Shown one piece after another: positions 1 through 58,874 of a stretch of DNA of 58,874 nt. Origin of the DNA: a virus. The stretch lies in IMG/VR virus record IMGVR_UViG_3300034104_003823, positions 1 through 58,874 of that record; one strand, 5' to 3'. A program made the translations under genes and the position numbers. The first letter of the stretch is position 1. Each line of letters opens with the position of its first letter. The notes beneath the pieces were generated by a model, which was not told the DNA's origin, did not search any database, and saw only the letters and a list, made by a program, of their open reading frames with translations.

Positions 1-498
1 TTGATCCAAGTGCTCTGTAATACCATAAATGTTTGTTAAATTAATTAAATCTTCTGTTATTTTTGGATTTAAATATTTATTTCCAATTACCATAACACCG
101 GTATTATATTGGTCAATAAATAATTCTCTAACACAACCAAAAGGTTCTTTAAAATCAATAAGGTAATCAATGTTTCCTAAAATTACTGTATCTGAATCTA
201 AAAATATTATATTATTTTCGGTCTCAATAGAAAAAATTTCATACTTGGTGTAATCACCAAATGCCATTTGTTTTTTCTTTAACTCTTCTATTTGGGAATA
301 TTTTGACTCATCATATCTTTTTAAGAAGATATTTTTATGTATTTTTATACTTGTGTATAAGTCATTTTCTGTTATATCATTTGATATAATACAGAAAGGA
401 ATGTTTTCTTCTGTAATCCTAGGATTGTTGTCAATTAAAGATTTTAACATTACCTCAAATCCTATGAGGTATTCTTTATTACATACTGTTACAAACAT
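1..498 (-). CDS. GT8-like glycosyltransferase, N-terminal part (runs off window)
   Basis: The reading frame starts at 498 and stays open to base 1, giving 166 residues of a gene whose 3' end lies outside the window. It opens MFVTVCNKEYLIGFEVMLKS, as glycogenin/LgtC-type (GT8) nucleotide-sugar transferases do. It carries FLDSDTVILGNIDYL, with the D-x-D pair that binds the metal and sugar nucleotide, followed by YNTGVMVIGN, the usual N-[ST]-G-[VF] motif. A transfer of sugar to a protein or glycan is inferred; donor and acceptor are unknown. It follows the terminator at 537-562, so it is probably a separate transcription unit. It is the ninth glycosyltransferase-like gene in the window. Confidence 0.8.
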   Translation of the reverse strand, partial: MFVTVCNKEYLIGFEVMLKSLIDNNPRITEENIPFCIISNDITENDLYTSIKIHKNIFLKRYDESKYSQIEELKKKQMAFGDYTKYEIFSIETENNIIFLDSDTVILGNIDYLIDFKEPFGCVRELFIDQYNTGVMVIGNKYLNPKITEDLINLTNIYGITEHLDQ

Positions 499-536
499 AA
501 TTTAATTATATTATTTGTAACAAAAAAGTGTATAAA

Positions 537-562
537 AAACCCCACTTTTTAGGGTGGGGTTT
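537..562 (-). terminator. Rho-independent terminator after the fibre operon
   Basis: A 9-bp stem (AAACCCCAC pairing with GTGGGGTTT) with an 8-base loop. Read on the minus strand it is followed by a run of T, directly after the 60-aa gene that ends at 569. Confidence 0.85.
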
Positions 563-568
563 GATTTA

Positions 569-751
569 TTAACTTAATAATAATGTGTGTAATTCTTCTT
601 CAGTCCAAGTCTCTTTAAATGTAACTTCTTTAAGAATTGGTCCTTCTTCAGTTCTAAATCTAATTCCTCTTGGTACTTGTCTGATTGCAATTACTTTGTG
701 TTCACCAATTTGTTTTGGTTCTTCATACTTAAATAACAATTTAATTTCCAT
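569..751 (-). CDS. Small protein of unknown function (60 aa)
   Basis: A 60-residue protein beginning MEIKLLFKYEEPKQIGEH, with mixed charge and no membrane segment, signal peptide or motif I recognise. It is the last gene before the terminator at 537-562 and starts 25 bases after the stop of the large fibre gene, in the same direction, with an A-rich leader and no Shine-Dalgarno site. That placement makes it more credible than the overlapping plus-strand frame at 585-791. It could be a fibre-assembly factor or simply a small virion protein; neither is shown by the sequence. Confidence 0.65.
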   Translation of the reverse strand: MEIKLLFKYEEPKQIGEHKVIAIRQVPRGIRFRTEEGPILKEVTFKETWTEEELHTLLLS

Positions 752-776
752 TTTTGTTTTATTTTTGATTTATTGT

Positions 777-3700
777 TTATACTATTTTTAATGTTCCAGA
801 ATCATTCCAAACTGTTCCTGGTGCAAGACCTGCGGCTGATGTTGGCAAACAGCTTAAATGTAAACAGTTCATATGTGTTGTATTTGCTGCTGTTGATGTA
901 ATACCATTACCAACAATAAAAGAACAATCGTGTTGTGCTGTATTACATTGACCTCCAAGTATTGCTGAACAACCATTTATTGATGTGTTTTCACGACCAC
1001 CACTTATTGTTGAGTAACTACCACTTGATGTATTGCAAAAACCACCACCAATAAATGAACCACAACTAATTGCTGTGTTACAACGACCACCACTTACGAT
1101 TGAATCTTGACCACTTGATGTGTTTAAATACCCACCACTCACGGTTGAAGAATTTCCGTTTGATTTGTTTAAACGACCACCACCTACGGTTGAATAAGAA
1201 CCACTTACTGTGTTAAGTTTACCACCACTTATTGTTGAATAAGAACCAATTGTTGTGTTATAATACCCACCACTTATTGTTGAATAACCACCATTTGATG
1301 TGTTTTGAAAACCGCCACCAATTGTACCATAAAAACAAGAATTTGTATTTAATCTACCACCACTAATAACACTACCACAGGCAGTTTCAGTATTTAAGTT
1401 ACAAGCACCACCACCAATTGTACTATTCCATTTTAATGATATATTACGATAACCACCACTAACTGTTGTTGAAACTCCCATAGATGAATTAAGACCACCA
1501 CCACCTACTGAACCAAAAAATTCATTTGTTGTATTTCTATATCCACCACTGATTGTTGTTCTATCACCAGTATTTGTTGTATTTATTATTGCTATAACAT
1601 CATCTACTCCAGATGTACCACCAGAAAAACTACTACCGTCAAAAAATATTGTATCACCATTTACATAACCAAGACCTTTATTAGGAATATTAATTGGAGT
1701 AAAAAGTGTTTTTATTCTAAATGTAACATCATCTATACCACTAACACCAAAAGGGAAGTTTCCACCATCAATAAATACTGTATCACCAGAAAGATATAAA
1801 CTACCTGCGTTTGAATTAATATAATTTATACCAGTTGAATTAAATTGAATAAAGAAATTACCACCAGTTCCTTGACCAGAAAGTGTTGATGTTTGAGGGA
1901 TATTACTATAAAAATTATTTAAAAGTGTTGTTCCAGAATATGTAAAGTTGTCAGTTTCACCAACTCTATTAAAACTTAAAAAATTAAATTGAGCTCCACT
2001 ACCAGAACCAGATGAGGTTGATGTGGGTGAAATACTAAAATAAGAACCATTTAAAGTATTTCCAGTATATATAAGATTATTAAGACCATTAATGACATTT
2101 GATAAACCAGCACGATTAGATATACCACCACCTACAGTTGCTAAACTTCCGGCAAAATTAGAATAACCACCACTTATTGTTGAAGTCTCAAGTGAATAAT
2201 TACATCTACCACCAGAAATTGTGGAATAATCGCCACAAATTGTATTACAATAACCACCACTTACGGTTGAACAATTACCACTTGATGTGTTAAAATACCC
2301 TCCACTTACGGCTGAATGATTACAACTTGATGTATTATTACGGCCACCACTTACGGTTGACCCATATCCACTTGATGTATTACAAAAACCACCACCTACA
2401 GTTGCTAAACTTCCGGCAAAATTAGAATAACCACCACTTATTGTTGAATAATCACCACTTGATGTGTTTTGGTCACCACCACTTACGGTTGACCCATATC
2501 CACTTGAATATGTTGATATTTGAAAACTTAAATCATCATCTGGTATAATACCACCAAACTTTGTACCTTCAAAATATATTGTATCTCCAGGAACATAATT
2601 TGCACCTTGAGTCCAGTTATTTACAACATTTTGTGCTCCTATGGTAACATAAACATCATCAATCCCAGATGTTCCACTAAATAAAGCACCATCAAAAAAT
2701 AATACATCCCCAGTTTTATAAAATTGTCCAACATTTTGAATCCATATACCATCTAAAACACCAGAATTAAATTGAAAATCAAGAACAGCACCAGTACCAC
2801 TAAGTGAAGAGGATGAGGTTTGTAGTATATCATTAAAAAATCCATTTAAAGTACCACCCGTATATGTGTAAGAACTAATTGAATTAATCTTACCCCAAGG
2901 AAAGTTAAAATCAAACTTGGCTCCACTTCCTTGTCCAGAACCTATTGATGTTGGTTCTATATTAGTAAAGTACCCACTTAATGTTGTACTACTAAATTGT
3001 ATGTTATATGGATTTCCATTTATACCTAAACTTCCGTTTTTATTATTATATCCCCCAGAAATTGTTGAGTTACTTTGTACATTAAAATTATTACATCCAC
3101 CAACAATAACTGAATTACAACTTAAAGATGTGTTGTTAATACCTGTACCAATTATTGAGTTATTACCATAAACTTTATTTAAGCAACCACCACCAATAAA
3201 AGATTGTTTACCTAATGGTTCTGTTTGTATTTGAAAAGAAATTGAATCATTTATTGTTCCTCCAGGAAAAATTGTTCCGTTAAAAAACAAGGTATCTCCA
3301 TTTTCATAACCGTTACCAACAGTTTGTATATTAACAACTTCTGTTTTTATTTTAACTCTTACATCGTCAACACCTGTAATGCCACTTGGTGTAAATAAAC
3401 TACCATCAAATAATAAAGTATCACCATTTACATAACCAAGACCTTTATTTGAGGTAACGCTAACATAAACTTTACCTTCGTAAAACTCAACATTAAAGGT
3501 TGCACCACCACCAAGACCGGACAGTGAAGATGTCGGCACTATAGAATTAAAATACGTATTACTATTTGTAAAAGTTGAGCCGGTATATATTTTATCATAT
3601 GTAGAATGAACAGCAGTTTGTGGAAAATTAAAATAAAACTGTGCTCCAGAACCATTTATTGACGTTGACGAAGTCGGTGAATAAGTACCATTAATATATG

Positions 3701-4838
3701 AACTAAAAGTTGTTCCAGTATATGTAAAATTATAATAACCACTTACAGTACCTTGATTTCCAATTAAATTACTTACACCACCAACAATTGATGAATTTTC
3801 TGTGAGTACCGTATTTGCACAACCGCCACCAATAAATGAATAAGAATTACTTGATGTGTTTTCACGACCACCACTTACGACTGACGCTATTGCTATTGAT
3901 GTGTTTCCGGTTCCACCACCAACAAGAGAATAATCACCACTTGCATCACCACTAACACCAATTCTTTGTGTTGAGTCTGTACCAGAACCAACTTCATATA
4001 AAGAACCACCACCAAACAAACTTCCCAAATCATCAACTGTTATTTTTAATAACTCTGTTGTTTTTGTAATTAAAAGTTGATTAAAAAATAAATTTCTTTG
4101 TCCCAAACCATCACCTTGAGCACCACAATAAAAATTAATTTCATTGACAACCAATGTTGAGTTTATTGGTGCGGAATAAGTTGGTCCGCCACTTCTAGAT
4201 GTTATTGTAATGTTATAAAGAATATCACTTGTTCTAGTTAGAGTAACTAACATTGGTGTTGTACCATAACCACTATCAATAATGTTATTAGGTGAAGATA
4301 AGTTTGATGTTATTGTTGATGTATTATTGTTGTTAGCATTAAAAATTGTTGTACCACCAGCTTTTAAATCAAAACCTTTATTACCACCATTTGCGTCAAA
4401 ATTTATTGCCCAATAAAAACTAAATACATCACCAACATTCATTCCAGATGTAAATGTTCTTGATGTTGATACATAATTTGATCCGTCAGTTGCAAAAAGA
4501 GCAAATGCGTTTGTTCCAATACCGGCGGTTCCCATACCGTCTGACGCTGGATTACCTAAAAACACACCAGTATTTGGTTGTGTAGTTATGGTCCAAGGAT
4601 TAAATCCTGTCCCATTATTTGACCCATTTGTCCAAGAAATATAGTTACTTGCTTCATCTTGATATTGGTCATTACCAGTAATTGGTAAATAATCATTACT
4701 TGTGTTAACATTAAGTGGATTCTGTGTTGGTGAATTTATAATTTCGGTAATTGTGTTATCAACTAATCCTGACCCATCACCATAAAATGTTCCGCCACTT
4801 ATTGTTGTTGCACTTAATATGTCTGTATTAAATCCCAT
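777..4838 (-). CDS. Giant repeat-containing tail fibre/adhesin-like protein (1353 aa)
   Basis: Opens with a fibre-type N-terminus (GFNTDILSATTISGGTFYGDGSGL). A beta-rich, lectin-like region follows at roughly 45-270. Then come dozens of 15-residue repeats of the form TSSGDYSTVSGGxxN, which should build a beta-roll or beta-helix shaft in the style of YadA/Hep_Hag heads. The array is broken several times by about 90-170-residue inserts containing YTGxT, PTSxxSGxGxGAxF and GDTxxFxGxxF, which look like projecting beta-sandwich modules. The C-terminus (GLAPGTVWNDSGTLKIV) resembles the ends of phage fibres and tail proteins. It shares LYEVGSGTDSTQR and the repeat type with the next gene upstream, so the two are paralogues. 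Host adhesion is inferred. Confidence 0.85.
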   Translation of the reverse strand: MGFNTDILSATTISGGTFYGDGSGLVDNTITEIINSPTQNPLNVNTSNDYLPITGNDQYQDEASNYISWTNGSNNGTGFNPWTITTQPNTGVFLGNPASDGMGTAGIGTNAFALFATDGSNYVSTSRTFTSGMNVGDVFSFYWAINFDANGGNKGFDLKAGGTTIFNANNNNTSTITSNLSSPNNIIDSGYGTTPMLVTLTRTSDILYNITITSRSGGPTYSAPINSTLVVNEINFYCGAQGDGLGQRNLFFNQLLITKTTELLKITVDDLGSLFGGGSLYEVGSGTDSTQRIGVSGDASGDYSLVGGGTGNTSIAIASVVSGGRENTSSNSYSFIGGGCANTVLTENSSIVGGVSNLIGNQGTVSGYYNFTYTGTTFSSYINGTYSPTSSTSINGSGAQFYFNFPQTAVHSTYDKIYTGSTFTNSNTYFNSIVPTSSLSGLGGGATFNVEFYEGKVYVSVTSNKGLGYVNGDTLLFDGSLFTPSGITGVDDVRVKIKTEVVNIQTVGNGYENGDTLFFNGTIFPGGTINDSISFQIQTEPLGKQSFIGGGCLNKVYGNNSIIGTGINNTSLSCNSVIVGGCNNFNVQSNSTISGGYNNKNGSLGINGNPYNIQFSSTTLSGYFTNIEPTSIGSGQGSGAKFDFNFPWGKINSISSYTYTGGTLNGFFNDILQTSSSSLSGTGAVLDFQFNSGVLDGIWIQNVGQFYKTGDVLFFDGALFSGTSGIDDVYVTIGAQNVVNNWTQGANYVPGDTIYFEGTKFGGIIPDDDLSFQISTYSSGYGSTVSGGDQNTSSGDYSTISGGYSNFAGSLATVGGGFCNTSSGYGSTVSGGRNNTSSCNHSAVSGGYFNTSSGNCSTVSGGYCNTICGDYSTISGGRCNYSLETSTISGGYSNFAGSLATVGGGISNRAGLSNVINGLNNLIYTGNTLNGSYFSISPTSTSSGSGSGAQFNFLSFNRVGETDNFTYSGTTLLNNFYSNIPQTSTLSGQGTGGNFFIQFNSTGINYINSNAGSLYLSGDTVFIDGGNFPFGVSGIDDVTFRIKTLFTPINIPNKGLGYVNGDTIFFDGSSFSGGTSGVDDVIAIINTTNTGDRTTISGGYRNTTNEFFGSVGGGGLNSSMGVSTTVSGGYRNISLKWNSTIGGGACNLNTETACGSVISGGRLNTNSCFYGTIGGGFQNTSNGGYSTISGGYYNTTIGSYSTISGGKLNTVSGSYSTVGGGRLNKSNGNSSTVSGGYLNTSSGQDSIVSGGRCNTAISCGSFIGGGFCNTSSGSYSTISGGRENTSINGCSAILGGQCNTAQHDCSFIVGNGITSTAANTTHMNCLHLSCLPTSAAGLAPGTVWNDSGTLKIV
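961..1350 (-). repeat. 45-bp tandem repeat array in fibre gene
   Basis: Degenerate 45-base units encode the 15-residue TSSGxYSTxSGGxxN repeat. On the plus strand the recurring core reads ccaccacttacggttga followed by accacttgatgtgtt. Similar blocks lie at about 2130-2510 in the same gene and 6400-6720 in the neighbouring gene. Near-identical units make unequal recombination likely. Confidence 0.8.
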
Positions 4839-4860
4839 TTCTTATTTTTTTATTTTATTT

Positions 4861-4868
4861 TATTTATA
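4861..4868 (-). promoter_or_regulatory. TATAAATA box upstream of fibre gene
   Basis: Read on the minus strand this is TATAAATA, identical to the T4 late -10 box. It overlaps the stop codon of the upstream fibre gene and lies 22 bases before the start at 4838. It differs from the ATATTTAT motif used elsewhere, so its role is uncertain. Confidence 0.35.
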
Positions 4869-7800
4869 CAAATGTTCCAGATACAATCCAAGAACCTAAA
4901 ACCTTTTTCTCTATTATAAATGTTGCTCCAGATATACTCATTCTCCAAGAACCATCAACATCATCACCAAAGTATAAATATCCGGTTGACCGTATGTTCG
5001 CGTTTGGCATATATGTCATATCATTTTCTGTTGCAATAATACTTTGTCCACCCACAACAGCACTTCTTGTACCAATTGTTGTATTACAAAAACCTCCACC
5101 AATAAATGATTGATAGCCGAACGCAGTATTTCCTTGTCCACCACCTATTGTTGCGTTATATGCTGAAATTGTATTGTTAACTCCACCACCAATAGAAGAA
5201 TAATTACCTAATAGTGTATTACAAAATCCACCAGAAATTGTTGAGCAATTTCCTATCGCACTATCAATTGAGTCAATATTAAATGTTATGTCATTTACAC
5301 CAGAAGTTCCTCCGCTAAATAACCCACCATCAAATGTTATTGTATCATTAACTTGATAGTTAACACCACCAAAATTTACAAAAGTTCCAGAAACATAATA
5401 ACCACTAAATGAAATGTTTAATTGACCACCACTTCCAGAACCTGATGTTGAGGTTGGTGTTACTAAATAGAAACCATCTTGAATTGGATTTCCGTTGTAA
5501 GAACCATAAACACTAACTGTAGATATTGTGTTTGTTCCACCCAATGTATTACATCTACCACCGTTAATATTTGATACTTCAGATTGTATTGTGTTTTGAA
5601 ACCCACCACCTATATTTGATCTACCACCAGTTTGGGTTATATCATTGTTTGAACCACCAACAATTACCCCATAAATGGATGAAACTGTATTACACCTTCC
5701 AGCACCAATAATTGATAATGCAGATGTTGAGTTTATTTTGTTTTCAGTACCACCACCAATAAATGAACCATCAGCACTAGTTGTGTTATTAAAACCACCA
5801 TTTATTGTTGAAAAATTTTCATTTACAGTGTTTTGAACACCACCACCTATAGATGAAGTATTTGCAATTACGGTATTAAGAATTCCACCAACAACAACAG
5901 AATTTTGTCCTACTAATGTATTAGATTGTCCACCACCAATAAAAGAAAATTCTGAAGTTACAACATTATCTAAATCAAAGGTTAAATCATTTGCTGGTGA
6001 TGAACCACCAATAGTATCACCAGAAACTAAAACTTGTTCTCCTTGTTCATATCTTATACCAGGATTTACAACATTAACATTACTTACACTTCCACCACTC
6101 ACATCAAAAGAAATTTGTAGTCCAGACCCATAACCAAGAATAGTTGTTGGGTAAATTGAATATGTATTATCTGGTATTGCAGAGGCATTACCAGAATTAA
6201 AAGAAACTTGTTGTACTAAACCTGAAATGTTTTGGTTGTTTTGACCACCTCCTATTGTTGAAAATTCACCTAGTGTAACGTTTCTACAACCACCACCATT
6301 AAATGTGTAGTAATTTCCTGATGTGTTGCACTCACCACCGCTTATTGTTGCTCCGCCCGTTGCGCCACCACTTAATATTGTTGTATTAGAAAGCCCACCA
6401 CCAATTGTATCATATTGGTTTTCGGAAAGATTATTACGACCTCCACCTACGGTTGAATAAGAATTACTTGATGTGTTAAGATAACCACCACTTACGGTTG
6501 AATGATAACCACTTGATGTATTTCTACGACCTCCACTTACGGTTGAGTAATCCCCACTTGATGTATTTTCAAGACCACCTCCTACGGTTGAAGAATTACC
6601 ACTTGATTTGTTATTAATACCTCCACTTACTGTTGAACTATAACAACTTGATGTGTTTCTATATCCACCACTCACGGTTGAGTAATCCCCACTTGATGTG
6701 TTACAATAGCCGCCACTTACGGTTGTATGTGTACTATTGTTTGTTTGGATGTTTAACCAAACATCATCTAAAGGAGATGAACCACCACCAAATAATCCAC
6801 CGTTAAAATATAGTGTTTCACCATTAGAATAACCAGAACCTCCGTTTTGTATTTGGGTACCTTGTAATACACCAAGGACAAAATCAAAACTAAATAATGC
6901 TCCAGACCCAGTACCACTTGATGTTGATGTTGGCGAAATACCACCGTAAGTATTATTTAAAGTACCACCAGTATACACAGAACTATTTATTCCGTCAACA
7001 AAATTATTTCGCCCAGAAACGTTATTTTCTCCACCACCAATAAATGAATTGTAACCACTAGCGGTATTGTTAAATCCACCACTAATTGTAGCACAAGAAT
7101 TTGTTATTCTATTGAAATAACCACCACCAATAAATGAATAAGCACCACTTATCGTATTATTTTCACCACCACTGATTGTTGCAACATCACCTTGAAGGAT
7201 AGTATTATCACCACCACCACCGATTGTTGAATAGTCCGAATTAGTATTAATTGTATTATTTGCACCACCACCAATAGTAGAATAGTCACCAGATACTGTA
7301 TTTTCATACCCACCACTAATTGTTGCGTATTCACCAGATGCTGTATTACAACGCCCACCACCAACTGTTGCGTAGTTATTTATTGATGTAAAAACTTGGA
7401 ATGTAACATCATCAACACCGGTTGTTCCACCAGGAAATATATTACCATTAAAAAATAAAGTATCATTTCCAATATATCGATTACCACCACCAAGAATATT
7501 AACACTAGATAAAGTACCAAAATTAAAAACAAAACCAAATAAGGCATCAAAACCATAACCAGATGTCGTTGATGTTGGACTATACCCACCAGAAAAAGTT
7601 CCGTTTAAGGTACCACCGGTGTACACTCGGTTGTATGTACCATTTATTGTGCCATAGGCACCAGCTTCGTTACAACGACCACCACCAACAACTCCATAAC
7701 AACCATATCCAGTATTTCTTCTACCACCGCTAATTGTTGAGTAACATGAGTCTTTTGTGATAATATTACAACAACCGCCACCGATTGTTGAGCAGTTTGC

Positions 7801-8637
7801 GTTACTTTTATTTAAAATCCCACCACTGATTGTTGATGAGTTTCTATTTGCTGTATTTCTACAACCACCACCAATTGCAATATTATTACCACTATTAATA
7901 GTATTAATTTGTAATGTAACATTATCTTGTGGTATAGCACCACCAAATATTGTTCCGTTAAATGTTAAAGTGTCACCACTAACATATCCACTACCTTGAT
8001 TATCAACATAAACATTACTTAATGTGTTTGTTGATGAAAAATAAAAAGAAAATGTAGATCCAGAACCAAGACCAGAAAGTGTTGATGATGGTGAATCTGA
8101 ACCATAAAAACCACTAGATGGAATATTACCGGTAAAAGTTTGGTTATATATCGAATCAACAGCACCATTAATTCCGGATGTATTACAAGAACCACCACCA
8201 ATAACAGAACTATTACCTAACGACGTGTTAAGTATACCACCACTAATAACTGAAACATAACCACTTGCGGTATTTCCAGAACCTCCAGCAATAATTGAAA
8301 TATTACCTAATGCTGCCGAGTTAACACCAACCCTTTGTGTTGAGTCAGTTCCAGAACCAACTTCATATAAAGAAGTCCCAGTACCACCAGTTGTAAATCC
8401 AGTTACTGAAAATGTTCCACCAGTATTATTTGTAAATGTTGCAACTCCGGAAATATTATTATAGGTACCACCAGTTACAAATACATCTACTAGTCCTAAA
8501 TTTATATACGTTTTTAACTGGTCAACAGTTATTTTATTCGTAATATCTAATTCAACATCTACTATTGGTAAAACATCATTTGTTGAGATATCAATAGCCG
8601 ATATTAGAGGTAATTCGGTTATTTTTTTATTTGCCAT
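4864..8637 (-). CDS. Giant repeat-containing tail fibre protein (1257 aa)
   Basis: The N-terminus MANKKITELPLISAIDIST...DVLPIVD is the familiar phage-fibre opening (K-x-I-T-E-L-P ... D-x-L-P-I-V-D) thought to attach to the tail. Residues 90 onward are tandem 15-residue SGGxxNTSSGxYSTV repeats, interrupted by at least five insert modules with the PTSxxSGxGxGAxF / GDTLxFNGxxFxGG signature. The C-terminus (YLYFGDDVDGSWRMSISGATF...LGSWIVSGTF) matches the 'GSWR' ending found on many phage fibres. The stop lies 25 bases before the next fibre gene. The paralogy with that gene suggests duplication, perhaps giving two fibre specificities. Confidence 0.85.
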   Translation of the reverse strand: MANKKITELPLISAIDISTNDVLPIVDVELDITNKITVDQLKTYINLGLVDVFVTGGTYNNISGVATFTNNTGGTFSVTGFTTGGTGTSLYEVGSGTDSTQRVGVNSAALGNISIIAGGSGNTASGYVSVISGGILNTSLGNSSVIGGGSCNTSGINGAVDSIYNQTFTGNIPSSGFYGSDSPSSTLSGLGSGSTFSFYFSSTNTLSNVYVDNQGSGYVSGDTLTFNGTIFGGAIPQDNVTLQINTINSGNNIAIGGGCRNTANRNSSTISGGILNKSNANCSTIGGGCCNIITKDSCYSTISGGRRNTGYGCYGVVGGGRCNEAGAYGTINGTYNRVYTGGTLNGTFSGGYSPTSTTSGYGFDALFGFVFNFGTLSSVNILGGGNRYIGNDTLFFNGNIFPGGTTGVDDVTFQVFTSINNYATVGGGRCNTASGEYATISGGYENTVSGDYSTIGGGANNTINTNSDYSTIGGGGDNTILQGDVATISGGENNTISGAYSFIGGGYFNRITNSCATISGGFNNTASGYNSFIGGGENNVSGRNNFVDGINSSVYTGGTLNNTYGGISPTSTSSGTGSGALFSFDFVLGVLQGTQIQNGGSGYSNGETLYFNGGLFGGGSSPLDDVWLNIQTNNSTHTTVSGGYCNTSSGDYSTVSGGYRNTSSCYSSTVSGGINNKSSGNSSTVGGGLENTSSGDYSTVSGGRRNTSSGYHSTVSGGYLNTSSNSYSTVGGGRNNLSENQYDTIGGGLSNTTILSGGATGGATISGGECNTSGNYYTFNGGGCRNVTLGEFSTIGGGQNNQNISGLVQQVSFNSGNASAIPDNTYSIYPTTILGYGSGLQISFDVSGGSVSNVNVVNPGIRYEQGEQVLVSGDTIGGSSPANDLTFDLDNVVTSEFSFIGGGQSNTLVGQNSVVVGGILNTVIANTSSIGGGVQNTVNENFSTINGGFNNTTSADGSFIGGGTENKINSTSALSIIGAGRCNTVSSIYGVIVGGSNNDITQTGGRSNIGGGFQNTIQSEVSNINGGRCNTLGGTNTISTVSVYGSYNGNPIQDGFYLVTPTSTSGSGSGGQLNISFSGYYVSGTFVNFGGVNYQVNDTITFDGGLFSGGTSGVNDITFNIDSIDSAIGNCSTISGGFCNTLLGNYSSIGGGVNNTISAYNATIGGGQGNTAFGYQSFIGGGFCNTTIGTRSAVVGGQSIIATENDMTYMPNANIRSTGYLYFGDDVDGSWRMSISGATFIIEKKVLGSWIVSGTFV
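6400..6720 (-). repeat. 45-bp tandem repeat array in second fibre gene
   Basis: Seven or so consecutive 45-base units encode TSSGxYSTVSGGxxN with few substitutions. The units are closely similar to those at 961-1350 and 2130-2510 in the paralogue, so exchange between the two genes is possible. Confidence 0.8.
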
Positions 8638-8651
8638 AGTTTTTTTATTTA

Positions 8652-8659
8652 ATAAATAT
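8652..8659 (-). promoter_or_regulatory. Late-promoter-like ATATTTAT element
   Basis: AATATTTAT read on the minus strand, 14 bases before the start of the fibre gene at 8637. No -33 element is visible. Confidence 0.45.
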
Positions 8660-8670
8660 TACAAACTTTG

Positions 8671-11634
8671 TTAATTCAATTCAACCGCCAAACAAATTTC
8701 ACCTTGTTCTTTAATTAACCTTGTCATATCATTAAATGAAATAAATGCACGACCTTGTTTTCCCCAAGATTTACCCCAACTATTTTTTATTCTAAATTGT
8801 TTTTTTACTGTATCAACACCATTTATAACATAAGCGTGACCACCAGCTAAACCACCTCTTATTTTTATTAAACCAGTTGTATCTGGATAAAACATTCCAT
8901 AATACCAGTTTGTACCAACAACCACCGGACCTACATTTAATATTGTGTTTACTAATGTGTTCACATCATAAGCCCAATAATATGATTTAACTTTCTTTTG
9001 TTGTTGTAAAAATTTAACACCACCTCTTACGGAAGTACCATCATAATTTTCACCAAACCATTCATCTAGTTTTTGTGCGTTTTTATAAATAATAGTCGGA
9101 TGTATAATTGGTGCAACACCAGATTGTGGTACCGGACCATCTTCTAACCAATGAGCCCAAGCATAACCAACACAATGTGGTAAATTACCTTGATTGCCCC
9201 ACCATCCATTATCATCCCAATATTTTTGGGTAATAACTTTTGATTTTAATTTTTTTTGAAAATGGTTTTCAATTAAATATTCTTGGTCCCGTAAATCAGA
9301 AATATATGTTCTACCAAATAAAATATTATCTGGACTTATACCACCGGTTATTGGCGAAGGCCAATACCAAATTATATTGTCATCACCTTGTGTTGTAATT
9401 GGTTCAAAATCTTGTGTAATTAACAAATAAGGATTGAATGTTGTTGTGGTTGTTGTAACTGGAATTGTTGTTGTCGTAGTGGTTGTGTTATTTATAACAT
9501 ATGTAAAATCATCTACCTCACAGAAAGCCCCACAATCTGGACAATCCGGGTTGAACATTCCGAATTTATCTTTTAATAATAAAAAGTTGTGTTTAATTTC
9601 ATCACCAGTTAAAGGTTCCACATACATTCTAAATTGTGATATTCCCCCATCAAATGTTCCACCAAAATTTTGTTCCAATAATATATTTGTTGATAATCCA
9701 GATAATGTTGTTCCACTTAAAATATTATTTGGTAAGCATTCTGGATCTTGAATATAATTTGAAGTTAGGGCCGAACAAGAAGAAAATGTTAAATTTTCGT
9801 GAAGACCTTGCGTCCCACCACCCCAAGAGATGTTAAATGGTACGGCTAATTGTCTTTCTTTATCTGTGTTTAACCCACGAGGAATCACCTCTTCAAAATT
9901 TTCTAATGTGTATATTGGTTTTCCATTAACAAAAATTCTTAATCTTCCTAATCTATATTTTTTATCTTCTAACCATTTATCATTTAAATTTATAATTTCA
10001 ATGGTTTCACCATATTCATTTGTATGTGTTAAAGGTGGTTTAATTAAATTAACTGAATTATTTGCTAAAGAATCTAAATATTCAATTTTTGTTATATCAG
10101 CAAGTCCACCAAAATATTTTAAATCACATTTGTCTAAGTTTGTATATCTTGACCACACAACATTTACTTGGAACCAATGTTCCAAATTTAACCAAGAAGG
10201 ATTCTCTTTTGCACAAGTAGGATATATTGGCGGAGAACAATACTCCTCAATTGTATATCCAGTTAAAAATGTTTGTCCTGTAACACAAGTACCAGTCGTC
10301 TCACAACCACCGGTAAATCTCAAAACTTTAACTCCAATTGATGGATTTTTTGGATTACCACATAATTTTAAAGAAATTGCATTTGAGATTGAATCGTACA
10401 ATGGGTCTTTTTCACAAGTGTCCTCAATTGATGTATAACCGGTTGGACCACAAGTAACGCAATCATCACAAGTTTTACAAGCTGTACAGCTTGGTGTACA
10501 AACCGGTGTTGGTGTGTCACAAGTTGGTGTTGGACTTGGGGTAGGTGTTGGAGTAGGTGTTGGTTGAATAATCGTATCACACTTATGTTCTTGACATTCC
10601 CAACCACAAATATCACAAGGTGTTTCATTACATCCACACCCACAACTTATTTTAACCTTATTTATTCCACCACATTTATCACAACCATAATTTGCGTGTG
10701 GGTCGTGCTGATTATTTTTTGACCTTGGCGGGTATACATAGATACATCTACTATTTGTTATTGTTTTATTACAACAAGCACAAGTTTGTAAACAACCAGA
10801 TAATGGTGTTGTTACTCTTGTGTAACCGGTAAAACATTTTGGATTACCATCTGCGTGATGATAAAATTTATTTTCAGCTCTAGTCCCCATATAAAAAAAT
10901 GTATTTTTATTTTGAGGATATAATAAATTTAATGTTGTTTCATTTGGTCCAGGAGTATATTCATTTGTTAATCTAGGTTTTAAAACCATTTCAACAGACC
11001 AACCTTTTGTTACTCTTTCTGGTAAAATTTCATAATCATAACCAAACAATTTGTAAAATCCTTGATAAAAACCACCATATAATTCGTGGTATTTTCCAAA
11101 TTGTGGATGATCTTTACTTACAACTTCATATAATGTTTGTTTTGTTATTCCAGAAAAACGATTATAAGTTCCAGTATATCCTGTTACTTGAATCATTTTC
11201 ATCCTTCTATCATAAAACATTCTATTAAATTTTACAGAATCTTCAAAAATTCCATTTGTAAAATTTAAAGTCTCACCAGTCATTTTATTTACTAAACCAT
11301 TGTCAATACCTGTTAAACCAATATCACATACGGTATCAGCTGTTAAACAAGTTATTATATCTTTATCTGGGTTGTAATAATTTTGAGAAACAAAAATATT
11401 ATTTTGATTATAGTTTTTGTAATTTAAAACTAATGGTTGTACTGTTAATGGATTATCTATATCAATATTAATTGGCAACTTATCACCATAAGTGTCAGCA
11501 ATAATATATGGTGAAAAAACAACCTCTTCTTTGTAGTTTCTTTCATCGGATGCCAAAGACATGTCATTCCCATCATATATTAACCCTATCTTGTATTTTG
11601 GATAGTTATATTGATTAATATTTTGATACGCCAT
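8671..11634 (-). CDS. Virion protein with LamG-like, Cys-rich and papain-type (C1) protease domains (987 aa)
   Basis: Residues about 205-255 and 480-690 read as a concanavalin A/LamG-like beta-sandwich (RLRIFVNGKPIY, VPFNISWGGGTQG, NFGGTFDGGISQFRMYVEPL). It is split by a Cys-rich insert (267-401) with many CxxC pairs and a TPTPTPTPSPTPT linker. A poly-Thr linker (716-732) leads to a C-terminal papain-family domain, about 780-987. There Q815-x5-C821 (NQGNLPHCVGYAW), H933 (GGHAYVINGV) and N951 (KNSWGKSWG) give a complete oxyanion-Gln/Cys/His/Asn set. It is probably a tail or baseplate-periphery protein that cleaves host surface or phage proteins; the substrate is unknown. It lies first in the fibre operon and is divergent from 11689. 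Confidence 0.85.
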   Translation of the reverse strand: MAYQNINQYNYPKYKIGLIYDGNDMSLASDERNYKEEVVFSPYIIADTYGDKLPINIDIDNPLTVQPLVLNYKNYNQNNIFVSQNYYNPDKDIITCLTADTVCDIGLTGIDNGLVNKMTGETLNFTNGIFEDSVKFNRMFYDRRMKMIQVTGYTGTYNRFSGITKQTLYEVVSKDHPQFGKYHELYGGFYQGFYKLFGYDYEILPERVTKGWSVEMVLKPRLTNEYTPGPNETTLNLLYPQNKNTFFYMGTRAENKFYHHADGNPKCFTGYTRVTTPLSGCLQTCACCNKTITNSRCIYVYPPRSKNNQHDPHANYGCDKCGGINKVKISCGCGCNETPCDICGWECQEHKCDTIIQPTPTPTPTPSPTPTCDTPTPVCTPSCTACKTCDDCVTCGPTGYTSIEDTCEKDPLYDSISNAISLKLCGNPKNPSIGVKVLRFTGGCETTGTCVTGQTFLTGYTIEEYCSPPIYPTCAKENPSWLNLEHWFQVNVVWSRYTNLDKCDLKYFGGLADITKIEYLDSLANNSVNLIKPPLTHTNEYGETIEIINLNDKWLEDKKYRLGRLRIFVNGKPIYTLENFEEVIPRGLNTDKERQLAVPFNISWGGGTQGLHENLTFSSCSALTSNYIQDPECLPNNILSGTTLSGLSTNILLEQNFGGTFDGGISQFRMYVEPLTGDEIKHNFLLLKDKFGMFNPDCPDCGAFCEVDDFTYVINNTTTTTTTIPVTTTTTTFNPYLLITQDFEPITTQGDDNIIWYWPSPITGGISPDNILFGRTYISDLRDQEYLIENHFQKKLKSKVITQKYWDDNGWWGNQGNLPHCVGYAWAHWLEDGPVPQSGVAPIIHPTIIYKNAQKLDEWFGENYDGTSVRGGVKFLQQQKKVKSYYWAYDVNTLVNTILNVGPVVVGTNWYYGMFYPDTTGLIKIRGGLAGGHAYVINGVDTVKKQFRIKNSWGKSWGKQGRAFISFNDMTRLIKEQGEICLAVELN

Positions 11635-11645
11635 CGTTTTTATGT

Positions 11646-11653
11646 ATAAATAT
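11646..11653 (-). promoter_or_regulatory. Late-promoter-like ATATTTAT element (minus)
   Basis: GATATTTATACATAAAA read on the minus strand, 11 bases before the start of the papain-domain protein. It lies in the 54-base divergent region 11635-11688. Confidence 0.45.
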
Positions 11654-11664
11654 CATAAATCAAA

Positions 11665-11672
11665 GTATTTAT
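11665..11672 (+). promoter_or_regulatory. Late-promoter-like GTATTTAT element (plus)
   Basis: AAAGTATTTATAGATAAAAAAA lies 16 bases before the start at 11689. It is almost the same as the element before the secreted protein gene (AAAGTATTTATTAAGAAAAAA). Confidence 0.45.
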
Positions 11673-11688
11673 AGATAAAAAAATATTT

Positions 11689-12672
11689 ATGCCGGAGAGT
11701 AATAAAAATATTATTGAGTTAGGTCAAAAGAAAATTGAGTCAGTTTACGATAAAATAAAAGACACAATTAAACAATCTAAATCTGAAATTAAAGAAACTA
11801 GAATATTAGTTAGGATAATAATTAAGGCCGTTAAAGATTATTTAAAAACAAAAGATTTTGATTTATCAGATGAAGATAAAAAATTCATTAAGGATCAATC
11901 TGGTGATATTTTAAAGTTAATACCACTTATTGTTTTTCAATTAGTTCCAGGTTCAACTATTGCAACACCATTCATTATTAAATTGGCAAAAAAAGCTGGT
12001 ATTACATTAAAGAGTGAATTACCAAAAAAATATAAAGATGAAACCGAAGGTGGTGAAATTGACGAATTAGTAGATACTGACGGAAGTTTAATTGGTTCTG
12101 AAATTCCAATATTACAACAACCAATGCACCCTAAAAAAACAATGGATGTTACAGTAATTGCAACAAGACAAACAAACAATCCGGTTGTTAGAGGTTATAG
12201 AGTATATTATGGTGAATCCGAAGAAGGAAAAGATATTTTAGACGAAGAAAATATGTCAGATGCTTTTGCTTATGAAGAAACTGAAAATGATAGAACATAC
12301 AAAGAATGTATGGAAACTATGGAAGAGATGGGAATTGAAGAAGTGATTGAAAGGGATGAAAGATGTAAAACATTTGGTTTTGAAAAAAAATATGATAGGC
12401 AATTAAAAAACCAAAAAAGAAGAGGTAAATGTAAAAATTGTTTTACAAAAAGAAGATTAGCTGAACTTGAGAAAGAAAAGATGAATACACTTCTTGATGA
12501 AATACTTTTAAAAAAGAAAAAAGAAAGTAAAGATGTTATAAAAAAAGATGATGAAGATTCTTACAATCCAGTTGAGAAAATTTTAATTAGGAATATTGAA
12601 TCAATTAAAAAAATTGCGGAAAAAGAAGGAATTGATATAAACTCACTTTTGAAAAAATTAAAAAATGAATAG
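11689..12672 (+). CDS. LETM1-like phage protein (327 aa)
   Basis: An N-terminal helical region (1-75) leads to a hydrophobic stretch near 80-125 (KFIKDQSGDILKLIPLIVFQ, then a VPGSTIATPFIIKLAKKAG block). This resembles the core of the LETM1 ribosome-binding-like domain, also seen in virion-region proteins of other phages; the resemblance is from memory. The C-terminal half is charged, contains a small CKNC pair and two predicted helices, and ends in a Lys-rich coiled coil. It overlaps the next gene by 8 bases, implying co-translation. The role is unknown; membrane contact is possible but not shown. Confidence 0.6.
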   Translation: MPESNKNIIELGQKKIESVYDKIKDTIKQSKSEIKETRILVRIIIKAVKDYLKTKDFDLSDEDKKFIKDQSGDILKLIPLIVFQLVPGSTIATPFIIKLAKKAGITLKSELPKKYKDETEGGEIDELVDTDGSLIGSEIPILQQPMHPKKTMDVTVIATRQTNNPVVRGYRVYYGESEEGKDILDEENMSDAFAYEETENDRTYKECMETMEEMGIEEVIERDERCKTFGFEKKYDRQLKNQKRRGKCKNCFTKRRLAELEKEKMNTLLDEILLKKKKESKDVIKKDDEDSYNPVEKILIRNIESIKKIAEKEGIDINSLLKKLKNE

Positions 12673-13147
12673 TAAATTATATAATGTAACAATTCCAATT
12701 CCAAAGGATATGTTACAACATATAAAAATTTGTTTTGATAGAGTTCCCAATTCTGATTCTTCGGTTGAAGGTCATAAAAGAAATTTGTTTTTACAAAAAA
12801 ATAAAAGATTAAATTACCAACAACTTTTAAGAATAAAAAATTGGTTTGATTATTTTGATGGGAATGAAGAGTCGGCCCCTTTTATTTTAAATGGTGAAGG
12901 TAAAATGAAAGATTGGGTTAATCAAACAATTGATTCGTTAAGAAACAATGTTGATAGTCAAGAAAATGTTCAAAATAATTATATGCCAGATGATGTAAGA
13001 AAAGAACTTGGTGATGATTTATTTAATGGACTTGGTTGGTTAAAAGATGTTGGTCAACCATCACAACAACATAAAAGTGAAGTAGATAATTATAAAGTAA
13101 ATGAAGACCTGAAAAGGATAAACGACCTAATAAAAAAAATAATTTAA
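12665..13147 (+). CDS. Conserved-type phage protein, unknown function (160 aa)
   Basis: A soluble, helical protein. Its middle (LNYQQLLRIKNWFDYFDG, followed by FILNGEGKMKDWVNQTIDSL) is of a type I associate with uncharacterised proteins near the virion genes of large Bacteroidota phages. No catalytic motif is visible. It overlaps the LETM1-like gene by 8 bases and is followed after one base by the next gene, so it belongs to the same five-gene unit ending at the 14481-14512 hairpin. A structural or assembly role is a guess from position only. Confidence 0.65.
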   Translation: MNSKLYNVTIPIPKDMLQHIKICFDRVPNSDSSVEGHKRNLFLQKNKRLNYQQLLRIKNWFDYFDGNEESAPFILNGEGKMKDWVNQTIDSLRNNVDSQENVQNNYMPDDVRKELGDDLFNGLGWLKDVGQPSQQHKSEVDNYKVNEDLKRINDLIKKII

Positions 13148-13148
13148 A

Positions 13149-13436
13149 ATGCCAGTAAGTGAAAGATTAGATTTTAGTCAACCACAAAATGAGTTGGGAC
13201 TTATCGCAGAACAACAAAGAAAAATTCTTATACCAAAAAATGACTATAAGACAACAAATGCATATTCAGCAACAAACCCTGACGCAATATCTGATGGTGA
13301 TGAACTTGGTAAAGGTACCGGAATATTTTTAGATACGGCTAATGGTGGTTCGTCAACTGATGTTATTGAAAGAATCAATGAAATTAAAATTAATGAGTAT
13401 CAAAGAAACAAGCCTTATACTACACCAACAGCATAA
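13149..13436 (+). CDS. Small unknown protein (95 aa)
   Basis: A hydrophilic 95-residue protein (MPVSERLDFSQPQNELGLIA...) with a Gly/Asp-rich middle and no recognised domain. The stop codon overlaps the start of the next gene (TAATG), so translation is probably coupled. It sits in the same operon as the LETM1-like and WYL-like genes. Function not recognised. Confidence 0.6.
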   Translation: MPVSERLDFSQPQNELGLIAEQQRKILIPKNDYKTTNAYSATNPDAISDGDELGKGTGIFLDTANGGSSTDVIERINEIKINEYQRNKPYTTPTA

Positions 13437-13819
13437 TGAAACTTTACAACACATTTAAAGGACTTATTTTTGAAGTAGCGTCAAACAAGGCGATTGTTGA
13501 TGCTATAACAAAAAGACAAGTTTGTGTCATAAATTATCAGGGTGATGAACCTGGTGGTAATGGTTTAAGAACTATTGAGCCGGTATGTTTGGGGTATAGT
13601 ATTGCTGGAAACCCAGTATTAAGAGCTTGGGATTTAGAAGGAGCTTCACATAGAGCTTACTTAGGTAAAAAACCATTACCTAGTTGGCGAATGTTTAGAG
13701 TTGATAAAATTATTATGATTAGACCAACCGGTGAAACATTTAATGAACCAAAACCAAATTACAACCCAAACGGTGATAAAAGTATGACAAAAATAATTGT
13801 GAACGCAAAATTTAACTAA
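13436..13819 (+). CDS. Standalone WYL-like domain protein (127 aa)
   Basis: The protein is little more than one WYL-type Sm-fold domain. After RQVCVINYQGD come R-T-I-E-P-V-C-L-G (the R-x-I-x-P motif), GNPVLRAWDLEG and the C-terminal FRVDKIIMIRPTGE, which correspond to strands of the family. The W-Y-L triplet itself is degenerate. WYL domains bind nucleotides or nucleic acids and regulate transcription factors, helicases and Cas proteins. No DNA-binding helix-turn-helix is attached here. TAATG coupling to the preceding gene and position among virion-type genes suggest a late or packaged factor, but that is inference. Confidence 0.6.
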   Translation: MKLYNTFKGLIFEVASNKAIVDAITKRQVCVINYQGDEPGGNGLRTIEPVCLGYSIAGNPVLRAWDLEGASHRAYLGKKPLPSWRMFRVDKIIMIRPTGETFNEPKPNYNPNGDKSMTKIIVNAKFN

Positions 13820-13852
13820 TAGTTTTTGTATAAAATTTAAACTTAATTTAAT

Positions 13853-14458
13853 ATGCCAACAGAACAAGATTTAATTAGTAGGTTAATGATTTCCAAAAAA
13901 ATTATGGATAAACATAACTCAATGAATAGAGGTAGTCAAGGTAATATACCAACAACACCAATGGTTGAGGAATACCAACCGGTAAATGCAACATATAATT
14001 TACCACAAGAACTACTAAGTGAACAACCGGTACAACAAAAAACATATAGTACCGAAGTACCAACAGACGAAAGAATTTTAAATTCAAAATTACCAGATGA
14101 AATTAAAAAACTAATGATGGAGCACCCGATTGAAAAACCAACTATGGGTGTAAACACAGGTACGGCAATTTCAAACGAGTTAGTTGAAAAAGCGACAAGA
14201 TTGATGAACACAAAGGCTAATGGTGATTTAATAAATGAAAATGTTGTAAAAAGACAACCTCAACAACAAGTTCAACAAACATCACAATTAAGTGCAAAAC
14301 AAATAAAATCAATTGTTAAAGAAACTGTAGAAGATGTTTTAAAAGAAAATGGTCTTTTAACAGAATCAACAACAAAAAGTGATGAACTTTTTAAATTTAG
14401 AGTTGGTGAACATATTTTTGAGGGTAAAGTTCTAAGAATTAGAAAAATATCCAAATAG
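13853..14458 (+). CDS. Low-complexity phage protein, possible virion or assembly factor (201 aa)
   Basis: Residues 1-145 are Gln/Pro/Asn-rich and probably disordered (EEYQPVNATYNLPQELLSEQ, QPQQQVQQTSQLS). The C-terminal 55 residues form a helix (SAKQIKSIVKETVEDVLKEN) followed by a short beta unit (FKFRVGEHIFEGKVLRIRKI). The last segment resembles C-terminal modules on prohead-associated proteins of related phages. It is last in its operon, with the terminator at 14481-14512 just downstream. Function not recognised. Confidence 0.6.
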   Translation: MPTEQDLISRLMISKKIMDKHNSMNRGSQGNIPTTPMVEEYQPVNATYNLPQELLSEQPVQQKTYSTEVPTDERILNSKLPDEIKKLMMEHPIEKPTMGVNTGTAISNELVEKATRLMNTKANGDLINENVVKRQPQQQVQQTSQLSAKQIKSIVKETVEDVLKENGLLTESTTKSDELFKFRVGEHIFEGKVLRIRKISK

Positions 14459-14480
14459 TCGTATCATCGGATTAAATGGT

Positions 14481-14512
14481 AAACCTCCATTCCTTTTTTG
14501 GTTTGGGGGTTT
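14481..14512 (+). terminator. Rho-independent terminator
   Basis: AAACCTCC pairs with GGGGGTTT (one G-T wobble) across a 16-base loop, followed by a T run. It ends the 11689-14458 operon and lies in the 96-base gap before the glycosyltransferase operon, whose upstream ATG at 14498 falls inside the hairpin. Confidence 0.75.
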
Positions 14513-14554
14513 TTTATTGTTGATATTTTTATTTTATTGTTCTATAATTCACTT

Positions 14555-15769
14555 ATGGAAAAAATAAATGTTTTGTGTCTGCCCTCAGATTCCAGCGGAG
14601 TCGGAAAATTTCGCTCAGTTGACCCCCACGTTAAACTCCAAAATATGTATCCAAATGATTTTCATGTGGATATTGAGTATAACCCAAACCTTAATGATGT
14701 AAATTTTTGGAAAAAATATCAAATTGTCCATTTTCATAGAAATATTGGTACCGATTATGAAAATTGTCCAAAGTTCATTCAATGGTTGCAATCAATTGGG
14801 ATTATTGTAATTGGTGATATTGATGATTATTGGTTACCAACAAAAGAACACCCAATACATCAACTTATTGTTCAAAATAAATTACACGAAAAAATTATTG
14901 CGAATCTAAAAGTATCGGATTATGTTATTACAACAACAGAACTTTTTGCAAATGAAATTAGAAAGTTTAATAAGAATGTAATTGTATTACCAAATGCTGT
15001 TGACCCACAGGATCCACAATTTATGGAACCAACAAAACCTTCAGATAAAGTAAGAATTGGTTGGCTTGGTGGTTCGTCACACATTCACGACTTAAAATTA
15101 CTTGATGGTACGGTTTCAAAATTATCACCAATGCAAGATAAGTTACAGTATTATGTTTGTGGATTTGATATTCGTGGTACTGTAACAGAAATTAACAAAC
15201 AAACCGGTGAAAAAACACAAAGACCAATTAAACCAGAAGAAACTGTTTGGGTAAAGTATGAAGAAATCTTTACAAACAATTACAGTATAATTACACCAAC
15301 ATATAAAGATTATTTGAACACATTTACAGAAAACGACTATCCAGGTGTTGAGAATGAAAATTATGTTAGAGTTTGGACAAGACCTGTAACTTCTTACGCA
15401 AAAAATTATTCTAAGTTTGATATTTCGTTAGCACCAATTAAAAATCACATTTTTAACAGAATGAAATCACAACTTAAAGTTATTGAGGCCGGATTTTATA
15501 AAAAAGCACTAATTGCATCAAATGTTGGTCCATATACAATCGATTTAAAACATGCACTTAAAAATGGTGAATTTACTGATGGAAATGCTCTTCTTGTTGA
15601 TGAAGTAAGAAACCATAGTGATTGGGCTAAAAACATTAAAAAGTTAGTTGATAACCCAAATATGATTACAGATCTTGGTGAAAGATTATATGAAACTGTT
15701 AAAGATAAATATGATTTAAATAATGTTACCAAAACAAGAGCTGAATTTTACAAATCTTTAATTAAATAA
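14555..15769 (+). CDS. GT-B (GT4-like) glycosyltransferase (404 aa)
   Basis: The start at 14555 (MEKINVLCLPSDSSGVGKFR) is preferred over an in-frame ATG at 14498, which lies in the terminator hairpin and would add a hydrophobic 19-residue leader. The protein has a GT-B shape: an N-terminal acceptor domain (SSGVGKFRS, YQIVHFHRNIG, IGDIDDYW), a linker TTTELFANEIRKFNKNVIVLPNAVD, then the C-terminal domain RIGWLGGSSHIHDLKLL and ISLAPIKNHIFNRMKSQLKVIEAGF. The last contains the acidic sugar-nucleotide-binding position. It opens a long plus-strand unit rich in glycosyltransferases. Sugar and acceptor are unknown. Confidence 0.8.
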   Translation: MEKINVLCLPSDSSGVGKFRSVDPHVKLQNMYPNDFHVDIEYNPNLNDVNFWKKYQIVHFHRNIGTDYENCPKFIQWLQSIGIIVIGDIDDYWLPTKEHPIHQLIVQNKLHEKIIANLKVSDYVITTTELFANEIRKFNKNVIVLPNAVDPQDPQFMEPTKPSDKVRIGWLGGSSHIHDLKLLDGTVSKLSPMQDKLQYYVCGFDIRGTVTEINKQTGEKTQRPIKPEETVWVKYEEIFTNNYSIITPTYKDYLNTFTENDYPGVENENYVRVWTRPVTSYAKNYSKFDISLAPIKNHIFNRMKSQLKVIEAGFYKKALIASNVGPYTIDLKHALKNGEFTDGNALLVDEVRNHSDWAKNIKKLVDNPNMITDLGERLYETVKDKYDLNNVTKTRAEFYKSLIK

Positions 15770-15772
15770 TTT

Positions 15773-16474
15773 ATGATTAATATACCTATAACAAAAATTT
15801 TATTCTTAGACATCGAAACCGTTGGTGGTTGTCCAGATTTTGACTCTTGTGAAAAGTTTAGTCCACAAATTGCGGAACAATTTAATAAATATTTTGATTG
15901 GTTTCAAAAAAGATTTCCAGAAGATAATGAATTATCAAAAGATGAGGTTTTTAAAAAACGAGCAGCACTTGTTCCAGAGTTTGCAAAAATTGTTTGTGTA
16001 TCAGTTGCTTTTGTTTTGGATAATGGTGAGACAAAAAAACAATCTTTTTTTGGTGATGATGAAAAAAAATTATTAAAAGAAGTAAGAACACTTTTGGACC
16101 GTTGTGAAAAACTTGGATTCTTTCTATGTGGTCACAATCTAAAGAATTTTGATATTCCAATGTTGGCAAAAAGAATGATTATAAATGGTGTTCGCCCATC
16201 AAAGATTTTACCATCTTATGATACAAAACCCTGGGAAATAAAAGCTATTGATACAAAAGAAATCTGGCAATATGGTTCATATACATCAATTGGCTCGTTG
16301 GATTTACTATGTTCTTGTTTAGATATACCAACACCAAAAGATGGTGAGATTACCGGAGCAAATGTACATACTGCATATTGGGAAGAACAAAAAATAAAAG
16401 AAATTGCAGAATACTGTGAAAAGGATGTCAATGTTTTAATTGATACCATAATGAAATTAAAAAGTTTAGAATAA
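15773..16474 (+). CDS. DnaQ-type 3'-5' exonuclease (233 aa)
   Basis: The DEDDy/DnaQ-like exonuclease motifs are present. ExoI is ILFLDIETVGG (D13, E15), ExoII is GHNLKNFDIPMLAKRM, and ExoIII is EIAEYCEKDVNVL (Y-x3-D). The arrangement is typical of phage PolB-like standalone proofreading exonucleases, which are about this size. It would remove 3' nucleotides from DNA in replication, recombination or host-DNA scavenging. It begins 3 bases after the GT4 gene. This nucleotide-metabolism gene, with dUTPase and PhoH, is interleaved with the sugar genes, so the operon is not purely glycan-related. Confidence 0.85.
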   Translation: MINIPITKILFLDIETVGGCPDFDSCEKFSPQIAEQFNKYFDWFQKRFPEDNELSKDEVFKKRAALVPEFAKIVCVSVAFVLDNGETKKQSFFGDDEKKLLKEVRTLLDRCEKLGFFLCGHNLKNFDIPMLAKRMIINGVRPSKILPSYDTKPWEIKAIDTKEIWQYGSYTSIGSLDLLCSCLDIPTPKDGEITGANVHTAYWEEQKIKEIAEYCEKDVNVLIDTIMKLKSLE

Positions 16475-16491
16475 ATTTAAAATTAAAAATT

Positions 16492-17112
16492 ATGACAACA
16501 CTTTGTGAAATAATGAATAAATACGGTAGTGATAAAGGTAATGGTTGGCACAACTATACAATAACTTATCACGAGTTATTTGAAAACAAAAGAAATGAAA
16601 AACTAAATATTTTTGAACTTGGTCTAGGTACTAACAATACCTCAATACCAAATAATATGGGTGTAAACGGAAAACCTGGGGCATCATTACGAGGTTGGAA
16701 AGAGTACTTTTGGAATTCAGATATATATGGCGCTGATATTGATAGAAGTATTTTATTTAATGAAGAAAGAATAAAAACTTTTTACTGTGATGTAACTAGT
16801 GAAGAAGAAATCAAAAAAATGTGGCAAAATGAATCATTAAAAAATTTAATGTTTGACATTATAGTTGACGACGGCTTACACCTATTTGATGCAAATATGA
16901 ATTTTTTTAAATTTTCAATACATAAGTTAAATGATGGTGGTACCTATATTTGTGAAGATTTATCATTTAATACTGTTAATAGTTTTAACAATATAATTGA
17001 TACTCTTAGAACCGAATATCCTAATATGACTTTTGAGATAAAAATAATCCCAAGTAATATAAATCATTTAGATAATAATCTTTTAATTGTAAAAAAAAAT
17101 GGAAACAAATAA
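16492..17112 (+). CDS. SAM-dependent O-methyltransferase, macrocin/MycE-like (206 aa)
   Basis: EIMNKYGSDKG...YTITYHELFE is followed by the SAM-binding LNIFELGLGT, then GASLRGWKEYF, IYGADID and FDIIVDDGLHLFDANMNFF with NDGGTYICEDL. This order matches the sugar O-methyltransferases of the MycE/TylF type, in which D-D-G-x-H residues bind metal. Such enzymes methylate a sugar hydroxyl, which fits the surrounding glycosyltransferases and suggests a methylated glycan. The 3' end overlaps the dUTPase gene by 14 bases. Substrate is inferred from context only. Confidence 0.75.
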   Translation: MTTLCEIMNKYGSDKGNGWHNYTITYHELFENKRNEKLNIFELGLGTNNTSIPNNMGVNGKPGASLRGWKEYFWNSDIYGADIDRSILFNEERIKTFYCDVTSEEEIKKMWQNESLKNLMFDIIVDDGLHLFDANMNFFKFSIHKLNDGGTYICEDLSFNTVNSFNNIIDTLRTEYPNMTFEIKIIPSNINHLDNNLLIVKKNGNK

Positions 17113-17707
17113 CTCGGAAGAATTAAACAAACAAATTGAATTATTAAATGAAATTGATTTAATCTTTGATGATGGAAACAACGATGACTCACAATACAAC
17201 GAAATTATTGATGAATTTGGTTTAGATATTAATGAATTACTAAAAGATATGGGAAGTTTTAATCCGGTGATGGATATAAATTATTCTATGTCAAATAAAG
17301 ATTCGGTTGAACCGGAATACGCATATGAAACGGACTCTGGGTTTGACCTATATTCAACTGAAGAATTATACATTGAACCATTTGATAGAGTTCTTGTCCC
17401 AACCGGTTTACACTTTGATATTCCGGATGGTTATGAAATTCAAGTAAGATCAAAAAGTGGACTTGCTTTAAAACAAGGTCTTATGGTTTTAAATTCTCCT
17501 GGAACCGTAGATCAGGGATATACCGGCGAAATTAAAGTTATTATATTTAATACAACAAAAAGAACTATTAAAATTGAGAAAGGTCAAAAAATTGCTCAAG
17601 CTGTTTTATGTCCTGTTGTATGTGGGAAATGGATTAACTTGGTTAGGATAGAAAATATAGAAGACAAAGATAGGTCTGATAATGGATTTGGTAGTACAGG
17701 AATTTAA
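17099..17707 (+). CDS. dut: dUTP diphosphatase (dUTPase) with N-terminal extension (202 aa)
   Basis: All five trimeric-dUTPase motifs are visible: SGFDLYS (I), RSKSGLA (II), GTVDQGYTGEIKVI (III), GQKIAQAVL (IV) and the C-terminal Gly-rich arm DNGFGSTGI (V). The enzyme hydrolyses dUTP to dUMP and pyrophosphate, keeping uracil out of phage DNA and feeding dTMP synthesis. The catalytic core starts near residue 70. The first ~65 residues are an acidic, Asn-rich extension not found in ordinary 140-150-residue dUTPases; an internal start (M50 or M58) cannot be excluded. The 14-base overlap with the methyltransferase supports the long start. Confidence 0.9.
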   Translation: METNNSEELNKQIELLNEIDLIFDDGNNDDSQYNEIIDEFGLDINELLKDMGSFNPVMDINYSMSNKDSVEPEYAYETDSGFDLYSTEELYIEPFDRVLVPTGLHFDIPDGYEIQVRSKSGLALKQGLMVLNSPGTVDQGYTGEIKVIIFNTTKRTIKIEKGQKIAQAVLCPVVCGKWINLVRIENIEDKDRSDNGFGSTGI

Positions 17708-17716
17708 TAAAAAAAA

Positions 17717-18370
17717 ATGTCAAATTTAAGAATATTATCTTACGCAACTGATTTTAATAATCAAAATTTTAAATTATTACAAAACAAACTAGACGTTGAG
17801 GTATTACCAATTTTACAAAACTGGTCCTGGGATTTTTACCCTAAATCTTTTTCGGTATATGAAACAATAAAAAAATTTAATCCAGAAGATATTGTTTTAG
17901 TTTGTGACGCATACGATGTATTACCAACAAAAAAATTAACAAAAAATATTCTTTTTGATAAAATAAATGAAAAATTTGATTTAAATAAGATAACATTTAA
18001 TGCTGAAAAAAATTGTTATCCAGATATGTCTTTAACTAATTTATATCCAGAATCAAACTCACCTTGGAAATATTTAAATGCCGGAATTTATGTCGGTAAG
18101 GTAAAAAAAGTTTTAGTTATGCTAGAAAATTTATTACCTAAGATAAAAAATTCAATGGACCAAAAAGAGTTTTCTATTTCATTTATAAATAATAAATTTG
18201 ATATTACTTTAGATTACAATTGTGATATATTCCAAACAATGTATATGTTAAATGATGACGATTTATTTATTAACAATAATACTATTTTAAATAATAAAAC
18301 AAACACAGAACCACTTTTATTTCATGGTAATGGAAAATCTAATCTATCAATAATTGAAAACCTTTTATAA
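17717..18370 (+). CDS. PLOD/GT25-like glycosyltransferase (217 aa)
   Basis: It has the layout of the glycosyltransferase domain of procollagen lysyl hydroxylases and related enzymes: VLVCDAYDVLPT (the D-x-x-D metal site), ITFNAEKNCYPD (the F-x-A-E-x-x-C-x-P block), WKYLNAGIYVGKV, LDYNCDIFQTMY and the terminal LLFHGNGKS. Residue order and spacing fit well across the length, so the whole protein is the enzyme. It would transfer glucose or galactose from a UDP-sugar; the acceptor is unknown. One base separates its stop from the next start. Confidence 0.75.
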   Translation: MSNLRILSYATDFNNQNFKLLQNKLDVEVLPILQNWSWDFYPKSFSVYETIKKFNPEDIVLVCDAYDVLPTKKLTKNILFDKINEKFDLNKITFNAEKNCYPDMSLTNLYPESNSPWKYLNAGIYVGKVKKVLVMLENLLPKIKNSMDQKEFSISFINNKFDITLDYNCDIFQTMYMLNDDDLFINNNTILNNKTNTEPLLFHGNGKSNLSIIENLL

Positions 18371-18371
18371 T

Positions 18372-18914
18372 ATGTTTTTAAATATAATAACCCCTTGTTC
18401 TAGACCAGAAAATTTACACACAATTAGTAATAGTATAAATATACCAAAAAATAACTATAGGTGGATTGTAGTTTTTGATTTGGAAGAACTACCGGATTTA
18501 AATTTAATCCCAAATAATTGTGAAGTTTTTTTACATAAAAACCCAAATAGTTCTTTTGGTAATTCTCAAAGAAATTACGCATTAGATATTATTGATGATG
18601 GGTATGTATATTTTAATGATGATGACACAACAATGCATCCAAATTTATGGAAAACCATTAAAAATTTTAATTCCGATTTCATATCATTTATACAATTAAA
18701 TAAAAATGGTCAAATGAGACTTATTGGTAATGAAGTTAGAGTTGGGGGTATCGATAGTCACAATTTTATTGTGTCAAGAAATGTTGTTGGTTCTAGTCGT
18801 TTTTTTATTAATCGATATGATGCTGATGGTTACTTTGCTCAAGAATGTTATTTAAAATCTATAAGTAAAACACATTTTAACATACCACTATCAATTTATA
18901 ATAACCTTAGATAA
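18372..18914 (+). CDS. GT2-like (GT-A) glycosyltransferase, short (180 aa)
   Basis: The start at 18372 (MFLNIITPCSRPENLHTISN) is chosen because the opening is a canonical GT-A beta strand and follows the previous stop by one base; an ATG at 18354 would add six residues inside the previous gene. NSSFGNSQRNYALDIIDDGYVYFNDDDTTMHPN holds the D-D-D metal-binding motif. The protein is shorter than most GT2 enzymes, and the acceptor part is reduced to VGGIDSHNFIVSRN...ADGYFAQECYL. Probably an active small transferase of the same cluster; substrate unknown. Confidence 0.7.
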   Translation: MFLNIITPCSRPENLHTISNSINIPKNNYRWIVVFDLEELPDLNLIPNNCEVFLHKNPNSSFGNSQRNYALDIIDDGYVYFNDDDTTMHPNLWKTIKNFNSDFISFIQLNKNGQMRLIGNEVRVGGIDSHNFIVSRNVVGSSRFFINRYDADGYFAQECYLKSISKTHFNIPLSIYNNLR

Positions 18915-18923
18915 TTTTATTAT

Positions 18924-19712
18924 ATGGAAAAATATTTAGTTATAATGTCTGATAATAGAGAAATTTCTAATGATTATGATAATTGTGATTATAATTCTCT
19001 AACTGCTTTTATAAATAATAGATATTGTTTTAAAAATGGTTATGATTTTATCTATTTAAGACCAAATAATAATGGCAATAATAGTTTAAATTTATGTTAT
19101 TCACCATCTGGTAATCTAAGACATTCTTCCTGGGCTAAAATTTTAAGTTCAATTTATGTTATAAAAAATTTTAATAAATATGATAAAGTAGTTTACATTG
19201 ATTCGGATTGTATTTTTAACAATTTTAATAAAAAAATTGATGAGCATTTCTCAAATTTACCAAAAATATTTAATGATAAATTAACCAATCCTAATATAAT
19301 TTTTTTAAATGATAGACCTTGGCATATTGAGTCTCCTTGTGCTGGGTTTTTTATTTTTACTAATAATCAGGACAATCTAAATTTTTTTAAAACTTGGTAT
19401 GAATATGATGATGTTTTAGATCGAAATTTTGATTTAAACCACTGCTGGGAACAATGGTCATTATATAAAATACTAAAAACTGATTTTTCAAAAGAAGTGG
19501 TAATTTTAGATGATTATATGTTTGTTAATCATAGTGATGAACAATTTCTTAGACATATTGGTACGCACGAAAAAAACAATAGAATACCTTTCTTTAAGGA
19601 AAAAATAAAAATGTTAGGTTACACAAAAAAAGATTTTAATAATATAACTAATGAAATTAAAACGTCTATTGTTGATTATAATACAAAATTAATTACTGAA
19701 AAATTTATATGA
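18924..19712 (+). CDS. GT34-like galactosyl/mannosyltransferase family protein (262 aa)
   Basis: SSWAKILSSIYVIKNFNKYDKVVYIDSDCIFNN has the W-x-K-...-D-x-D arrangement of GMA12/MNN10 (GT34) enzymes, with D-S-D as metal ligands. ESPCAGFFIFTNN then gives the acceptor-loop block. NHCWEQWSLYKIL and VNHSDEQFLRHIGTH complete the family pattern. The stop overlaps the next start (ATGA), so translation is coupled. Family assignment is by eye; a sugar transfer role is likely, the linkage unknown. Confidence 0.65.
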   Translation: MEKYLVIMSDNREISNDYDNCDYNSLTAFINNRYCFKNGYDFIYLRPNNNGNNSLNLCYSPSGNLRHSSWAKILSSIYVIKNFNKYDKVVYIDSDCIFNNFNKKIDEHFSNLPKIFNDKLTNPNIIFLNDRPWHIESPCAGFFIFTNNQDNLNFFKTWYEYDDVLDRNFDLNHCWEQWSLYKILKTDFSKEVVILDDYMFVNHSDEQFLRHIGTHEKNNRIPFFKEKIKMLGYTKKDFNNITNEIKTSIVDYNTKLITEKFI

Positions 19713-20614
19713 AAAAAATTGATGTATGTCTAAACGTATTGGGTAAACCATACCAGACAATAGTAACTTTAAAAAGTTTATTAAAACATTCTTCACAACA
19801 TATTGATAAAATATTTTTAATCGAAGAGGAAAACCAACCAATAGATTATAATTTTGATTTAATAAAAAATGAAGTAAATTATGATGGATTAATTAGGTTT
19901 AAACCAAAACATTTTTTGTGGGTAAATGGTACTGATTATAATTTATATCAAACAAATGAAGATTATAAATATTCAATAAGATATGAATATGGATTAAATA
20001 ATACTGATAAATCACATATATTATTAATTCATAATGATGTTTTTTTCCAAAAAGACATTGTTGGTGAGTTATTAAATGAAGATGAAAATTTTTTTGGTAT
20101 TGGTAGAGTTGGTCAATGTTGGAATTGTCCTTTGTTTTATGAAAATTTATGTAGTGGGGAAAAATTAAGTAAAAATTTAGAAAACAATTTTGATTATGAT
20201 TTCATATTTGATGTTATTTACAAACACAATACCACCAGAACTTTCATACATCAAAATAAAATTGATAAATTAAAACCATTACCGCTACCGGAATGTAGAA
20301 TAAACGAATGGTGTATGTTAATAAATGTTGATTTATATAGAAAAGAAGTTTTAGAAAATAAAACCGTTGTTCCATTTGGTGGTTACTTTATAATGGATAT
20401 TGGTGATTTGTGGTTTAAACAAATGGTTGATTTAGGATATAAATTTAAAAATTTTGACATAGATAAATACATAACACATGCGTATTTTTCTATTACCGGA
20501 AACGGTCATAGTTCATTATTTGATTCTAATAAATACCAAATTGAAGAAGTTGAAGCTAAAAAATATTACGAAGAAAATTTAAAAGATGATAACAATAATA
20601 TACTCAACACATAA
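19709..20614 (+). CDS. GT-A type glycosyltransferase-like protein (301 aa)
   Basis: The N-terminus VCLNVLGKPYQTIVTLKSLLKHS is a GT2-like opening, and HILLIHNDVFFQKDIVGELL places an N-D motif where GT-A enzymes have D-x-D. A Cys-containing stretch (GIGRVGQCWNCPLF) follows, then RINEWCMLINVDLYR, and HAYFSITGNGHSS near the C-terminus. The D-x-D is not canonical, so catalytic activity is less certain than for neighbours. It overlaps the next gene by 29 bases. Confidence 0.6.
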   Translation: MKKIDVCLNVLGKPYQTIVTLKSLLKHSSQHIDKIFLIEEENQPIDYNFDLIKNEVNYDGLIRFKPKHFLWVNGTDYNLYQTNEDYKYSIRYEYGLNNTDKSHILLIHNDVFFQKDIVGELLNEDENFFGIGRVGQCWNCPLFYENLCSGEKLSKNLENNFDYDFIFDVIYKHNTTRTFIHQNKIDKLKPLPLPECRINEWCMLINVDLYRKEVLENKTVVPFGGYFIMDIGDLWFKQMVDLGYKFKNFDIDKYITHAYFSITGNGHSSLFDSNKYQIEEVEAKKYYEENLKDDNNNILNT

Positions 20615-22097
20615 AAATTTTAAGTACAATTCTAATTTTAAACAACACTTATTACAGACGGTTGGTTTAGATGATGTTCAAATTTTAGAATATGAAAATT
20701 ATAATCAATACTCATTATCAGAAATTTATAATAGTGGTATTACAAAATCTATTTATAATATTATAGTTTGTTGTCACAATGACATCAAATTAGAAAAGAA
20801 CTGGGGTAAAAAATTATTAGATGATTTTTCTAATAATCCAGAGTTTGGTATAATTGGTAAAGCCGGTTCTTGTTATTTTCCAAAGTCCGGTGTTTACTGG
20901 GAAAAAATGTTCCAAACAATGGCTGGTCAAGTTTACCACCACCCAACAAATCAAAAAAAATGGTTAAATAAATATTCACCAAAATTACCATTTTTAGTTC
21001 CGGTTGTAACAGTTGATGGGTTATTTATTGCTTTTGATAAAACAAAAATTAAACATAAGTTTGACGAATCATATGGTAAATTTCACTTTTATGATCACGG
21101 ATTTGCAGTTCCAAATTATTTAGATGGTGTAAAAATTGGTATAACATCTTCTTTTGAAATTACTCACCAATCTGTCGGTCAACCTAACCAGGAATTTTTT
21201 GACTCAAAAATTAAATTTGTTGAGAAATGGGGTGATAAATTACCACTAGATTTAAAACCAGAAAAGATTTATGTTCCGGAAATAAAAAGAAAAAAATTTA
21301 AAAAACTAGGAAAAGTTGGTATAATAATACCAACAAAAGGAAAGGTTGATTTGTTGTTTAATTGTATTAACTCATTTTATGAATATTGCGATTCTAATAT
21401 GTTTAATATTTTTATAGCCGATACTGGTTCTACAGATAATGAAAAAACTCAAATAAAAAATTATATTTCTAATAAAACAAACATTAAGTTAATTGAATAT
21501 GATTATTATAATTTTGCAAAAATAAATAATGATGTTGTAAAAAACCATATAACAGATGAATGTGAATTTTTATTATTTTCAAATAACGATATAAAATTAT
21601 TAAATGATGTTATCACTGGTATGTTGTCTGTTTTTGAAACAAATAAAAAAACTGGGACTGTTGGATGTAGATTACATTTTGGCGACAATACAATACAACA
21701 TGATGGTGTTGTTATAATAAAACATAGTAGTGGTAAAATTGATGTTAGTCATTTAAATATTAGTAATTATTATAATTATTTTACAACAACACGTAATGTT
21801 ATTGGCAATACTGGTGGACTGCTAATGATTCGTAAAAAAACATTTATTGATGTTAATATGTTTAACGAGAATTATACAACTTGTTTTGAGGATGTTGAGT
21901 TAAACATTATGGTTAAATTAAAAGGTTTGGTTAATGTTACTAATAGTGAATGTGTAGCATATCATTATGAGTCACAAACCAGAAAAGAAGATTCAGAAGA
22001 TTTAATTAAATTAAATAATGATTACAAAAACCATTTATTTCCTACTATTATAAATAATTGGAATAAAATAAACGATATGGTAATTAATTTAAAATGA
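20586..22097 (+). CDS. Two-domain GT2 glycosyltransferase (503 aa)
   Basis: Two GT-A domains lie in tandem. The first (1-220) has IYNIIVCCHNDIKLEKNWG and VVTVDGLFIAFDKTK. The second (about 240-500) has VGIIIPTKGKVDLLFNCINS, IFIADTGSTDNE, EFLLFSNNDIKLLNDVI, NTGGLLMIRKKTF and NYTTCFEDVELNIMVKLKG, a complete GT2 set including the E-D catalytic pair. Such tandem enzymes often make alternating or two-step glycans. The ATGA overlap with PhoH couples its translation to that gene. Substrates are unknown. Confidence 0.75.
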   Translation: MITIIYSTHKNFKYNSNFKQHLLQTVGLDDVQILEYENYNQYSLSEIYNSGITKSIYNIIVCCHNDIKLEKNWGKKLLDDFSNNPEFGIIGKAGSCYFPKSGVYWEKMFQTMAGQVYHHPTNQKKWLNKYSPKLPFLVPVVTVDGLFIAFDKTKIKHKFDESYGKFHFYDHGFAVPNYLDGVKIGITSSFEITHQSVGQPNQEFFDSKIKFVEKWGDKLPLDLKPEKIYVPEIKRKKFKKLGKVGIIIPTKGKVDLLFNCINSFYEYCDSNMFNIFIADTGSTDNEKTQIKNYISNKTNIKLIEYDYYNFAKINNDVVKNHITDECEFLLFSNNDIKLLNDVITGMLSVFETNKKTGTVGCRLHFGDNTIQHDGVVIIKHSSGKIDVSHLNISNYYNYFTTTRNVIGNTGGLLMIRKKTFIDVNMFNENYTTCFEDVELNIMVKLKGLVNVTNSECVAYHYESQTRKEDSEDLIKLNNDYKNHLFPTIINNWNKINDMVINLK

Positions 22098-22825
22098 CAA
22101 GAAAACCAAAAATTAAAGAAGAACCCGAACAAACACAACAATTTTCAAGAAAAGATTTTATAAATTCAGTAATCAAGAAAAAACAAAGAAATAAATTTTT
22201 ATCGGAACAACAAGAAGAATATTATAATCTTTTAAAAAATAATCAAATAACAATTGCATCCGGACCTGCTGGTGTTGGTAAATCATTTATTGCTATGAAG
22301 GCAGCTGTTGATTTATTGATGGATTCGGACAATTCTTATGAAAAAATAATTATTGTTCGTCCGGCGGTTGAAGCTGAAGAGAAGTTGGGTAGTTTACCTG
22401 GAAACCTTGAAGAAAAATTGGACCCGTATATTTTCCCGTCTTACTATCTTTTAAATAAAATTATTGGTAAAGACGCTCGTGAAAAATTAAAGGAGGCCGA
22501 AGTTATTGAGGTATTCGCACTTGCATATATGAGGGGAATGAATATCGACAATTCAATTTTAATTTTTGAGGAAGCACAAAATTCAACACCAAATCAAATG
22601 AAATTATTATTGACAAGAATTGGTTTTAATAGTAAATTCTTTATATCTGGAGATCTTGAACAAACAGATAGGTATAAAGATAAAAGACAATCTGGTCTTT
22701 ATGATGCGTTGCAAAGATTTAAAGATATTAACGACATTGGGGTATATGATTTTAGAGATGCTAAAAATGTTAGAAATCCATTAATAGGTAAGATACTTAG
22801 TAAATATGAAGAAAATAGGGATTGA
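22094..22825 (+). CDS. phoH: PhoH-family ATPase (243 aa)
   Basis: Walker A is GPAGVGKS (residues 57-64), Walker B is SILIFEEAQN, and KLLLTRIGFNSKFFISGDLEQTD carries sensor I, as in PhoH proteins. These are RecA-fold ATPases, very common in marine and other large phages; a helicase or RNA-processing role has been proposed, but the phage function is unsettled. The short N-terminal extension (1-35) is basic and probably disordered. It overlaps both neighbours (4 and 20 bases), so it is embedded in the operon. Confidence 0.9.
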   Translation: MTRKPKIKEEPEQTQQFSRKDFINSVIKKKQRNKFLSEQQEEYYNLLKNNQITIASGPAGVGKSFIAMKAAVDLLMDSDNSYEKIIIVRPAVEAEEKLGSLPGNLEEKLDPYIFPSYYLLNKIIGKDAREKLKEAEVIEVFALAYMRGMNIDNSILIFEEAQNSTPNQMKLLLTRIGFNSKFFISGDLEQTDRYKDKRQSGLYDALQRFKDINDIGVYDFRDAKNVRNPLIGKILSKYEENRD

Positions 22826-23468
22826 CATTAATGGTGTTTTAAGAGATACTATTGAGAAATTTAAACAAGTATATGAAAAACACCTTATAGATAACTATCA
22901 AGATAATTTTGCCGGTAAGACATACAAACTAGATATGTCCGGCAATACTGAATTAGAAGAACAAGTAGAATCATTTAAGTATAAAATATTAAGTGATGTA
23001 ACATCTCTTGATTTGTCAAAACATTTTTCATTTCAGAATAAAGAAGAATTGTATTCATTTATGTATGAAGAATACACAATGGAACTATTTGGCCACGCAC
23101 CCTCAACTGAAATTAATTCATTTAATGTTTTAAATGAATTATATTACGAGTTAAGAGATAATTATGATTTATTATTATTATCTGATGAAATAGGTAAATC
23201 AAAACCAGCAACATTATTTTTTGTTTCAAAATTTGGATGTCTATTAGAACAAGTTTTATTCTTTTCAGAATCAACAAAAAATAGGGTTTGGGATAATGTT
23301 GATGTGTTATTAACCGCAAATCCAGATTTAATAAAAAATAAACCAGATAATAAAATTGTTATAAAATATAACACTAAATATAATGAAGATGTAGAAAGTG
23401 AATTTAAAATATCCACTTTATCTGATTTTGCTTTATTATTAAAAAAAATAGAAAGTGAATATGTTTAA
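22806..23468 (+). CDS. HAD-like (5'-nucleotidase type) protein with D-to-N change (220 aa)
   Basis: Motif I reads GIDINGVLRDT: the nucleophile Asp is present but the acid/base Asp two positions on is Asn. DLLLLSDE fits motif II, GKSKPATLFF gives the motif III Lys, and FFSESTKNRVWDNVDVLLTANPD stands where motif IV should be. The fold therefore looks like a small HAD phosphatase of the deoxynucleotidase kind, possibly inactive or with altered chemistry. It overlaps PhoH by 20 bases and the next small gene by 8. Confidence 0.6.
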   Translation: MKKIGIDINGVLRDTIEKFKQVYEKHLIDNYQDNFAGKTYKLDMSGNTELEEQVESFKYKILSDVTSLDLSKHFSFQNKEELYSFMYEEYTMELFGHAPSTEINSFNVLNELYYELRDNYDLLLLSDEIGKSKPATLFFVSKFGCLLEQVLFFSESTKNRVWDNVDVLLTANPDLIKNKPDNKIVIKYNTKYNEDVESEFKISTLSDFALLLKKIESEYV

Positions 23469-23760
23469 AATTTGGAATGAGTATTATTACTTGGATTTGG
23501 ATGCGTTGGAAGAATATGTCCAAATTAAACCGGAGAATAAAGAAAAAAAAGAAGATGATGAAGAAACTGAAATAAGAGATTCAGAAACACAAGTTCATTT
23601 AGTAAAATATGATACTTGTAAATTATTGATGGAAGTTATTTTCTTTAAAGAGAATGAAGAAATTGATGAAAAACTTGGACCTCAATCAAGTGAATTATCA
23701 ATTCCTTTTAAATTAGCATTTAATACACTTTTAAATAAAAAAATAATTAACAAATTTTAA
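23461..23760 (+). CDS. Small acidic unknown protein (99 aa)
   Basis: The ATG at 23461 (MFKIWNEYYYLDLDALEEYV) is preferred to a GTG two codons earlier; either way the start overlaps the end of the HAD-like gene. Residues 22-45 are highly charged (Lys/Glu), the rest is helical, and no domain is recognised. It lies 2 bases before the next glycosyltransferase. Function unknown. Confidence 0.6.
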   Translation: MFKIWNEYYYLDLDALEEYVQIKPENKEKKEDDEETEIRDSETQVHLVKYDTCKLLMEVIFFKENEEIDEKLGPQSSELSIPFKLAFNTLLNKKIINKF

Positions 23761-23762
23761 TT

Positions 23763-24824
23763 ATGGAACAAGAAAAATTACAAAAATTAGAAAGGTCAAT
23801 AGAAAACCTTAAAGAAAAAAAATCAAGAATTTATTTCTTAGTACAAGACACCAAAGGAAATGCAAAGGCTTCGATAGCATACATTTATGAAATGGCAATG
23901 ACTTTAAAAAAGAATGGTTACAACCCAATCATTTTACACGAAAAACCAGATTATTTTGGTGTTGGGAATTGGTTAGGTACGGAATATATGGACGAGTTAC
24001 CACACAAGTCAATTGATGGGACAAGTTTAGAAATATCACCAGAAGACTTTATCATAATTCCTGAAATTTATGGTTTTGTTATGGATCAAATTACAAAACT
24101 TCCTTGTGGTAAAGTTGTTCTTTGTCAGGCATATGACCATATTTTTGAGACCTTACAACCAGGACAAACTTGGTCTCAACTTGGTTTTTACAAATGTCTT
24201 ACAACTTCTGAAAAACAAAAGGAGTATATCGAAACAGTTATGAGAAATGTAACTTTTGATGTAATTACACCAACTGTTAGTGACAAATTTGAAAAACAAA
24301 AATTCCCACCAAAAACAATTGTTTCAATTCATACTAGGGACCCTAGAGATACTGTTAATTTTATTAAAACATTTTATGCTAAATTCCCACAATATAGATG
24401 GATTACGTTTAGAGATATGAGAGGTTTAAGTGTTGAACAATTTGCAAATGGTATGAAAGAAAGTTTTGTTTCAGTTTGGATTGATGCAACAAGTGGATTT
24501 GGTACATTCCCTTTAGAATCTATGAAAATGGGTGTTCCGGTTGTTGGTTTAGTTCCAAATATGGTTCCTGAATGGATGACTGAAGATAATGGTATTTGGA
24601 TAAATAATCAAAGTATGTTAGTAGATGTTGTTGCTGATTATATACAAAATTGGTTAGAAGATAATATCAATCCAGAATTATATAACGATATGGAAAAAAC
24701 ATCAAAAATTTATTCTGATAAAGAAAATTTTGATGTTGAGGTAACTAGAATATTTGATAGATGGTTATTAACAAGATTAGAATCATTTGAAGAACAATTA
24801 AATAAATTTCAAACTATAGAATAA
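23763..24824 (+). CDS. GT-B type glycosyltransferase (353 aa)
   Basis: After a short coiled-coil start (1-20) the N-terminal Rossmann unit reads RIYFLVQDTKGNAKASIAYIYEMAMTLKKNG. EDFIIIPEIYGFV and GKVVLCQAYDHIFETL follow. The C-terminal half has TIVSIHTRDPRDTVNFI and VSVWIDATSGFGTFPLESMKMGVPVVGLV, the E-x-x-x-x-G-V-P block that binds the nucleotide sugar in GT4-like enzymes. The protein is therefore probably a retaining GT-B transferase. It is one base from the following GT2 gene, so the two are likely to act together. Confidence 0.75.
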   Translation: MEQEKLQKLERSIENLKEKKSRIYFLVQDTKGNAKASIAYIYEMAMTLKKNGYNPIILHEKPDYFGVGNWLGTEYMDELPHKSIDGTSLEISPEDFIIIPEIYGFVMDQITKLPCGKVVLCQAYDHIFETLQPGQTWSQLGFYKCLTTSEKQKEYIETVMRNVTFDVITPTVSDKFEKQKFPPKTIVSIHTRDPRDTVNFIKTFYAKFPQYRWITFRDMRGLSVEQFANGMKESFVSVWIDATSGFGTFPLESMKMGVPVVGLVPNMVPEWMTEDNGIWINNQSMLVDVVADYIQNWLEDNINPELYNDMEKTSKIYSDKENFDVEVTRIFDRWLLTRLESFEEQLNKFQTIE

Positions 24825-24825
24825 T

Positions 24826-25632
24826 ATGGAAAACAATAAAAGTATATCTGTAATACTACCGATTAAATCGGCCAAAACTCCTTTTTTTGAGGATTATTTC
24901 AAAAAATGTATTGAGTCAATCAATAACCAAAAAGTTGGTATTGAAGAACTTATTATAGTTCACACAAAAGAAACGGCACTTACAAATCACATTCAAAATT
25001 ATGATTTTGGTTCGTTAAATGTTAGATTTCTTGAATGGCAGAATGAACCTAATTTTGCTGAACAAATAAATGCTGGAGTTGAATCCGCGACATCTGAATG
25101 GGTTTCTTTTTTTGAATTTGATGATGAATACTCAAATATCTGGTTTAAAAATGTTAAAGAATATATTGACATATATGGTAATATAGATTCTTTTTTACCA
25201 ATTGTTGTTGATACAGATGACAAGGGTGTTTTTGTTGGTTTTACAAATGAAGCAACCTTTGCTGCAAATATTTCAGATGAATTAGGTATTTTAACTAATG
25301 AAACATTACAAACATATCAAAACTTCCAATTTTCTGGTTTGGTAATTAAAAAACAAAAGTTTCTAGAATTTGGTAAATTAAAAAGTAATTTTAAATTAAC
25401 TTTTGGTTATGAGTTCTTTTTAAGAATGACAAACAATGGTGTTAAATTTTTAACGATTCCAAAAATTGGTTATAAGCATATGAATTTAAGAGATGGTTCA
25501 ATTTTCTGGAATTACAAAAACAGTGATGATAGATTGACAGAAGACGAAGTTGGGTTTTGGATTGATAAGGCTAAGAAAGAATATTTATTTATAAATCAAA
25601 GGGATATAAAATATGAACCCCAGGAAGTTTAA
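24826..25632 (+). CDS. GT2 glycosyltransferase (268 aa)
   Basis: ISVILPIKSAKTPFFEDYFKKCIESI is the GT-A start. INAGVESATSEWVSFFEFDDEYSN gives the A/G-x...D-D metal motif, and FGYEFFLRMTNNGVKFLTIP supplies the acceptor-side E-x-x-x-x-R block. Length is usual for the family. The stop overlaps the next start (TAATG), which couples it to the gp55-like sigma gene. Acceptor unknown. Confidence 0.75.
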   Translation: MENNKSISVILPIKSAKTPFFEDYFKKCIESINNQKVGIEELIIVHTKETALTNHIQNYDFGSLNVRFLEWQNEPNFAEQINAGVESATSEWVSFFEFDDEYSNIWFKNVKEYIDIYGNIDSFLPIVVDTDDKGVFVGFTNEATFAANISDELGILTNETLQTYQNFQFSGLVIKKQKFLEFGKLKSNFKLTFGYEFFLRMTNNGVKFLTIPKIGYKHMNLRDGSIFWNYKNSDDRLTEDEVGFWIDKAKKEYLFINQRDIKYEPQEV

Positions 25633-26375
25633 TGTTAAATTTAAATGAACAAAATGAACTAGATATAAAGAAAAAGAAAGGAAGAAAACCAAAAGTAAAT
25701 AATTATTTTGATGAAACTGAAGAAAATGCTGTAAGAGAATATCTATTAGCGACAACAATGGATCAAAAAAATAAAATTTACAACCAGTTTTTAAAAAGTC
25801 CTTTAGATAAAATGATATCGTCAATAATAAGACGATATAAATTATACAGAAAAGATATGGATTTTAATGAAATTCATATAGACACACATTCTTTTTTGAT
25901 GACAAAAATTGATAAATTTAAACCTTCAAAAGAGAAAAAAGCATATTCATATTTTGGTACTATTTGTAAAAATTACCTTATGGGTCAAATTATGAAGGAT
26001 CAAAAAGATACAAATAGAAAAGTATCTTATGAGGATATTTCCGCTGATTTACATAATAGTCCAGATATGGTATATCATATTGATGGTCACGAATTAACAA
26101 CAGAAGATATTATTTCCGAGTTTCTAAAAAAACTAAAAGAAACTATGGATGATAAAAATATAACTGAACAGGAATTAAAATTAGGTGAGGCTTTAACTGA
26201 TATATTTGAAAATTATGAAAAAATCTTTATAGATACAACAAATAATAAATTTAACAAAAATATTATTTTATTTGAGATAAGAGAAATGACAAATTTGTCA
26301 ACAAAAGAAATAAGAACCTCAATTAAAAGATATAAGAAAATTTATTTCCAACTCATAAATGATTTAGTAAAATAA
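25632..26375 (+). CDS. T4 gp55-like late sigma factor (247 aa)
   Basis: A sigma region-2-like core: MDFNEIHIDTHSFLMTKIDKF, then KKAYSYFGTICKNYLMGQIM, followed by basic residues. T4 gp55 has the same sequence of features (an F-D-x-x-K segment, H-A-Y-x-x-x-A-C-x-N-x-F then basic). There is no region 4, which fits recognition of a -10-type element only. A basic Lys-rich N-terminus precedes it. In T4-like phages this factor directs RNA polymerase to late promoters with help of the sliding clamp. The match is by eye; a divergent host-type sigma is the alternative. Confidence 0.65.
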   Translation: MLNLNEQNELDIKKKKGRKPKVNNYFDETEENAVREYLLATTMDQKNKIYNQFLKSPLDKMISSIIRRYKLYRKDMDFNEIHIDTHSFLMTKIDKFKPSKEKKAYSYFGTICKNYLMGQIMKDQKDTNRKVSYEDISADLHNSPDMVYHIDGHELTTEDIISEFLKKLKETMDDKNITEQELKLGEALTDIFENYEKIFIDTTNNKFNKNIILFEIREMTNLSTKEIRTSIKRYKKIYFQLINDLVK

Positions 26376-26383
26376 AGGAGTAA

Positions 26384-26391
26384 ATATTTAT
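26384..26391 (+). promoter_or_regulatory. Late-promoter-like ATATTTAT element
   Basis: TAAATATTTATTATT ends only 4 bases before the start at 26396. A GGAG sequence lies 15 bases before that start, too far to act as a Shine-Dalgarno site. Confidence 0.4.
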
Positions 26392-26395
26392 TATT

Positions 26396-26767
26396 ATGCC
26401 TAGACCACAAAAAAAACAAATAAATTTATCAAAGGAGTCAATGTTATCATTGATGCAAGAAATTTATAATGAACTAGTTGAACAAAGAAATACTGCAATT
26501 AGAATCCAAAATAAAATGCTTACAATGATGAAAGAACCGGAAGATATGACACTTATTGGGCCGGTTATCGAAAAACAACAAAAAATTATAAATGACTGTG
26601 TTGAAAAAAAGTTATCTTTATCTAAATTACAAGCACAAATCTGGCAAAAAACTTCAGCAGAAAAAGAAGAAAATTTTACATTGTCAGATTTAGATTTGGA
26701 TGATGATATAATGAAAAGTTTAATTGAAAAAGATACTTCAGATAAAAGTTATAAGTTTAACAAATAA
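26396..26767 (+). CDS. Small helical protein downstream of the sigma gene (123 aa)
   Basis: Mostly helical with heptad-like stretches (LSLMQEIYNELVEQRNTAIR, KQQKIINDCVEKKLSLSKLQ) and an acidic C-terminus, NFTLSDLDLDDDIMKSLIEK. Small acidic, hydrophobic C-termini are how T4 late-transcription proteins bind the sliding clamp, but that is only suggestive here. It could equally be a virion or chaperone protein. TAATG couples it to the following structural gene. Confidence 0.5.
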   Translation: MPRPQKKQINLSKESMLSLMQEIYNELVEQRNTAIRIQNKMLTMMKEPEDMTLIGPVIEKQQKIINDCVEKKLSLSKLQAQIWQKTSAEKEENFTLSDLDLDDDIMKSLIEKDTSDKSYKFNK

Positions 26768-28686
26768 TGGCTATTGTAGATTTAGACCAAGGTATAACAT
26801 CTGTAAAAGACCAAGTTACAAGAAACAAAAAATACAAGGCTTTTAGAGATGATGTTAAGAAATTAAAAAAAAAGGCGGGTTCTGCATTTGAAGAAAAGTC
26901 CGATAAGGTTTCTACATCTTTAAACAAAGCTAAAAAAAATCAAAAAAAATTCCAAAGAAACTTAAAAACTCAAATGGATAATTTGCTTGATATAAATATT
27001 TTATCAAGTGATAAAGGTGGTCCAGTTGCAAAGTATTTAAAAAAACTTTTTGTTAAAGCAATACAGGAATTAAAAACTCAGTTTTTTGAATTACTTACAA
27101 AAGATTTAATAAAATCAATTGGTTGTTCGGTTGATCAAACTTACAATCCCGGACAAGTTTTATACATTAGAGTACAATCCGTTGACTTACAAAAAAATTT
27201 AGTTTTAGAACCAAGTAGTGATATAGGTAAAATTATATATGAACAAAAAAGTTTGGCATATGTAACTTATCCTTTCTCTATGAACAAAGCGTTGTATGAA
27301 AGAACTCAAAACTTAAATCAACCATTTTCAGACCCATCTGTTGCCAATACAGCATTTAAAGGAATTTCTGGTCAAGATTTATTTGATATTACTTATGTTG
27401 AAACATATTTTGATCCAATTCTAAATCAAACAATACAAGGTAACTTTTTTAAGGTTGAATTAAAACAAAGGGCAACCGGTCAAAAAGTTGTTGAGTTTTT
27501 GACTGACTATTATAAATCAATTGAGATTATTGATTTTAAAAACATTTTTGCAAATTTAATGAACCAGTTAACTGGTGCAATATCAATACAAAAAGGTGAT
27601 GGTGTTGCTGATCTTACTGGACTTGAGAAAGTTTTAATTATAATTCAAAGGTTATTAGGTATTTGTCAAGATAACACAAAAGAAATAAATGTTGGTGGTA
27701 CAGCAAAAATATCATCGGCAGATAATATAGATGAATCTTTTTTTGAGTTTACAGAAATTGATTTAAGAGATATTGAAGCTAAAGTTAATAATATAAAATT
27801 AGGTGTCGTTGAATTTGAAGATTGCGATTTGTTAAAACTTCCGGTTGATAATGTTTCAATTATTGATGCTGTTGATAAATTAAATTTTATTGAAGGTGGT
27901 AACAATAATAACGCTTTAGAAAACGCAGCGAATATAACAGATATTTTAACGGAAAATCCTGATTGGTTTCCAATTAAAATTAACATAGATTTTACATTTT
28001 TAAAAGAATTTCCAAAAGCGGTTATTATGTCTTTATTAACTCCAAAAGTTGTTTTACCAATTATGATTGTAACAAAGGCTCTTGGACAAACAGCTTCTGA
28101 TGAAATAAATAATTTTGAGGATTTTATAAAAAAGTTTAAAAAATTTTTTTTAGATATTGTTCAAAATATTGATTCTCTTTTTATAAAATTAATTTTTGAT
28201 TCAATTACTAGAGATATAAAAAATTTAATTAAAACAATTAGTTCTGATATTTTAGAAGAAAAAGCAAAAAAAATATATGACGTTATTTTATCTCTGACTA
28301 AATTAATAGTTAATATAGTTTCAATATTTAATTTTAAAGAATGTAAAAATGTAATTGATGAGTTACTTCGATTATTAGAACTTGCAACAAAAGGTGTGAA
28401 TAATCAAGTACCACTTCCTTTATTACTTTCTACAAAATTATTAAGTGGTTATTCATCAACAAGAGCATTTTTAAATGTTATTGATGAGTTTGAAAAACTT
28501 GGGTTACCGACAGGGCCTGGTCCAGACGGAAGTCCAAATATGATGTTAGCCGCAATGAAAGCATTACTTGATGGTCAAGATAAAGAAGAAAGTCAAAATG
28601 GACAAGTACAAATTGCTGCCGGGCCATTTTCAATCACACCAATTGGTCTTACAGTACCATCAGTTGCATATGGAAAAAAATTATAA
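26767..28686 (+). CDS. Large structural protein, probably baseplate (639 aa)
   Basis: A 639-residue protein with a basic coiled-coil start (1-85), a mixed alpha/beta middle (for example SSDIGKIIYEQKSLAYVTYP) and several long hydrophobic amphipathic helices at 400-530. The C-terminus (PGPDGSPNMMLAAMKALLDG, PIGLTVPSVAYGKKL) is Gly/Pro-rich. No enzyme motif is visible. It precedes the gp5-like gene and begins a block of virion genes, so a baseplate wedge or hub-associated role is inferred. The type occurs in large Bacteroidota phages, from memory. Confidence 0.6.
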   Translation: MAIVDLDQGITSVKDQVTRNKKYKAFRDDVKKLKKKAGSAFEEKSDKVSTSLNKAKKNQKKFQRNLKTQMDNLLDINILSSDKGGPVAKYLKKLFVKAIQELKTQFFELLTKDLIKSIGCSVDQTYNPGQVLYIRVQSVDLQKNLVLEPSSDIGKIIYEQKSLAYVTYPFSMNKALYERTQNLNQPFSDPSVANTAFKGISGQDLFDITYVETYFDPILNQTIQGNFFKVELKQRATGQKVVEFLTDYYKSIEIIDFKNIFANLMNQLTGAISIQKGDGVADLTGLEKVLIIIQRLLGICQDNTKEINVGGTAKISSADNIDESFFEFTEIDLRDIEAKVNNIKLGVVEFEDCDLLKLPVDNVSIIDAVDKLNFIEGGNNNNALENAANITDILTENPDWFPIKINIDFTFLKEFPKAVIMSLLTPKVVLPIMIVTKALGQTASDEINNFEDFIKKFKKFFLDIVQNIDSLFIKLIFDSITRDIKNLIKTISSDILEEKAKKIYDVILSLTKLIVNIVSIFNFKECKNVIDELLRLLELATKGVNNQVPLPLLLSTKLLSGYSSTRAFLNVIDEFEKLGLPTGPGPDGSPNMMLAAMKALLDGQDKEESQNGQVQIAAGPFSITPIGLTVPSVAYGKKL

Positions 28687-28688
28687 TT

Positions 28689-28913
28689 ATGGATATAACA
28701 CAAAACAAATTAGAATCAATAAAAATTGTAGAAATCGTAAAAGATTACAAATCAAAATCTAACAAAGATTTAACTTTAGCTATGGATTTTATCCAAAAAG
28801 ATTTTGAATTAACAAAAGAAACTTTAATAAAGTTAACAAATCATTTAGATAAGTTAGAAAATACCTATAATATTTTATTAAAGGAATACCAATCAAGGAA
28901 TGGCACAACGTAG
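28689..28913 (+). CDS. Small coiled-coil protein in the baseplate operon (74 aa)
   Basis: A helical protein (LAMDFIQKDFELTKETLIKLT) with heptad spacing and no other motif. It starts 2 bases after the structural gene and overlaps the gp5-like gene by 14 bases. A chaperone or small baseplate component for those two proteins is plausible from the overlap but unproven. Confidence 0.55.
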   Translation: MDITQNKLESIKIVEIVKDYKSKSNKDLTLAMDFIQKDFELTKETLIKLTNHLDKLENTYNILLKEYQSRNGTT

Positions 28914-30444
28914 AAATATATATCAAGGTTATGTAAAAGATAATATTGATCCAATGATGTTGGGTAGGATTCGTGTTGTCCCAGAATTTGAGATTTACAA
29001 TGACACACTTCCTAGTGGTTGGGATGAAACCAAAGATAAATGGACCGCAAAAGACCCATTTATTTTTTTACCACTTCTTCCATATTACATTAGTCAAGTA
29101 CCAAAAATAAATGAATATGTTCATTTATTTTATTATAATCCAGAAGAAAGGCTTGATGCCAATAAATTTTATATCCAAGGTCCAATAACAAGACCGCAAA
29201 ATAATTTTTTTGAGGATTACAGAAACTCAAAAGCAATGCTTGCTTCTGGTGAATTTTTAAAACAAGCCAATGCTATTAAAAATCCAGAAAATGGAACATA
29301 CAAATCTGAAACCTCAAAAGGTGTATATCCAGAACCAGGTGATAATGGTGTGTTAGGTCGAGGTACCGCTGACCTTGTAATAAAACAAGATGAGGTTTTA
29401 ATTAGAGCTGGAAAAAATACTGTTTTAGAAAGACCGGTAGAATCAACATCATATGGTTTTAATTTACCGATTGTAAATGAAAAAAGAGCATTTTTACAAG
29501 TATCAAATTTTCCATTTACAAAAGAAAAGGGACCCGAAGAAACAAGAAAAACAGAAGTTTTACTCACACAAAACGTAAAAAATGTTGTTGAGTGGGAAAT
29601 AAAAACTTTAAGTGGAAATACGGTACAATATGATGGTAGTGTTACGTTATATAAATTAAAAGATTCGCCACAAACATTAAGTGATCAAATATTCCTTTCA
29701 ACAGATTTAACAAATTATTATACAAATAAATTATATGAATTAAATTTTACTGGTAAAACATTTGATGATTCGGTTTCAATAATTAACGAATTTATTCAAG
29801 GTGTAAATCAAGGTAAAATAAATATAAGTGGTTTTACATCTTATCCATCATCACCAAGTTTAAATATAGAAGGTCAGTTTCCTTTTATATACCGTCCATC
29901 ACAAAGTAATTTTAAAATTTTAAATTTAACCGGTGGGACCGAAGTTGACACATTATTAAAATTTTATAATAAAGTAAAATTAAATCCAGCAACAAAGGCA
30001 AACGGATTCGGTTTGGTTTGGTTAAAAAATGTTGTTGGTCCACAAAAAACAACAAAAAAAGAAACTATTGAGCCTTCAGTGTTTTCACCTGGTAATTCAT
30101 CATACTCAACATTGGGTGCTGATTATTTATATTTACTATCACATAAAAGTGAAATTCCCGGAAAAAAACAGATTAATTTAATTGGGACTATATATGGAAT
30201 ACCTCAAGATAAATTTGCCGATGAGTTATTATTTCAGACAGAACCAATGGTTAGGGGTGACCAATTAATGCAATTTTTAAATTTAATGTTAAACTTTGTT
30301 TTATCACATTCACACCCATTCCCACAAATGCCACCATACCAAGAATACCCAACGGTTCCAAATGGTCCATCGGCAAAAAAATTACAAGAAATAATAAATA
30401 ATGCTGATAATGGAATTCTAAATCAAAATATTCGTATTAATTGA
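28900..30444 (+). CDS. gp5-like baseplate hub/spike protein with OB fold (514 aa)
   Basis: The N-terminus (RRNIYQGYVKDNIDPMMLGRIRVVPE) is the OB fold of T4 gp5-type hub proteins: strand, D-P-x-x-x-G-R-I-R-V. It continues with DPFIFLPLLPYYISQVPKINEYVHLFYYN, a diagnostic stretch in phage baseplate hub proteins. I see no lysozyme domain. A short C-terminal region (LNLMLNFVLSHSHPFPQM) contains an H-S-H-P motif. The protein probably forms the hub or the puncturing spike base. Later residues look like a beta-structured extension. Confidence 0.75.
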   Translation: MAQRRNIYQGYVKDNIDPMMLGRIRVVPEFEIYNDTLPSGWDETKDKWTAKDPFIFLPLLPYYISQVPKINEYVHLFYYNPEERLDANKFYIQGPITRPQNNFFEDYRNSKAMLASGEFLKQANAIKNPENGTYKSETSKGVYPEPGDNGVLGRGTADLVIKQDEVLIRAGKNTVLERPVESTSYGFNLPIVNEKRAFLQVSNFPFTKEKGPEETRKTEVLLTQNVKNVVEWEIKTLSGNTVQYDGSVTLYKLKDSPQTLSDQIFLSTDLTNYYTNKLYELNFTGKTFDDSVSIINEFIQGVNQGKINISGFTSYPSSPSLNIEGQFPFIYRPSQSNFKILNLTGGTEVDTLLKFYNKVKLNPATKANGFGLVWLKNVVGPQKTTKKETIEPSVFSPGNSSYSTLGADYLYLLSHKSEIPGKKQINLIGTIYGIPQDKFADELLFQTEPMVRGDQLMQFLNLMLNFVLSHSHPFPQMPPYQEYPTVPNGPSAKKLQEIINNADNGILNQNIRIN

Positions 30445-30451
30445 TATTTAT
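30444..30451 (+). promoter_or_regulatory. Late-promoter-like ATATTTAT element
   Basis: TTGATATTTATAATAAAAAAG ends 13 bases before the start at 30465, just after the stop of the hub gene. Confidence 0.45.
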
Positions 30452-30464
30452 AATAAAAAAGTAA

Positions 30465-31922
30465 ATGTCAATTAGTAATTCTTATTTTAGTAGAAATAAC
30501 ACAATTATTTATAAAAGTTTTACAAATACAGGTAGAAGTCCTGTTACAGAACTGTTTTATGGTAATGGTGGTATTGCAATACCAAGGGGTTATAGTAGAT
30601 TTATTTTTGATATTGATTTGAAACTTTTAAAAGAAAAGGTTGCAAATAAAGTAATATCAATGGACCCAAATTGTACTAATTTACCAAAACACATATTAAG
30701 GATGACAAATACATCCTATTTTGATAAAGATTTGTTAAACACAAAAACATCACAAGATAGATTAAGAGCAACATCATTTGATTTAATTTTATTTAGAATA
30801 CCATATAGAAATTTTGATGAGAATCAACCACAAATTTGGGACGAGGGTGTAGGTTATGATTTTGCGGATATTACCACACAAGTTCCATCTGATAAAGATT
30901 TTTCTGACAGACCAAGTAATTGGTATCAAACAACAACAATTGGTTTTTGGGAACAAGAAGGAATTTATAATAATGAAAATTTTGGAGCGTTTCCATTTTC
31001 AGCTCTTACAATATTGGATGCTCAACATTTTGAATTTGGGGACGAGAACATTGAATTTGATATGACCGATGAAATAAATGGAATATTAAAAGGTGATATT
31101 ATAAATCCGGTAGGTTGGGGTGTTGCATTTCTTCCTCAAGTTGAGAATCTAACAGGGACAACTGGCTCATATTCTGTTGGGTTTTTTACAAGACATACAC
31201 AAACATTTTATGAACCATTTTTGGAAACAAACTATAATGATTTAATTGAGGATGATAGAAATAATTTTAGTTTAGGTAAAACAAATAAATTATATCTATA
31301 CATTTATGAAGATGGTGATTTTAAAAACCTAGATCAAAATCCAACGGTTACAATACAAGACCAATCTGGTAATATAATATTTACACTACCTACTTGTCAA
31401 AGAACAAAAGGTGTATATGAGGTTATTGTTCCACCATTATTGGGGTATAAAACACCTTGTATTTTTACAGATACTTGGTCCGGAATTAAAATTAACAATT
31501 TTGATTTAAATGATATTGTAAATGAATTTGTGATAAGACCTGTAAGTAGTTCTTTTCAAATTGGTACCTCAACAAATGACCCAGCAATATATGGTTTTGA
31601 TTTCTTTGGAATTAAACAAGATGAAAAAATATTAAATAGTGATATTAGAAAAGTTGGGGTTATTATAAAACAAGCATATACCACAAATAAATTGTTACCA
31701 AAAGTAGAAGGTTATTATAGAATATATGTTAGGGAGGGTCAAACAGAAGTTCAAGTTCAAGACTGGACAAAATTAAATAGAACACCAAATGAGTATTACT
31801 TTATTTTTGACACAAGAGATAAAATACCAAATGAATATTTTATTGATTTGAAAGTGATTTCATCTGGTGAAGTAAATACTTATAAGAAACAAATAAAATT
31901 TCAAATAGTGAATAAAAAATAA
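30465..31922 (+). CDS. Virion protein of unknown function (485 aa)
   Basis: A soluble beta-rich protein (MSISNSYFSRNNTIIYKSFT, RSPVTELFYGNGGIAIPRGY, RFIFDIDLKLL) with repeated aromatic strands and a C-terminal immunoglobulin-like stretch (VGVIIKQAYTTNKLLPKVEG, YYRIYVREGQTEVQVQDW). No domain is recognised. It lies between the gp5-like gene and the Cys-rich protein in the late block and starts at its own late-type element. A baseplate or fibre-network component is likely. Confidence 0.6.
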   Translation: MSISNSYFSRNNTIIYKSFTNTGRSPVTELFYGNGGIAIPRGYSRFIFDIDLKLLKEKVANKVISMDPNCTNLPKHILRMTNTSYFDKDLLNTKTSQDRLRATSFDLILFRIPYRNFDENQPQIWDEGVGYDFADITTQVPSDKDFSDRPSNWYQTTTIGFWEQEGIYNNENFGAFPFSALTILDAQHFEFGDENIEFDMTDEINGILKGDIINPVGWGVAFLPQVENLTGTTGSYSVGFFTRHTQTFYEPFLETNYNDLIEDDRNNFSLGKTNKLYLYIYEDGDFKNLDQNPTVTIQDQSGNIIFTLPTCQRTKGVYEVIVPPLLGYKTPCIFTDTWSGIKINNFDLNDIVNEFVIRPVSSSFQIGTSTNDPAIYGFDFFGIKQDEKILNSDIRKVGVIIKQAYTTNKLLPKVEGYYRIYVREGQTEVQVQDWTKLNRTPNEYYFIFDTRDKIPNEYFIDLKVISSGEVNTYKKQIKFQIVNKK

Positions 31923-31934
31923 AAAAAATATATT

Positions 31935-33761
31935 ATGGCATCAAACGGATTTAATTGTATAAATAATTTAACAACAAATTCATTTAATTTTAATGGTAAC
32001 ACACCTTTAGTTGGTGAAATATGGTCAACTTGGGATCAAACATCAGACCCAGAAGGTGCAAAAAGAGAATGTTGGGAAATAACAGATGCGACTGATTTAG
32101 GAGCTGTCAACCCATATCTTATATCGGAATATGCAGATTGTTATGAATGTTTATCAAATAATTACTATCTTGTTTTGGTTACAGATTGTATTGGTGGAGG
32201 TGAATATACAATACCACTATACGAATTTGGGTTTTTACCTATAGTCGGAGAAAAATACTATTTTGAAATAACAAACGTCGGAAAAAACGGTGGTCAATTT
32301 TTTTCTTGTTTTACAATTGGAACAAGGAAGGGATCAATTGTTCCTTTTTCAAAAGAAAGATTTGATGAAAATATTACATACAATAGGTTTCAATTTATAA
32401 ACGGTACACCATCTTCATTATCGTATGAAACTTGTGAGCCTTGTTTAAGTGGTAATTCATTTACATACGAAGTTACTAGATGTACAGATGGTGCAACAGA
32501 TTATGTACCATTAATTAATGACAGTTTTGTAGGTCATTTAATATCATATTCAGACGGTATTGATGAATATTGTGGTGTTGTTGGAGTAATAAATCCAGAA
32601 ACAACAACATTTGTTTTTATTAATGATTATGGATTATCAGAAACTGAAGGTGGGAGTGCTGTATGTGATGACTGTCTTGCTACAGAAAATCAAAAAATAT
32701 TATTACAAAGTTGTATAGACACTGAATACACAGAAGTTGTTTGGGCCTCAGCACTATTTGATAGTGGTGACATATCAAATTTATCAACCGATAGTGGTTG
32801 TTTTATAGTTTCTGGTTTAACAGAAAACGATGTAACAATTAATACTTATTTAAACTTTGACCCTCAACCAGGATGTGAACCTTGTATTGAGTGTAATGGT
32901 ATTAATTATAGTTACATAGGTTGTGTTGTTGAAGTAAGTGGTGATTTTAAATCTTATCAATATTTATCCGGTGGTACTACATTTTATCATCCAGCAATTG
33001 GTGAATGTTGTGAAGTTATTGGCACTTCTTCTTCATATTATGATACATTATATAGTGTTGAAACCTTTGAAGATTGTACTGATTGTGAAAATAATGTAGA
33101 TGTTGTTATTTGGAACGCTTCAGCTTGTACAAACTCAAATACATATAGTTCTTTTTATGTTACAACAGATAGTACAGCACAAATTGGTGATGTTGTTAAA
33201 TTAATGTGGGGTTCAAATGAATGGATTTGTGCCGGACTTATTAATACTGCCAGTTCTTACAGTGGTTATTATACTTATTATAACACACAAAAAAATGGAC
33301 TTGGTTCGACATTAATTTATGATAGTTGTGAAAATTGTAACTCACAAGGATTAATTGGTGTCACATTAGTTAATTGTGATAGTGGTGTCGAATCTTTTGT
33401 AAGTATAACACTTGATAATTATCTATCAATTTATAATTTTGGTTCAATATCAAACTATAGTGTTAAAGATTCTAATGGTAGTTGTTATCAAATATCAAAT
33501 CTTTGTCCAATACCATTGGAAGAACAAAATTTTACTCCTGTTGAATTTTATTTAAGTTGTTTATTTTGTGATTCTGGACTTCAACCAAGAAGTGCAAATA
33601 CCGAATCATTTATTTGTGTAGTTTGTTGTGATTGTGGTGCAACCGGATCAACAGTAACACAAGTAAGTCCTCCACATCCAGTATGGACCGATGGTTATGG
33701 AACTCAAGTAACACAATTAAATATGATTACACTTGGTGGAATTAATGGTTTAAACAATTAA
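31935..33761 (+). CDS. Cys-rich modular virion protein (608 aa)
   Basis: Seven CxxC modules are spaced 67-98 residues apart, with pairs at 69-72 (CYEC), 167-170, 244-247, 314-317, 381-384, 465-468 and 542-545. Each is followed by a beta segment with a further Cys and often a later CxV or CW. A final Cys-rich tail (CVVCCDCG) precedes a hydrophilic end. The pattern suggests tandem metal-binding or disulphide-bonded domains. No signal peptide is visible. It could be a long flexible fibre or a network protein on the tail. Function not recognised. Confidence 0.65.
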   Translation: MASNGFNCINNLTTNSFNFNGNTPLVGEIWSTWDQTSDPEGAKRECWEITDATDLGAVNPYLISEYADCYECLSNNYYLVLVTDCIGGGEYTIPLYEFGFLPIVGEKYYFEITNVGKNGGQFFSCFTIGTRKGSIVPFSKERFDENITYNRFQFINGTPSSLSYETCEPCLSGNSFTYEVTRCTDGATDYVPLINDSFVGHLISYSDGIDEYCGVVGVINPETTTFVFINDYGLSETEGGSAVCDDCLATENQKILLQSCIDTEYTEVVWASALFDSGDISNLSTDSGCFIVSGLTENDVTINTYLNFDPQPGCEPCIECNGINYSYIGCVVEVSGDFKSYQYLSGGTTFYHPAIGECCEVIGTSSSYYDTLYSVETFEDCTDCENNVDVVIWNASACTNSNTYSSFYVTTDSTAQIGDVVKLMWGSNEWICAGLINTASSYSGYYTYYNTQKNGLGSTLIYDSCENCNSQGLIGVTLVNCDSGVESFVSITLDNYLSIYNFGSISNYSVKDSNGSCYQISNLCPIPLEEQNFTPVEFYLSCLFCDSGLQPRSANTESFICVVCCDCGATGSTVTQVSPPHPVWTDGYGTQVTQLNMITLGGINGLNN

Positions 33762-33765
33762 CATT

Positions 33766-34140
33766 ATGAACGACAATAGAATAAAAAAAATAATTAGAGA
33801 AGAGATAAATAAAAAACAAGAAATTGATGAGGCAATCCTTGACCCAGTAAGAGATGTATGGTCTGGTGTTAAGGGTGTTTTTAGAGGTGAAGGTTATAGT
33901 TATTACAAATATTTGAGTCAACTAAAAAATTTATCAAGAGATTTAAAAAGATTAGACAAACCAAATCATAATGTTATGAAAAAACTGAACGAAATTAATA
34001 ACGATATTCAACAGACTAAAATGAGACCCGAACAAAAACAAAATATTAAAACAATAATTGATAACGCAACGCACCATTTTAATCAATACTCAAGATATAT
34101 TGAAGCTATTGAGCAGGCAATATCAAATAAAATAAAATAA
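33766..34140 (+). CDS. Putative packaged head protein with capsid-targeting-like N-terminus (124 aa)
   Basis: The N-terminus MNDNRIKKIIREEINKKQ is a basic amphipathic helix followed by I-R-E (residues 10-12), which fits the [L/I]-x-E recognition of T4-type prohead proteases. The remainder is helical and charged, with no known domain. It is followed after 5 bases by a gene with the same kind of N-terminus, and by another at 36131. A role as internal capsid protein is inferred from this shared feature. Confidence 0.6.
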   Translation: MNDNRIKKIIREEINKKQEIDEAILDPVRDVWSGVKGVFRGEGYSYYKYLSQLKNLSRDLKRLDKPNHNVMKKLNEINNDIQQTKMRPEQKQNIKTIIDNATHHFNQYSRYIEAIEQAISNKIK

Positions 34141-34145
34141 GAGTT

Positions 34146-34607
34146 ATGAATAGATTAGATAGTATTATTAAAAAAGTTTTAAAGGAAGAAGAAAATATGT
34201 CATCAAGATATATGTTTTTTTCAAACCTTGAACAAATGAAAAGACAATGTGAATTATTATTACAATTAGATGAAAATACTGTGGAATCTATTTTAGAAAA
34301 TGGACATGATTGGGCTCAAGACCATATTGCTGAAGCTAAAAATAATATGGACCAAGTATTTGATTTTTTAATGAATCAAACAAATGACACAAAAAAGAAA
34401 AATATGTCTTTTGTTGATAAAGATATGATTATGATGGAAGGTAGGAAAAAAACCGGAACCAAATTATGTGCTCGTGGTAAAGCAGCCGCAAAATCTAAAT
34501 TTGACGTGTACCCCAGTGCTTACGCAAATGGTTATGCTGTACAAGTATGTAAAGGTAAAAAACCAGGACTTGATGGTAAAAAACGTTGTTCTGGCGTTTA
34601 TTGTTAA
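34146..34607 (+). CDS. Head-packaged-type protein with YPSAYANGY basic domain (153 aa)
   Basis: The N-terminus MNRLDSIIKKVLKEEEN is an amphipathic helix with L-K-E at 12-14, again a possible prohead-protease site. The C-terminal 50 residues (KLCARGKAAAKSKFDVYPSA followed by YANGYAVQVCKGKKPG) carry a basic Cys motif I know from uncharacterised proteins of large phages and large DNA viruses (DUF5872-like; the number is unverified). A DNA-binding or nucleoid-like job inside the head is inferred from charge and context. Confidence 0.65.
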   Translation: MNRLDSIIKKVLKEEENMSSRYMFFSNLEQMKRQCELLLQLDENTVESILENGHDWAQDHIAEAKNNMDQVFDFLMNQTNDTKKKNMSFVDKDMIMMEGRKKTGTKLCARGKAAAKSKFDVYPSAYANGYAVQVCKGKKPGLDGKKRCSGVYC

Positions 34608-34658
34608 AAAATTTGTTTTATTGGATTTTTTGTTTTAAGTTTAAACAAAAAATAAATT

Positions 34659-35099
34659 ATGTCAGAAAATATCAAAAGATTCTTTAGTCGCTTAAAACTT
34701 AAATTTTATTTATGGTTGGTAAAAGGCGGTAATATTGTAAAACGTGAAGAAGAAATTTCACCTTATGAAAAAACTTGTTTTATGATTTGTCTAAAATTAA
34801 TGAAACAAAAAAACACAAAACTATCAATTGCACCAATGTCCAATAAAAGATATTTGGAAAACAAAGATTTAAGTATTTTTATCACAATTGCCGATGGAAG
34901 AATAAATCTTACAAATCACGTATATCATTATGATGTAAAACTATCAAGTAGAGATTGGGAAAGAATTACATATGTATTTGATTCTGAAACTGAAAAAAGA
35001 AGATTGACTTATGAAGAAACTGTAAATTCACAAATCAAAAATTCTTTACATAGTGTATTAGAAAAACTTTCTAATTTCAAGGAGGACTCTATCAACTAA
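34659..35099 (+). CDS. Unknown phage protein (146 aa)
   Basis: Starts with a basic amphipathic helix (ENIKRFFSRLKLKFYLWLVK) followed by a mixed alpha/beta domain (ISPYEKTCFMICLKLMKQKN, LSIFITIADGRINLTNHVYH). No catalytic motif is recognised. It overlaps the convergent gene at 35058 by 42 bases, tail to tail. The gap 34608-34658 before it contains an AT-only inverted repeat around 34625-34651 that is too weak to call a terminator. Confidence 0.6.
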   Translation: MSENIKRFFSRLKLKFYLWLVKGGNIVKREEEISPYEKTCFMICLKLMKQKNTKLSIAPMSNKRYLENKDLSIFITIADGRINLTNHVYHYDVKLSSRDWERITYVFDSETEKRRLTYEETVNSQIKNSLHSVLEKLSNFKEDSIN

Positions 35100-36131
35100 T
35101 TTATTGATAGATTCTTTTTTAGTTTTATATGATGTCATAACTGGTTTTTGTCCTTTACCTCTTTGTGGGTCATTTTTTTCAGCTTTTCTTTTTTGTTGAC
35201 AAGCAGCTCTTTTTTGTGAATCTGACATTTTACCAGCAACACCGGCTGCCCTACATTTTGGATATGAACCACTATCAGCGTCTTTTCTACCACAAGGTGG
35301 ATGTTTACCATCAACTCTTCTACAAATGTCAACCCAAGGTCCTTTTGGTTGTGACGAACCTTTTGGTTTTTTATTTTTACCAAACCAAACAGCCAAGTCT
35401 TCATTCATTTTTTTTATTTTAATTTTTTCTTTTTTTGTTTTAAAATTATTTTTAAATGGTTTATACCACTCAATTGGGTCATTTAATAATTGACCTTTAG
35501 TTATAACTTTTTCACGTTCACCATCAACATCATATGTTGGGACTTCAAAATTCCCATTTTGTGGTTCCCAACCACCAACAACTTTATAATGATTTTTCTT
35601 TGTTGTTTTTTTTTTAAAAAAATTATTTACTGGATTATCACTCTCTATCTCAAATGCACCAAGCTCTGATTTTTTCCATTTTCTCAATCCAAGCTCTTGT
35701 GGTCCGGAATATTCACCAGCAGTTGTTGATGTGGTTATTTCATTAATTTTTAATTTATTTTTTTTATGTTTTACTGGAATAACTTCTAATTTTTTTGAGT
35801 TTTCTTTACCACTTGGTGTTCTATTTAATACATTACCATCTTCATCACTATTTGTTGATTCTGGATGGTTTTTTATAAAATTAGTTACTTTTCTTGCAAC
35901 TTTTTCTAATTTCTTCCTTTTGTTTTTTGGTGTACTCATTTTTCCATCATAACTATCATACTCAAGTTCTGGAGAATCATATGGTGAAATCTCAATTGTA
36001 AAAGGACCATTTTGTGAATTTTCAAATTTTCTAATGCCCGGTTGTATTGGTGCAATATAACTACCCCTACTACCAGAAGAATCTCCAGTTGCTTCTCTTA
36101 ATATTCTCTTTATTATTTTTTCAATATTCAT
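35058..36131 (-). CDS. Cargo-type head protein with C-terminal CGR/YPKCR domain (357 aa)
   Basis: The N-terminus MNIEKIIKRILREATGDSS has a basic amphipathic helix and L-R-E at residues 11-13, followed by Ala. That is the clearest prohead-protease-like site in the window apart from that of the capsid protein. The middle is Ser/Lys/Asn-rich and probably disordered. The C-terminal part WVDICRRVDGKHPPCGRKDA...YPKCRAAGVAGKMSDSQKRA is a basic Cys domain of the type annotated DUF6321/DUF5872 in large phages (from memory). It overlaps the gene at 34659 tail to tail. DNA binding is inferred. Confidence 0.7.
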   Translation of the reverse strand: MNIEKIIKRILREATGDSSGSRGSYIAPIQPGIRKFENSQNGPFTIEISPYDSPELEYDSYDGKMSTPKNKRKKLEKVARKVTNFIKNHPESTNSDEDGNVLNRTPSGKENSKKLEVIPVKHKKNKLKINEITTSTTAGEYSGPQELGLRKWKKSELGAFEIESDNPVNNFFKKKTTKKNHYKVVGGWEPQNGNFEVPTYDVDGEREKVITKGQLLNDPIEWYKPFKNNFKTKKEKIKIKKMNEDLAVWFGKNKKPKGSSQPKGPWVDICRRVDGKHPPCGRKDADSGSYPKCRAAGVAGKMSDSQKRAACQQKRKAEKNDPQRGKGQKPVMTSYKTKKESINKLVDRVLLEIRKFF

Positions 36132-36137
36132 TATATT

Positions 36138-36145
36138 ATAAATAT
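36138..36145 (-). promoter_or_regulatory. Late-promoter-like ATATTTAT element
   Basis: TTGATATTTATAATATAATG: the element ends 6 bases before the start at 36131. On the opposite strand the same bases read TATAAATA, 16 bases before the start at 36161, so orientation is ambiguous. Confidence 0.4.
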
Positions 36146-36160
36146 CAATTAAAATAAAAA

Positions 36161-36373
36161 ATGGAAGAAAATAAAATATATGGTAATTTATTTGGTGAAA
36201 TAAATTTAATTAGTGAGGATCATTTAGAAGCAATATTATCAACAATGGATAAGGAACACGCAATTTATTACCTTGTTGAATCGGTTAAAGCGGCCCATAA
36301 AAGAAATGCTTTTACAATTGGTGAGACCGAAGTTATTTCAAAATCAATTAGGGTGATTTCTTCCAACCCATAA
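36161..36373 (+). CDS. Small unknown protein (70 aa)
   Basis: A short acidic helical protein (MEENKIYGNLFGEINLISED, HAIYYLVESVKAAHKRNAF). No domain recognised. It lies 30 bases from the divergent gene at 36131 and overlaps the membrane protein gene at 36344 by 30 bases, tail to tail, which is typical of a compact phage genome. Function unknown. Confidence 0.6.
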   Translation: MEENKIYGNLFGEINLISEDHLEAILSTMDKEHAIYYLVESVKAAHKRNAFTIGETEVISKSIRVISSNP

Positions 36374-36814
36374 TGTGTACAACATTACGTGCATATGGTA
36401 AAACACTAAACATATTATTGCCCAAGTTTCCATCCAGAAAAATCCACCATTTAATAGAAAAAATAATGATATAAGATATAGTGGAATATAGAATTTAAAT
36501 TTTTTAAGTGACAACATTGATACTCCGGACATAACAAAAAAACTAACAGCCAAAACATTATGTAATACAAACCAACTCTCAACTGAAAATACAGTTAAAA
36601 GTAATAAAAGTATTGCTGGTATTCTCCATTTAGGTAAGTCAAAGAAAAAATAACTAACAAGAGCATTTGTAAAAATAAATAAAGGTTGTAAAGGTGTTGT
36701 CCAAGATTGTGATATTGAAATTAAATCCCCACATACAAAATAGATAATAAAAGGTTGCAACAGAGCAAGAACTGATGTAAACAACCTTTTTATTATATCA
36801 AATTTTTCTATCAT
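36344..36814 (-). CDS. Polytopic membrane protein (156 aa)
   Basis: About five hydrophobic segments (LALLQPFIIYFVCGDLIS, IPAILLLLLTVFSVESWFVL, VLAVSFFVMSGVSMLS, FYIPLYLISLFFLLNGGFFW, ICLVFYHMHVMLYTLWVG) give a small integral membrane protein with a conserved-looking H-x-H-V near the C-terminus. Its start overlaps the stop of the secreted-protein gene (ATGA), so the two are translated together. It may assist export or anchoring of that protein, or be host-derived like it. I do not recognise the family. Confidence 0.65.
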   Translation of the reverse strand: MIEKFDIIKRLFTSVLALLQPFIIYFVCGDLISISQSWTTPLQPLFIFTNALVSYFFFDLPKWRIPAILLLLLTVFSVESWFVLHNVLAVSFFVMSGVSMLSLKKFKFYIPLYLISLFFLLNGGFFWMETWAIICLVFYHMHVMLYTLWVGRNHPN

Positions 36815-38820
36815 CTAATTATTTTTCTCATAGTACCGTCTTCGTAAACTTCAAATACCAAACCTTTATAGTCTTCATTAACTTCTTGGCCGGACAAATT
36901 AATGTATTTAATGATTTTTTTACTTGAGAAATACCCTTGAATTGCAATTGGCCCAAATATTTCAAATTTACCGTCAATATCATATTGTATTAATCTATAA
37001 TATACAACATTTTCATTTCTATAATTATCTAAATATGTATAATTTATTTTTGACTGACTATTGTTTGCTGCCTGTTTTGTTGTTAAATATTTCCAATTTT
37101 CACCATCATCACTTCTTTCAACATTAAAATGAGATGAATTTTGTTCTGATGCTGTTGCCCATTTTAAACTATTAAATGTTGAATAACTTTTTCCCTCAAA
37201 GTAAAGTAATTCTACTGGCAAGGCAATAGGATTAGAAATTCTAACAGTATATTCTTCTATTTCACCATAACCATAACCAGTTGAATAATAAGCATCATTT
37301 GATGGTGTTGCATTCCAAACAGATAAAACCCTCATTAAAACGTCACCAGTTACAGCGTCTGATGGTACAGTAACTAACTGTGTTGTTGAGTTTGCTGGTG
37401 CTTTTTGTAAAACATTTTCTGTTGTTTGAAAAATTCCATCATTGTTATAATCAATCCATGTCGCATAACCTTGACCTGGACTAAGTGTGTTTGTCGCAGT
37501 AACACTTATTTGATATGGTTCTCCTTTAGTTAACTCAATAATTTGAGAAGTAAAATCTTGGTAAGCATCTCCATCATTTGTTGACGTATTGTTGATATTG
37601 TTTAATGTTACATTTGAAATATAGTCACCATCATCAATTCCTGTTGAGTATGTTGGTGCGTTTCTTAAATTTACACTAACAATATTACTAGTTCCAGAAG
37701 GACAGGTACCGTTTTTTGATGTTGATTTAAACCAAATTTGAGTTTGTTGTACATTCATTCTAATACTATATGGGTTTGCAGGATTACTTGTTGATCCTGC
37801 AACTGTAGTAAAATTGTCAAATGACCATTCAATTTTTGTAGTACTTCCTTCGTTACCACTTGTTGTTAATGTTGTCGCATCATTAACCGTTGTATTTGAT
37901 TTTGATGAGGTTAACGTACCACCATTTGTTGGTGTTGTACAAACTGTAACCGATGTTATATTAGCGGCAAACCCACCCCAAGTACCGACATTAGAAATAT
38001 CAGTTGTCCATCTAATTGTAAGTTGTCCTGACGCATTTTCCGCAGTCACATTAGGGGGTATTGTTGTACCATTAAGTGTTGCTAGTAATGTTGATGAGGT
38101 ATTTGGACCATCGTAAATGTATAGATAATCATAACTTGTTTCTAAATCCATTTGAGTGAATTCTAACTGTAACTTTTTTGTATTATCAGATGGTGTTAAT
38201 GTTATTGTTCTATTAACACTATTTGTATAACCACCAGCCATAGGGCCGGCAGGGCCAACATCGTCTGTTAATGTATATGTAAATGTTGAATTTAATGTTT
38301 GTGAACAAGCCCCAATCATAGGTATTAATGTGTTTTCACTTGAAACGGTTGATGTAATTCCTAAATCGTCCACATATCTTTCGTGTGTACCTGATCCTCT
38401 AGCATCGATTAATCTAATATAAACATTTGTTAAACCTAAAGCTCCAATATTTAATGAGTATTGTTGGTATGTTGTAGTAACAGTTGTTATAGACCCTCTA
38501 GTTGTCCAAGTTGTTCCATTTGGTGATGTTTGTATATTTAATGTCCAAGCAGTTGTGTTTGAACTTCTTCTATACCAAAATGTTAATACCCCAGGATTTG
38601 CAATTAATGGTGTTCTAATTGCGTCATTAAGACCATTAAATGTCAACATATTAGTTCCTGTTCTTACTGGTGTTGTACCATAAGGGACTGAAGTGTTTGT
38701 CCACGTACCCTTTTGTGTTGGTAGTGCAGAACTAAAACTTTCATAAAGAAAGTATTGGTTACATTGTGTAATTCCTATAAAAGAAATTAAAGTAAATAGT
38801 AAGATTAAAAAACTTTTCAT
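36811..38820 (-). CDS. Secreted CUB/GEVED protein with T9SS-like C-terminus (669 aa)
   Basis: It begins with a signal peptide (MKSFLILLFTLISFIGITQC), followed by a jelly-roll-like domain (40-155; VLTFWYRRSS, YIRLIDARGSG). A CUB domain at about 172-292 has CSQTLNSTFTYTLTDD, MDLETSYDYLYIYDGPN and TWGGFAANI. After a linker domain comes a GEVED domain at about 448-527 (ATWIDYNNDGIFQ ... GYGYGEIEEYTVRI). The C-terminal part (534-669; LPVELLYFEGK..., YYRLIQYDIDGKFEIFGPIA, YKGLVFEVYEDGTMRKIIR) is typical of type-IX-secreted proteins. Such proteins belong to Bacteroidota cells, so this is probably a gene of host origin. It lies just downstream of the capsid gene's terminator, an unusual place. Confidence 0.85.
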   Translation of the reverse strand: MKSFLILLFTLISFIGITQCNQYFLYESFSSALPTQKGTWTNTSVPYGTTPVRTGTNMLTFNGLNDAIRTPLIANPGVLTFWYRRSSNTTAWTLNIQTSPNGTTWTTRGSITTVTTTYQQYSLNIGALGLTNVYIRLIDARGSGTHERYVDDLGITSTVSSENTLIPMIGACSQTLNSTFTYTLTDDVGPAGPMAGGYTNSVNRTITLTPSDNTKKLQLEFTQMDLETSYDYLYIYDGPNTSSTLLATLNGTTIPPNVTAENASGQLTIRWTTDISNVGTWGGFAANITSVTVCTTPTNGGTLTSSKSNTTVNDATTLTTSGNEGSTTKIEWSFDNFTTVAGSTSNPANPYSIRMNVQQTQIWFKSTSKNGTCPSGTSNIVSVNLRNAPTYSTGIDDGDYISNVTLNNINNTSTNDGDAYQDFTSQIIELTKGEPYQISVTATNTLSPGQGYATWIDYNNDGIFQTTENVLQKAPANSTTQLVTVPSDAVTGDVLMRVLSVWNATPSNDAYYSTGYGYGEIEEYTVRISNPIALPVELLYFEGKSYSTFNSLKWATASEQNSSHFNVERSDDGENWKYLTTKQAANNSQSKINYTYLDNYRNENVVYYRLIQYDIDGKFEIFGPIAIQGYFSSKKIIKYINLSGQEVNEDYKGLVFEVYEDGTMRKIIR

Positions 38821-38839
38821 AATTAAGTATTTTTTCTTA

Positions 38840-38847
38840 ATAAATAC
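38840..38847 (-). promoter_or_regulatory. Late-promoter-like GTATTTAT element
   Basis: AAAGTATTTATTAAGAAAAAA read on the minus strand, 19 bases before the start of the secreted-protein gene. It suggests expression late in infection. Confidence 0.45.
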
Positions 38848-38921
38848 TTTGAAAAAGTTTAATTATAAAGTAAATTTTGTGTCAAATGAACATTAGTTGT
38901 AATTAAATTATTATTTAATAA

Positions 38922-38947
38922 AAAAGGTCAGATTTCTCTGACCTTTT
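38922..38947 (-). terminator. Strong terminator after the major capsid gene
   Basis: A perfect 11-bp stem (AAAAGGTCAGA / TCTGACCTTTT) with a TTTC loop, 19 bases past the stop of the capsid gene, followed on the minus strand by T6. Confidence 0.9.
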
Positions 38948-38966
38948 CTTATACTTTTAAGATATC

Positions 38967-40814
38967 TTATCTTAATTCTCTTAAGTCAAATGTTCTAACT
39001 CCATCAACTGTGATTCTACCATAGAAACGGTTGTTAACGAATTTCTTAGCATATCTAGTCATTATACCTTTGATAGGTGTAAAGTTGAATGGGTTATACA
39101 TTGTAGGTGTCAATTGAAGAGGTACATACGGTGCGTAGATGTAACCAGTATCCAATAGAGATGTTCCTTTGTGACCAATCAAGATTTGATTTGGTGGGAA
39201 GTATGGATCTCTATAAACTTGGTATCTACCAGCCAATGTTCCAACTCTTTCAATACCCATATTGTATTGATCTTGCTCAGGTGAAGCGTTAGATACGTGG
39301 AAGTACTCAAGGTCATCAAAGATTGCAGAAACTTCAGATGAAACAACAATCCAGTTTGCACCACCTCTCAAAGTAGATTTGTGGATTTGTGCAGACAATT
39401 GGTTGATTGCTGTAATCAAAGTTTGGTTCCAATCTTTTTGAGTGTAAGAAGTTGTTAAGTTCAATCTTCTCCATCCGTTGTAATCCCAACGTAAGTTCCA
39501 AGCAGCACCTTTTCTCAAGTCTCTTAAGATTTCTCTATCGATTTCAGCAGCAACTTGTTCTGATAATAAAGCTGTTAATTCAGCTTCAGCATCGATGTTG
39601 TGGAATGCCGCAACGTCTTGAGCAAGTTCTGGTGACCATTGAGCTCTTAATTTTCTTTCTGTAACAGATACAGTTACTGACTCAAGATCAAATGATACTT
39701 CACCAATTTTGTCTTCAAATTCTAGTTCTTCATATCTTCTGTAAACAGTTGTGAAACCTGAATTTGGTAATGTTCCAATTGTTGATCCTGTATATCCATC
39801 AAGTGAATCTGCGTTACAACCAGCACATACTGGACAAGAAAGGTCAACTTCTAAATAGATACAACCATCTTGGTCACAAATATCATTGTATGATCCACCG
39901 TTACCTGCGTAAGGTGTTGCATTATTATTTGTAAATGTTGTTTGTTGTTGTCTTGAAGTTGGATTTACAATTCCTTTACCATATTGTTGAGTAACAACTC
40001 TAAACAATAATGATTTTGGATTTCCGTTGTCATCATAAAGTGCGTTACAAGTATCTGCAGTTGTAGTAAAATCTGTATTAGCAAAAATTCTTAAATCAGA
40101 AAGGAAAGTTTCACTATCAATTTCAGAACCATCAGGTCCGATTAATTTTCCAGTACCAGCGTAAGCAAAATCACAAAGTGCAATAATTACTTTTCTAACA
40201 TTTTTATTGTTATACTCACCATCAGCATCTTCAAGATTACCATTAACCCAAGCTTGTACAGTTGTGTCAGCTGTAACACCAGTCCAACGACCTTTAGAGT
40301 AATCAAACAATCCTGGAGGATCTAATGAAGCTTCAGAACCTTCATAAAATAAATCATAAAGATTTTTTTGGTAAGCGTTAGCTCCAGTATATCCAGCTGT
40401 AGTATCTTGTCCTGGGTTATTTGGGGAACCAATTGGTGCGTAGTGTGTTCCACCATTTCCTGGTTGAACCTCTTGATAACCTTGGATTTTAGGTACAAAG
40501 TAGAACAATTTACCAATAGGTAAGTTCATTGCTTGTACAGAAACGATATCGTTTGCTAACAATTTAGAGAAAACTCTTCTTACGATAGGGAAAACAACAG
40601 TTTCAAAAGCTCCGTTTGAACCTTCTGAAGTTGCTTCGTTAATCAAGAAAGAAGCTTGGTTTTCATACAACTGCGCAACATTTTCTTTTAGGTGGCCTCT
40701 AAGACCTTCTAGGAACCCTAATTTGTCCCATTTGTTAATTGTATCTTCTTTGATAACCTTAAGGTGCTTAAGACCGATGTTACCAACAAGACCTGATTCT
40801 AATAATGCTCCCAT
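38967..40814 (-). CDS. Major capsid protein, T4 gp23-like (615 aa)
   Basis: The N-terminal propeptide (TINKWDKLGFLEGLRGHLKE, YENQASFLINEATSEG) aligns with T4 gp23, including the processing site: I-N-E at 58-60 followed by Ala fits cleavage after E60. The core includes PIVRRVFSKLLANDIVSVQA and TERKLRAQWSPELAQDVAAF plus AEAELTALLSEQVAAEIDRE, a gp23 signature. The protein is about 90 residues longer than T4 gp23, owing to an insert around 130-350 with a Cys cluster (C313, C318, C327, C330, C333). It is followed by a strong terminator and preceded by a late-type element. Confidence 0.95.
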   Translation of the reverse strand: MGALLESGLVGNIGLKHLKVIKEDTINKWDKLGFLEGLRGHLKENVAQLYENQASFLINEATSEGSNGAFETVVFPIVRRVFSKLLANDIVSVQAMNLPIGKLFYFVPKIQGYQEVQPGNGGTHYAPIGSPNNPGQDTTAGYTGANAYQKNLYDLFYEGSEASLDPPGLFDYSKGRWTGVTADTTVQAWVNGNLEDADGEYNNKNVRKVIIALCDFAYAGTGKLIGPDGSEIDSETFLSDLRIFANTDFTTTADTCNALYDDNGNPKSLLFRVVTQQYGKGIVNPTSRQQQTTFTNNNATPYAGNGGSYNDICDQDGCIYLEVDLSCPVCAGCNADSLDGYTGSTIGTLPNSGFTTVYRRYEELEFEDKIGEVSFDLESVTVSVTERKLRAQWSPELAQDVAAFHNIDAEAELTALLSEQVAAEIDREILRDLRKGAAWNLRWDYNGWRRLNLTTSYTQKDWNQTLITAINQLSAQIHKSTLRGGANWIVVSSEVSAIFDDLEYFHVSNASPEQDQYNMGIERVGTLAGRYQVYRDPYFPPNQILIGHKGTSLLDTGYIYAPYVPLQLTPTMYNPFNFTPIKGIMTRYAKKFVNNRFYGRITVDGVRTFDLRELR

Positions 40815-40854
40815 TTTTTATTTTTTTTTAGCTTTATTTTTATTTATGTATATT

Positions 40855-40863
40855 ATAAATATA
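40855..40863 (-). promoter_or_regulatory. Late-promoter-like TATATTTAT element for the capsid gene
   Basis: GTATATTTATAATATAC on the minus strand, 40 bases before the capsid start. This is the full 9-base version of the motif, with a longer leader than in most other genes. Confidence 0.5.
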
Positions 40864-40895
40864 CTTGACTTTTAAAAAAGTTTATTTTTTTTTAT

Positions 40896-42560
40896 TTATT
40901 TAATTTTATTCATCAAATCCTTCATTCTTAAGAATTGTGGATTTTCATAAGTTTTTGACTCAATCAAATTAACAGCTGAACCAGTAGATGGAGTTTTAAC
41001 AAAATTTCTTTCGATAGACTCGTTAATTGTATTATCTCCTTTTGATTCTCCTGTTAATTCATTTTTGATAGCTCTATAAAGATTTTTAGATTCTTTAAGA
41101 TTTTCAACATTATCAAATCTTTTTAAGATGTTAATCTTTTCTTGTTTTGTTGTTGAATGTTCTGTAAACAATCTAGTAGCATACGCTAAATTTGAATTAA
41201 ATACTGCCACTTCATTTAATTTATTTCTAAATACATCAAGCGCTTTTTTATATTCTTGATTTTTACTTCTAAGAGTTTCAAATTCTTCAATACTTTCTTT
41301 TCTTAAATGTCTTGGCGCAGTTCTTGGTTTGTCTAAACCTTCTCTACCCCATCTTTTTCCATTTCCAAGAGTTCTTGAAGCTTCTTTTGTCTCAACTTTT
41401 TTTATTTTTTTATCTTTGGCAACACCTTCTTTATATTCAAATTTTGCTTTTCCGGTTCCCATTGTTTTGTTAACTTTTTTCTTAACAGTTTTAAAACCAC
41501 CACCCATATTAGGTTTTTTATCATATCTGAATTTAGAGGCATTTCCCATACCTAATCCTTTAGCTTTAAATTTTGAAGATTCTGCAATGTATTCGTCTTC
41601 GACATTAGGTTCTTCCATATCTTCAAACATTTCAGTTCCAAATTCATCTTCTTCCATATCTTCAAACATTTCATCTTCTTCCATATCTTCAAACATTTCA
41701 TCTTCTTCCATATCTTCAAACATTTCGTCTTCTTCCATATCTTCAAACATTTCATCTTCTTCCATATCTTCAAACATTTCATCTTCTTCCATATCTTCAA
41801 ACATTTCAGTTCCAAATTCATCTTCTTCCATATCTTCAAATAATTCTGGTTCCATACTCTCAACATCAAAATCATCTTCAAACATTTCAGTTTCAAATTC
41901 GTATTCTTCCATATCTTCATACATTTCTCTTCCACCATCGTCAGAAACTTCTATTTCATAAATTGTTTCTTCACCAAACATTTGATCAATGTCCCCTGTG
42001 GAAATTCCAGATTCTTCATCTTCTTCAAATTCGTAAAGCTCTTCATCCTCACCTTCACCTTCGTAAGATTCGCCAAGTTGGACTAAGTATTCTATGTCAT
42101 TATTTTCGTCGTCAATATGTAACATATCACCATCCTTTACTACAGTGATTCCATCAGTTGGTTTCATTTTTTTGAAAACAGCAAATAATTCAGAATCTGA
42201 TGCTTGTGTCATATTAACTGGTTCGACTTCACCGTCTGTATCCAACATATTTGTGCCCATCATATCTGTTTCGTCATCTTCACTTGAATCCCCTTCTTCA
42301 TCACCTAAATTATCAGTATCATCTTCCTCATCTTCCGAATCGGTAGCTTCAACATCTTCTAAATCAGCTTCGTCACCCGACTCAGCATCAACATCAATCT
42401 CTTCTTCATCTTCTTCTTCGTTTAGAGATTCTTTTACTAATGATTTGATTTCTTCCTTCATTGTCGAAGAAAGTATTCCTTGTGCATTTCTTTTTAGAGA
42501 TTCTTCCAAATTTTTAATTTGTAAAAATGTATCCTCTACTAAATTTTCTTTTTTAGACAT
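40896..42560 (-). CDS. Acidic prohead scaffold/core protein, gp22-like (554 aa)
   Basis: It lies directly upstream of the capsid gene, where T4 has the gene 22 scaffold. The protein is extremely acidic (Asp/Glu-rich from 45 to 330), with a tandem MFEDMEEDE block. A basic stretch (FKTVKKKVNKTMGTGKAKFE) and a long helical C-terminal region (ETLRSKNQEYKKALDVFRNK) follow. Sequence identity with gp22 is not visible; role is inferred from position, composition and helical end. A helix IKSLVKESLNEEE near residue 45 resembles the [L/I]-x-E sites in other head proteins. It is probably degraded by the protease during maturation. Confidence 0.7.
   Translation of the reverse strand: MSKKENLVEDTFLQIKNLEESLKRNAQGILSSTMKEEIKSLVKESLNEEEDEEEIDVDAESGDEADLEDVEATDSEDEEDDTDNLGDEEGDSSEDDETDMMGTNMLDTDGEVEPVNMTQASDSELFAVFKKMKPTDGITVVKDGDMLHIDDENNDIEYLVQLGESYEGEGEDEELYEFEEDEESGISTGDIDQMFGEETIYEIEVSDDGGREMYEDMEEYEFETEMFEDDFDVESMEPELFEDMEEDEFGTEMFEDMEEDEMFEDMEEDEMFEDMEEDEMFEDMEEDEMFEDMEEDEMFEDMEEDEFGTEMFEDMEEPNVEDEYIAESSKFKAKGLGMGNASKFRYDKKPNMGGGFKTVKKKVNKTMGTGKAKFEYKEGVAKDKKIKKVETKEASRTLGNGKRWGREGLDKPRTAPRHLRKESIEEFETLRSKNQEYKKALDVFRNKLNEVAVFNSNLAYATRLFTEHSTTKQEKINILKRFDNVENLKESKNLYRAIKNELTGESKGDNTINESIERNFVKTPSTGSAVNLIESKTYENPQFLRMKDLMNKIK
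41611..41844 (-). repeat. 27-bp tandem repeat encoding MFEDMEEDE
   Basis: Six consecutive 27-base units (nine codons) encode MFEDMEEDE, differing by a single C/T change at one site. They are flanked by diverged copies ending in FGTE. The near identity at DNA level points to recent slippage or unequal exchange. Confidence 0.85.
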
Positions 42561-42580
42561 TTATCTATTTGTTTTACAAT

Positions 42581-42588
42581 ATAAATAT
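42581..42588 (-). promoter_or_regulatory. Late-promoter-like ATATTTAT element
   Basis: CAATATTTATATTGTAAAAC on the minus strand, 20 bases before the scaffold start at 42560. Confidence 0.45.
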
Positions 42589-42649
42589 TGACATTTTGTG
42601 AAAAATTCAGTATTGTGGGTTTTTTAGTGAAAAAATTGATAAAATAAAA

Positions 42650-42676
42650 AAAGGGTAACCAATTTGATTACCCTTT
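42650..42676 (-). terminator. Rho-independent terminator after the protease operon
   Basis: AAAGGGTAA pairs with TTACCCTTT across a 9-base loop, with a T-rich tail on the minus strand, 23 bases past the stop of the 71-aa gene. With the promoter element at 42581 it fills most of the 139-base gap 42561-42699. Confidence 0.85.
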
Positions 42677-42699
42677 AATTTTTAATTAAAAAAAATTTT

Positions 42700-42915
42700 T
42701 TACTCTATTACTTCATCAATTTTACTTTCAGTAATTGATGTTATTCTCCAGTCCATTGTATAGTTTTCATAAACCTTTGTTACTTTGGCCTCAACATCAG
42801 TTGGTGTATATCCCAAAACTAATTTTTCTTCTTTAACTTTTTTTACTCTACCAGATTCGCTATCCAAAAGATCAGTAGAAATTTTTGCTACAAAATATTT
42901 TTCTCCTTGTTCCAT
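42700..42915 (-). CDS. DUF4494-like small protein (71 aa)
   Basis: KYFVAKISTDLLDSESGRVKKVKEEKLVLG plus YTPTDVEAKVTKVYENYTMDWRITSITESKI follows the pattern of DUF4494 (a W/Y-F opening, G-x-x-K-K-V-x-E-x-x-L-V, T-x-x-E-A, then I-x-x-I). That family is found in Bacteroidota and their phages; no function is known. It starts 6 bases after the protease stop and ends at a terminator, so it is co-transcribed with the prohead protease. Confidence 0.65.
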   Translation of the reverse strand: MEQGEKYFVAKISTDLLDSESGRVKKVKEEKLVLGYTPTDVEAKVTKVYENYTMDWRITSITESKIDEVIE

Positions 42916-42921
42916 AAATTA

Positions 42922-43638
42922 TTATTTTCCCAAATAATCGGATAATCTTTTCATTAAGTCAAGTGATTTGTTGCCACTCTCACCAATATTTCTTTCAACA
43001 GCCATTTTCTTTTCTTCGTCCAAATTCTCTTCAAATTTCATTCTATCATCTTTATTCAAAAATAAATAAGCACCAGGTGTTGATGGTGAAGAAACTAAGT
43101 CAAAACAGATTAATTCAAAATCATCTTGTACTTCATTTTGTTCTCCAACTTTTTTAAGTGAGCCAACACCACGAGAAGAAATACCAAGTGTTACACCTTG
43201 TCTAAGATAGTTTGCGGCTAAATCACCCTTTGTAGAACAAATACCTCTTTCGTGAAAACCAGGACTTGTTAATAATTTTAATTTACCAAGTAATACCGGA
43301 CCATCCCACCAAACATCAGTTATAATGTGAGATGCTCGATCCAAATCAATCAATGATGATTCCGGGTGATTTAACTCAGATAGAGCAGTTCCTTTCTCAA
43401 TCATTTTTTTATAATTTTCGGCTTCTCTTTTTAAAATCTTTTCCGGATATATTCTACCATTTCTATTTGGTGTGTTGTATTTTTGTAATACAGCATAAAA
43501 CTCAAATGGTTTTGAGTGGTCCAAAAAAGTTTTTGATTCCATTATATAATGGTTGTTTTCTGTTTTTGGATTTATATAACCAGCGTCGTATTCGATAAGA
43601 ATCCCTTTTCCAGTTTCGTTTGGTCCTAATATTCTCAT
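42922..43638 (-). CDS. Prohead maturation protease, T4 gp21-like (238 aa)
   Basis: YNTPNRNGRIYPEKILKREA is followed by ELNHPE with the catalytic His (H91), then GKLKLLTSPG and LGISSRGVGSLKKV with the catalytic Ser in S154-S155, and DLVSSPSTPGA. Motif order fits serine prohead proteases of the T4 gp21 type, whose consensus cut is after [L/I]-x-E. It should process the capsid protein (after E60) and core proteins. It lies between portal-adjacent genes and scaffold, as in T4. Confidence 0.9.
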   Translation of the reverse strand: MRILGPNETGKGILIEYDAGYINPKTENNHYIMESKTFLDHSKPFEFYAVLQKYNTPNRNGRIYPEKILKREAENYKKMIEKGTALSELNHPESSLIDLDRASHIITDVWWDGPVLLGKLKLLTSPGFHERGICSTKGDLAANYLRQGVTLGISSRGVGSLKKVGEQNEVQDDFELICFDLVSSPSTPGAYLFLNKDDRMKFEENLDEEKKMAVERNIGESGNKSLDLMKRLSDYLGK

Positions 43639-43652
43639 ATTTAATTTTATTA

Positions 43653-43660
43653 ATAAATAC
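43653..43660 (-). promoter_or_regulatory. Late-promoter-like GTATTTAT element
   Basis: TAGTATTTATTAATAAAA on the minus strand, overlapping the stop of the upstream gene and 14 bases before the protease start. Confidence 0.45.
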
Positions 43661-44127
43661 TAAACTAATTCCGTTTTTACTTTTATTGGTTTAGAATTTC
43701 CATTTTTAGTTAAATAAAATTTAAAGTACTCGTTTCCAGAAAAAACATCATTGTAAATTTCTTTGGTTAATTTCTTTAATGATTTTTTTAATTTTGTTGA
43801 TTTAAAATCAATTTCGTTAATTAGAAATAAATTGATTTCAAGATTCATAAATGATTTCTTCTTTAACTGTAATCCACTTGTTCTTAAATCTAAATCAACA
43901 ATAAATTTATTGTCAAATAAATCTTTTTCAATGTTTTCGTAAATTGAATGTTTTACAGCTCTTGTTAGATTTAACACAACTCTTGTCCAATTCTCAACTT
44001 CTGTTTTTGGTTCTACCCAGGTTTGAATGTTTAAATAAAGTGATTTAAATTCTTTTGAGTCTACGGTTCCGTAATGGATTTTACTTGTTCGGAATCCGGT
44101 TAATTTTGCGGTTTTACCCTTTTTCAT
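43660..44127 (-). CDS. Unknown head-region protein (155 aa)
   Basis: A beta-rich basic protein (TGFRTSKIHYGTVDSKEFKS, WTRVVLNLTRAVKHSIYENI, LDLRTSGLQLKKKSFMNLEI) with no recognised domain. In T4 the corresponding gap between portal and protease encodes prohead-core proteins, so a core or completion role is possible. The start is preceded by a duplicated ATGAAAAA segment that forms a 3-codon mini-ORF. Divergent from bS21. Confidence 0.6.
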   Translation of the reverse strand: MKKGKTAKLTGFRTSKIHYGTVDSKEFKSLYLNIQTWVEPKTEVENWTRVVLNLTRAVKHSIYENIEKDLFDNKFIVDLDLRTSGLQLKKKSFMNLEINLFLINEIDFKSTKLKKSLKKLTKEIYNDVFSGNEYFKFYLTKNGNSKPIKVKTELV

Positions 44128-44180
44128 ACTAATTTTTCATACTACTATCGTTTATTTTTATTAATATTAGAAAAAACTTA

Positions 44181-44189
44181 TATATTTAT
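44181..44189 (+). promoter_or_regulatory. Late-promoter-like TATATTTAT element for bS21
   Basis: TTATATATTTATCAAATAAATCG on the plus strand, 18 bases before the bS21 start. There is no Shine-Dalgarno site. Confidence 0.5.
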
Positions 44190-44207
44190 CAAATAAATCG
44201 TAAAAAT

Positions 44208-44399
44208 ATGTTAATAGTAAATGTGGATAAGAGGGGTGGTATTGAAAAGGCCCTAAAAGAATTAAAAAGTAAGGTAATTAAAACAAGGCAAAATTCATTA
44301 TTAAATAATAGAAAAGAATTTACAAAAAAATCTGTAAGAAAAAGACAACAAAAAATTAAAGCAATATATGTTCAAAAAACATTTAAATCAAACAATTAA
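44208..44399 (+). CDS. rpsU: Ribosomal protein bS21 homologue (63 aa)
   Basis: The 63 residues read as bS21 from start to end: MLIVNVDKRGGIEKALKELK, SKVIKTRQNSLLNNRKEFTK, KSVRKRQQKIKAIYVQ. The N-terminal strand, I-E-K-A-L-K-x-x-K and the basic R-x-x-F-T-K-x-S-x-x-K-R helix match Bacteroidota S21 (about 63-65 aa). bS21 sits next to the anti-Shine-Dalgarno in the 30S platform. Here it is the only plus-strand gene among minus-strand head genes and has its own late-type element. Its stop overlaps that of the gene at 44396 (TTAA). Confidence 0.9.
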   Translation: MLIVNVDKRGGIEKALKELKSKVIKTRQNSLLNNRKEFTKKSVRKRQQKIKAIYVQKTFKSNN

Positions 44400-44406
44400 A
44401 TTGTTT
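44390..44406. terminator. Possible AT-rich bidirectional terminator
   Basis: A perfect 8-bp inverted repeat, AAACAATT and AATTGTTT around one base, lies at the overlapping stops of bS21 and the convergent gene. Low GC makes it weak. Confidence 0.3.
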
Positions 44407-45118
44407 TGTTTAAATTTTTAAGTTTTATATAGTTAATCTTATCAAAATTTTCACTCTCAACTTTTTTGATTGTTTCGTTAATTGTTGTTTTAACTTCATT
44501 ATCCGACTCTTCATCTAACATTCTTTGTAATCTGTCAATAACATTTTCTTTGATTACCTCAAATTCAATTTTAAGTTTTTCATCTTTTTCATTTAAGATT
44601 TTAATAACTTCTTTTTTGTCGTTTTCAGAAAGAGTTTCAATATAACTTTCTATTGTTTTACTAGCAACTTTAAACATTTTATCAATTGGAACATTAACTA
44701 AATCTGTATCCTCAACAATCTTATCTTTTTTAATTGTTTCAAGAATAACATTTTTTCCTTTAATTTTGTGTTCTAATCTTAATATATCCTTTGAAAAATA
44801 ATCGTCAATTACTTGGTATTCATTTTTAGTTTTAATATGACCAACCCACATCTCAAGCTCTTTAATCTTTTTTGGGTTAATTTTATTTATTGTATTTTCA
44901 AATAAAATTTGCGATTGATTTAAAAATTCATTTGCATAATTTTCATTCAAACCTTTATTAGTTGACAGTTCATCATATAAATAAAATAATTTTTTTATAT
45001 TTCTATCACTTAATACAAGTTCGTTAAACACACTCATATTAACTTTAAATAAATCTTTATTCTTATAAGACTCACTTAAATATTTTTCTATTCTAGATTT
45101 AATTAAACCAAATTTCAT
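44396..45118 (-). CDS. Prohead-core-region protein, helical (240 aa)
   Basis: Almost entirely helical and charged (MKFGLIKSRIEKYLSESYKN, LENTINKINPKKIKELEMWV-type segments), with a YLSE start that could be another [L/I]-x-E trimmed N-terminus. It follows the portal gene by 21 bases, where T4 has its small prohead-core genes (67, 68). No sequence match to those is visible, so the assignment rests on position and composition. The stop overlaps that of bS21. Confidence 0.6.
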   Translation of the reverse strand: MKFGLIKSRIEKYLSESYKNKDLFKVNMSVFNELVLSDRNIKKLFYLYDELSTNKGLNENYANEFLNQSQILFENTINKINPKKIKELEMWVGHIKTKNEYQVIDDYFSKDILRLEHKIKGKNVILETIKKDKIVEDTDLVNVPIDKMFKVASKTIESYIETLSENDKKEVIKILNEKDEKLKIEFEVIKENVIDRLQRMLDEESDNEVKTTINETIKKVESENFDKINYIKLKNLNKTI

Positions 45119-45132
45119 AACTATTTTTTATT

Positions 45133-45140
45133 ATAAATAT
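45133..45140 (-). promoter_or_regulatory. Late-promoter-like ATATTTAT element
   Basis: CTAATATTTATAATAAAAAA on the minus strand, overlapping the portal stop and 14 bases before the start at 45118. Confidence 0.45.
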
Positions 45141-46960
45141 TAGTCACCTAACAATTTTAACAATTCATCTTCAATTGACCCCAATGAATTTTTTCCTTTT
45201 GATAAATCAATATATGAATCACCCATTAAATCATCACTTTCTAAAAGTATATTTAAATTATCATTTTTCTTTTCTTCCGGTAATGTTTCACCTCCTGGTG
45301 CTGGCGGTGGTGCTCCTCCTGCTTCTCCTCCCGGTGGTGGAGCCATTCCCATATCACCTCCCGGTGGTGGTGCTGGTGCGGCAGCTCCTACTTGTGTTGT
45401 TCCAGTTACTTGTTTGTATAATTTATCAACAGTATCAAACAATCCTGTTTTTGTAATTATTGTTGCCGTATTATCCAATTCAGCTGACACCGCTCTTTCT
45501 AATCTTATTTGTTGTATATCAAGTTTAATATCTTCATCAGAAAAACCAAATATATGTTTCTTAGCCCAAGTAGCAGAGGTAGCCTGTAATGATTTTGGAA
45601 TTTCAGCAACAAGTTCTTTATATAACGCAACTTTTTCTTTCCAGACCTCAACCATTAACAAGTCAGCTTGTTTTGATGGATTTGTAAGACCTAATGTAAA
45701 ATTCTGTAATTCGTCCTCAAACCCTAATAAAAATAAATGAATGATTGCAATTTTATTTAATTCTGAAATTACACTTTTTTGAATCTTATTTATTGTTCTA
45801 GCAAAACGAATATCCAGTAATGCCAAATTTTTTCCATCACCAAGGGCTTCCTCAAAACCAAGATATGCTTTTGGTATTCTTAATGCCGTTACAAGTTTCT
45901 TTTGAATATACTCAATATCGGCAATTTCGGACATATTTTGTCCACCTGGTAAAGTATCAATTGGGCTTGGTGCGGCAGGATCTCTCACGGGGACAAAATA
46001 ATCTTGGTCAACGGCCATTTGATTAAATCTTAAATCAACATTTCCAGTTTTATTATCAACAACTTGATCTCTTTTAAATTTGTTTGCAACCCTTTGTACG
46101 TAAGCCTCAACATCTTTGTCATCCATATTCCCAACATATACTTTAAACACCCGTCTTTCTGGGGCTCTTGCAGTTCTATATATTAACATCGCGTCTTCGG
46201 ACAACAATAACTGTTTCCAAATACGGCGGGCTTTTTCTAACATTGATGTTCCGTATGGTAATTTTCTATCATCACCTAATAATCTAAAATGTGCTATTTC
46301 CCAAGTATTAAATTCCAAATCTTTTGTTTTCCAATGAAATCTTAAACCTTTTTGTTTTGGGTCAACCTCAGCATTTACTGATTTTGCTGCCATACCTCTT
46401 TCCAATCTTTCAATTTCAATGTTTGGTAATTGCATACAACCAACAATACCTTTTTCTGGGTCCAATTTTAGATATACAAAGTTGTCACCATATTTACATG
46501 TATTTCTAATCCACATTGGTAAATTTGTATTAACATCAAGCGCATTTATAAATAAATCCTCAAGAATTGTTCTAATTCTTTTTGATTCAGAATAAATTTG
46601 TAACAGTTTACCGTCTTTATCCGGTGTTGTTGATTCTTCGGAATATATATCAAGAGCTGTTGATATTTCCGGTGTAAACTCCATTGATTCGTAATCGTAA
46701 AATGATGCCAATCTTGTTGGTTCATAATATACCGCTTGTGTGTAAAGATTGTTTTCAATCTTTGCCCATTGACCGGCAAGATACATTGTTTGTTGTGCTT
46801 GTAATTTTTGTCTTTCAAATTCAAGTTTGTCATTTGTCTTTAACAAGACATCCCTATCAAGCTTATATGTTGGGTAATCTTGATTTAATAGTGAGTTTGG
46901 CCCAAAGGTTTGTGACAACCTTTGCCATACTGTTAAATTATCATTTTTATTTTGTTCCAT
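45140..46960 (-). CDS. Portal protein, T4 gp20-like (606 aa)
   Basis: FYDYESMEFTPEISTALDIY, WIRNTCKYGDNFVYLKLDPE, GLRFHWKTKDLEFNTWEIAH, FRLLGDDRKLPYGTSMLEKA and RAPERRVFKVYVGNM are the recognisable core blocks of T4-superfamily portals. RFARTINKIQKSVISELNKI follows in the crown region. The C-terminal 90 residues carry a Pro/Gly/Ala-rich flexible stretch (APPPGGDMGMAPPPGGEAGG) before a short acidic end. This protein forms the dodecameric ring at the packaging vertex and docks terminase; it lies just downstream of the terminase gene, as in T4. Confidence 0.9.
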   Translation of the reverse strand: MEQNKNDNLTVWQRLSQTFGPNSLLNQDYPTYKLDRDVLLKTNDKLEFERQKLQAQQTMYLAGQWAKIENNLYTQAVYYEPTRLASFYDYESMEFTPEISTALDIYSEESTTPDKDGKLLQIYSESKRIRTILEDLFINALDVNTNLPMWIRNTCKYGDNFVYLKLDPEKGIVGCMQLPNIEIERLERGMAAKSVNAEVDPKQKGLRFHWKTKDLEFNTWEIAHFRLLGDDRKLPYGTSMLEKARRIWKQLLLSEDAMLIYRTARAPERRVFKVYVGNMDDKDVEAYVQRVANKFKRDQVVDNKTGNVDLRFNQMAVDQDYFVPVRDPAAPSPIDTLPGGQNMSEIADIEYIQKKLVTALRIPKAYLGFEEALGDGKNLALLDIRFARTINKIQKSVISELNKIAIIHLFLLGFEDELQNFTLGLTNPSKQADLLMVEVWKEKVALYKELVAEIPKSLQATSATWAKKHIFGFSDEDIKLDIQQIRLERAVSAELDNTATIITKTGLFDTVDKLYKQVTGTTQVGAAAPAPPPGGDMGMAPPPGGEAGGAPPPAPGGETLPEEKKNDNLNILLESDDLMGDSYIDLSKGKNSLGSIEDELLKLLGD

Positions 46961-46998
46961 ACTTATATTTTAAATATCTTTAATTAAAAGGAAATGTT

Positions 46999-47256
46999 TT
47001 AGCACCATATTAAATTATCAAATCCTTGAGTTATAATTTGAAAATTTTGTTGTGTCTCAATATTACAGGTTTGAACTGGAATAATTGTAGTTGTTGTAGT
47101 TGTAACTGGTGGTGGGACAAAAAATTCATCCCTCTTTGACCCCTTTTTATTAAATGATGGTTGGAATTTTTTTACATTATATATGTCTTGTCCGGGAACT
47201 ACCAATCTAGAACCACCAATTAAATTACCCGACCTTTTTCTTCTTTCTAATCCCAT
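46999..47256 (-). CDS. Small protein with Thr-rich linker and ITQ-F-DN-IW tail (85 aa)
   Basis: The start at 47256 (MGLERRKRSGNLIGGSRLVV) lies 2 bases after the terminase stop; an upstream in-frame ATG at 47283 lies inside the terminase gene. A basic N-terminal half is followed by VTTTTTTIIPVQTC and ends in NFQIITQGFDNLIWC. The Thr linker and the I-T-Q...D-N-[IL]-I-W ending recur inside the papain-domain virion protein (715-757). It may be a neck or head-surface decoration. Function not recognised. Confidence 0.65.
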   Translation of the reverse strand: MGLERRKRSGNLIGGSRLVVPGQDIYNVKKFQPSFNKKGSKRDEFFVPPPVTTTTTTIIPVQTCNIETQQNFQIITQGFDNLIWC

Positions 47257-47258
47257 TT

Positions 47259-49025
47259 TTACATTTTTGTACCAAATAACCAACCGTATTTTATATAATC
47301 ATTTTTTGATGCTTCATTATTTCTATTATGATTTTGATTTGGTCCGGTTGGAATATATGGGTTAAAATTTATTATTTCTTTAACACTTTCATTTTCTGTT
47401 ACAGTCCAAGAGTTAATCATAACTTTTGTTTTTTCTACAACTTTTTCTAGTTTTGAGAATGAAGATTCACCAACGTATATTGCCATAGATATACCCATAA
47501 TAAGGTCATCGTGTTGTCCTTTTTGATGGTCTGGTCTTCCATTTACATAAATAAATGTATTCATTTCATTATAAAGTCGTGAACTTCTAATTTTAAATTT
47601 ATGTCTAACATATTCTTCAAATGCCGCAATAATTTGAACTCTTTTGTTATTAAAATTAATTCCTGGAATTTTATCTTGAGCTTTTGGGTTGTAAGCCCAA
47701 ATGTTTGTAGAGTCAACACCATCAATATATAAATTTTTATAACCGAGTTCTTGCATTTTTCTTACTGTTGTAACACCCATACCACCTGTAATATCCACAA
47801 CACAAAATGCGTTATACATTAGTCCCCATTTATATGCAATTTCAGCTAAAGCATCTGGTGGGATTTTCCCAACATATTCAAAAACTTGTTCTCTATCATC
47901 AAAATCAATTATTTGAATTGATGAAAAGTCTTCACTATCTCCACGGGATACGTCAACACCCATAATGTATTTATGTCCCTCAATTGGTTCCTTCCACATC
48001 CAAAGAGCATTTCCCATCATTTTATTTGGTGCATCTTGTAGTGTATTTTGTTTGATATAATCAAGTTGTTTTCCGTCAAATACATTATCTCCGGAACCAA
48101 GAAATTCACAGTTAAGCTCCTGATTTATTTTTCTTTTATCATACTTTAATTTTTTAACCATCTTCTCATACCAAGTAGAACACGGTTTGTATCCTTGTGA
48201 AAAATATTCTTTTATTTGTTCGTAGTCCCTATCATATGGGTCTGTATCTGCAAATGAAACATTACCAGAATGGTCTCTCTCATCTTTGTGTAATAAATAA
48301 TCAACCATATCATCTGTTGGAACCAAATACAAATCCTTTGAGTATCTTGGGTCTTTCCACCAAAACATTTCAGAGATTTTAAAGTTATTTATTCCTTTTG
48401 TTGCTTGATTGTAAATTTCATAATAAATTGGGTCATAACCGTTTGGTGTTGATACGACAATTACTTTACCACCTGTAGAAAGTGATGCCATACAGGCCGC
48501 CCAGAAATCACCGTCAGCTTCAATAAACGCCGCCTCATCAAAAATAAGAATTGTTGGTGTATAACCTCTTAACGCATCTCTTGATGTTGCAACGGCTTTT
48601 ACTTCACAACCGTTTGTCAATTTATAATGTCTTTGTGAATTTTTATCTGCTGAAAACCCAGTTCCAACCCAACTAGGCCATTGCTCAACAAACGCCCTAA
48701 TTTTATTAGCCATCTCCATTGATGTATCAAGTTTGTTGGCAATAATTAGAATTTTTTCTGGTCTTTCTTTTTTTGCAAAAACTAATCTTTTTGATGTCCA
48801 AGCGGCAGTTACTGTCGATACACCGGCTTGACGATATTTTAAAGCGATATTTTCTTCATATTCTTCATAGTCATCTAACAATGAAACTTGATCTGGAAAT
48901 AATTCCAAAGGAACATATTTTGATACTGTATTATCATATGTTTGTAGATATGTTCTTAATGCGTATGGTGTATCCTTCATACATTTTACATACTCTAACA
49001 TTACTTGTTCTTTAGTTAAACCCAT
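47259..49025 (-). CDS. Terminase large subunit, T4 gp17-like (588 aa)
   Basis: The ATPase domain has an atypical Walker A (KYRQAGVST, 63-71, with no G-K-[ST]) and Walker B TILIFDEAAF (D163, E164), followed by the coupling motif VVSTPNG. The nuclease domain has GVDVSRGDSEDF (D358), CVVDITGGMG (D411) and GQHDDLIMG (D506/D507), the RNase H-fold acidic triad. It powers DNA packaging and cuts concatemers. Gene order terminase, small gene, portal, core, protease, scaffold, capsid follows T4. A late-type element precedes the start. Confidence 0.95.
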   Translation of the reverse strand: MGLTKEQVMLEYVKCMKDTPYALRTYLQTYDNTVSKYVPLELFPDQVSLLDDYEEYEENIALKYRQAGVSTVTAAWTSKRLVFAKKERPEKILIIANKLDTSMEMANKIRAFVEQWPSWVGTGFSADKNSQRHYKLTNGCEVKAVATSRDALRGYTPTILIFDEAAFIEADGDFWAACMASLSTGGKVIVVSTPNGYDPIYYEIYNQATKGINNFKISEMFWWKDPRYSKDLYLVPTDDMVDYLLHKDERDHSGNVSFADTDPYDRDYEQIKEYFSQGYKPCSTWYEKMVKKLKYDKRKINQELNCEFLGSGDNVFDGKQLDYIKQNTLQDAPNKMMGNALWMWKEPIEGHKYIMGVDVSRGDSEDFSSIQIIDFDDREQVFEYVGKIPPDALAEIAYKWGLMYNAFCVVDITGGMGVTTVRKMQELGYKNLYIDGVDSTNIWAYNPKAQDKIPGINFNNKRVQIIAAFEEYVRHKFKIRSSRLYNEMNTFIYVNGRPDHQKGQHDDLIMGISMAIYVGESSFSKLEKVVEKTKVMINSWTVTENESVKEIINFNPYIPTGPNQNHNRNNEASKNDYIKYGWLFGTKM

Positions 49026-49039
49026 AAAGATATTTTTAT

Positions 49040-49047
49040 ATAAATAT
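49040..49047 (-). promoter_or_regulatory. Late-promoter-like ATATTTAT element for terminase
   Basis: TTTGATATTTATATAAAAATATC on the minus strand, 14 bases before the terminase start and right after the terminator hairpin. Confidence 0.45.
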
Positions 49048-49048
49048 C

Positions 49049-49080
49049 AAACCCCCAGTTATTTTCATAAAAGGGGGTTT
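49049..49080 (-). terminator. Rho-independent terminator
   Basis: AAACCCCC pairs with GGGGGTTT over a 16-base loop, between the stop at 49101 and the terminase promoter element. The T-tract on the minus strand is short. Confidence 0.65.
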
Positions 49081-49100
49081 AAATTAATTATAGATATATT

Positions 49101-50471
49101 TTATAATCCTAATTGTGATAATAAATCATCTTCGTCTTCATCCTCATCAAAATCTTTATCAGAAGTTTCTTTATACTTTTTGTATTCAGATTTTGCTTTT
49201 GATAATAACTCCTCAAATCTTTTTTGTGCTTTTTGATTATCTGATTTATCATTAGAAATAACATTAGCAATTATATTTTTTAAGAAATCTTCAGCCGGTA
49301 CACTATAAAGAGCCTGTTCAAAAAATGGAATATATTTTTTACTATCCGGTACTAAAATTAATTCTTCCGGAAGTAATGTTCTAATTTTTCTTACAAGTTC
49401 GGCACCAACTCTAAAATTCATTGGTTCATTCTGCATTGTATCTGTTTGACCAATTACAGCACCAGCCATTTCTGGGTCCATATCTTTCCATTGAGCTCTT
49501 GATTGAACCATAGAAAATGATTTAAATAACTCGTGAAGTAAAATTGGAAAAATAACACCATTTGCATAATACGTATCATTTTCCTCTTCTTCACCACCTT
49601 GTTCGTCATCTTCTTCTTCATCGTCGTCATTTGGTTCCATTTTACCAGCAGCACCAGCGGCATTTCCACCAAGAGCTTCAATTAAATCTTCATCTGTAAA
49701 ATACATTAAATCATTTGCACCCATAATTTTGTTGTACAAAGGATATAATCTAGGATCAATAGCGTCTAATCTGTCTTTATACATTTGATAAGCAAATTGA
49801 CCTTTTTTACCTTTACCCATTATAATCGCATTGATTACGTTTCTTTTTTCAATTTCCAATTGTTTTTGTTCTTCCGGTGTAAGTTCATCAATATCAAAAG
49901 AAAAATTAGGTGGTAATGGTAATTTTTTACTTTCTTTTGATTTCATTTGAAATATTGTTGGATTAATTCTTTGTTCACCTAAAAATGTAAGCATATTTAC
50001 AAAGTCAAACTGGTAAACAACACCACCTTCTTTTCTTTCTTTTGATACAAAACCTTCGGCAATTGCTTCTTCCATATTTTTGTTATATGGAAGCCATCCT
50101 TCTTCTTTGGCTGCAATCTCTACGGCTAAATCTCTTAATTGTTCTCTATTAGTAGGTTCAATTCGCATTGCTTGTTGAACTGACATCATTTGTTCCATTT
50201 GGATTGCTCTCTTAATTCTTGGTTCCGTAATATTTAAATCCGTTTCATAATATCTTTTAACATAATCAACAATTTCTTTAAATCTGCTACCGGCCATTCT
50301 TTCAACATCAGAAACACCTTTTCTAAACGCTCTGTTTTTTGCGTAAATTCCTTCTGGATCCTCAATTCGTGCTTGAGTTCTTGGGTGCATTCTTTCAGGA
50401 TAATCACCGTAATCAACCGGAGCCTCCTTAACAATTTTTCTAATTAATTTTTCAATATCTTTATTTCCCAT
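49101..50471 (-). CDS. Putative packaged or structural head protein (456 aa)
   Basis: The N-terminus MGNKDIEKLIRKIVKEAPVD resembles the targeting-like helices of other head proteins, with V-K-E at 14-16. It continues with a helical domain (FKEIVDYVKRYYETDLNITE, IKRAIQMEQMMSVQQAMRIE) and an acidic linker (DDDEEEDDEQGG). The C-terminal half is alpha-helical (AELVRKIRTLLPEELILVPD). It is read just before terminase, so an internal or vertex-associated head protein is likely. No known domain is recognised. Confidence 0.6.
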   Translation of the reverse strand: MGNKDIEKLIRKIVKEAPVDYGDYPERMHPRTQARIEDPEGIYAKNRAFRKGVSDVERMAGSRFKEIVDYVKRYYETDLNITEPRIKRAIQMEQMMSVQQAMRIEPTNREQLRDLAVEIAAKEEGWLPYNKNMEEAIAEGFVSKERKEGGVVYQFDFVNMLTFLGEQRINPTIFQMKSKESKKLPLPPNFSFDIDELTPEEQKQLEIEKRNVINAIIMGKGKKGQFAYQMYKDRLDAIDPRLYPLYNKIMGANDLMYFTDEDLIEALGGNAAGAAGKMEPNDDDEEEDDEQGGEEEENDTYYANGVIFPILLHELFKSFSMVQSRAQWKDMDPEMAGAVIGQTDTMQNEPMNFRVGAELVRKIRTLLPEELILVPDSKKYIPFFEQALYSVPAEDFLKNIIANVISNDKSDNQKAQKRFEELLSKAKSEYKKYKETSDKDFDEDEDEDDLLSQLGL

Positions 50472-50473
50472 TA

Positions 50474-51343
50474 TTATAAACTTAATACTTGCATTATTGC
50501 TGACATAAATTCACTTTTTTGTTTTTCCTTTTCAGCTTTAGGATTTTCTTTAACACCTGGATTTGGATCCTTGAAAGGATTTTTTCTTTTTGGTGGATTT
50601 TTAATTCCCGGTTTTGTTGGTGCTTCTTTTTCTTTTGTACTATTTTCCATCATACCTAAACTTGTTATTTTTCCGATTGGTTTTTTCATTTCAATTCCTT
50701 CTTCATCGGAAAACATAGACATTTTTTTAGGTCTTCTCAATACCATTGATTCCTTTTTTTCATTAAGAGTTTTCAACAAATCACTTTTTGTCATAGATGG
50801 ATTAATATATTCGTCTAACATATTAACAATTCTATCTTCCAAAAACTTTTCAAAATTTTCGTTTGTTTTTTTCTTTTTGTATTTAACAGTTTTTTCTGGG
50901 TGTAATTTTTCTGGCATTTTTTTGTAATCTTTTTTTGATGTAAATTTTTCAAATTCATCTTTCATTTTACACCATTTTTTTTGCTCTTTTGTTTTTCCAT
51001 CACCACATTTCGCATAAAATAATCCTTGTTGTGCTTTTGATTCAAATTTTTCTTTAACTTCACCTTCTGGTATTTCGCCAGTACCAACTGGTTTATCTTT
51101 TGACATCATTGTAATCCCTTTATTTGGGTCGACAGAAATGTCAGCACCACTTGGAACATTTAAGTTTGCTTGAGAACCCGGTGTTATTGTTGTTTTATAG
51201 CCCGTTTGTTGTACTGTTTGTACCGCTTCTTTTGTCTCAAATCTTTCAGCTAAAACTTTAATTTGATTTCTATTCATTTTTGAGATGGTATTAAAATGAA
51301 TACCATTTTCAAGTAATATATTAATGTATTGATTAGTTCTCAT
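50474..51343 (-). CDS. Basic head-region protein with QQGLFYAKC motif (289 aa)
   Basis: Starts MRTNQYINILLENGIHFN, with L-L-E at 10-12 possibly a prohead-protease site. SKAQQGLFYAKCGDGKTKEQ followed by KKWCKMKDEFEKFTSKKDYK is a Cys-containing basic motif seen in uncharacterised phage proteins. It is followed by a Lys/Pro-rich disordered region (KPGIKNPPKRKNPFKDPNPG). The high positive charge suggests DNA association within the head. It starts inside the previous gene (11-base overlap) and is followed after 2 bases by the next. Confidence 0.6.
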   Translation of the reverse strand: MRTNQYINILLENGIHFNTISKMNRNQIKVLAERFETKEAVQTVQQTGYKTTITPGSQANLNVPSGADISVDPNKGITMMSKDKPVGTGEIPEGEVKEKFESKAQQGLFYAKCGDGKTKEQKKWCKMKDEFEKFTSKKDYKKMPEKLHPEKTVKYKKKKTNENFEKFLEDRIVNMLDEYINPSMTKSDLLKTLNEKKESMVLRRPKKMSMFSDEEGIEMKKPIGKITSLGMMENSTKEKEAPTKPGIKNPPKRKNPFKDPNPGVKENPKAEKEKQKSEFMSAIMQVLSL

Positions 51344-51740
51344 ATACTATTTTTTTTTCAAATTCTAATACAAGGTCTCTCTCGTATAATTTATCTTTAA
51401 CGTTTTGTTCTGTTTCACCGTAACGGAAAACCAATCTTTTAATCAATGAAAAATCCAAATCTTCTTCTTTTTCCCATCCTAATGCAATAACATCATCGAT
51501 TGAGTCTTGAACTGAAAAAACATCGGAATCTTGAATTAAATCCATAGTAATATTACTATTCATCAAAACACCTACCTTTTTAATATGTTCAATATCTGGA
51601 GGACTTGGGTAACCGTTTGCTGGTCTTACTTCCCAACTTTCACCCCAAACATCAATCAACGATTCAGAAAAAATAAATTCATAAATGTTTTCTCCCTTAT
51701 AATTAGGTCCCAAACCATTTATGTAAATCAAATAATTCAT
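51333..51740 (-). CDS. Unknown phage protein (135 aa)
   Basis: A compact alpha/beta protein (MNYLIYINGLGPNYKGENIY, EFIFSESLIDVWGESWEVRP). I see no catalytic residues, but the pattern looks like a protein conserved in large Bacteroidota phages, from memory. Its start overlaps the stop of the upstream gene (ATGA) and its end overlaps the next start by 11 bases, so translation of three genes is coupled. Confidence 0.65.
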   Translation of the reverse strand: MNYLIYINGLGPNYKGENIYEFIFSESLIDVWGESWEVRPANGYPSPPDIEHIKKVGVLMNSNITMDLIQDSDVFSVQDSIDDVIALGWEKEEDLDFSLIKRLVFRYGETEQNVKDKLYERDLVLEFEKKIVYEN

Positions 51741-53215
51741 TCAACCTTTCCGTCTATATTGATTTTATAATTATATTTTCCGTTTTTAAATAAAAGATTT
51801 CCTTTATTTGTCTTACCAAGTAAAACTGAATTTGGGTTATTTTCTAAAAATTTTAAACCACCTCTTTCTTGTCTAACAGATTCTGATAATCTTTTAATTT
51901 CACTTTTATTTTCTTTATATAATGGTTTAGATTTATTTATAACATCTTCAGTTAAATAACTTTTTAATATTTTATCAACTTTTGACTCACTAAACATTTC
52001 ATCAATATCACCATATGAAATTCTTCCTCTACCTCCTCTTTTTCTAAATGGAACACTTTCATCCTCTATTGAAAAATCTTTGCCGGTACCCTCAAATCCA
52101 AAATCAAAATCTTTTTGGCCATAAATTTTATCTGCGTCCTCAAACCAAGACGGATCCTCAAATTCATCAAGTTCACCACCATAATCACCGTAAACATTCA
52201 TTTTACCAATATTATCTGACATTTGTTTTGACATTCTATTAGCAATTGATTTACCAATCACACCCATATCATCAAAATCTTCTGCCATTTCACCTTCTGG
52301 TGCTTCAGGTGGTTCTGGTGCAATTTCTTCATCTTCTGAACTACCATCTTCTTCGTCTTCACCTTCTTCCGGTTCAAATTCTTCACCATCTTCTTCCTCA
52401 CCTTCTAATCTTGCCATAATTTCGTCCATATCATCCTCATCTAAAACTGATAAATCAAGGGCTGATAAAACAGAATTAATTACATATTTTACGTCATCAC
52501 TTGACATACCCTCTTCTTGATCTTCAGAAAATGCTCTTAGTTTTTGACCTAATTTTCCAACAAGTTTTTGAATTGATTTAAAAGTTACTGCCCCGCCTTC
52601 TTCTTCACCTTCTGGTTCTTCTCCACCCATATCTGGTTCCGGCATATCTTCAGGCGCTCCTCCTTCATCCGGCATAGGTGCTCCACCCATATCTGCTTCT
52701 GGTGCTCCACCTTCATCTGGCATAGGCGTTGTTTCTGGTGCTCCACCCATATCTGGTGCGGGTGCGGGTGCTGGTGCCGGCATAGGTGCTGGTGGTAATT
52801 CTGGAGCTCCTCCAGTATCCGCCCCACCTTCAGCTTTTGGGACCTTTAATTTAAATTTTTTTTGTTCACCAAATAAAGAAATTTCTTCTTTATTTTCGGT
52901 TAATGAATTTATTTCTTTTGTAATTAAATTTAATCTTTTTAACGCTTGAGAATATGAAGAATAATATTTTCTATTTCTCATAGGTTCGATATATTCACTT
53001 ACTGATTCAGAAATTTGTTTTTTAATAACATAACCTTGTTTTTCTCTAACAATTTCATAGTCATTACCATCAGCAAGACCAATAGTATATTCTGTTTTTT
53101 TATCTTCATTGATTCTTTGCGGAACATTTTCTTTATAACGGGATATTTCAATCATTCTTTTGATTTTATCCATTCCTTGCAATTTTTCACTTCCAATAGG
53201 TTTTAATCCGCCCAT
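51737..53215 (-). CDS. Acidic, Pro/Gly-rich prohead-type protein (492 aa)
   Basis: Residues about 125-210 are a low-complexity segment of repeated GGAPE/MGGAP units (PAPMPAPAPAPAPDMGGAPE). A helical acidic domain (IQKLVGKLGQKLRAFSEDQE), a Glu/Asp-rich segment and a C-terminal beta unit (GKTNKGNLLFKNGKYNYKIN) follow. The N-terminus has two ATGs (M1, M15) and an R-I-N-E|D motif near 35-37. Composition and position suggest a prohead core or packaged protein. The Pro/Gly/Ala segment recalls that of the portal C-terminus. Confidence 0.6.
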   Translation of the reverse strand: MGGLKPIGSEKLQGMDKIKRMIEISRYKENVPQRINEDKKTEYTIGLADGNDYEIVREKQGYVIKKQISESVSEYIEPMRNRKYYSSYSQALKRLNLITKEINSLTENKEEISLFGEQKKFKLKVPKAEGGADTGGAPELPPAPMPAPAPAPAPDMGGAPETTPMPDEGGAPEADMGGAPMPDEGGAPEDMPEPDMGGEEPEGEEEGGAVTFKSIQKLVGKLGQKLRAFSEDQEEGMSSDDVKYVINSVLSALDLSVLDEDDMDEIMARLEGEEEDGEEFEPEEGEDEEDGSSEDEEIAPEPPEAPEGEMAEDFDDMGVIGKSIANRMSKQMSDNIGKMNVYGDYGGELDEFEDPSWFEDADKIYGQKDFDFGFEGTGKDFSIEDESVPFRKRGGRGRISYGDIDEMFSESKVDKILKSYLTEDVINKSKPLYKENKSEIKRLSESVRQERGGLKFLENNPNSVLLGKTNKGNLLFKNGKYNYKINIDGKVE

Positions 53216-53249
53216 AATATTTTGTTTTGAATAAATTATTTTTTTTTAA

Positions 53250-53258
53250 TAAATATAT
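53250..53258 (-). promoter_or_regulatory. Late-promoter-like TATATTTAT element
   Basis: TTGATATATTTATTAAAAAA on the minus strand, 34 bases before the start at 53215. Confidence 0.45.
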
Positions 53259-53290
53259 CAATATTTAAGATTATTTGTTTTTTAATTAAA

Positions 53291-54025
53291 TTATTGATTC
53301 ATTGATAATTTCTTATCAATTAATTTTGTTGGTAAGTCGTATAATTTTTCTATGTAACCATTTCTTCTTAGTAGTTTAAATACTAGGTTTTCAACCGACA
53401 TTTCACCATTTTTTTCTAAACCACAATTTCTAAAATTTTTAAGTTTTGTTTTGTATTTCTTTACAATTGACCTAATAACATCTGGAGATTCATCATCAAT
53501 ATTATCAACAACACCATCAATAATCCTCATCCATTGTTTTGATTTGTTTTTAATAAGTTTTATATCAACATTTTTATTATCTAATTTTTTTGGTTCATTA
53601 ACCCAATCATTATATAGTATTGAGTATATACCACTACTAAATGTGGTTTCAGCCTCATCTTGAACAAAACACTCAACATCATACCCAAAAATTTTTATGT
53701 CGTGTTTCTGATTAAACACAATTTTTTTCAAATCAAAATATTCAACGTAAAGGTCTTTTGAGTTATTTGGGAATTGATTATAGTTTAATACTATATGTAA
53801 ATCAATATCGGAAAATTTGGACCAGTTATAATTAACTAATGATCCAATCATTATAATATCTGTGATTAAAATATCGGTACCAACAAACTCCAAAAATAAA
53901 TCTGAAATCTCAAGAAGTTTTTCTCTAACCTCTGGATTCATTTTCATATCCTTACCGGAACCTTCCCAAATTTTTGGATTTAACTCTTTTCTTGGTTCAA
54001 AACTTTTTAGTAATTCGTTTTCCAT
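53291..54025 (-). CDS. Nucleotidyltransferase-fold protein (244 aa)
   Basis: IIMIGSLVNYNWSKFSDIDLHIVLNY holds the G-S-x(10)-D-x-D signature of the polymerase-beta-type nucleotidyltransferase fold (G61, S62, D73, D75). GYDVECFVQDE supplies a possible third acidic residue. The rest is helical. Such proteins transfer nucleotides to RNA, proteins or antibiotics, or act as toxins; which applies here is unknown. It is preceded by a late-type element only 5 bases from the start. Confidence 0.7.
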   Translation of the reverse strand: MENELLKSFEPRKELNPKIWEGSGKDMKMNPEVREKLLEISDLFLEFVGTDILITDIIMIGSLVNYNWSKFSDIDLHIVLNYNQFPNNSKDLYVEYFDLKKIVFNQKHDIKIFGYDVECFVQDEAETTFSSGIYSILYNDWVNEPKKLDNKNVDIKLIKNKSKQWMRIIDGVVDNIDDESPDVIRSIVKKYKTKLKNFRNCGLEKNGEMSVENLVFKLLRRNGYIEKLYDLPTKLIDKKLSMNQ

Positions 54026-54030
54026 TACAT

Positions 54031-54039
54031 ATAAATATA
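54031..54039 (-). promoter_or_regulatory. Late-promoter-like TATATTTAT element
   Basis: TATATTTATATGTAATG: only 5 bases separate the element from the start at 54025, so any transcript would be leaderless or nearly so. Confidence 0.45.
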
Positions 54040-54052
54040 ATGGTATATGAAA

Positions 54053-54298
54053 TTAACCTAATTTCTTGTATTTATGTGCTTTTGCAATTTTAGAACTAAA
54101 GAAACTTCCCTGTGATGGTGCACCTCTAAATTGTGTATATAATTGGTGTGGAACATTTTCATACTCATATTTGGTACCATTTTTAAATTCAACAACTAAA
54201 AGTTTTGATTCTGTGTCATATTCAGTTCTTACTAAATTTGATGATTGAACTTCATTTAATATTTTTGTTCCTTTAATTTCTTCTTTTGTAATTGCCAT
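54053..54298 (-). CDS. KTSC-domain protein (81 aa)
   Basis: VQSSNLVRTEYDTESKLLVV, EFKNGTKYEYENVPHQLY and FRGAPSQGSFFSSKIAKAHK give the compact KTSC-domain pattern (SSN...YD...L.V.F.NG..Y.Y..VP). Members are small phage and bacterial proteins near lysyl-tRNA-synthetase-like or virion genes; their role is not established. It stands between the UVR gene's terminator and the nucleotidyltransferase gene, with its own promoter element. Confidence 0.8.
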   Translation of the reverse strand: MAITKEEIKGTKILNEVQSSNLVRTEYDTESKLLVVEFKNGTKYEYENVPHQLYTQFRGAPSQGSFFSSKIAKAHKYKKLG

Positions 54299-54313
54299 AA
54301 TTATTATTTTTTA

Positions 54314-54322
54314 ATAAATATA
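54314..54322 (-). promoter_or_regulatory. Late-promoter-like TATATTTAT element
   Basis: AATATATTTATTAAAAAATAAT on the minus strand, 15 bases before the KTSC gene start, between that gene and the terminator at 54341. Confidence 0.45.
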
Positions 54323-54340
54323 TTTTATACAAAATAAAAA

Positions 54341-54359
54341 TCCACCCTTTTGGGGTGGA
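54341..54359 (-). terminator. Rho-independent terminator after the UVR gene
   Basis: TCCACCC pairs with GGGTGGA over a 5-base loop, followed on the minus strand by TTTTTATTTT, 7 bases past the stop at 54366. Confidence 0.85.
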
Positions 54360-54365
54360 CTTTAT

Positions 54366-54737
54366 TTATTTTAGGGAGTTGATTTTATCTCTTAATTCTA
54401 TCGCCTTCTCAAAGTTCTGGGTTTTTATACATTCATCCAGTTCTTTTTTTAGCTTACTTATTTTTTCTTTATTCTTTTCTAAATTTTTAATTTTATCTCT
54501 CAACTCCACAGCTTTTTCAAAATCTTGTTCTTCTACCGCAATATCAAGTTCTTGTTTTAATAATGAAATTTCATTTGGTTTATTTTGTTGGTTCATTTTA
54601 TTTGTGAATATCGTATAAGAAAAAGAACCATCATCAGATGTAAAATTTTTTCTTTCATAATTTTCTGGATTAAAAAATTGTCTATCCAGGTCGTTAAATA
54701 ATTCATTAAATAATCTGTTAAAATTTCTATTAAACAT
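54366..54737 (-). CDS. Double UVR-motif protein, possible Clp adaptor (123 aa)
   Basis: Two UVR motifs fill the C-terminal half: LKQELDIAVEEQDFEKAVEL (about 60-87) and LKKELDECIKTQNFEKAIEL (about 96-123), each ending in R-D-K-I. UVR motifs occur in UvrB/UvrC, in ClpC and in McsA, where they mediate coiled-coil contacts. The N-terminus MFNRNFNRLFNELFNDLDRQFF is aromatic and amphipathic. It lacks the zinc fingers of McsA. It is divergent from a ClpC-like gene that itself has a UVR-like segment, so an adaptor for that unfoldase is inferred. Confidence 0.75.
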   Translation of the reverse strand: MFNRNFNRLFNELFNDLDRQFFNPENYERKNFTSDDGSFSYTIFTNKMNQQNKPNEISLLKQELDIAVEEQDFEKAVELRDKIKNLEKNKEKISKLKKELDECIKTQNFEKAIELRDKINSLK

Positions 54738-54796
54738 TTTTTTTGTTTTTTATAAGTTTATTTTGTTTATTTTTTTACTAAATGTATACCAAAATT

Positions 54797-54804
54797 ATAA
54801 ATAT
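54797..54804 (-). promoter_or_regulatory. Late-promoter-like ATATTTAT element upstream of the UVR gene
   Basis: GTCATATTTATAATTTTGG on the minus strand, 59 bases before the UVR start. It abuts the operator-like palindrome at 54804. Confidence 0.35.
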
Positions 54805-54856
54805 GACAAATTGTCAGGTTTTTAATTTTTAAACTGACATAAAGTCAAATATTGAC
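54804..54856. promoter_or_regulatory. Operator-like cluster of TGACA/GTCA inverted repeats
   Basis: Three 13-base inverted repeats lie between the divergent UVR and ClpC-like genes: TGACAAATTGTCA (54804-54816), TGACATAAAGTCA (54835-54847) and GTCAAATATTGAC (54844-54856). The first two start 31 bp apart, about three helical turns. This would suit binding of one or more regulator dimers to control both genes. The rest of the 160-base gap holds AT-rich leader sequence. Confidence 0.5.
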
Positions 54857-54898
54857 TACAAGTTCATTTATAATTAAAATTAAAATAAAAATTAAAAT

Positions 54899-56962
54899 AT
54901 GGGATTAGAATTTATTGATGACAACGACAAAAACAAAAAAAAGGGTGATGGATTAACACCAGTTTTAGACAATTTTAGCAGAGATTTAAACAAACTAGCT
55001 ATTGAAGGTAAATTAGATCCGGTTGTTGGTAGAGAAAAAGAAATTATGAGGATTGCTCAAGTTCTTTCGAGAAGAAAAAAGAATAATCCAATAATTGTTG
55101 GTGAACCTGGATGTGGTAAAACTGCAATTGTTGAGGGTTTAGCAATGAAAATAATTGATGGTGATTGTCCTAAAAATCTTGCTGACAAAAGAATTGTTTC
55201 ATTAGATATGAATTCTGTTGTTGCCGGAACAAAATATAGAGGTCAATTTGAGGAAAGAATGAAGGTAATTTTAGAAGAATTACAAAATTCGCCAAACATA
55301 ATTATTTTTATTGATGAAATTCATACAATTGTTGGTGCTGGGAGTTCGTCAGGTTCTTTAGATGCTTCAAATATTTTTAAACCATCATTAGCTAGAGGTG
55401 AAATTCAATGTATTGGTGCAACAACACTTGACGAGTATAGGAAACATTTTGAAAAAGATGGAGCTCTAGAAAGAAGATTCCAAAAAATTATTGTGGACCC
55501 ATCTACAAAAGAAGAAACTTTTCAAATACTAAAAAATAGTAAAGAAAAATACGAACAACATCACAAAGTAACTTATTCTGATGAAGTTTTGACTTTATGT
55601 GTTGAATTAGCTGATAGATATATTACAGACCGAGAGTTTCCTGATAAAGCATTTGATATTTTAGATGAGGTTGGGTCAAGAATGCAAATTGATATAAAAT
55701 TACCAGAACATATTGAGGATTTAAAACAAGAGCTTAATGACATTAAAAAAGAAAAAGTTGATGTTATTAAAAAACAAAAATATGAATTAGCAGCAGAACT
55801 TCGTGATAGAGAAAAAAATGTTATAAACAAACTAGAGGAAGAAAAAAAGAAATTTGAGGACGACTTAAAAAATAGTAAAAGAGGTATTCCGGAAGATTTA
55901 ATTTATGATGTTGTATCAAATATGACAAAAATTCCAGTAAGTAAAATTAATATTGATGAGAAAAATTCTTTGGTTAATTTAGAAAATTCATTAAACAATA
56001 GTGTTATTGGACAGGAGGAAGCTGTTAAGAAAATTTCAAAATCAATTAGGAGAAATAGAGTTGGTATTAAGGATCCAAATAGACCAATTGGTTCATTTAT
56101 ATTCCTTGGCTCAACCGGTGTTGGTAAAACATTTTTAGCAAAGAAATTAGCAAAGGAAATTTTTGGTAGTGAAGATAGTTTGATTCGTGTTGATATGTCA
56201 GAATACCAAGAAAAACATACAATATCAAGACTTATCGGTTCTCCTCCAGGATATGTTGGTCACGAAGAAGGTGGACAATTAACAGAACAAGTTAAAAACA
56301 AACCATATTCAGTTATTTTATTTGATGAAATTGAGAAAGCAAATAAAGATATTTTCTCAACATTACTTCAAATGTTAGACGATGGTCATATGACAGATGG
56401 TCTTGGTAGAAAGATTAACTTTAAGAATTGTTTAATTATTATGACATCAAATATCGGTGTTAGAAAAGTTCAAGATTTTGGTTCCGGAGTTGGTTTTAAA
56501 ACAAATAATGATAGTGAGGCCGTACAAGAAGAATACAAAAGAGATGTTCTTAAAAAAGAATTAAGTAAGTTTTTTGCACCCGAATTTTTAAATAGAATTG
56601 ATGATGTTGTAATTTTCAACTCACTTAAAAAAGAACACATTGATAAAATTGTAAAACTTGAAATTGATAGATTAATTGAAAGATTAGAATCAATGAAGTA
56701 TAAAATTACATATGAACAATCAGTTATTGAACTAATCGCAAAAGTTGGATTTGATGACCAGTATGGTGCAAGACCAATAAAAAGAGCTATCCAGGATAAA
56801 ATTGAGGATTTAATTTCTGAAAAAATTTTAACTAATGAGGTTTTAGAAGAAAAAGAATATATGTTATTTGTTAAAGGAGAAGGTGATGACCAAACAATAG
56901 ATATTGAAAGTAGGGAAACACCAGAACCAAAGAAAAGGGGTAGAAAGAAAAAGGAGGATTAA
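54899..56962 (+). CDS. ClpC-like AAA+ unfoldase lacking the N-domain (687 aa)
   Basis: Two AAA+ modules. D1 has Walker A GEPGCGKT (68-75), Walker B IIIFIDE (to E140) and arginine finger ERR (191-193). D2 has GSTGVGKT (404-411), VILFDE, and GSPPGYVGHEEGG. Between them lies KQKYELAAELRDREK (about 292-306), a UVR-like motif as in ClpC. FGSGVGF (527-533) resembles the VGF loop by which ClpC docks on ClpP. The usual 150-residue Clp N-domain is missing, so substrate delivery must be different. A C-terminal basic tail (PKKRGRKKKED) is unusual. It probably unfolds host or phage proteins with host ClpP. Confidence 0.9.
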   Translation: MGLEFIDDNDKNKKKGDGLTPVLDNFSRDLNKLAIEGKLDPVVGREKEIMRIAQVLSRRKKNNPIIVGEPGCGKTAIVEGLAMKIIDGDCPKNLADKRIVSLDMNSVVAGTKYRGQFEERMKVILEELQNSPNIIIFIDEIHTIVGAGSSSGSLDASNIFKPSLARGEIQCIGATTLDEYRKHFEKDGALERRFQKIIVDPSTKEETFQILKNSKEKYEQHHKVTYSDEVLTLCVELADRYITDREFPDKAFDILDEVGSRMQIDIKLPEHIEDLKQELNDIKKEKVDVIKKQKYELAAELRDREKNVINKLEEEKKKFEDDLKNSKRGIPEDLIYDVVSNMTKIPVSKINIDEKNSLVNLENSLNNSVIGQEEAVKKISKSIRRNRVGIKDPNRPIGSFIFLGSTGVGKTFLAKKLAKEIFGSEDSLIRVDMSEYQEKHTISRLIGSPPGYVGHEEGGQLTEQVKNKPYSVILFDEIEKANKDIFSTLLQMLDDGHMTDGLGRKINFKNCLIIMTSNIGVRKVQDFGSGVGFKTNNDSEAVQEEYKRDVLKKELSKFFAPEFLNRIDDVVIFNSLKKEHIDKIVKLEIDRLIERLESMKYKITYEQSVIELIAKVGFDDQYGARPIKRAIQDKIEDLISEKILTNEVLEEKEYMLFVKGEGDDQTIDIESRETPEPKKRGRKKKED

Positions 56963-56973
56963 AAACCCTCCTT
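56951..56973. terminator. Bidirectional terminator
   Basis: AAGGAGG pairs with CCTCCTT over a 9-base loop, followed by T on the plus strand and, reading back, by TTTTTC on the minus strand. It overlaps the end of the ClpC-like gene and serves the convergent peptidase gene. Confidence 0.8.
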
Positions 56974-56977
56974 TTTT

Positions 56978-57763
56978 TTAATGTTTAGAATAACCAAGTT
57001 CCTCAATCATTAGCTTACCAACTTTAATTCCGTTGTAAGTATCATCCACAACAACATATTCATTTCTTGTGTGCATATTGTAATAACCAATTGATATGTT
57101 AAAACAAGATATACCATACCTTTGATTTAACGGATATATGTCCGTATAAGGGTGGTGTTGATATTTTACATCACCTGGAAAGTGTTCTGTAATTAAACGA
57201 CCACCAACTTCAAAAAATTGGCTGTTTCTATTAAACATTGGTTTTGACATAAGATATTCAGAAATCATATTGTTTTCCGGAGCATCAAACTGAATAACAT
57301 AACCAACATTTTTAAAAAATTCTGGATCTGAATTAAACGAACCTTTACAACCAGTTTCTTCTGCAACAAAAAATGCGGCCTTTAGGTTTGGTAGTTCTTT
57401 TAATAATTCAAGACAACCGTATACACCACACTTATCATCACCACCAATACCGGTCGGATTACCATTATCATTATATGCTTTTAATGCCAATTTAATTTCT
57501 TTTTGTGCATTTGGGAGCATTTCTTCTCTAACATTTATTGTATCAATTGCGTGAACCGTATCTGTATGTGCTACAACACAAGGAAAATACTCAACATCTT
57601 CGTCAGTTTGTTTTAAAGCATAAACATTGTTAAACTGGTCAATATAAAATGGAATATCATTTTTTTCCAACCACTCACAAATAAATTCAACCATTAAACC
57701 TTCTTGATATGTTTTTGTTGGGACTGATAATACTTCCTTTAACAATTCAAAATTTCTTTCCAT
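56978..57763 (-). CDS. M20-type zinc peptidase (261 aa)
   Basis: VVAHTDTVH (H66, D68), TGIGGDDKCGVYG (D109 or D110), FFVAEETGCKGS (E135/E136), VIQFDAPE (D160) and NMHTRNEYV near the C-terminus reproduce the metal ligands and catalytic acids of M20-type di-zinc peptidases (PepT/PepD type). At 261 residues it is short: the usual dimerisation insert is small or absent. It probably cleaves small peptides, perhaps downstream of the Clp unfoldase. The gene has a good host-type promoter, suggesting early or middle expression. Confidence 0.8.
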   Translation of the reverse strand: MERNFELLKEVLSVPTKTYQEGLMVEFICEWLEKNDIPFYIDQFNNVYALKQTDEDVEYFPCVVAHTDTVHAIDTINVREEMLPNAQKEIKLALKAYNDNGNPTGIGGDDKCGVYGCLELLKELPNLKAAFFVAEETGCKGSFNSDPEFFKNVGYVIQFDAPENNMISEYLMSKPMFNRNSQFFEVGGRLITEHFPGDVKYQHHPYTDIYPLNQRYGISCFNISIGYYNMHTRNEYVVVDDTYNGIKVGKLMIEELGYSKH

Positions 57764-57767
57764 ACAT

Positions 57768-57798
57768 CAAATATAAAAAGAATAATTCAATTTACAAA
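57768..57798 (-). promoter_or_regulatory. Bacteroidota-type promoter (TTTG-N19-TATATTTG)
   Basis: Read on the minus strand, TTTG (57798-57795) is followed after exactly 19 bases by TATATTTG (57775-57768). This fits the published Bacteroidota -33 TTTG / -7 TAnnTTTG consensus. The -7 box ends 4 bases before the peptidase ATG, so the transcript would be leaderless or nearly so. Confidence 0.65.
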
Positions 57799-58847
57799 AG
57801 TTTTTTTAAAATTTTTCTAATACTTTCAAATAATTCTAAATTATATATCATAGTATTTAAATCTTCAACATTATTTACACTCCTCATTTGACCACTTGAT
57901 TGAAATTTTTTTGCGTAAATTATCCTTAATGTATTTGTATCTCTATCAATATCGTGAAATTTAATCCGATTACCATTTTGAATATTAATCCATTTATCAA
58001 AACCACCAAGTTTGGTAACTCTATCCATTAAAGCTATATATTCTTCATAATCCGGATTATTTTCCAATGTTTCTTCGGCAGCCTCAAGCATCTTATCTAA
58101 ATTATTATCATATGATCTATTTATAGCTTCTCTATCAAAATCACTACACCAAACATTATATTCTAACTCATACCAATCACCACGATTCACATTTTTTTGG
58201 TACCTTTCAACAAGAACTTTTAATAAACCTTTTAAATCTTCATCTTCAGCTTTTAATGTTCTATACCAATTAAGTAAAATACCAACAGTTGTTTTAAATT
58301 TATAAGCGTGCTGCTCCTCAACAATACCGTGTTTTAAAAATGGATTTTTTGTTTCTTTTTCTAAAAAACTTATAACTTCTCTACTAATACACTGTTCAGA
58401 TTCATAAGCATAATCATAGATAATATCATCTACCTCATTATTAAATGTACTATCTAAAAAATTTGCAACAATATGAGTATTTTCATTAGTTAATATGAGT
58501 TTTGGGTTTGTAAGTTTTAAAATTTGTCTTACTTTTTCTTTTTGTTCTTCGTTAAAACTATCAATAAGATATCCTTCTTCCCAATCAGACCTCCATCTTT
58601 CAGTATCAACATCATCACCATAATATCCTCTACCCATAAATTTACACCAAGTCCATATATCTTCATCATTATCAATTCCTAAAACATCTAAAAAATCATC
58701 ATCACTATCAAAAGCAATTATAACTTGTGTTGATTGTGGGTATTTGGTCGGACGAATATCATAAATTAACTTATCTGGATAATTCCATCTACTAACTTCT
58801 TCACCGTCATAAATATTTTTTAAAAATTCGTAGGTTTCACTTGCCAT
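57792..58847 (-). CDS. Unknown phage protein (351 aa)
   Basis: A soluble, acidic alpha/beta protein (KLIYDIRPTKYPQSTQVIIA, WTWCKFMGRGYYGDDVDTER, WCSDFDREAINRSYDNNLDK) with no recognised domain. It resembles, in composition only, proteins of unknown function in large phages. It precedes the peptidase gene by 28 bases, and the peptidase promoter's -33 box overlaps its end. A late-type element lies 5 bases from its start. Confidence 0.6.
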   Translation of the reverse strand: MASETYEFLKNIYDGEEVSRWNYPDKLIYDIRPTKYPQSTQVIIAFDSDDDFLDVLGIDNDEDIWTWCKFMGRGYYGDDVDTERWRSDWEEGYLIDSFNEEQKEKVRQILKLTNPKLILTNENTHIVANFLDSTFNNEVDDIIYDYAYESEQCISREVISFLEKETKNPFLKHGIVEEQHAYKFKTTVGILLNWYRTLKAEDEDLKGLLKVLVERYQKNVNRGDWYELEYNVWCSDFDREAINRSYDNNLDKMLEAAEETLENNPDYEEYIALMDRVTKLGGFDKWINIQNGNRIKFHDIDRDTNTLRIIYAKKFQSSGQMRSVNNVEDLNTMIYNLELFESIRKILKKLL

Positions 58848-58852
58848 ATTAA

Positions 58853-58861
58853 ATAAATATA
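58853..58861 (-). promoter_or_regulatory. Late-promoter-like TATATTTAT element
   Basis: AATTATATTTATTTAATATG on the minus strand; 5 bases separate the element from the start at 58847. The last 13 bases of the window are AT-rich and hold nothing else. Confidence 0.45.
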
Positions 58862-58874
58862 ATTATATTTGTAT

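Follow-up and report, generated by a model that had tools for sequence, protein, structure and literature searches.

A short T-rich element recurs before gene starts on both strands of a viral DNA stretch, which raises the question of whether it is a promoter and, if so, which protein reads it. The window is the whole stretch analysed, 58,874 nt of record IMGVR_UViG_3300034104_003823. An earlier note on this DNA had proposed that the core [AG]TATTTAT precedes about 18 genes, most of them virion genes, and is a late promoter read by a gp55-like protein. Genes were called with our own script, and some starts will be wrong. The features concerned are as follows.

8652–8658, minus strand: TATTTAT, 14 nt before gene 4864–8637
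11646–11652, minus strand: TATTTAT, 11 nt before gene 8671–11634
11666–11672, plus strand: TATTTAT, 16 nt before gene 11689–12672, which is divergent from gene 8671–11634
25632–26375, plus strand: gp55-like sigma factor of 247 aa, the candidate motif reader
26385–26391, plus strand: TATTTAT, 4 nt before gene 26396–26767, predicted leaderless
30445–30451, plus strand: TATTTAT, 13 nt before gene 30465–31922 (13–14 nt in 6/6 genomes)
36138–36144, minus strand: TATTTAT, 6 nt before gene 35058–36131 (6/6 orthologues, at 6–32 nt)
38840–38846, minus strand: TATTTAT, 19 nt before gene 36811–38820
38967–40814, minus strand: major capsid protein, gp23-like, a T4 gp23 homologue (phrog_138, E 1.7e-67)
40855–40861, minus strand: TATTTAT, 40 nt before the major capsid gene
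42581–42587, minus strand: TATTTAT, 20 nt before gene 40896–42560 (6/6 orthologues)
43653–43659, minus strand: TATTTAT, 14 nt before the head maturation protease gene 42922–43638 (phrog_207; 14–16 nt in 6/6 genomes)
44183–44189, plus strand: TATTTAT, 18 nt before small gene 44208–44399
45133–45139, minus strand: TATTTAT, 14 nt before gene 44396–45118 (6/6 orthologues)
49040–49046, minus strand: TATTTAT, 14 nt before the terminase large subunit gene 47259–49025 (4/6 orthologues; the remaining two start in tight overlap)
53249–53255, minus strand: TATTTAT, 33 nt before gene 51737–53215 (5/6 orthologues)
54031–54037, minus strand: TATTTAT, 5 nt before gene 53291–54025, predicted leaderless (4–6 nt in 6/6 orthologues)
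54314–54320, minus strand: TATTTAT, 15 nt before gene 54053–54298 (4/6 orthologues)
54797–54803, minus strand: TATTTAT, 59 nt before gene 54366–54737, overlapping a host-type TAATTTTG box
58853–58859, minus strand: TATTTAT, 5 nt before gene 57792–58847, predicted leaderless (5/5 orthologues in other genomes)

A scan of the window found the strict form TATATTTAT at 40855, 44181, 53249, 54031, 54314 and 58853, recovering the positions given earlier with a sole shift (53250 to 53249), and also at 18435 and 29818, within genes of the opposite strand. Over the whole window TATATTTAT occurs 8 times versus 4.35 expected (6 of 100 shuffles reach 8) and [AG]TATTTAT 39 times versus 24.4 expected (1 of 100 shuffles reaches 39). 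This enrichment is only mild, and frequency alone was discarded as a criterion too weak to decide. The signal of [AG]TATTTAT resides in placement, not frequency. Among the 29 window genes having an upstream gap of at least 15 nt or lying at the window edge, 17 carry the core in sense orientation within 60 nt upstream and 4 carry it antisense, whereas 1000 dinucleotide shuffles of the upstream regions gave a mean of 1.3 and a maximum of 5 genes. Its density is 13.4 per kb in non-coding sequence upstream of starts versus 0.09 per kb inside genes, and so the comparisons with shuffled sequence and gene interiors that had been proposed as a check both favor the motif. The predicted layout also held: 18 genes were counted with the motif in non-coding upstream sequence, 15 of them at 4–20 nt and the rest at 33, 40 and 59 nt (34, 40 and 59 in the earlier note), and only 1 of the 28 genes with a gap below 15 nt has it, as expected if genes joined by overlaps lack it.

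The motif also emerged without a seed. In 530 upstream regions, from the window and three relatives of 229–296 kb, TATTTAT was the top 7-mer (292 regions versus 90 expected), the outcome sought by the motif discovery suggested earlier. In 400 co-directional genes [ACG]TATTTAT was found 186 times in sense and 11 times in antisense orientation. Divergent gene pairs were kept separate because the promoter of each side is antisense to the other; their 130 genes gave 74 sense and 58 antisense matches. Held-out relatives gave 85 sense and 21 antisense (G009) and 54 and 3 (G011). Orthologue clusters were positive throughout in 39 of 98 cases (permutation mean 5.8, maximum 14). Note that some joined records lack their last bases (1,052 in G011, 2,679 in crAss001, 10,410 in immuto and 4,177 in LR756508). 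Chance occurrence in AT-rich intergenic DNA would account for the mildly raised window frequency, but the upstream shuffles, the antisense control, the held-out genomes, the orthologue permutation and phage PTm1, which is equally AT-rich and lacks the motif, reduce its probability to almost nothing.

The genes served are in part those of the virion. Of the 18, family searches identified the genes for the major capsid protein, the head protease and the terminase, which bears out that portion of the claim; the portal gene at 45140 lacks the strict motif and many other genes have no family. In the 11.7–36 kb part of the window such searches gave only glycosyltransferases above noise. By virion orthologue the motif was found for gp17 in 4/6, gp18 in 4/4, gp19 in 4/4, gp20 in 3/6, gp21 in 6/6, gp23 in 2/6 and gp25 in 5/5; the capsid genes of 4/6 genomes are thus without it. 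At the capsid locus, 17 of 78 relatives have the 40855 copy in conserved surroundings and the other 61 lack it (78 of 80 loci were counted, L052 and L056 being omitted for an incomplete start). A palindrome surrounds this copy. Twenty proteins of 54 listed motif-type clusters were scanned with PHROGs and ten with Pfam, giving a head–tail adaptor, a weak virion-protein match and a starvation-type regulator (phrog_858); the remainder fell into unknown families. The nrdA orthologues lie in tight operons and are uninformative on promoter class. The gp41-like helicase orthologue carries TATTTAT in 5/5 relatives. The element behaves like a promoter, as the earlier note had it, but because a helicase gene carries it, we can only infer that its use is late.

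The absence of a −33 box, also proposed earlier, was upheld: across 442 motif sites in six genomes no upstream position exceeded 0.25 bits, whereas a −33 element was visible at 97 host-type TAHHTTTG sites. Neither the −7 TAHHTTTG nor the −33 element of the Bacteroidota primary sigma was found at the motif sites, whose core is TATTTAT. The suggestion that the box is TAnnTTTG with its G changed was revised, since the T4 sequence TATAAAT is nearer, with AA in place of the central TT. The host-type promoters, TAHHTTTG plus −33, serve another gene set, probably an early one. Reading of TATTTAT by host sigma A, as a weak or modified host promoter whose recognition is altered by the phage, has in its favor a common T run and the same 4–5 nt before ATG as host-type boxes, which in the same genomes peak at 4 nt. 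We consider it improbable, as TATTTAT is without the G and −33 that are retained in the host-type promoters of the same phages, the two classes occur together in just 6 of 98 orthologue clusters, and no such signal was found in crAss001 or PTm1.

The distance from motif to ATG is bimodal (4–5 nt and about 12–16 nt) and almost never 1–3 nt. In the 400 co-directional genes the peak was at 4–5 nt with one TATTTAT match at 1–3 nt, and of 468 sites 167 lay at 7 nt or less, 194 at 12–20 nt and 84 beyond 20 nt. Spacing is kept by gene: 32 of 49 clusters had a single spacing class (permutation mean 12.0, maximum 21), gp18 orthologues have 33–36 nt, and the capsid gene has 40 nt in both genomes with the motif. 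The 26385 copy is kept in 36 of 46 distinct sequences (window included), in 32 of them at 4 nt, whereas its distance from the sigma stop codon is variable. A T at −1 was present in 102 of 114 genes at 4–5 nt versus 455 of 782 others, an excess expected if the ATG is +1. Shine–Dalgarno-like sequences precede 47 of 1665 genes in these phages versus 141 of 249 in T4. As to the claim of leaderless or very short-leader mRNAs, only about a third of the sites (167 of 468) are of the leaderless type. A passage of PMC6847099 gives 4–5 nt between the −7 element and the start predicted from RNA-seq in F. johnsoniae, and another reports that adenines before ATG aid translation in Flavobacterium. The latter, with the nearness of the motif to start codons, would suit an element that acts in translation initiation and not as a promoter; we rate this as very improbable, since the distance to ATG ranges from 4 to over 40 nt and is conserved for individual genes, the motif is missing where gaps are short, and the scarcity of 1–3 nt spacings together with T at −1 fits a start site.

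If the element is a promoter, the likeliest reader is the gp55-like protein at 25632. A profile of 31 homologues matched T4 gp55 alone among 59 T4 proteins (E 5.5e-5), gp55 was the best match in the T4 genome for the same profile (E 0.0037), and the protein was matched in 8/8 long relatives searched. By these profile comparisons it is a divergent gp55 homologue, and its predicted fold supports a sigma-like protein. Sigma region 2 corresponds to about residues 27–125, followed by a helical C-terminal domain of uncertain kind. The top VIA-align rows included 7d7c_F (the gp55–RNAP open complex) at Z 9.4, a score shared with other sigma factors. It falls short of the value of about 13 below which the tool advises caution for helical models, and the match does not separate gp55 from other sigmas. 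Foldseek alone gave nothing at E 0.001 for either the gp55-like protein or its C-terminal domain; the C-terminal 93 residues, at the end where gp55-family sigmas have a motif that binds the sliding clamp, have a high-confidence predicted fold with no clear structural match, and in a sigma-4 comparison the best relevant row was 9a7s_A at Z 4.2. A 19th copy of the motif, at 25582, might have suggested autoregulation of the sigma gene, a reading that was rejected: the copy lies within coding sequence 43 nt before 25632 and is not conserved, being found in 3 of 33 loci examined (of 80).

A section of PMC7892883 assigns the −12 adenine pocket of gp55 to Y97 and also F86. Tyrosine occupies the Y97 position in the 10 family rows as well as in the 3 distant relatives that were aligned, and F86 is F or Y. 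At the −9/−8 pocket residues N13, H95 and T99 the window protein has E (D in a second alignment, the two placing the N13 column differently), Y and G. H95 was dropped as a specificity residue: three aligned cyanophage sequences also have F, so H95 to F alone does not explain the box, and S-CAM9 uses ATAAATA.

A second, RpoD-like sigma of 266–271 aa is encoded in 5/5 long relatives (E 2e-18 to 9e-18), and so the case for the gp55-like protein as reader depends on how the two proteins are distributed among phages. Flavobacterium phage immuto_2-6A, a cultured distant relative, has a gp55-like orthologue at 78186–78827, and its top upstream 7-mer is ATATTTA (36 versus 8.3 expected, 3 antisense). 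It differs in that the element comes in two forms, ATATTTAG, which has a conserved leader, and CTATTTATA, and in lacking a 4–5 nt peak and a second sigma match. Both immuto and Mel-JY01 have a gp55-like protein and the motif family with no Sigma70_r2 match at E 1. PTm1, a gp23-type phage infecting a member of the Flavobacteriia, was not matched by this sigma profile and shows no motif signal (11 sense versus 20 antisense); it does encode a different gp55-type protein of 120 aa (E 6.4e-8), and the presence of a gp55 of some kind is therefore not predictive of the box. Two phages break the rule. LR756508 encodes a gp55-like protein, but TATTTAT is outside its 14 top 7-mers (386 regions, 480 of 484 kb) and gave 5 sense and 4 antisense matches in the first 160 kb; RM378 has a TATTTAA signal (17 versus 4.1 expected) and a Sigma70_r2 protein, and nothing in it matches the gp55-like profile. 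RM378 would suit a promoter read by the RpoD-like sigma, with another role for the gp55-like protein, and this second sigma may be made early, as a host-type promoter precedes the gene directly upstream of it in 3/5. Immuto and Mel-JY01 argue against this, and the second sigma, which resembles a Bacteroidota primary sigma, would presumably read TAHHTTTG; we regard the alternative as unlikely, though less so than those above. Of other transcription components, the RNAP beta-subunit gave no match in 5/5 relatives (control 14/14), the PF09116 clamp was over cut-off in 0/5 (weak control) and PF02767 was found in 0/5 (control 10/14); the sliding clamp gp45 and the coactivator gp33, which activate late promoters in T4, were in the target set and gave no match, although divergence could hide them.

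We therefore think it probable that [ACG]TATTTAT is a phage-specific promoter element of a large T4-like (gp23-capsid) clade, read by the gp55-like sigma; the hosts are presumably Bacteroidota. Host RNA polymerase core with the phage sigma would melt and read a lone −10-type box with no −33, and transcription would start about 5–7 nt downstream of this box. For about one motif gene in three this start would coincide with the A of ATG, giving a leaderless mRNA; most of the remaining messages would open on an A-rich stretch and have leaders of some 6–16 nt. There is about an even chance that this is a dual start-site program, in which predicted promoters are placed individually for each gene, with the placement maintained between genomes, so that the mRNA starts either at the A of ATG or with AAA and a leader of about 6–16 nt, and with a gp55-type sigma retuned from AA to TT at −10/−9. 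If so, phage genes would regularly be expressed by leaderless translation, in a phylum whose studied mRNAs mostly have leaders. The dual placement reading covers gp55-type promoters and the host-type ones beside them. The promoter reading as a whole would provide, from sequence alone, a predicted promoter map for widespread, mostly uncultured T4-like phages, a sorting of their genes into host-type and phage-type classes, many predicted leaderless mRNAs and a natural specificity change of a gp55-type sigma with candidate residues.

The gp55-dependent late promoter consensus of T4 is TATAAATA. Our script recovered it in T4 (8 sense, 0 antisense) and ATAAATA in cyanophage S-CAM9 (11 and 0). In the present phages the box is TATTTAT, and TATAAAT gave 38 sense and 119 antisense matches in co-directional gaps. 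Like the T4 late promoter, the element is a single box without a −35 partner, lies before virion genes in phages encoding a gp55 homologue, and has a 7-mer starting TAT and ending AT. Unlike it, TT replaces AA at −10/−9, 4–5 nt rather than 6 nt separate the box from the inferred start (leaderless-type genes), and the sigma has 247 rather than 185 aa with its helical C-terminal domain. TATTTATA is formally the reverse complement of the T4 box, a description set aside because two substitutions are simpler. According to parts of PMC2988020, KVP40, 44RR, S-PM2 and Aeh1 also have late boxes found in silico and a gp55 homologue, and the sole variant named there, that of Aeh1, is changed at −13/−12 and not at −10/−9. 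Within the portions seen of the top-listed open-access papers, including PMC2988020, PMC7892883, PMC4360716, PMC6847099 and PMC7824862, we found no report of a TATTTAT box. The Bacteroidota primary promoter (−7 TAHHTTTG, −33) shares the 4–5 nt to the start and a T-rich core, but TATTTAT has neither the G nor the −33 element and stands before another gene set in the same genomes.

The earlier note had proposed the core [AG]TATTTAT, lying before gene starts, as a candidate phage late promoter. Placement clearly showed the motif to be real, the whole-window frequency alone being borderline. Among the 29 window genes with upstream room, 17 had [AG]TATTTAT within 60 nt upstream (antisense, 4 of 29), whereas 1000 shuffles of the same upstream regions gave a mean of 1.3 and a maximum of 5. 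Density was 13.4/kb upstream versus 0.09/kb within genes, and thus the motif did not behave as in shuffled sequence or gene interiors, the outcome that the note had named as refuting. When the gap before a gene was at least 15 nt, sense motifs preceded 16/28 genes in the window and 88/208, 83/175, and 49/119 in three long relatives (G001, G002, and G003), with 4, 21, 17, and 8 antisense; in gaps below 15 nt the motif was found at 1/28, 7/151, 6/131, and 2/107. An unseeded count over 530 upstream regions of these four sequences ranked TATTTAT first among 7-mers (292 regions versus 90 expected) and also yielded TATCTTTG, a Bacteroidota-type -7 box (17 versus 1.6 expected). Two relatives held out from motif finding, G009 and G011, gave sense/antisense counts for TATTTAT of 85/21 and 54/3. 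In the upstream regions of the window and G001–G003, intergenic DNA is also enriched in sequences of the GGGGTTTTT type, such as occur at intrinsic terminators.

The same script recovered TATAAATA in T4 (8/0 sense/antisense; scored as TATTTATA, those sites give 0/8) and ATAAATA in cyanophage S-CAM9 (11/0; TATTTAT, 0/11). TATTTAT scored 0/2 in 35 genes of crAss001, and the motif scored 11 sense and 20 antisense in Tenacibaculum phage PTm1 (29.7% GC), which the excerpted text of PMC7824862 places among gp23-type jumbo phages; PTm1 instead carries TATATTTG (31 versus 1.8 expected). Hence, neither AT-richness nor a Bacteroidota host suffices to give the motif.

Conservation was assessed in six genomes (the window, G001–G003, G009, and G011), which share 179 gene clusters present in at least three, the test being limited to the 98 clusters having at least three members with their own gap. 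The motif preceded every such member in 39 of the 98 (permutation mean 5.8, maximum 14), the host-type box (TAHHTTTG) alone did so in 6 (mean 0.055, maximum 2), and 6 were mixed. Downstream of the sigma gene at 25632, TATTTAT was kept in 36 of 46 distinct sequences, window included, the other 10 being without an exact box; in 32 of the 36 it lay exactly 4 nt before the ATG, while its distance to the sigma stop codon ranged from 0 to 14 nt. Upstream of the capsid gene the motif was found within 75 nt at 17 of 78 loci; the other 61 had no box, and there the upstream gene ends ~40 nt before the capsid start. Around the capsid gene copy (window about 40845-40864, and 17 relatives) the sequence forms a short palindrome (in several relatives, GTATAT-TTATA-ATATAC) that follows a conserved run of CTTTTT and is possibly a regulatory site.

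The motif has no -33 partner, as had been claimed: information content stayed within 0.25 bits at every position preceding 442 motif sites, where only a faint T run ~14 nt upstream of the box was seen. In the host-type set (97 sites), a T-rich element 20-23 nt before the -7 box reaches 0.35-0.52 bits.

Among 400 co-directional genes from the window and G001–G003, distances from TATTTAT to the ATG clustered in two peaks, 4-5 and 13-14 nt; one hit lay at 1-3 nt and five at 0, and the 130 divergent genes had one and two such hits, respectively. G009 and G011 again gave peaks at 4-5 and 14-15 nt, with none at 1-3 nt. For host-type TATNTTTG boxes the commonest distance is exactly 4 nt (11/36 co-directional and 5/18 divergent matches). 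In Flavobacterium johnsoniae, the excerpted text of PMC6847099 gives 4-5 nt from the -7 element to the RNA-seq-predicted start for the promoters its authors kept, leaders exceeding 10 nt in 87% of those transcripts. A T at -1 was found in 102/114 motif genes and 29/37 host-type genes at 4-5 nt, and in 455/782 other genes, and the 85 genes at 12-16 nt show AAA at positions 5-7 past the motif; both features are compatible with transcription starting 5-7 nt past the motif. Orthologues tended to share their spacing class, short or long: 32 of the 49 clusters were uniform (permutation mean 12.0, maximum 21). The proposal of leaderless or very short-leader mRNAs survives in part: of 468 motif genes in the six genomes, 167 lie at 7 nt or less, but 23 lie at 8-11, 194 at 12-20, and 84 farther. 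For the short-spacing genes the spacings predict leaderless mRNA, which is testable.

The proposed reader is the gp55-like protein encoded at 25632-26375, matched in 8/8 long relatives searched. A profile of 31 homologues had gp55 as its sole match among 59 T4 proteins (E 5.5e-5) and ranked gp55 first against the whole T4 genome (E 0.0037). The AlphaFold model of the window protein (mean pLDDT 76) aligned with 7d7c_F, from the gp55-RNAP open complex, at Z 9.4, level with sigma E and in the range where the tool advises caution with helical models; region 2 superposes to about 2.3 A on several sigma factors, and Foldseek alone returned nothing for the model at E 0.001. Given that score and the empty Foldseek search, the modelled fold supports a sigma factor rather than gp55 specifically. 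A plus-strand gene run with several glycosyltransferase matches (14498-25632) lies directly 5' of this gene.

A second candidate reader, an RpoD-like sigma of 266-271 aa whose locus is outside the window, was present in 5/5 long relatives searched:
G001:23181-23981, RpoD-like sigma
G002:48930-49730, RpoD-like sigma
G003:195721-196536, RpoD-like sigma
G009:280552-281352, RpoD-like sigma
G011:209666-210466, RpoD-like sigma
The small gene directly 5' of it in all five (DUF6576 in G002) has a host-type promoter in 3/5 and TATTTAT in 2/5. The gp55-like protein is favored by two distant relatives, Flavobacterium phage immuto_2-6A and Mel-JY01, which have a gp55-like protein and [ACG]TATTTA (sense/antisense 50/9 among 94 genes and 26/6 among 95, respectively) but no Sigma70_r2 match. 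Two others depart from this rule. LR756508 has a gp55-like protein but TATTTAT is outside its 14 top 7-mers, whereas Rhodothermus phage RM378 has TATTTAA (17 versus 4.1 expected) and no match to the gp55-like profile, and perhaps another sigma reads a similar box there:
NC_004735.1 128638-128847, RM378 Sigma70_r2 protein in an open frame of 204 aa, near the capsid gene
PTm1 has a different gp55-type protein, without a TATTTAT box. The RNAP beta-subunit family PF00562 was found in 0/5 relatives (control 14/14).

The motif preceded orthologues of T4 virion genes encoding gp17 (4/6), gp18 (4/4), gp19 (4/4), gp20 (3/6), gp21 (6/6), gp23 (2/6), and gp25 (5/5). It also preceded the gp41 helicase orthologue in 5/5 genomes, and was absent before gp61 primase (0/5) and gp43 polymerase (0/4). 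The late promoter of virion genes first envisaged is better described as a phage-type promoter for most structural genes tested plus some others, a reading these data support; late timing we infer. Host-type boxes preceded pseT in 3/3, and 10 of the 13 listed host-type clusters were scanned for families, giving M42-type peptidase, pyrimidine-dimer glycosylase, polynucleotide-kinase-like ATPase, metallophosphoesterase, DUF932, DUF2927, DUF6576, and PcfJ, with no Pfam match in two. Such functions are plausibly early. One cluster, with the box in 6/6 genomes, includes a window gene that follows a large protease-like one:
54899-56962, plus strand, large ATP-dependent-protease-like protein (phrog_4871, E 1.7e-238), flanked by minus-strand genes
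56978-57763, peptidase-type gene (phrog_4191), host-type TATATTTG box 4 nt before the ATG

At 58,874 bases the window is an entire virus record, although the phage it comes from was probably larger. Its minus strand codes a T4 gp23-type major capsid protein, head protease, portal, and terminase, and the best 80 of 599 candidate stretches for capsid relatives (76-82% identity) include some on contigs 296, 272, and 229 kb long. The relatives that have names (immuto, Mel-JY01, LR756508, and RM378) are distant, immuto matching at 41% over 54% of the window capsid. This clade may correspond to the 'Far-T4' phages described in PMC4360716, a paper whose text nowhere contains the word "promoter". The TAHHTTTG boxes, the RpoD-like sigma, and the rarity of SD-like sequences (47/1665 genes of the window group and 6/204 in immuto, versus 141/249 in T4) point to Bacteroidota as host phylum. 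Mel-JY01 (PP395634.1) is recorded as a Microcystis phage, yet shares its sigma and motif type with the window clade, and its host label may be worth checking.

The only changes from T4 TATAAAT to the TATTTAT of the window clade are at -10 and -9 (positions numbered as in the excerpted texts of PMC2988020 and PMC7892883). In T4 gp55, according to the latter excerpt, A-12 stacks on Y97, A-9 contacts N13 and H95, and A-8 is bonded to T99. By alignment, Y97 is retained in the window clade and N13 and T99 are changed, although the N-terminal alignment is unsure; A-8 itself is retained in the box. The H95 to F change was discarded as the cause, as cyanophages have it too. N13 and T99 are candidate specificity residues, no more. 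As its sequence departs from the defining consensus, we class the motif as working like the T4 late promoter rather than as a member of that class: the element is real and promoter-like, a T4-type box in a new form that a large clade of phages carries.

Follow-up and report, generated by a model that had tools for sequence, protein, structure and literature searches.

The closest described relatives of this locus are the bS21-encoding Bacteroidetes jumbo phages of Chen et al. 2022, which fall into clades a to e and have genomes of 293 to 331 kb (PMC9723584). Late bS21 expression has been measured in that work and a substitution model proposed, and the gene, its location, the lake-phage setting, the argument from Tyr54 and the ribosome-takeover hypothesis have all been published there (PMC9723584); gene, place and hypothesis are therefore already known. 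A phage-encoded bS21 of alphaproteobacterial type, with an alphaproteobacterial host, is found in Pelagibacter phage HTVC008M, and this protein enters Escherichia coli 70S ribosomes (Mizuno et al. 2019, PMC6375957). On the host side, Tyr54 of Flavobacterium johnsoniae bS21 stacks on A1534 of the 16S rRNA 3' tail (McNutt et al. 2023, PMC9976891; PDB 7jil). Loss of bS21 lowers initiation on mRNAs that lack a Shine-Dalgarno (SD) sequence, and the F. johnsoniae rpsU mRNA itself has an extended SD and is translated better by bS21-free ribosomes, which amounts to autoregulation (PMC9976891). What we add to this picture is modest: a phage-specific block at residues 18 to 33, a single phage clade, the lack of an SD in the phage gene set against the SD of host rpsU, and a limit on the proposed bias toward SD-less mRNAs.

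The window analyzed here, the whole of a linear virus contig of 58,874 bases, carries a bS21 gene whose product is MLIVNVDKRGGIEKALKELKSKVIKTRQNSLLNNRKEFTKKSVRKRQQKIKAIYVQKTFKSNN (Table 1). The protein passed the gathering cutoff of Pfam Ribosomal_S21 (PF01165; 31.9 bits versus 27), and the nearest solved structures, aligned over residues 1 to 57, were the Bacteroidota bS21 chains of 9i5v (E 1.5e-5) and 7jil (E 1.8e-4), the latter from F. johnsoniae. The median dN/dS of 0.16 among 39 distinct relatives and the presence of relatives on 242 IMG/VR stretches indicate that the reading frame is not a chance one, and the gene is under purifying selection. The minus-strand reading was also translated and merely confirmed that the bS21 gene lies on the plus strand. 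When predicted with an alignment, the structure comprised three helices (residues 12 to 26, 28 to 34 and 41 to 62; pLDDT 82, pTM 0.37), and a Foldseek search with this model returned PDB matches that were all ribosome entries, none of them significant (best E value, 0.55); a single-sequence model, consisting of one long helix, was set aside. Among the phage records searched, no relative of the bS21 exceeded 54% identity, the relatives there being all uncultured, and PHROGs gave no family above chance for bS21 or either of its neighbors.

Table 1. Positions of the bS21 gene, its signals and the surrounding head genes in the window
Feature	Coordinates	Strand	Description and basis
Phage bS21 gene	44208..44399	+	ATG...TAA, 63 aa; ORF, Pfam S21, PDB matches, dN/dS
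Late-type element	44181..44192	+	TATATTTATCAA; TATTTAT part begins 25 nt before the bS21 start codon; pattern search
Leader region	44193..44207	+	ATAAATCGTAAAAAT; without Shine-Dalgarno site
Phage-specific block, codons 18-33	44259..44306	+	ELKSKVIKTRQNSLLN, versus host RFKRKFDKTG...LR; 76 phage versus 150 host sequences
Tyr54 codon	44367..44369	+	Alignment; role in F. johnsoniae from PMC9976891
Divergent neighbor, 155 aa	43660..44127	-	Hypothetical; strictly linked to bS21
Convergent neighbor, 240 aa	44396..45118	-	Hypothetical; stop overlaps bS21 stop; ORF list
Prohead protease, T4 gp21 type (Peptidase_S77)	42922..43638	-	Pfam 1.4e-23
Major capsid protein (MCP), Gp23 type	38967..40814	-	Pfam 7e-73
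Portal protein, T4 gp20 type	45140..46960	-	Pfam 3.3e-78
Terminase large subunit (TerL)	47259..49025	-	Pfam 5.4e-12; T4-like phages

The bS21 gene lies antisense to the flanking MCP, protease, portal and TerL genes, between two hypothetical genes. The first-pass annotation had placed it in the middle of the head operon on the opposite strand; the strand and the head genes stand, and the supposed operon is better called a cluster, one with several late-type elements. Both this placement and the linked opposite-strand neighbor are those of the phages of Chen et al., with which the locus also shares an aromatic residue 54 and the same substitution hypothesis, and we found no feature that sets the present phage apart from them. 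At least one recognizable head-region neighbor, always on the opposite strand, was present in 79 of the 80 best IMG/VR relatives, the exception (L071) having its bS21 in another setting, and an antisense bS21 was found at 78 of 78 loci of the 155-aa gene with enough flank; because the best 80 matches were used each time, these counts speak for the close group only. The 155-aa protein had no credible family match in Pfam, PHROGs or NCBIfam and no relative among the phage records searched, and its gene is possibly the counterpart of bS21_CN of Chen et al. The query sequences for this protein and for TerL lacked their initial codon, with no effect on the outcome. The 240-aa neighbor occurs in most relatives at 43 to 60% identity. 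The convergent stops have a hairpin here (-6.7 kcal/mol) but not in the relatives examined, and the idea of a conserved terminator was rejected. One relative (L201) lies on a 304-kb contig, and since relatives occur on contigs up to this size, the present contig is probably part of a jumbo phage genome.

Several other genes of the window were recorded in passing. Between the capsid and protease genes, an acidic protein (40896-42560, minus strand) contains EDMEEDEMF units repeated near 41552-41938; its location points to a scaffold or core protein. A short DUF4494 protein that matches only the latter half of its Pfam model (42700-42915, minus strand) adjoins the protease and is 89 to 100% identical in relatives, and a CUB and GEVED domain protein (36811-38820, minus strand) adjoins the capsid gene. 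The plus strand carries a run of several glycosyltransferase genes (20586-25632) and, at 54899-56962, a ClpA/ClpC/ClpB-like double AAA unfoldase that lacks an N-domain and has GVGF at the place of the ClpP-binding loops. Of 10 large related viral records, 8 encode an AAA_2 protein, and a search of 10 viral records for a phage-encoded ClpP found none. McNutt et al. have speculated that such phages may encode a protease directed against host bS21 (PMC9976891).

We then compared the phage proteins with their host counterparts column by column. The first-pass annotation had read the full length as Bacteroidota bS21, which holds for the two ends of the protein; residues 18 to 33 are near-invariant in the phages and found only there (76 phage versus 150 host sequences), while the C-terminal part that faces the anti-SD sequence is host-like. 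Phage and host share their commonest residues at K17, K20, K22, L32, R35, K40, S42, R46, A52, Y54 and Q56, and the phage proteins differ from the 150 host sequences at E18, L19, S21, V23, I24, R27, Q28, N29, N33 and K41; divergence at residues 21, 23, 25 and 28 had been reported by Chen et al. (PMC9723584). The same annotation had tied its reading to conservation of the residues that contact the rRNA, and at Tyr54 this conservation was found: position 54, a tyrosine here, was Y in 87%, F in 9% and H in 3% of the 76 phage sequences and thus aromatic in about 99%. Compared with F. johnsoniae bS21, the phage protein shows about 41% identity over residues 1 to 58, with Tyr54 and the C-terminal part in common and the block at 18 to 33 as the difference. 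This block lies near the mRNA path and may tune the choice of mRNA.

One score points the other way. Against the NCBIfam equivalog model TIGR00030, the protein reached 19.8 bits, under the cutoff of 28.95, compared with 44.8 to 54.3 for host controls and 29.8 and 23.7 for two other phage proteins (L071 and L009, respectively), and we have therefore filed it as a divergent phage homologue of bS21, not as a certified equivalog. This shortfall speaks against substitution for the host protein. Together with the location among head genes, it would fit a bS21-derived RNA-binding or head-associated protein that is no longer ribosomal, and packaging into the virion was also raised by Chen et al. (PMC9723584). 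However, Tyr54 and other ribosome-facing C-terminal residues are well kept, and we regard such a role away from the ribosome as very improbable.

In a tree of 168 rows and 64 columns, built with host rpsU products as the first-pass annotation had proposed, the phage proteins formed one clade, which a starred branch (96) sets apart and which belongs to the Flavobacteriaceae half (85 support). Its earliest branch was L071, whose bS21 (4993-5187) has part-host, part-phage sequence (KTRQVRELQNRKEF) and stands beside other genes, outside the head cluster. The best bacterial match to the phage protein was an SD-less Flavobacteriaceae copy (L082, 55% identity). On that ground, the phage gene may derive from this paralogue, which the tree does not join firmly to the phage clade.

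Upstream of the gene, the late-type element that had been noted for bS21 was borne out by its enrichment. In the window, 17 of the 55 genes have TATTTAT in the 50 nt preceding them (mean of 3.2 and maximum of 9 in 500 shuffles). Among 64 distinct viral bS21 leaders, 52 contain TATWTATCA (shuffled mean, 0.4; maximum, 4), and all but one of the others have a close variant, for example, TATGTATCAA or TATTTATATCAA. The late box of phage T4 is TATAAATA. From this likeness and from the position before head genes, we infer that the TAT[AT]TAT element is a late promoter, a reading in agreement with the late bS21 expression that Chen et al. measured (PMC9723584). The leader between element and start codon was described earlier as SD-less, like those of other phage genes, and the calculated pairing with the 16S rRNA tail agrees: the duplex energy was +0.5 kcal/mol, and -7 kcal/mol or better was reached by just 2 of 57 leaders in the window and by none of the 64 distinct viral bS21 leaders. 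By contrast, the bS21 leader of a 735-kb phage (LR756501.1 542927; L362) contains an SD-like AAAGGAGGA.

The host genes were less uniform. Of 79 rpsU leaders in a first host set, mostly Cyclobacteriaceae, 62 had an extended SD (at or below -13 kcal/mol). In a second set of 81 rpsU genes, mostly from the wider class, 18 leaders reached -13 kcal/mol or better and only 24 had a strong SD, and the proposition that host rpsU always carries an SD was dropped. Two or three bS21 genes were present in 35 of 80 genomes from the family that includes the Lutibacter genome (L289-L358, e.g., G189, G192 and G227; L082 and L129). In all 26 multicopy Flavobacteriaceae-type genomes whose copies were read together, exactly one copy had an SD (-17 or better) and the remaining copies had none. 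The SD-less second copies (L082, L129) resemble the phage gene in lacking an SD and, in some cases, in having KKSV and Q28; they differ in being chromosomal and in having a block of their own, KHRNxKxMQNL in most. In Lutibacter and Mesonia, an acetyltransferase-like gene follows the SD-less copy. These multicopy sets are possibly a host system of specialized ribosomes; the catalogue of organisms with extra bS21 genes compiled by McNutt et al. has no Bacteroidota among its entries (PMC9976891).

Taken at the level of sequence, these features allow a mechanism to which we give even chances, namely, that a T4-like, probably jumbo, Bacteroidota myophage carries a bS21 homologue that is made late, put into 30S subunits and used in a takeover free of feedback. 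A late-type promoter of its own would drive production of the phage protein late in infection, and the protein would replace host bS21 in 30S subunits, a proposal of the first-pass annotation that remains plausible given the retention of Tyr54 and the entry of the HTVC008M protein into E. coli ribosomes. By keeping the 16S rRNA 3' tail masked, it would let initiation on A-rich, SD-less leaders continue. The further suggestion in that annotation, a bias toward SD-less phage mRNAs, is doubtful: nearly all Bacteroidia mRNAs lack an SD, and bS21-replete ribosomes already prefer SD-less mRNAs (PMC9976891). SD-less status by itself therefore cannot tell phage mRNAs from those of the host, and any true preference for phage mRNAs needs another source, for example, the block at 18 to 33.

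The only clearly defined target for an SD effect is the host rpsU gene. The phage gene, having no SD, could escape the rpsU autoregulation loop, and its product would not be subject to the SD-dependent feedback that keeps the host gene in check. By occupying 30S subunits, phage bS21 would hold host rpsU down, depriving it of the bS21-free ribosomes that it needs, and the takeover would reinforce itself. In a stronger form, which we think unlikely, the feedback is turned on the host: SD-less bS21 from a late promoter fills the 30S subunits and displaces host bS21 across the pool, and the block at 18 to 33 favors phage leaders. Escape from autoregulation may not apply to the host of this phage, as a strong SD was present in only 24 of the 81 rpsU genes of the wider set.

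A plainer account, somewhat unlikely in our estimate, is that the phage protein is a stand-in that tops up bS21 and keeps late ribosomes replete while mRNA preference stays unchanged. bS21 ranks among the last of the 30S proteins and among those most readily lost, the phage protein has kept Tyr54 and the C-terminal part, and the phage mRNAs are of the SD-less kind on which initiation falls when bS21 is lost (PMC9976891), all of which would suit such a supply; the near-invariant phage-only block suggests instead that function was changed and not copied. A poisoning role is possible because Pelagiphage bS21 left E. coli ribosomes almost inactive, with in vitro translation cut to about 5% (PMC6375957). 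Here, phage bS21 would block initiation on host mRNAs and phage translation would be spared by another factor, such as the 155-aa protein to which it is strictly linked. We consider this quite improbable, since the Pelagiphage test crossed bacterial classes, expression alongside capsid genes is late for a shutoff, and the 155-aa protein is without known activity.

This phage adds to the viruses that carry ribosomal components, and it does so in what is probably a host group where bS21 decides the choice of mRNA. If the phage protein escapes rpsU autoregulation, F. johnsoniae would offer a ready genetic system for testing virus-built specialized ribosomes.
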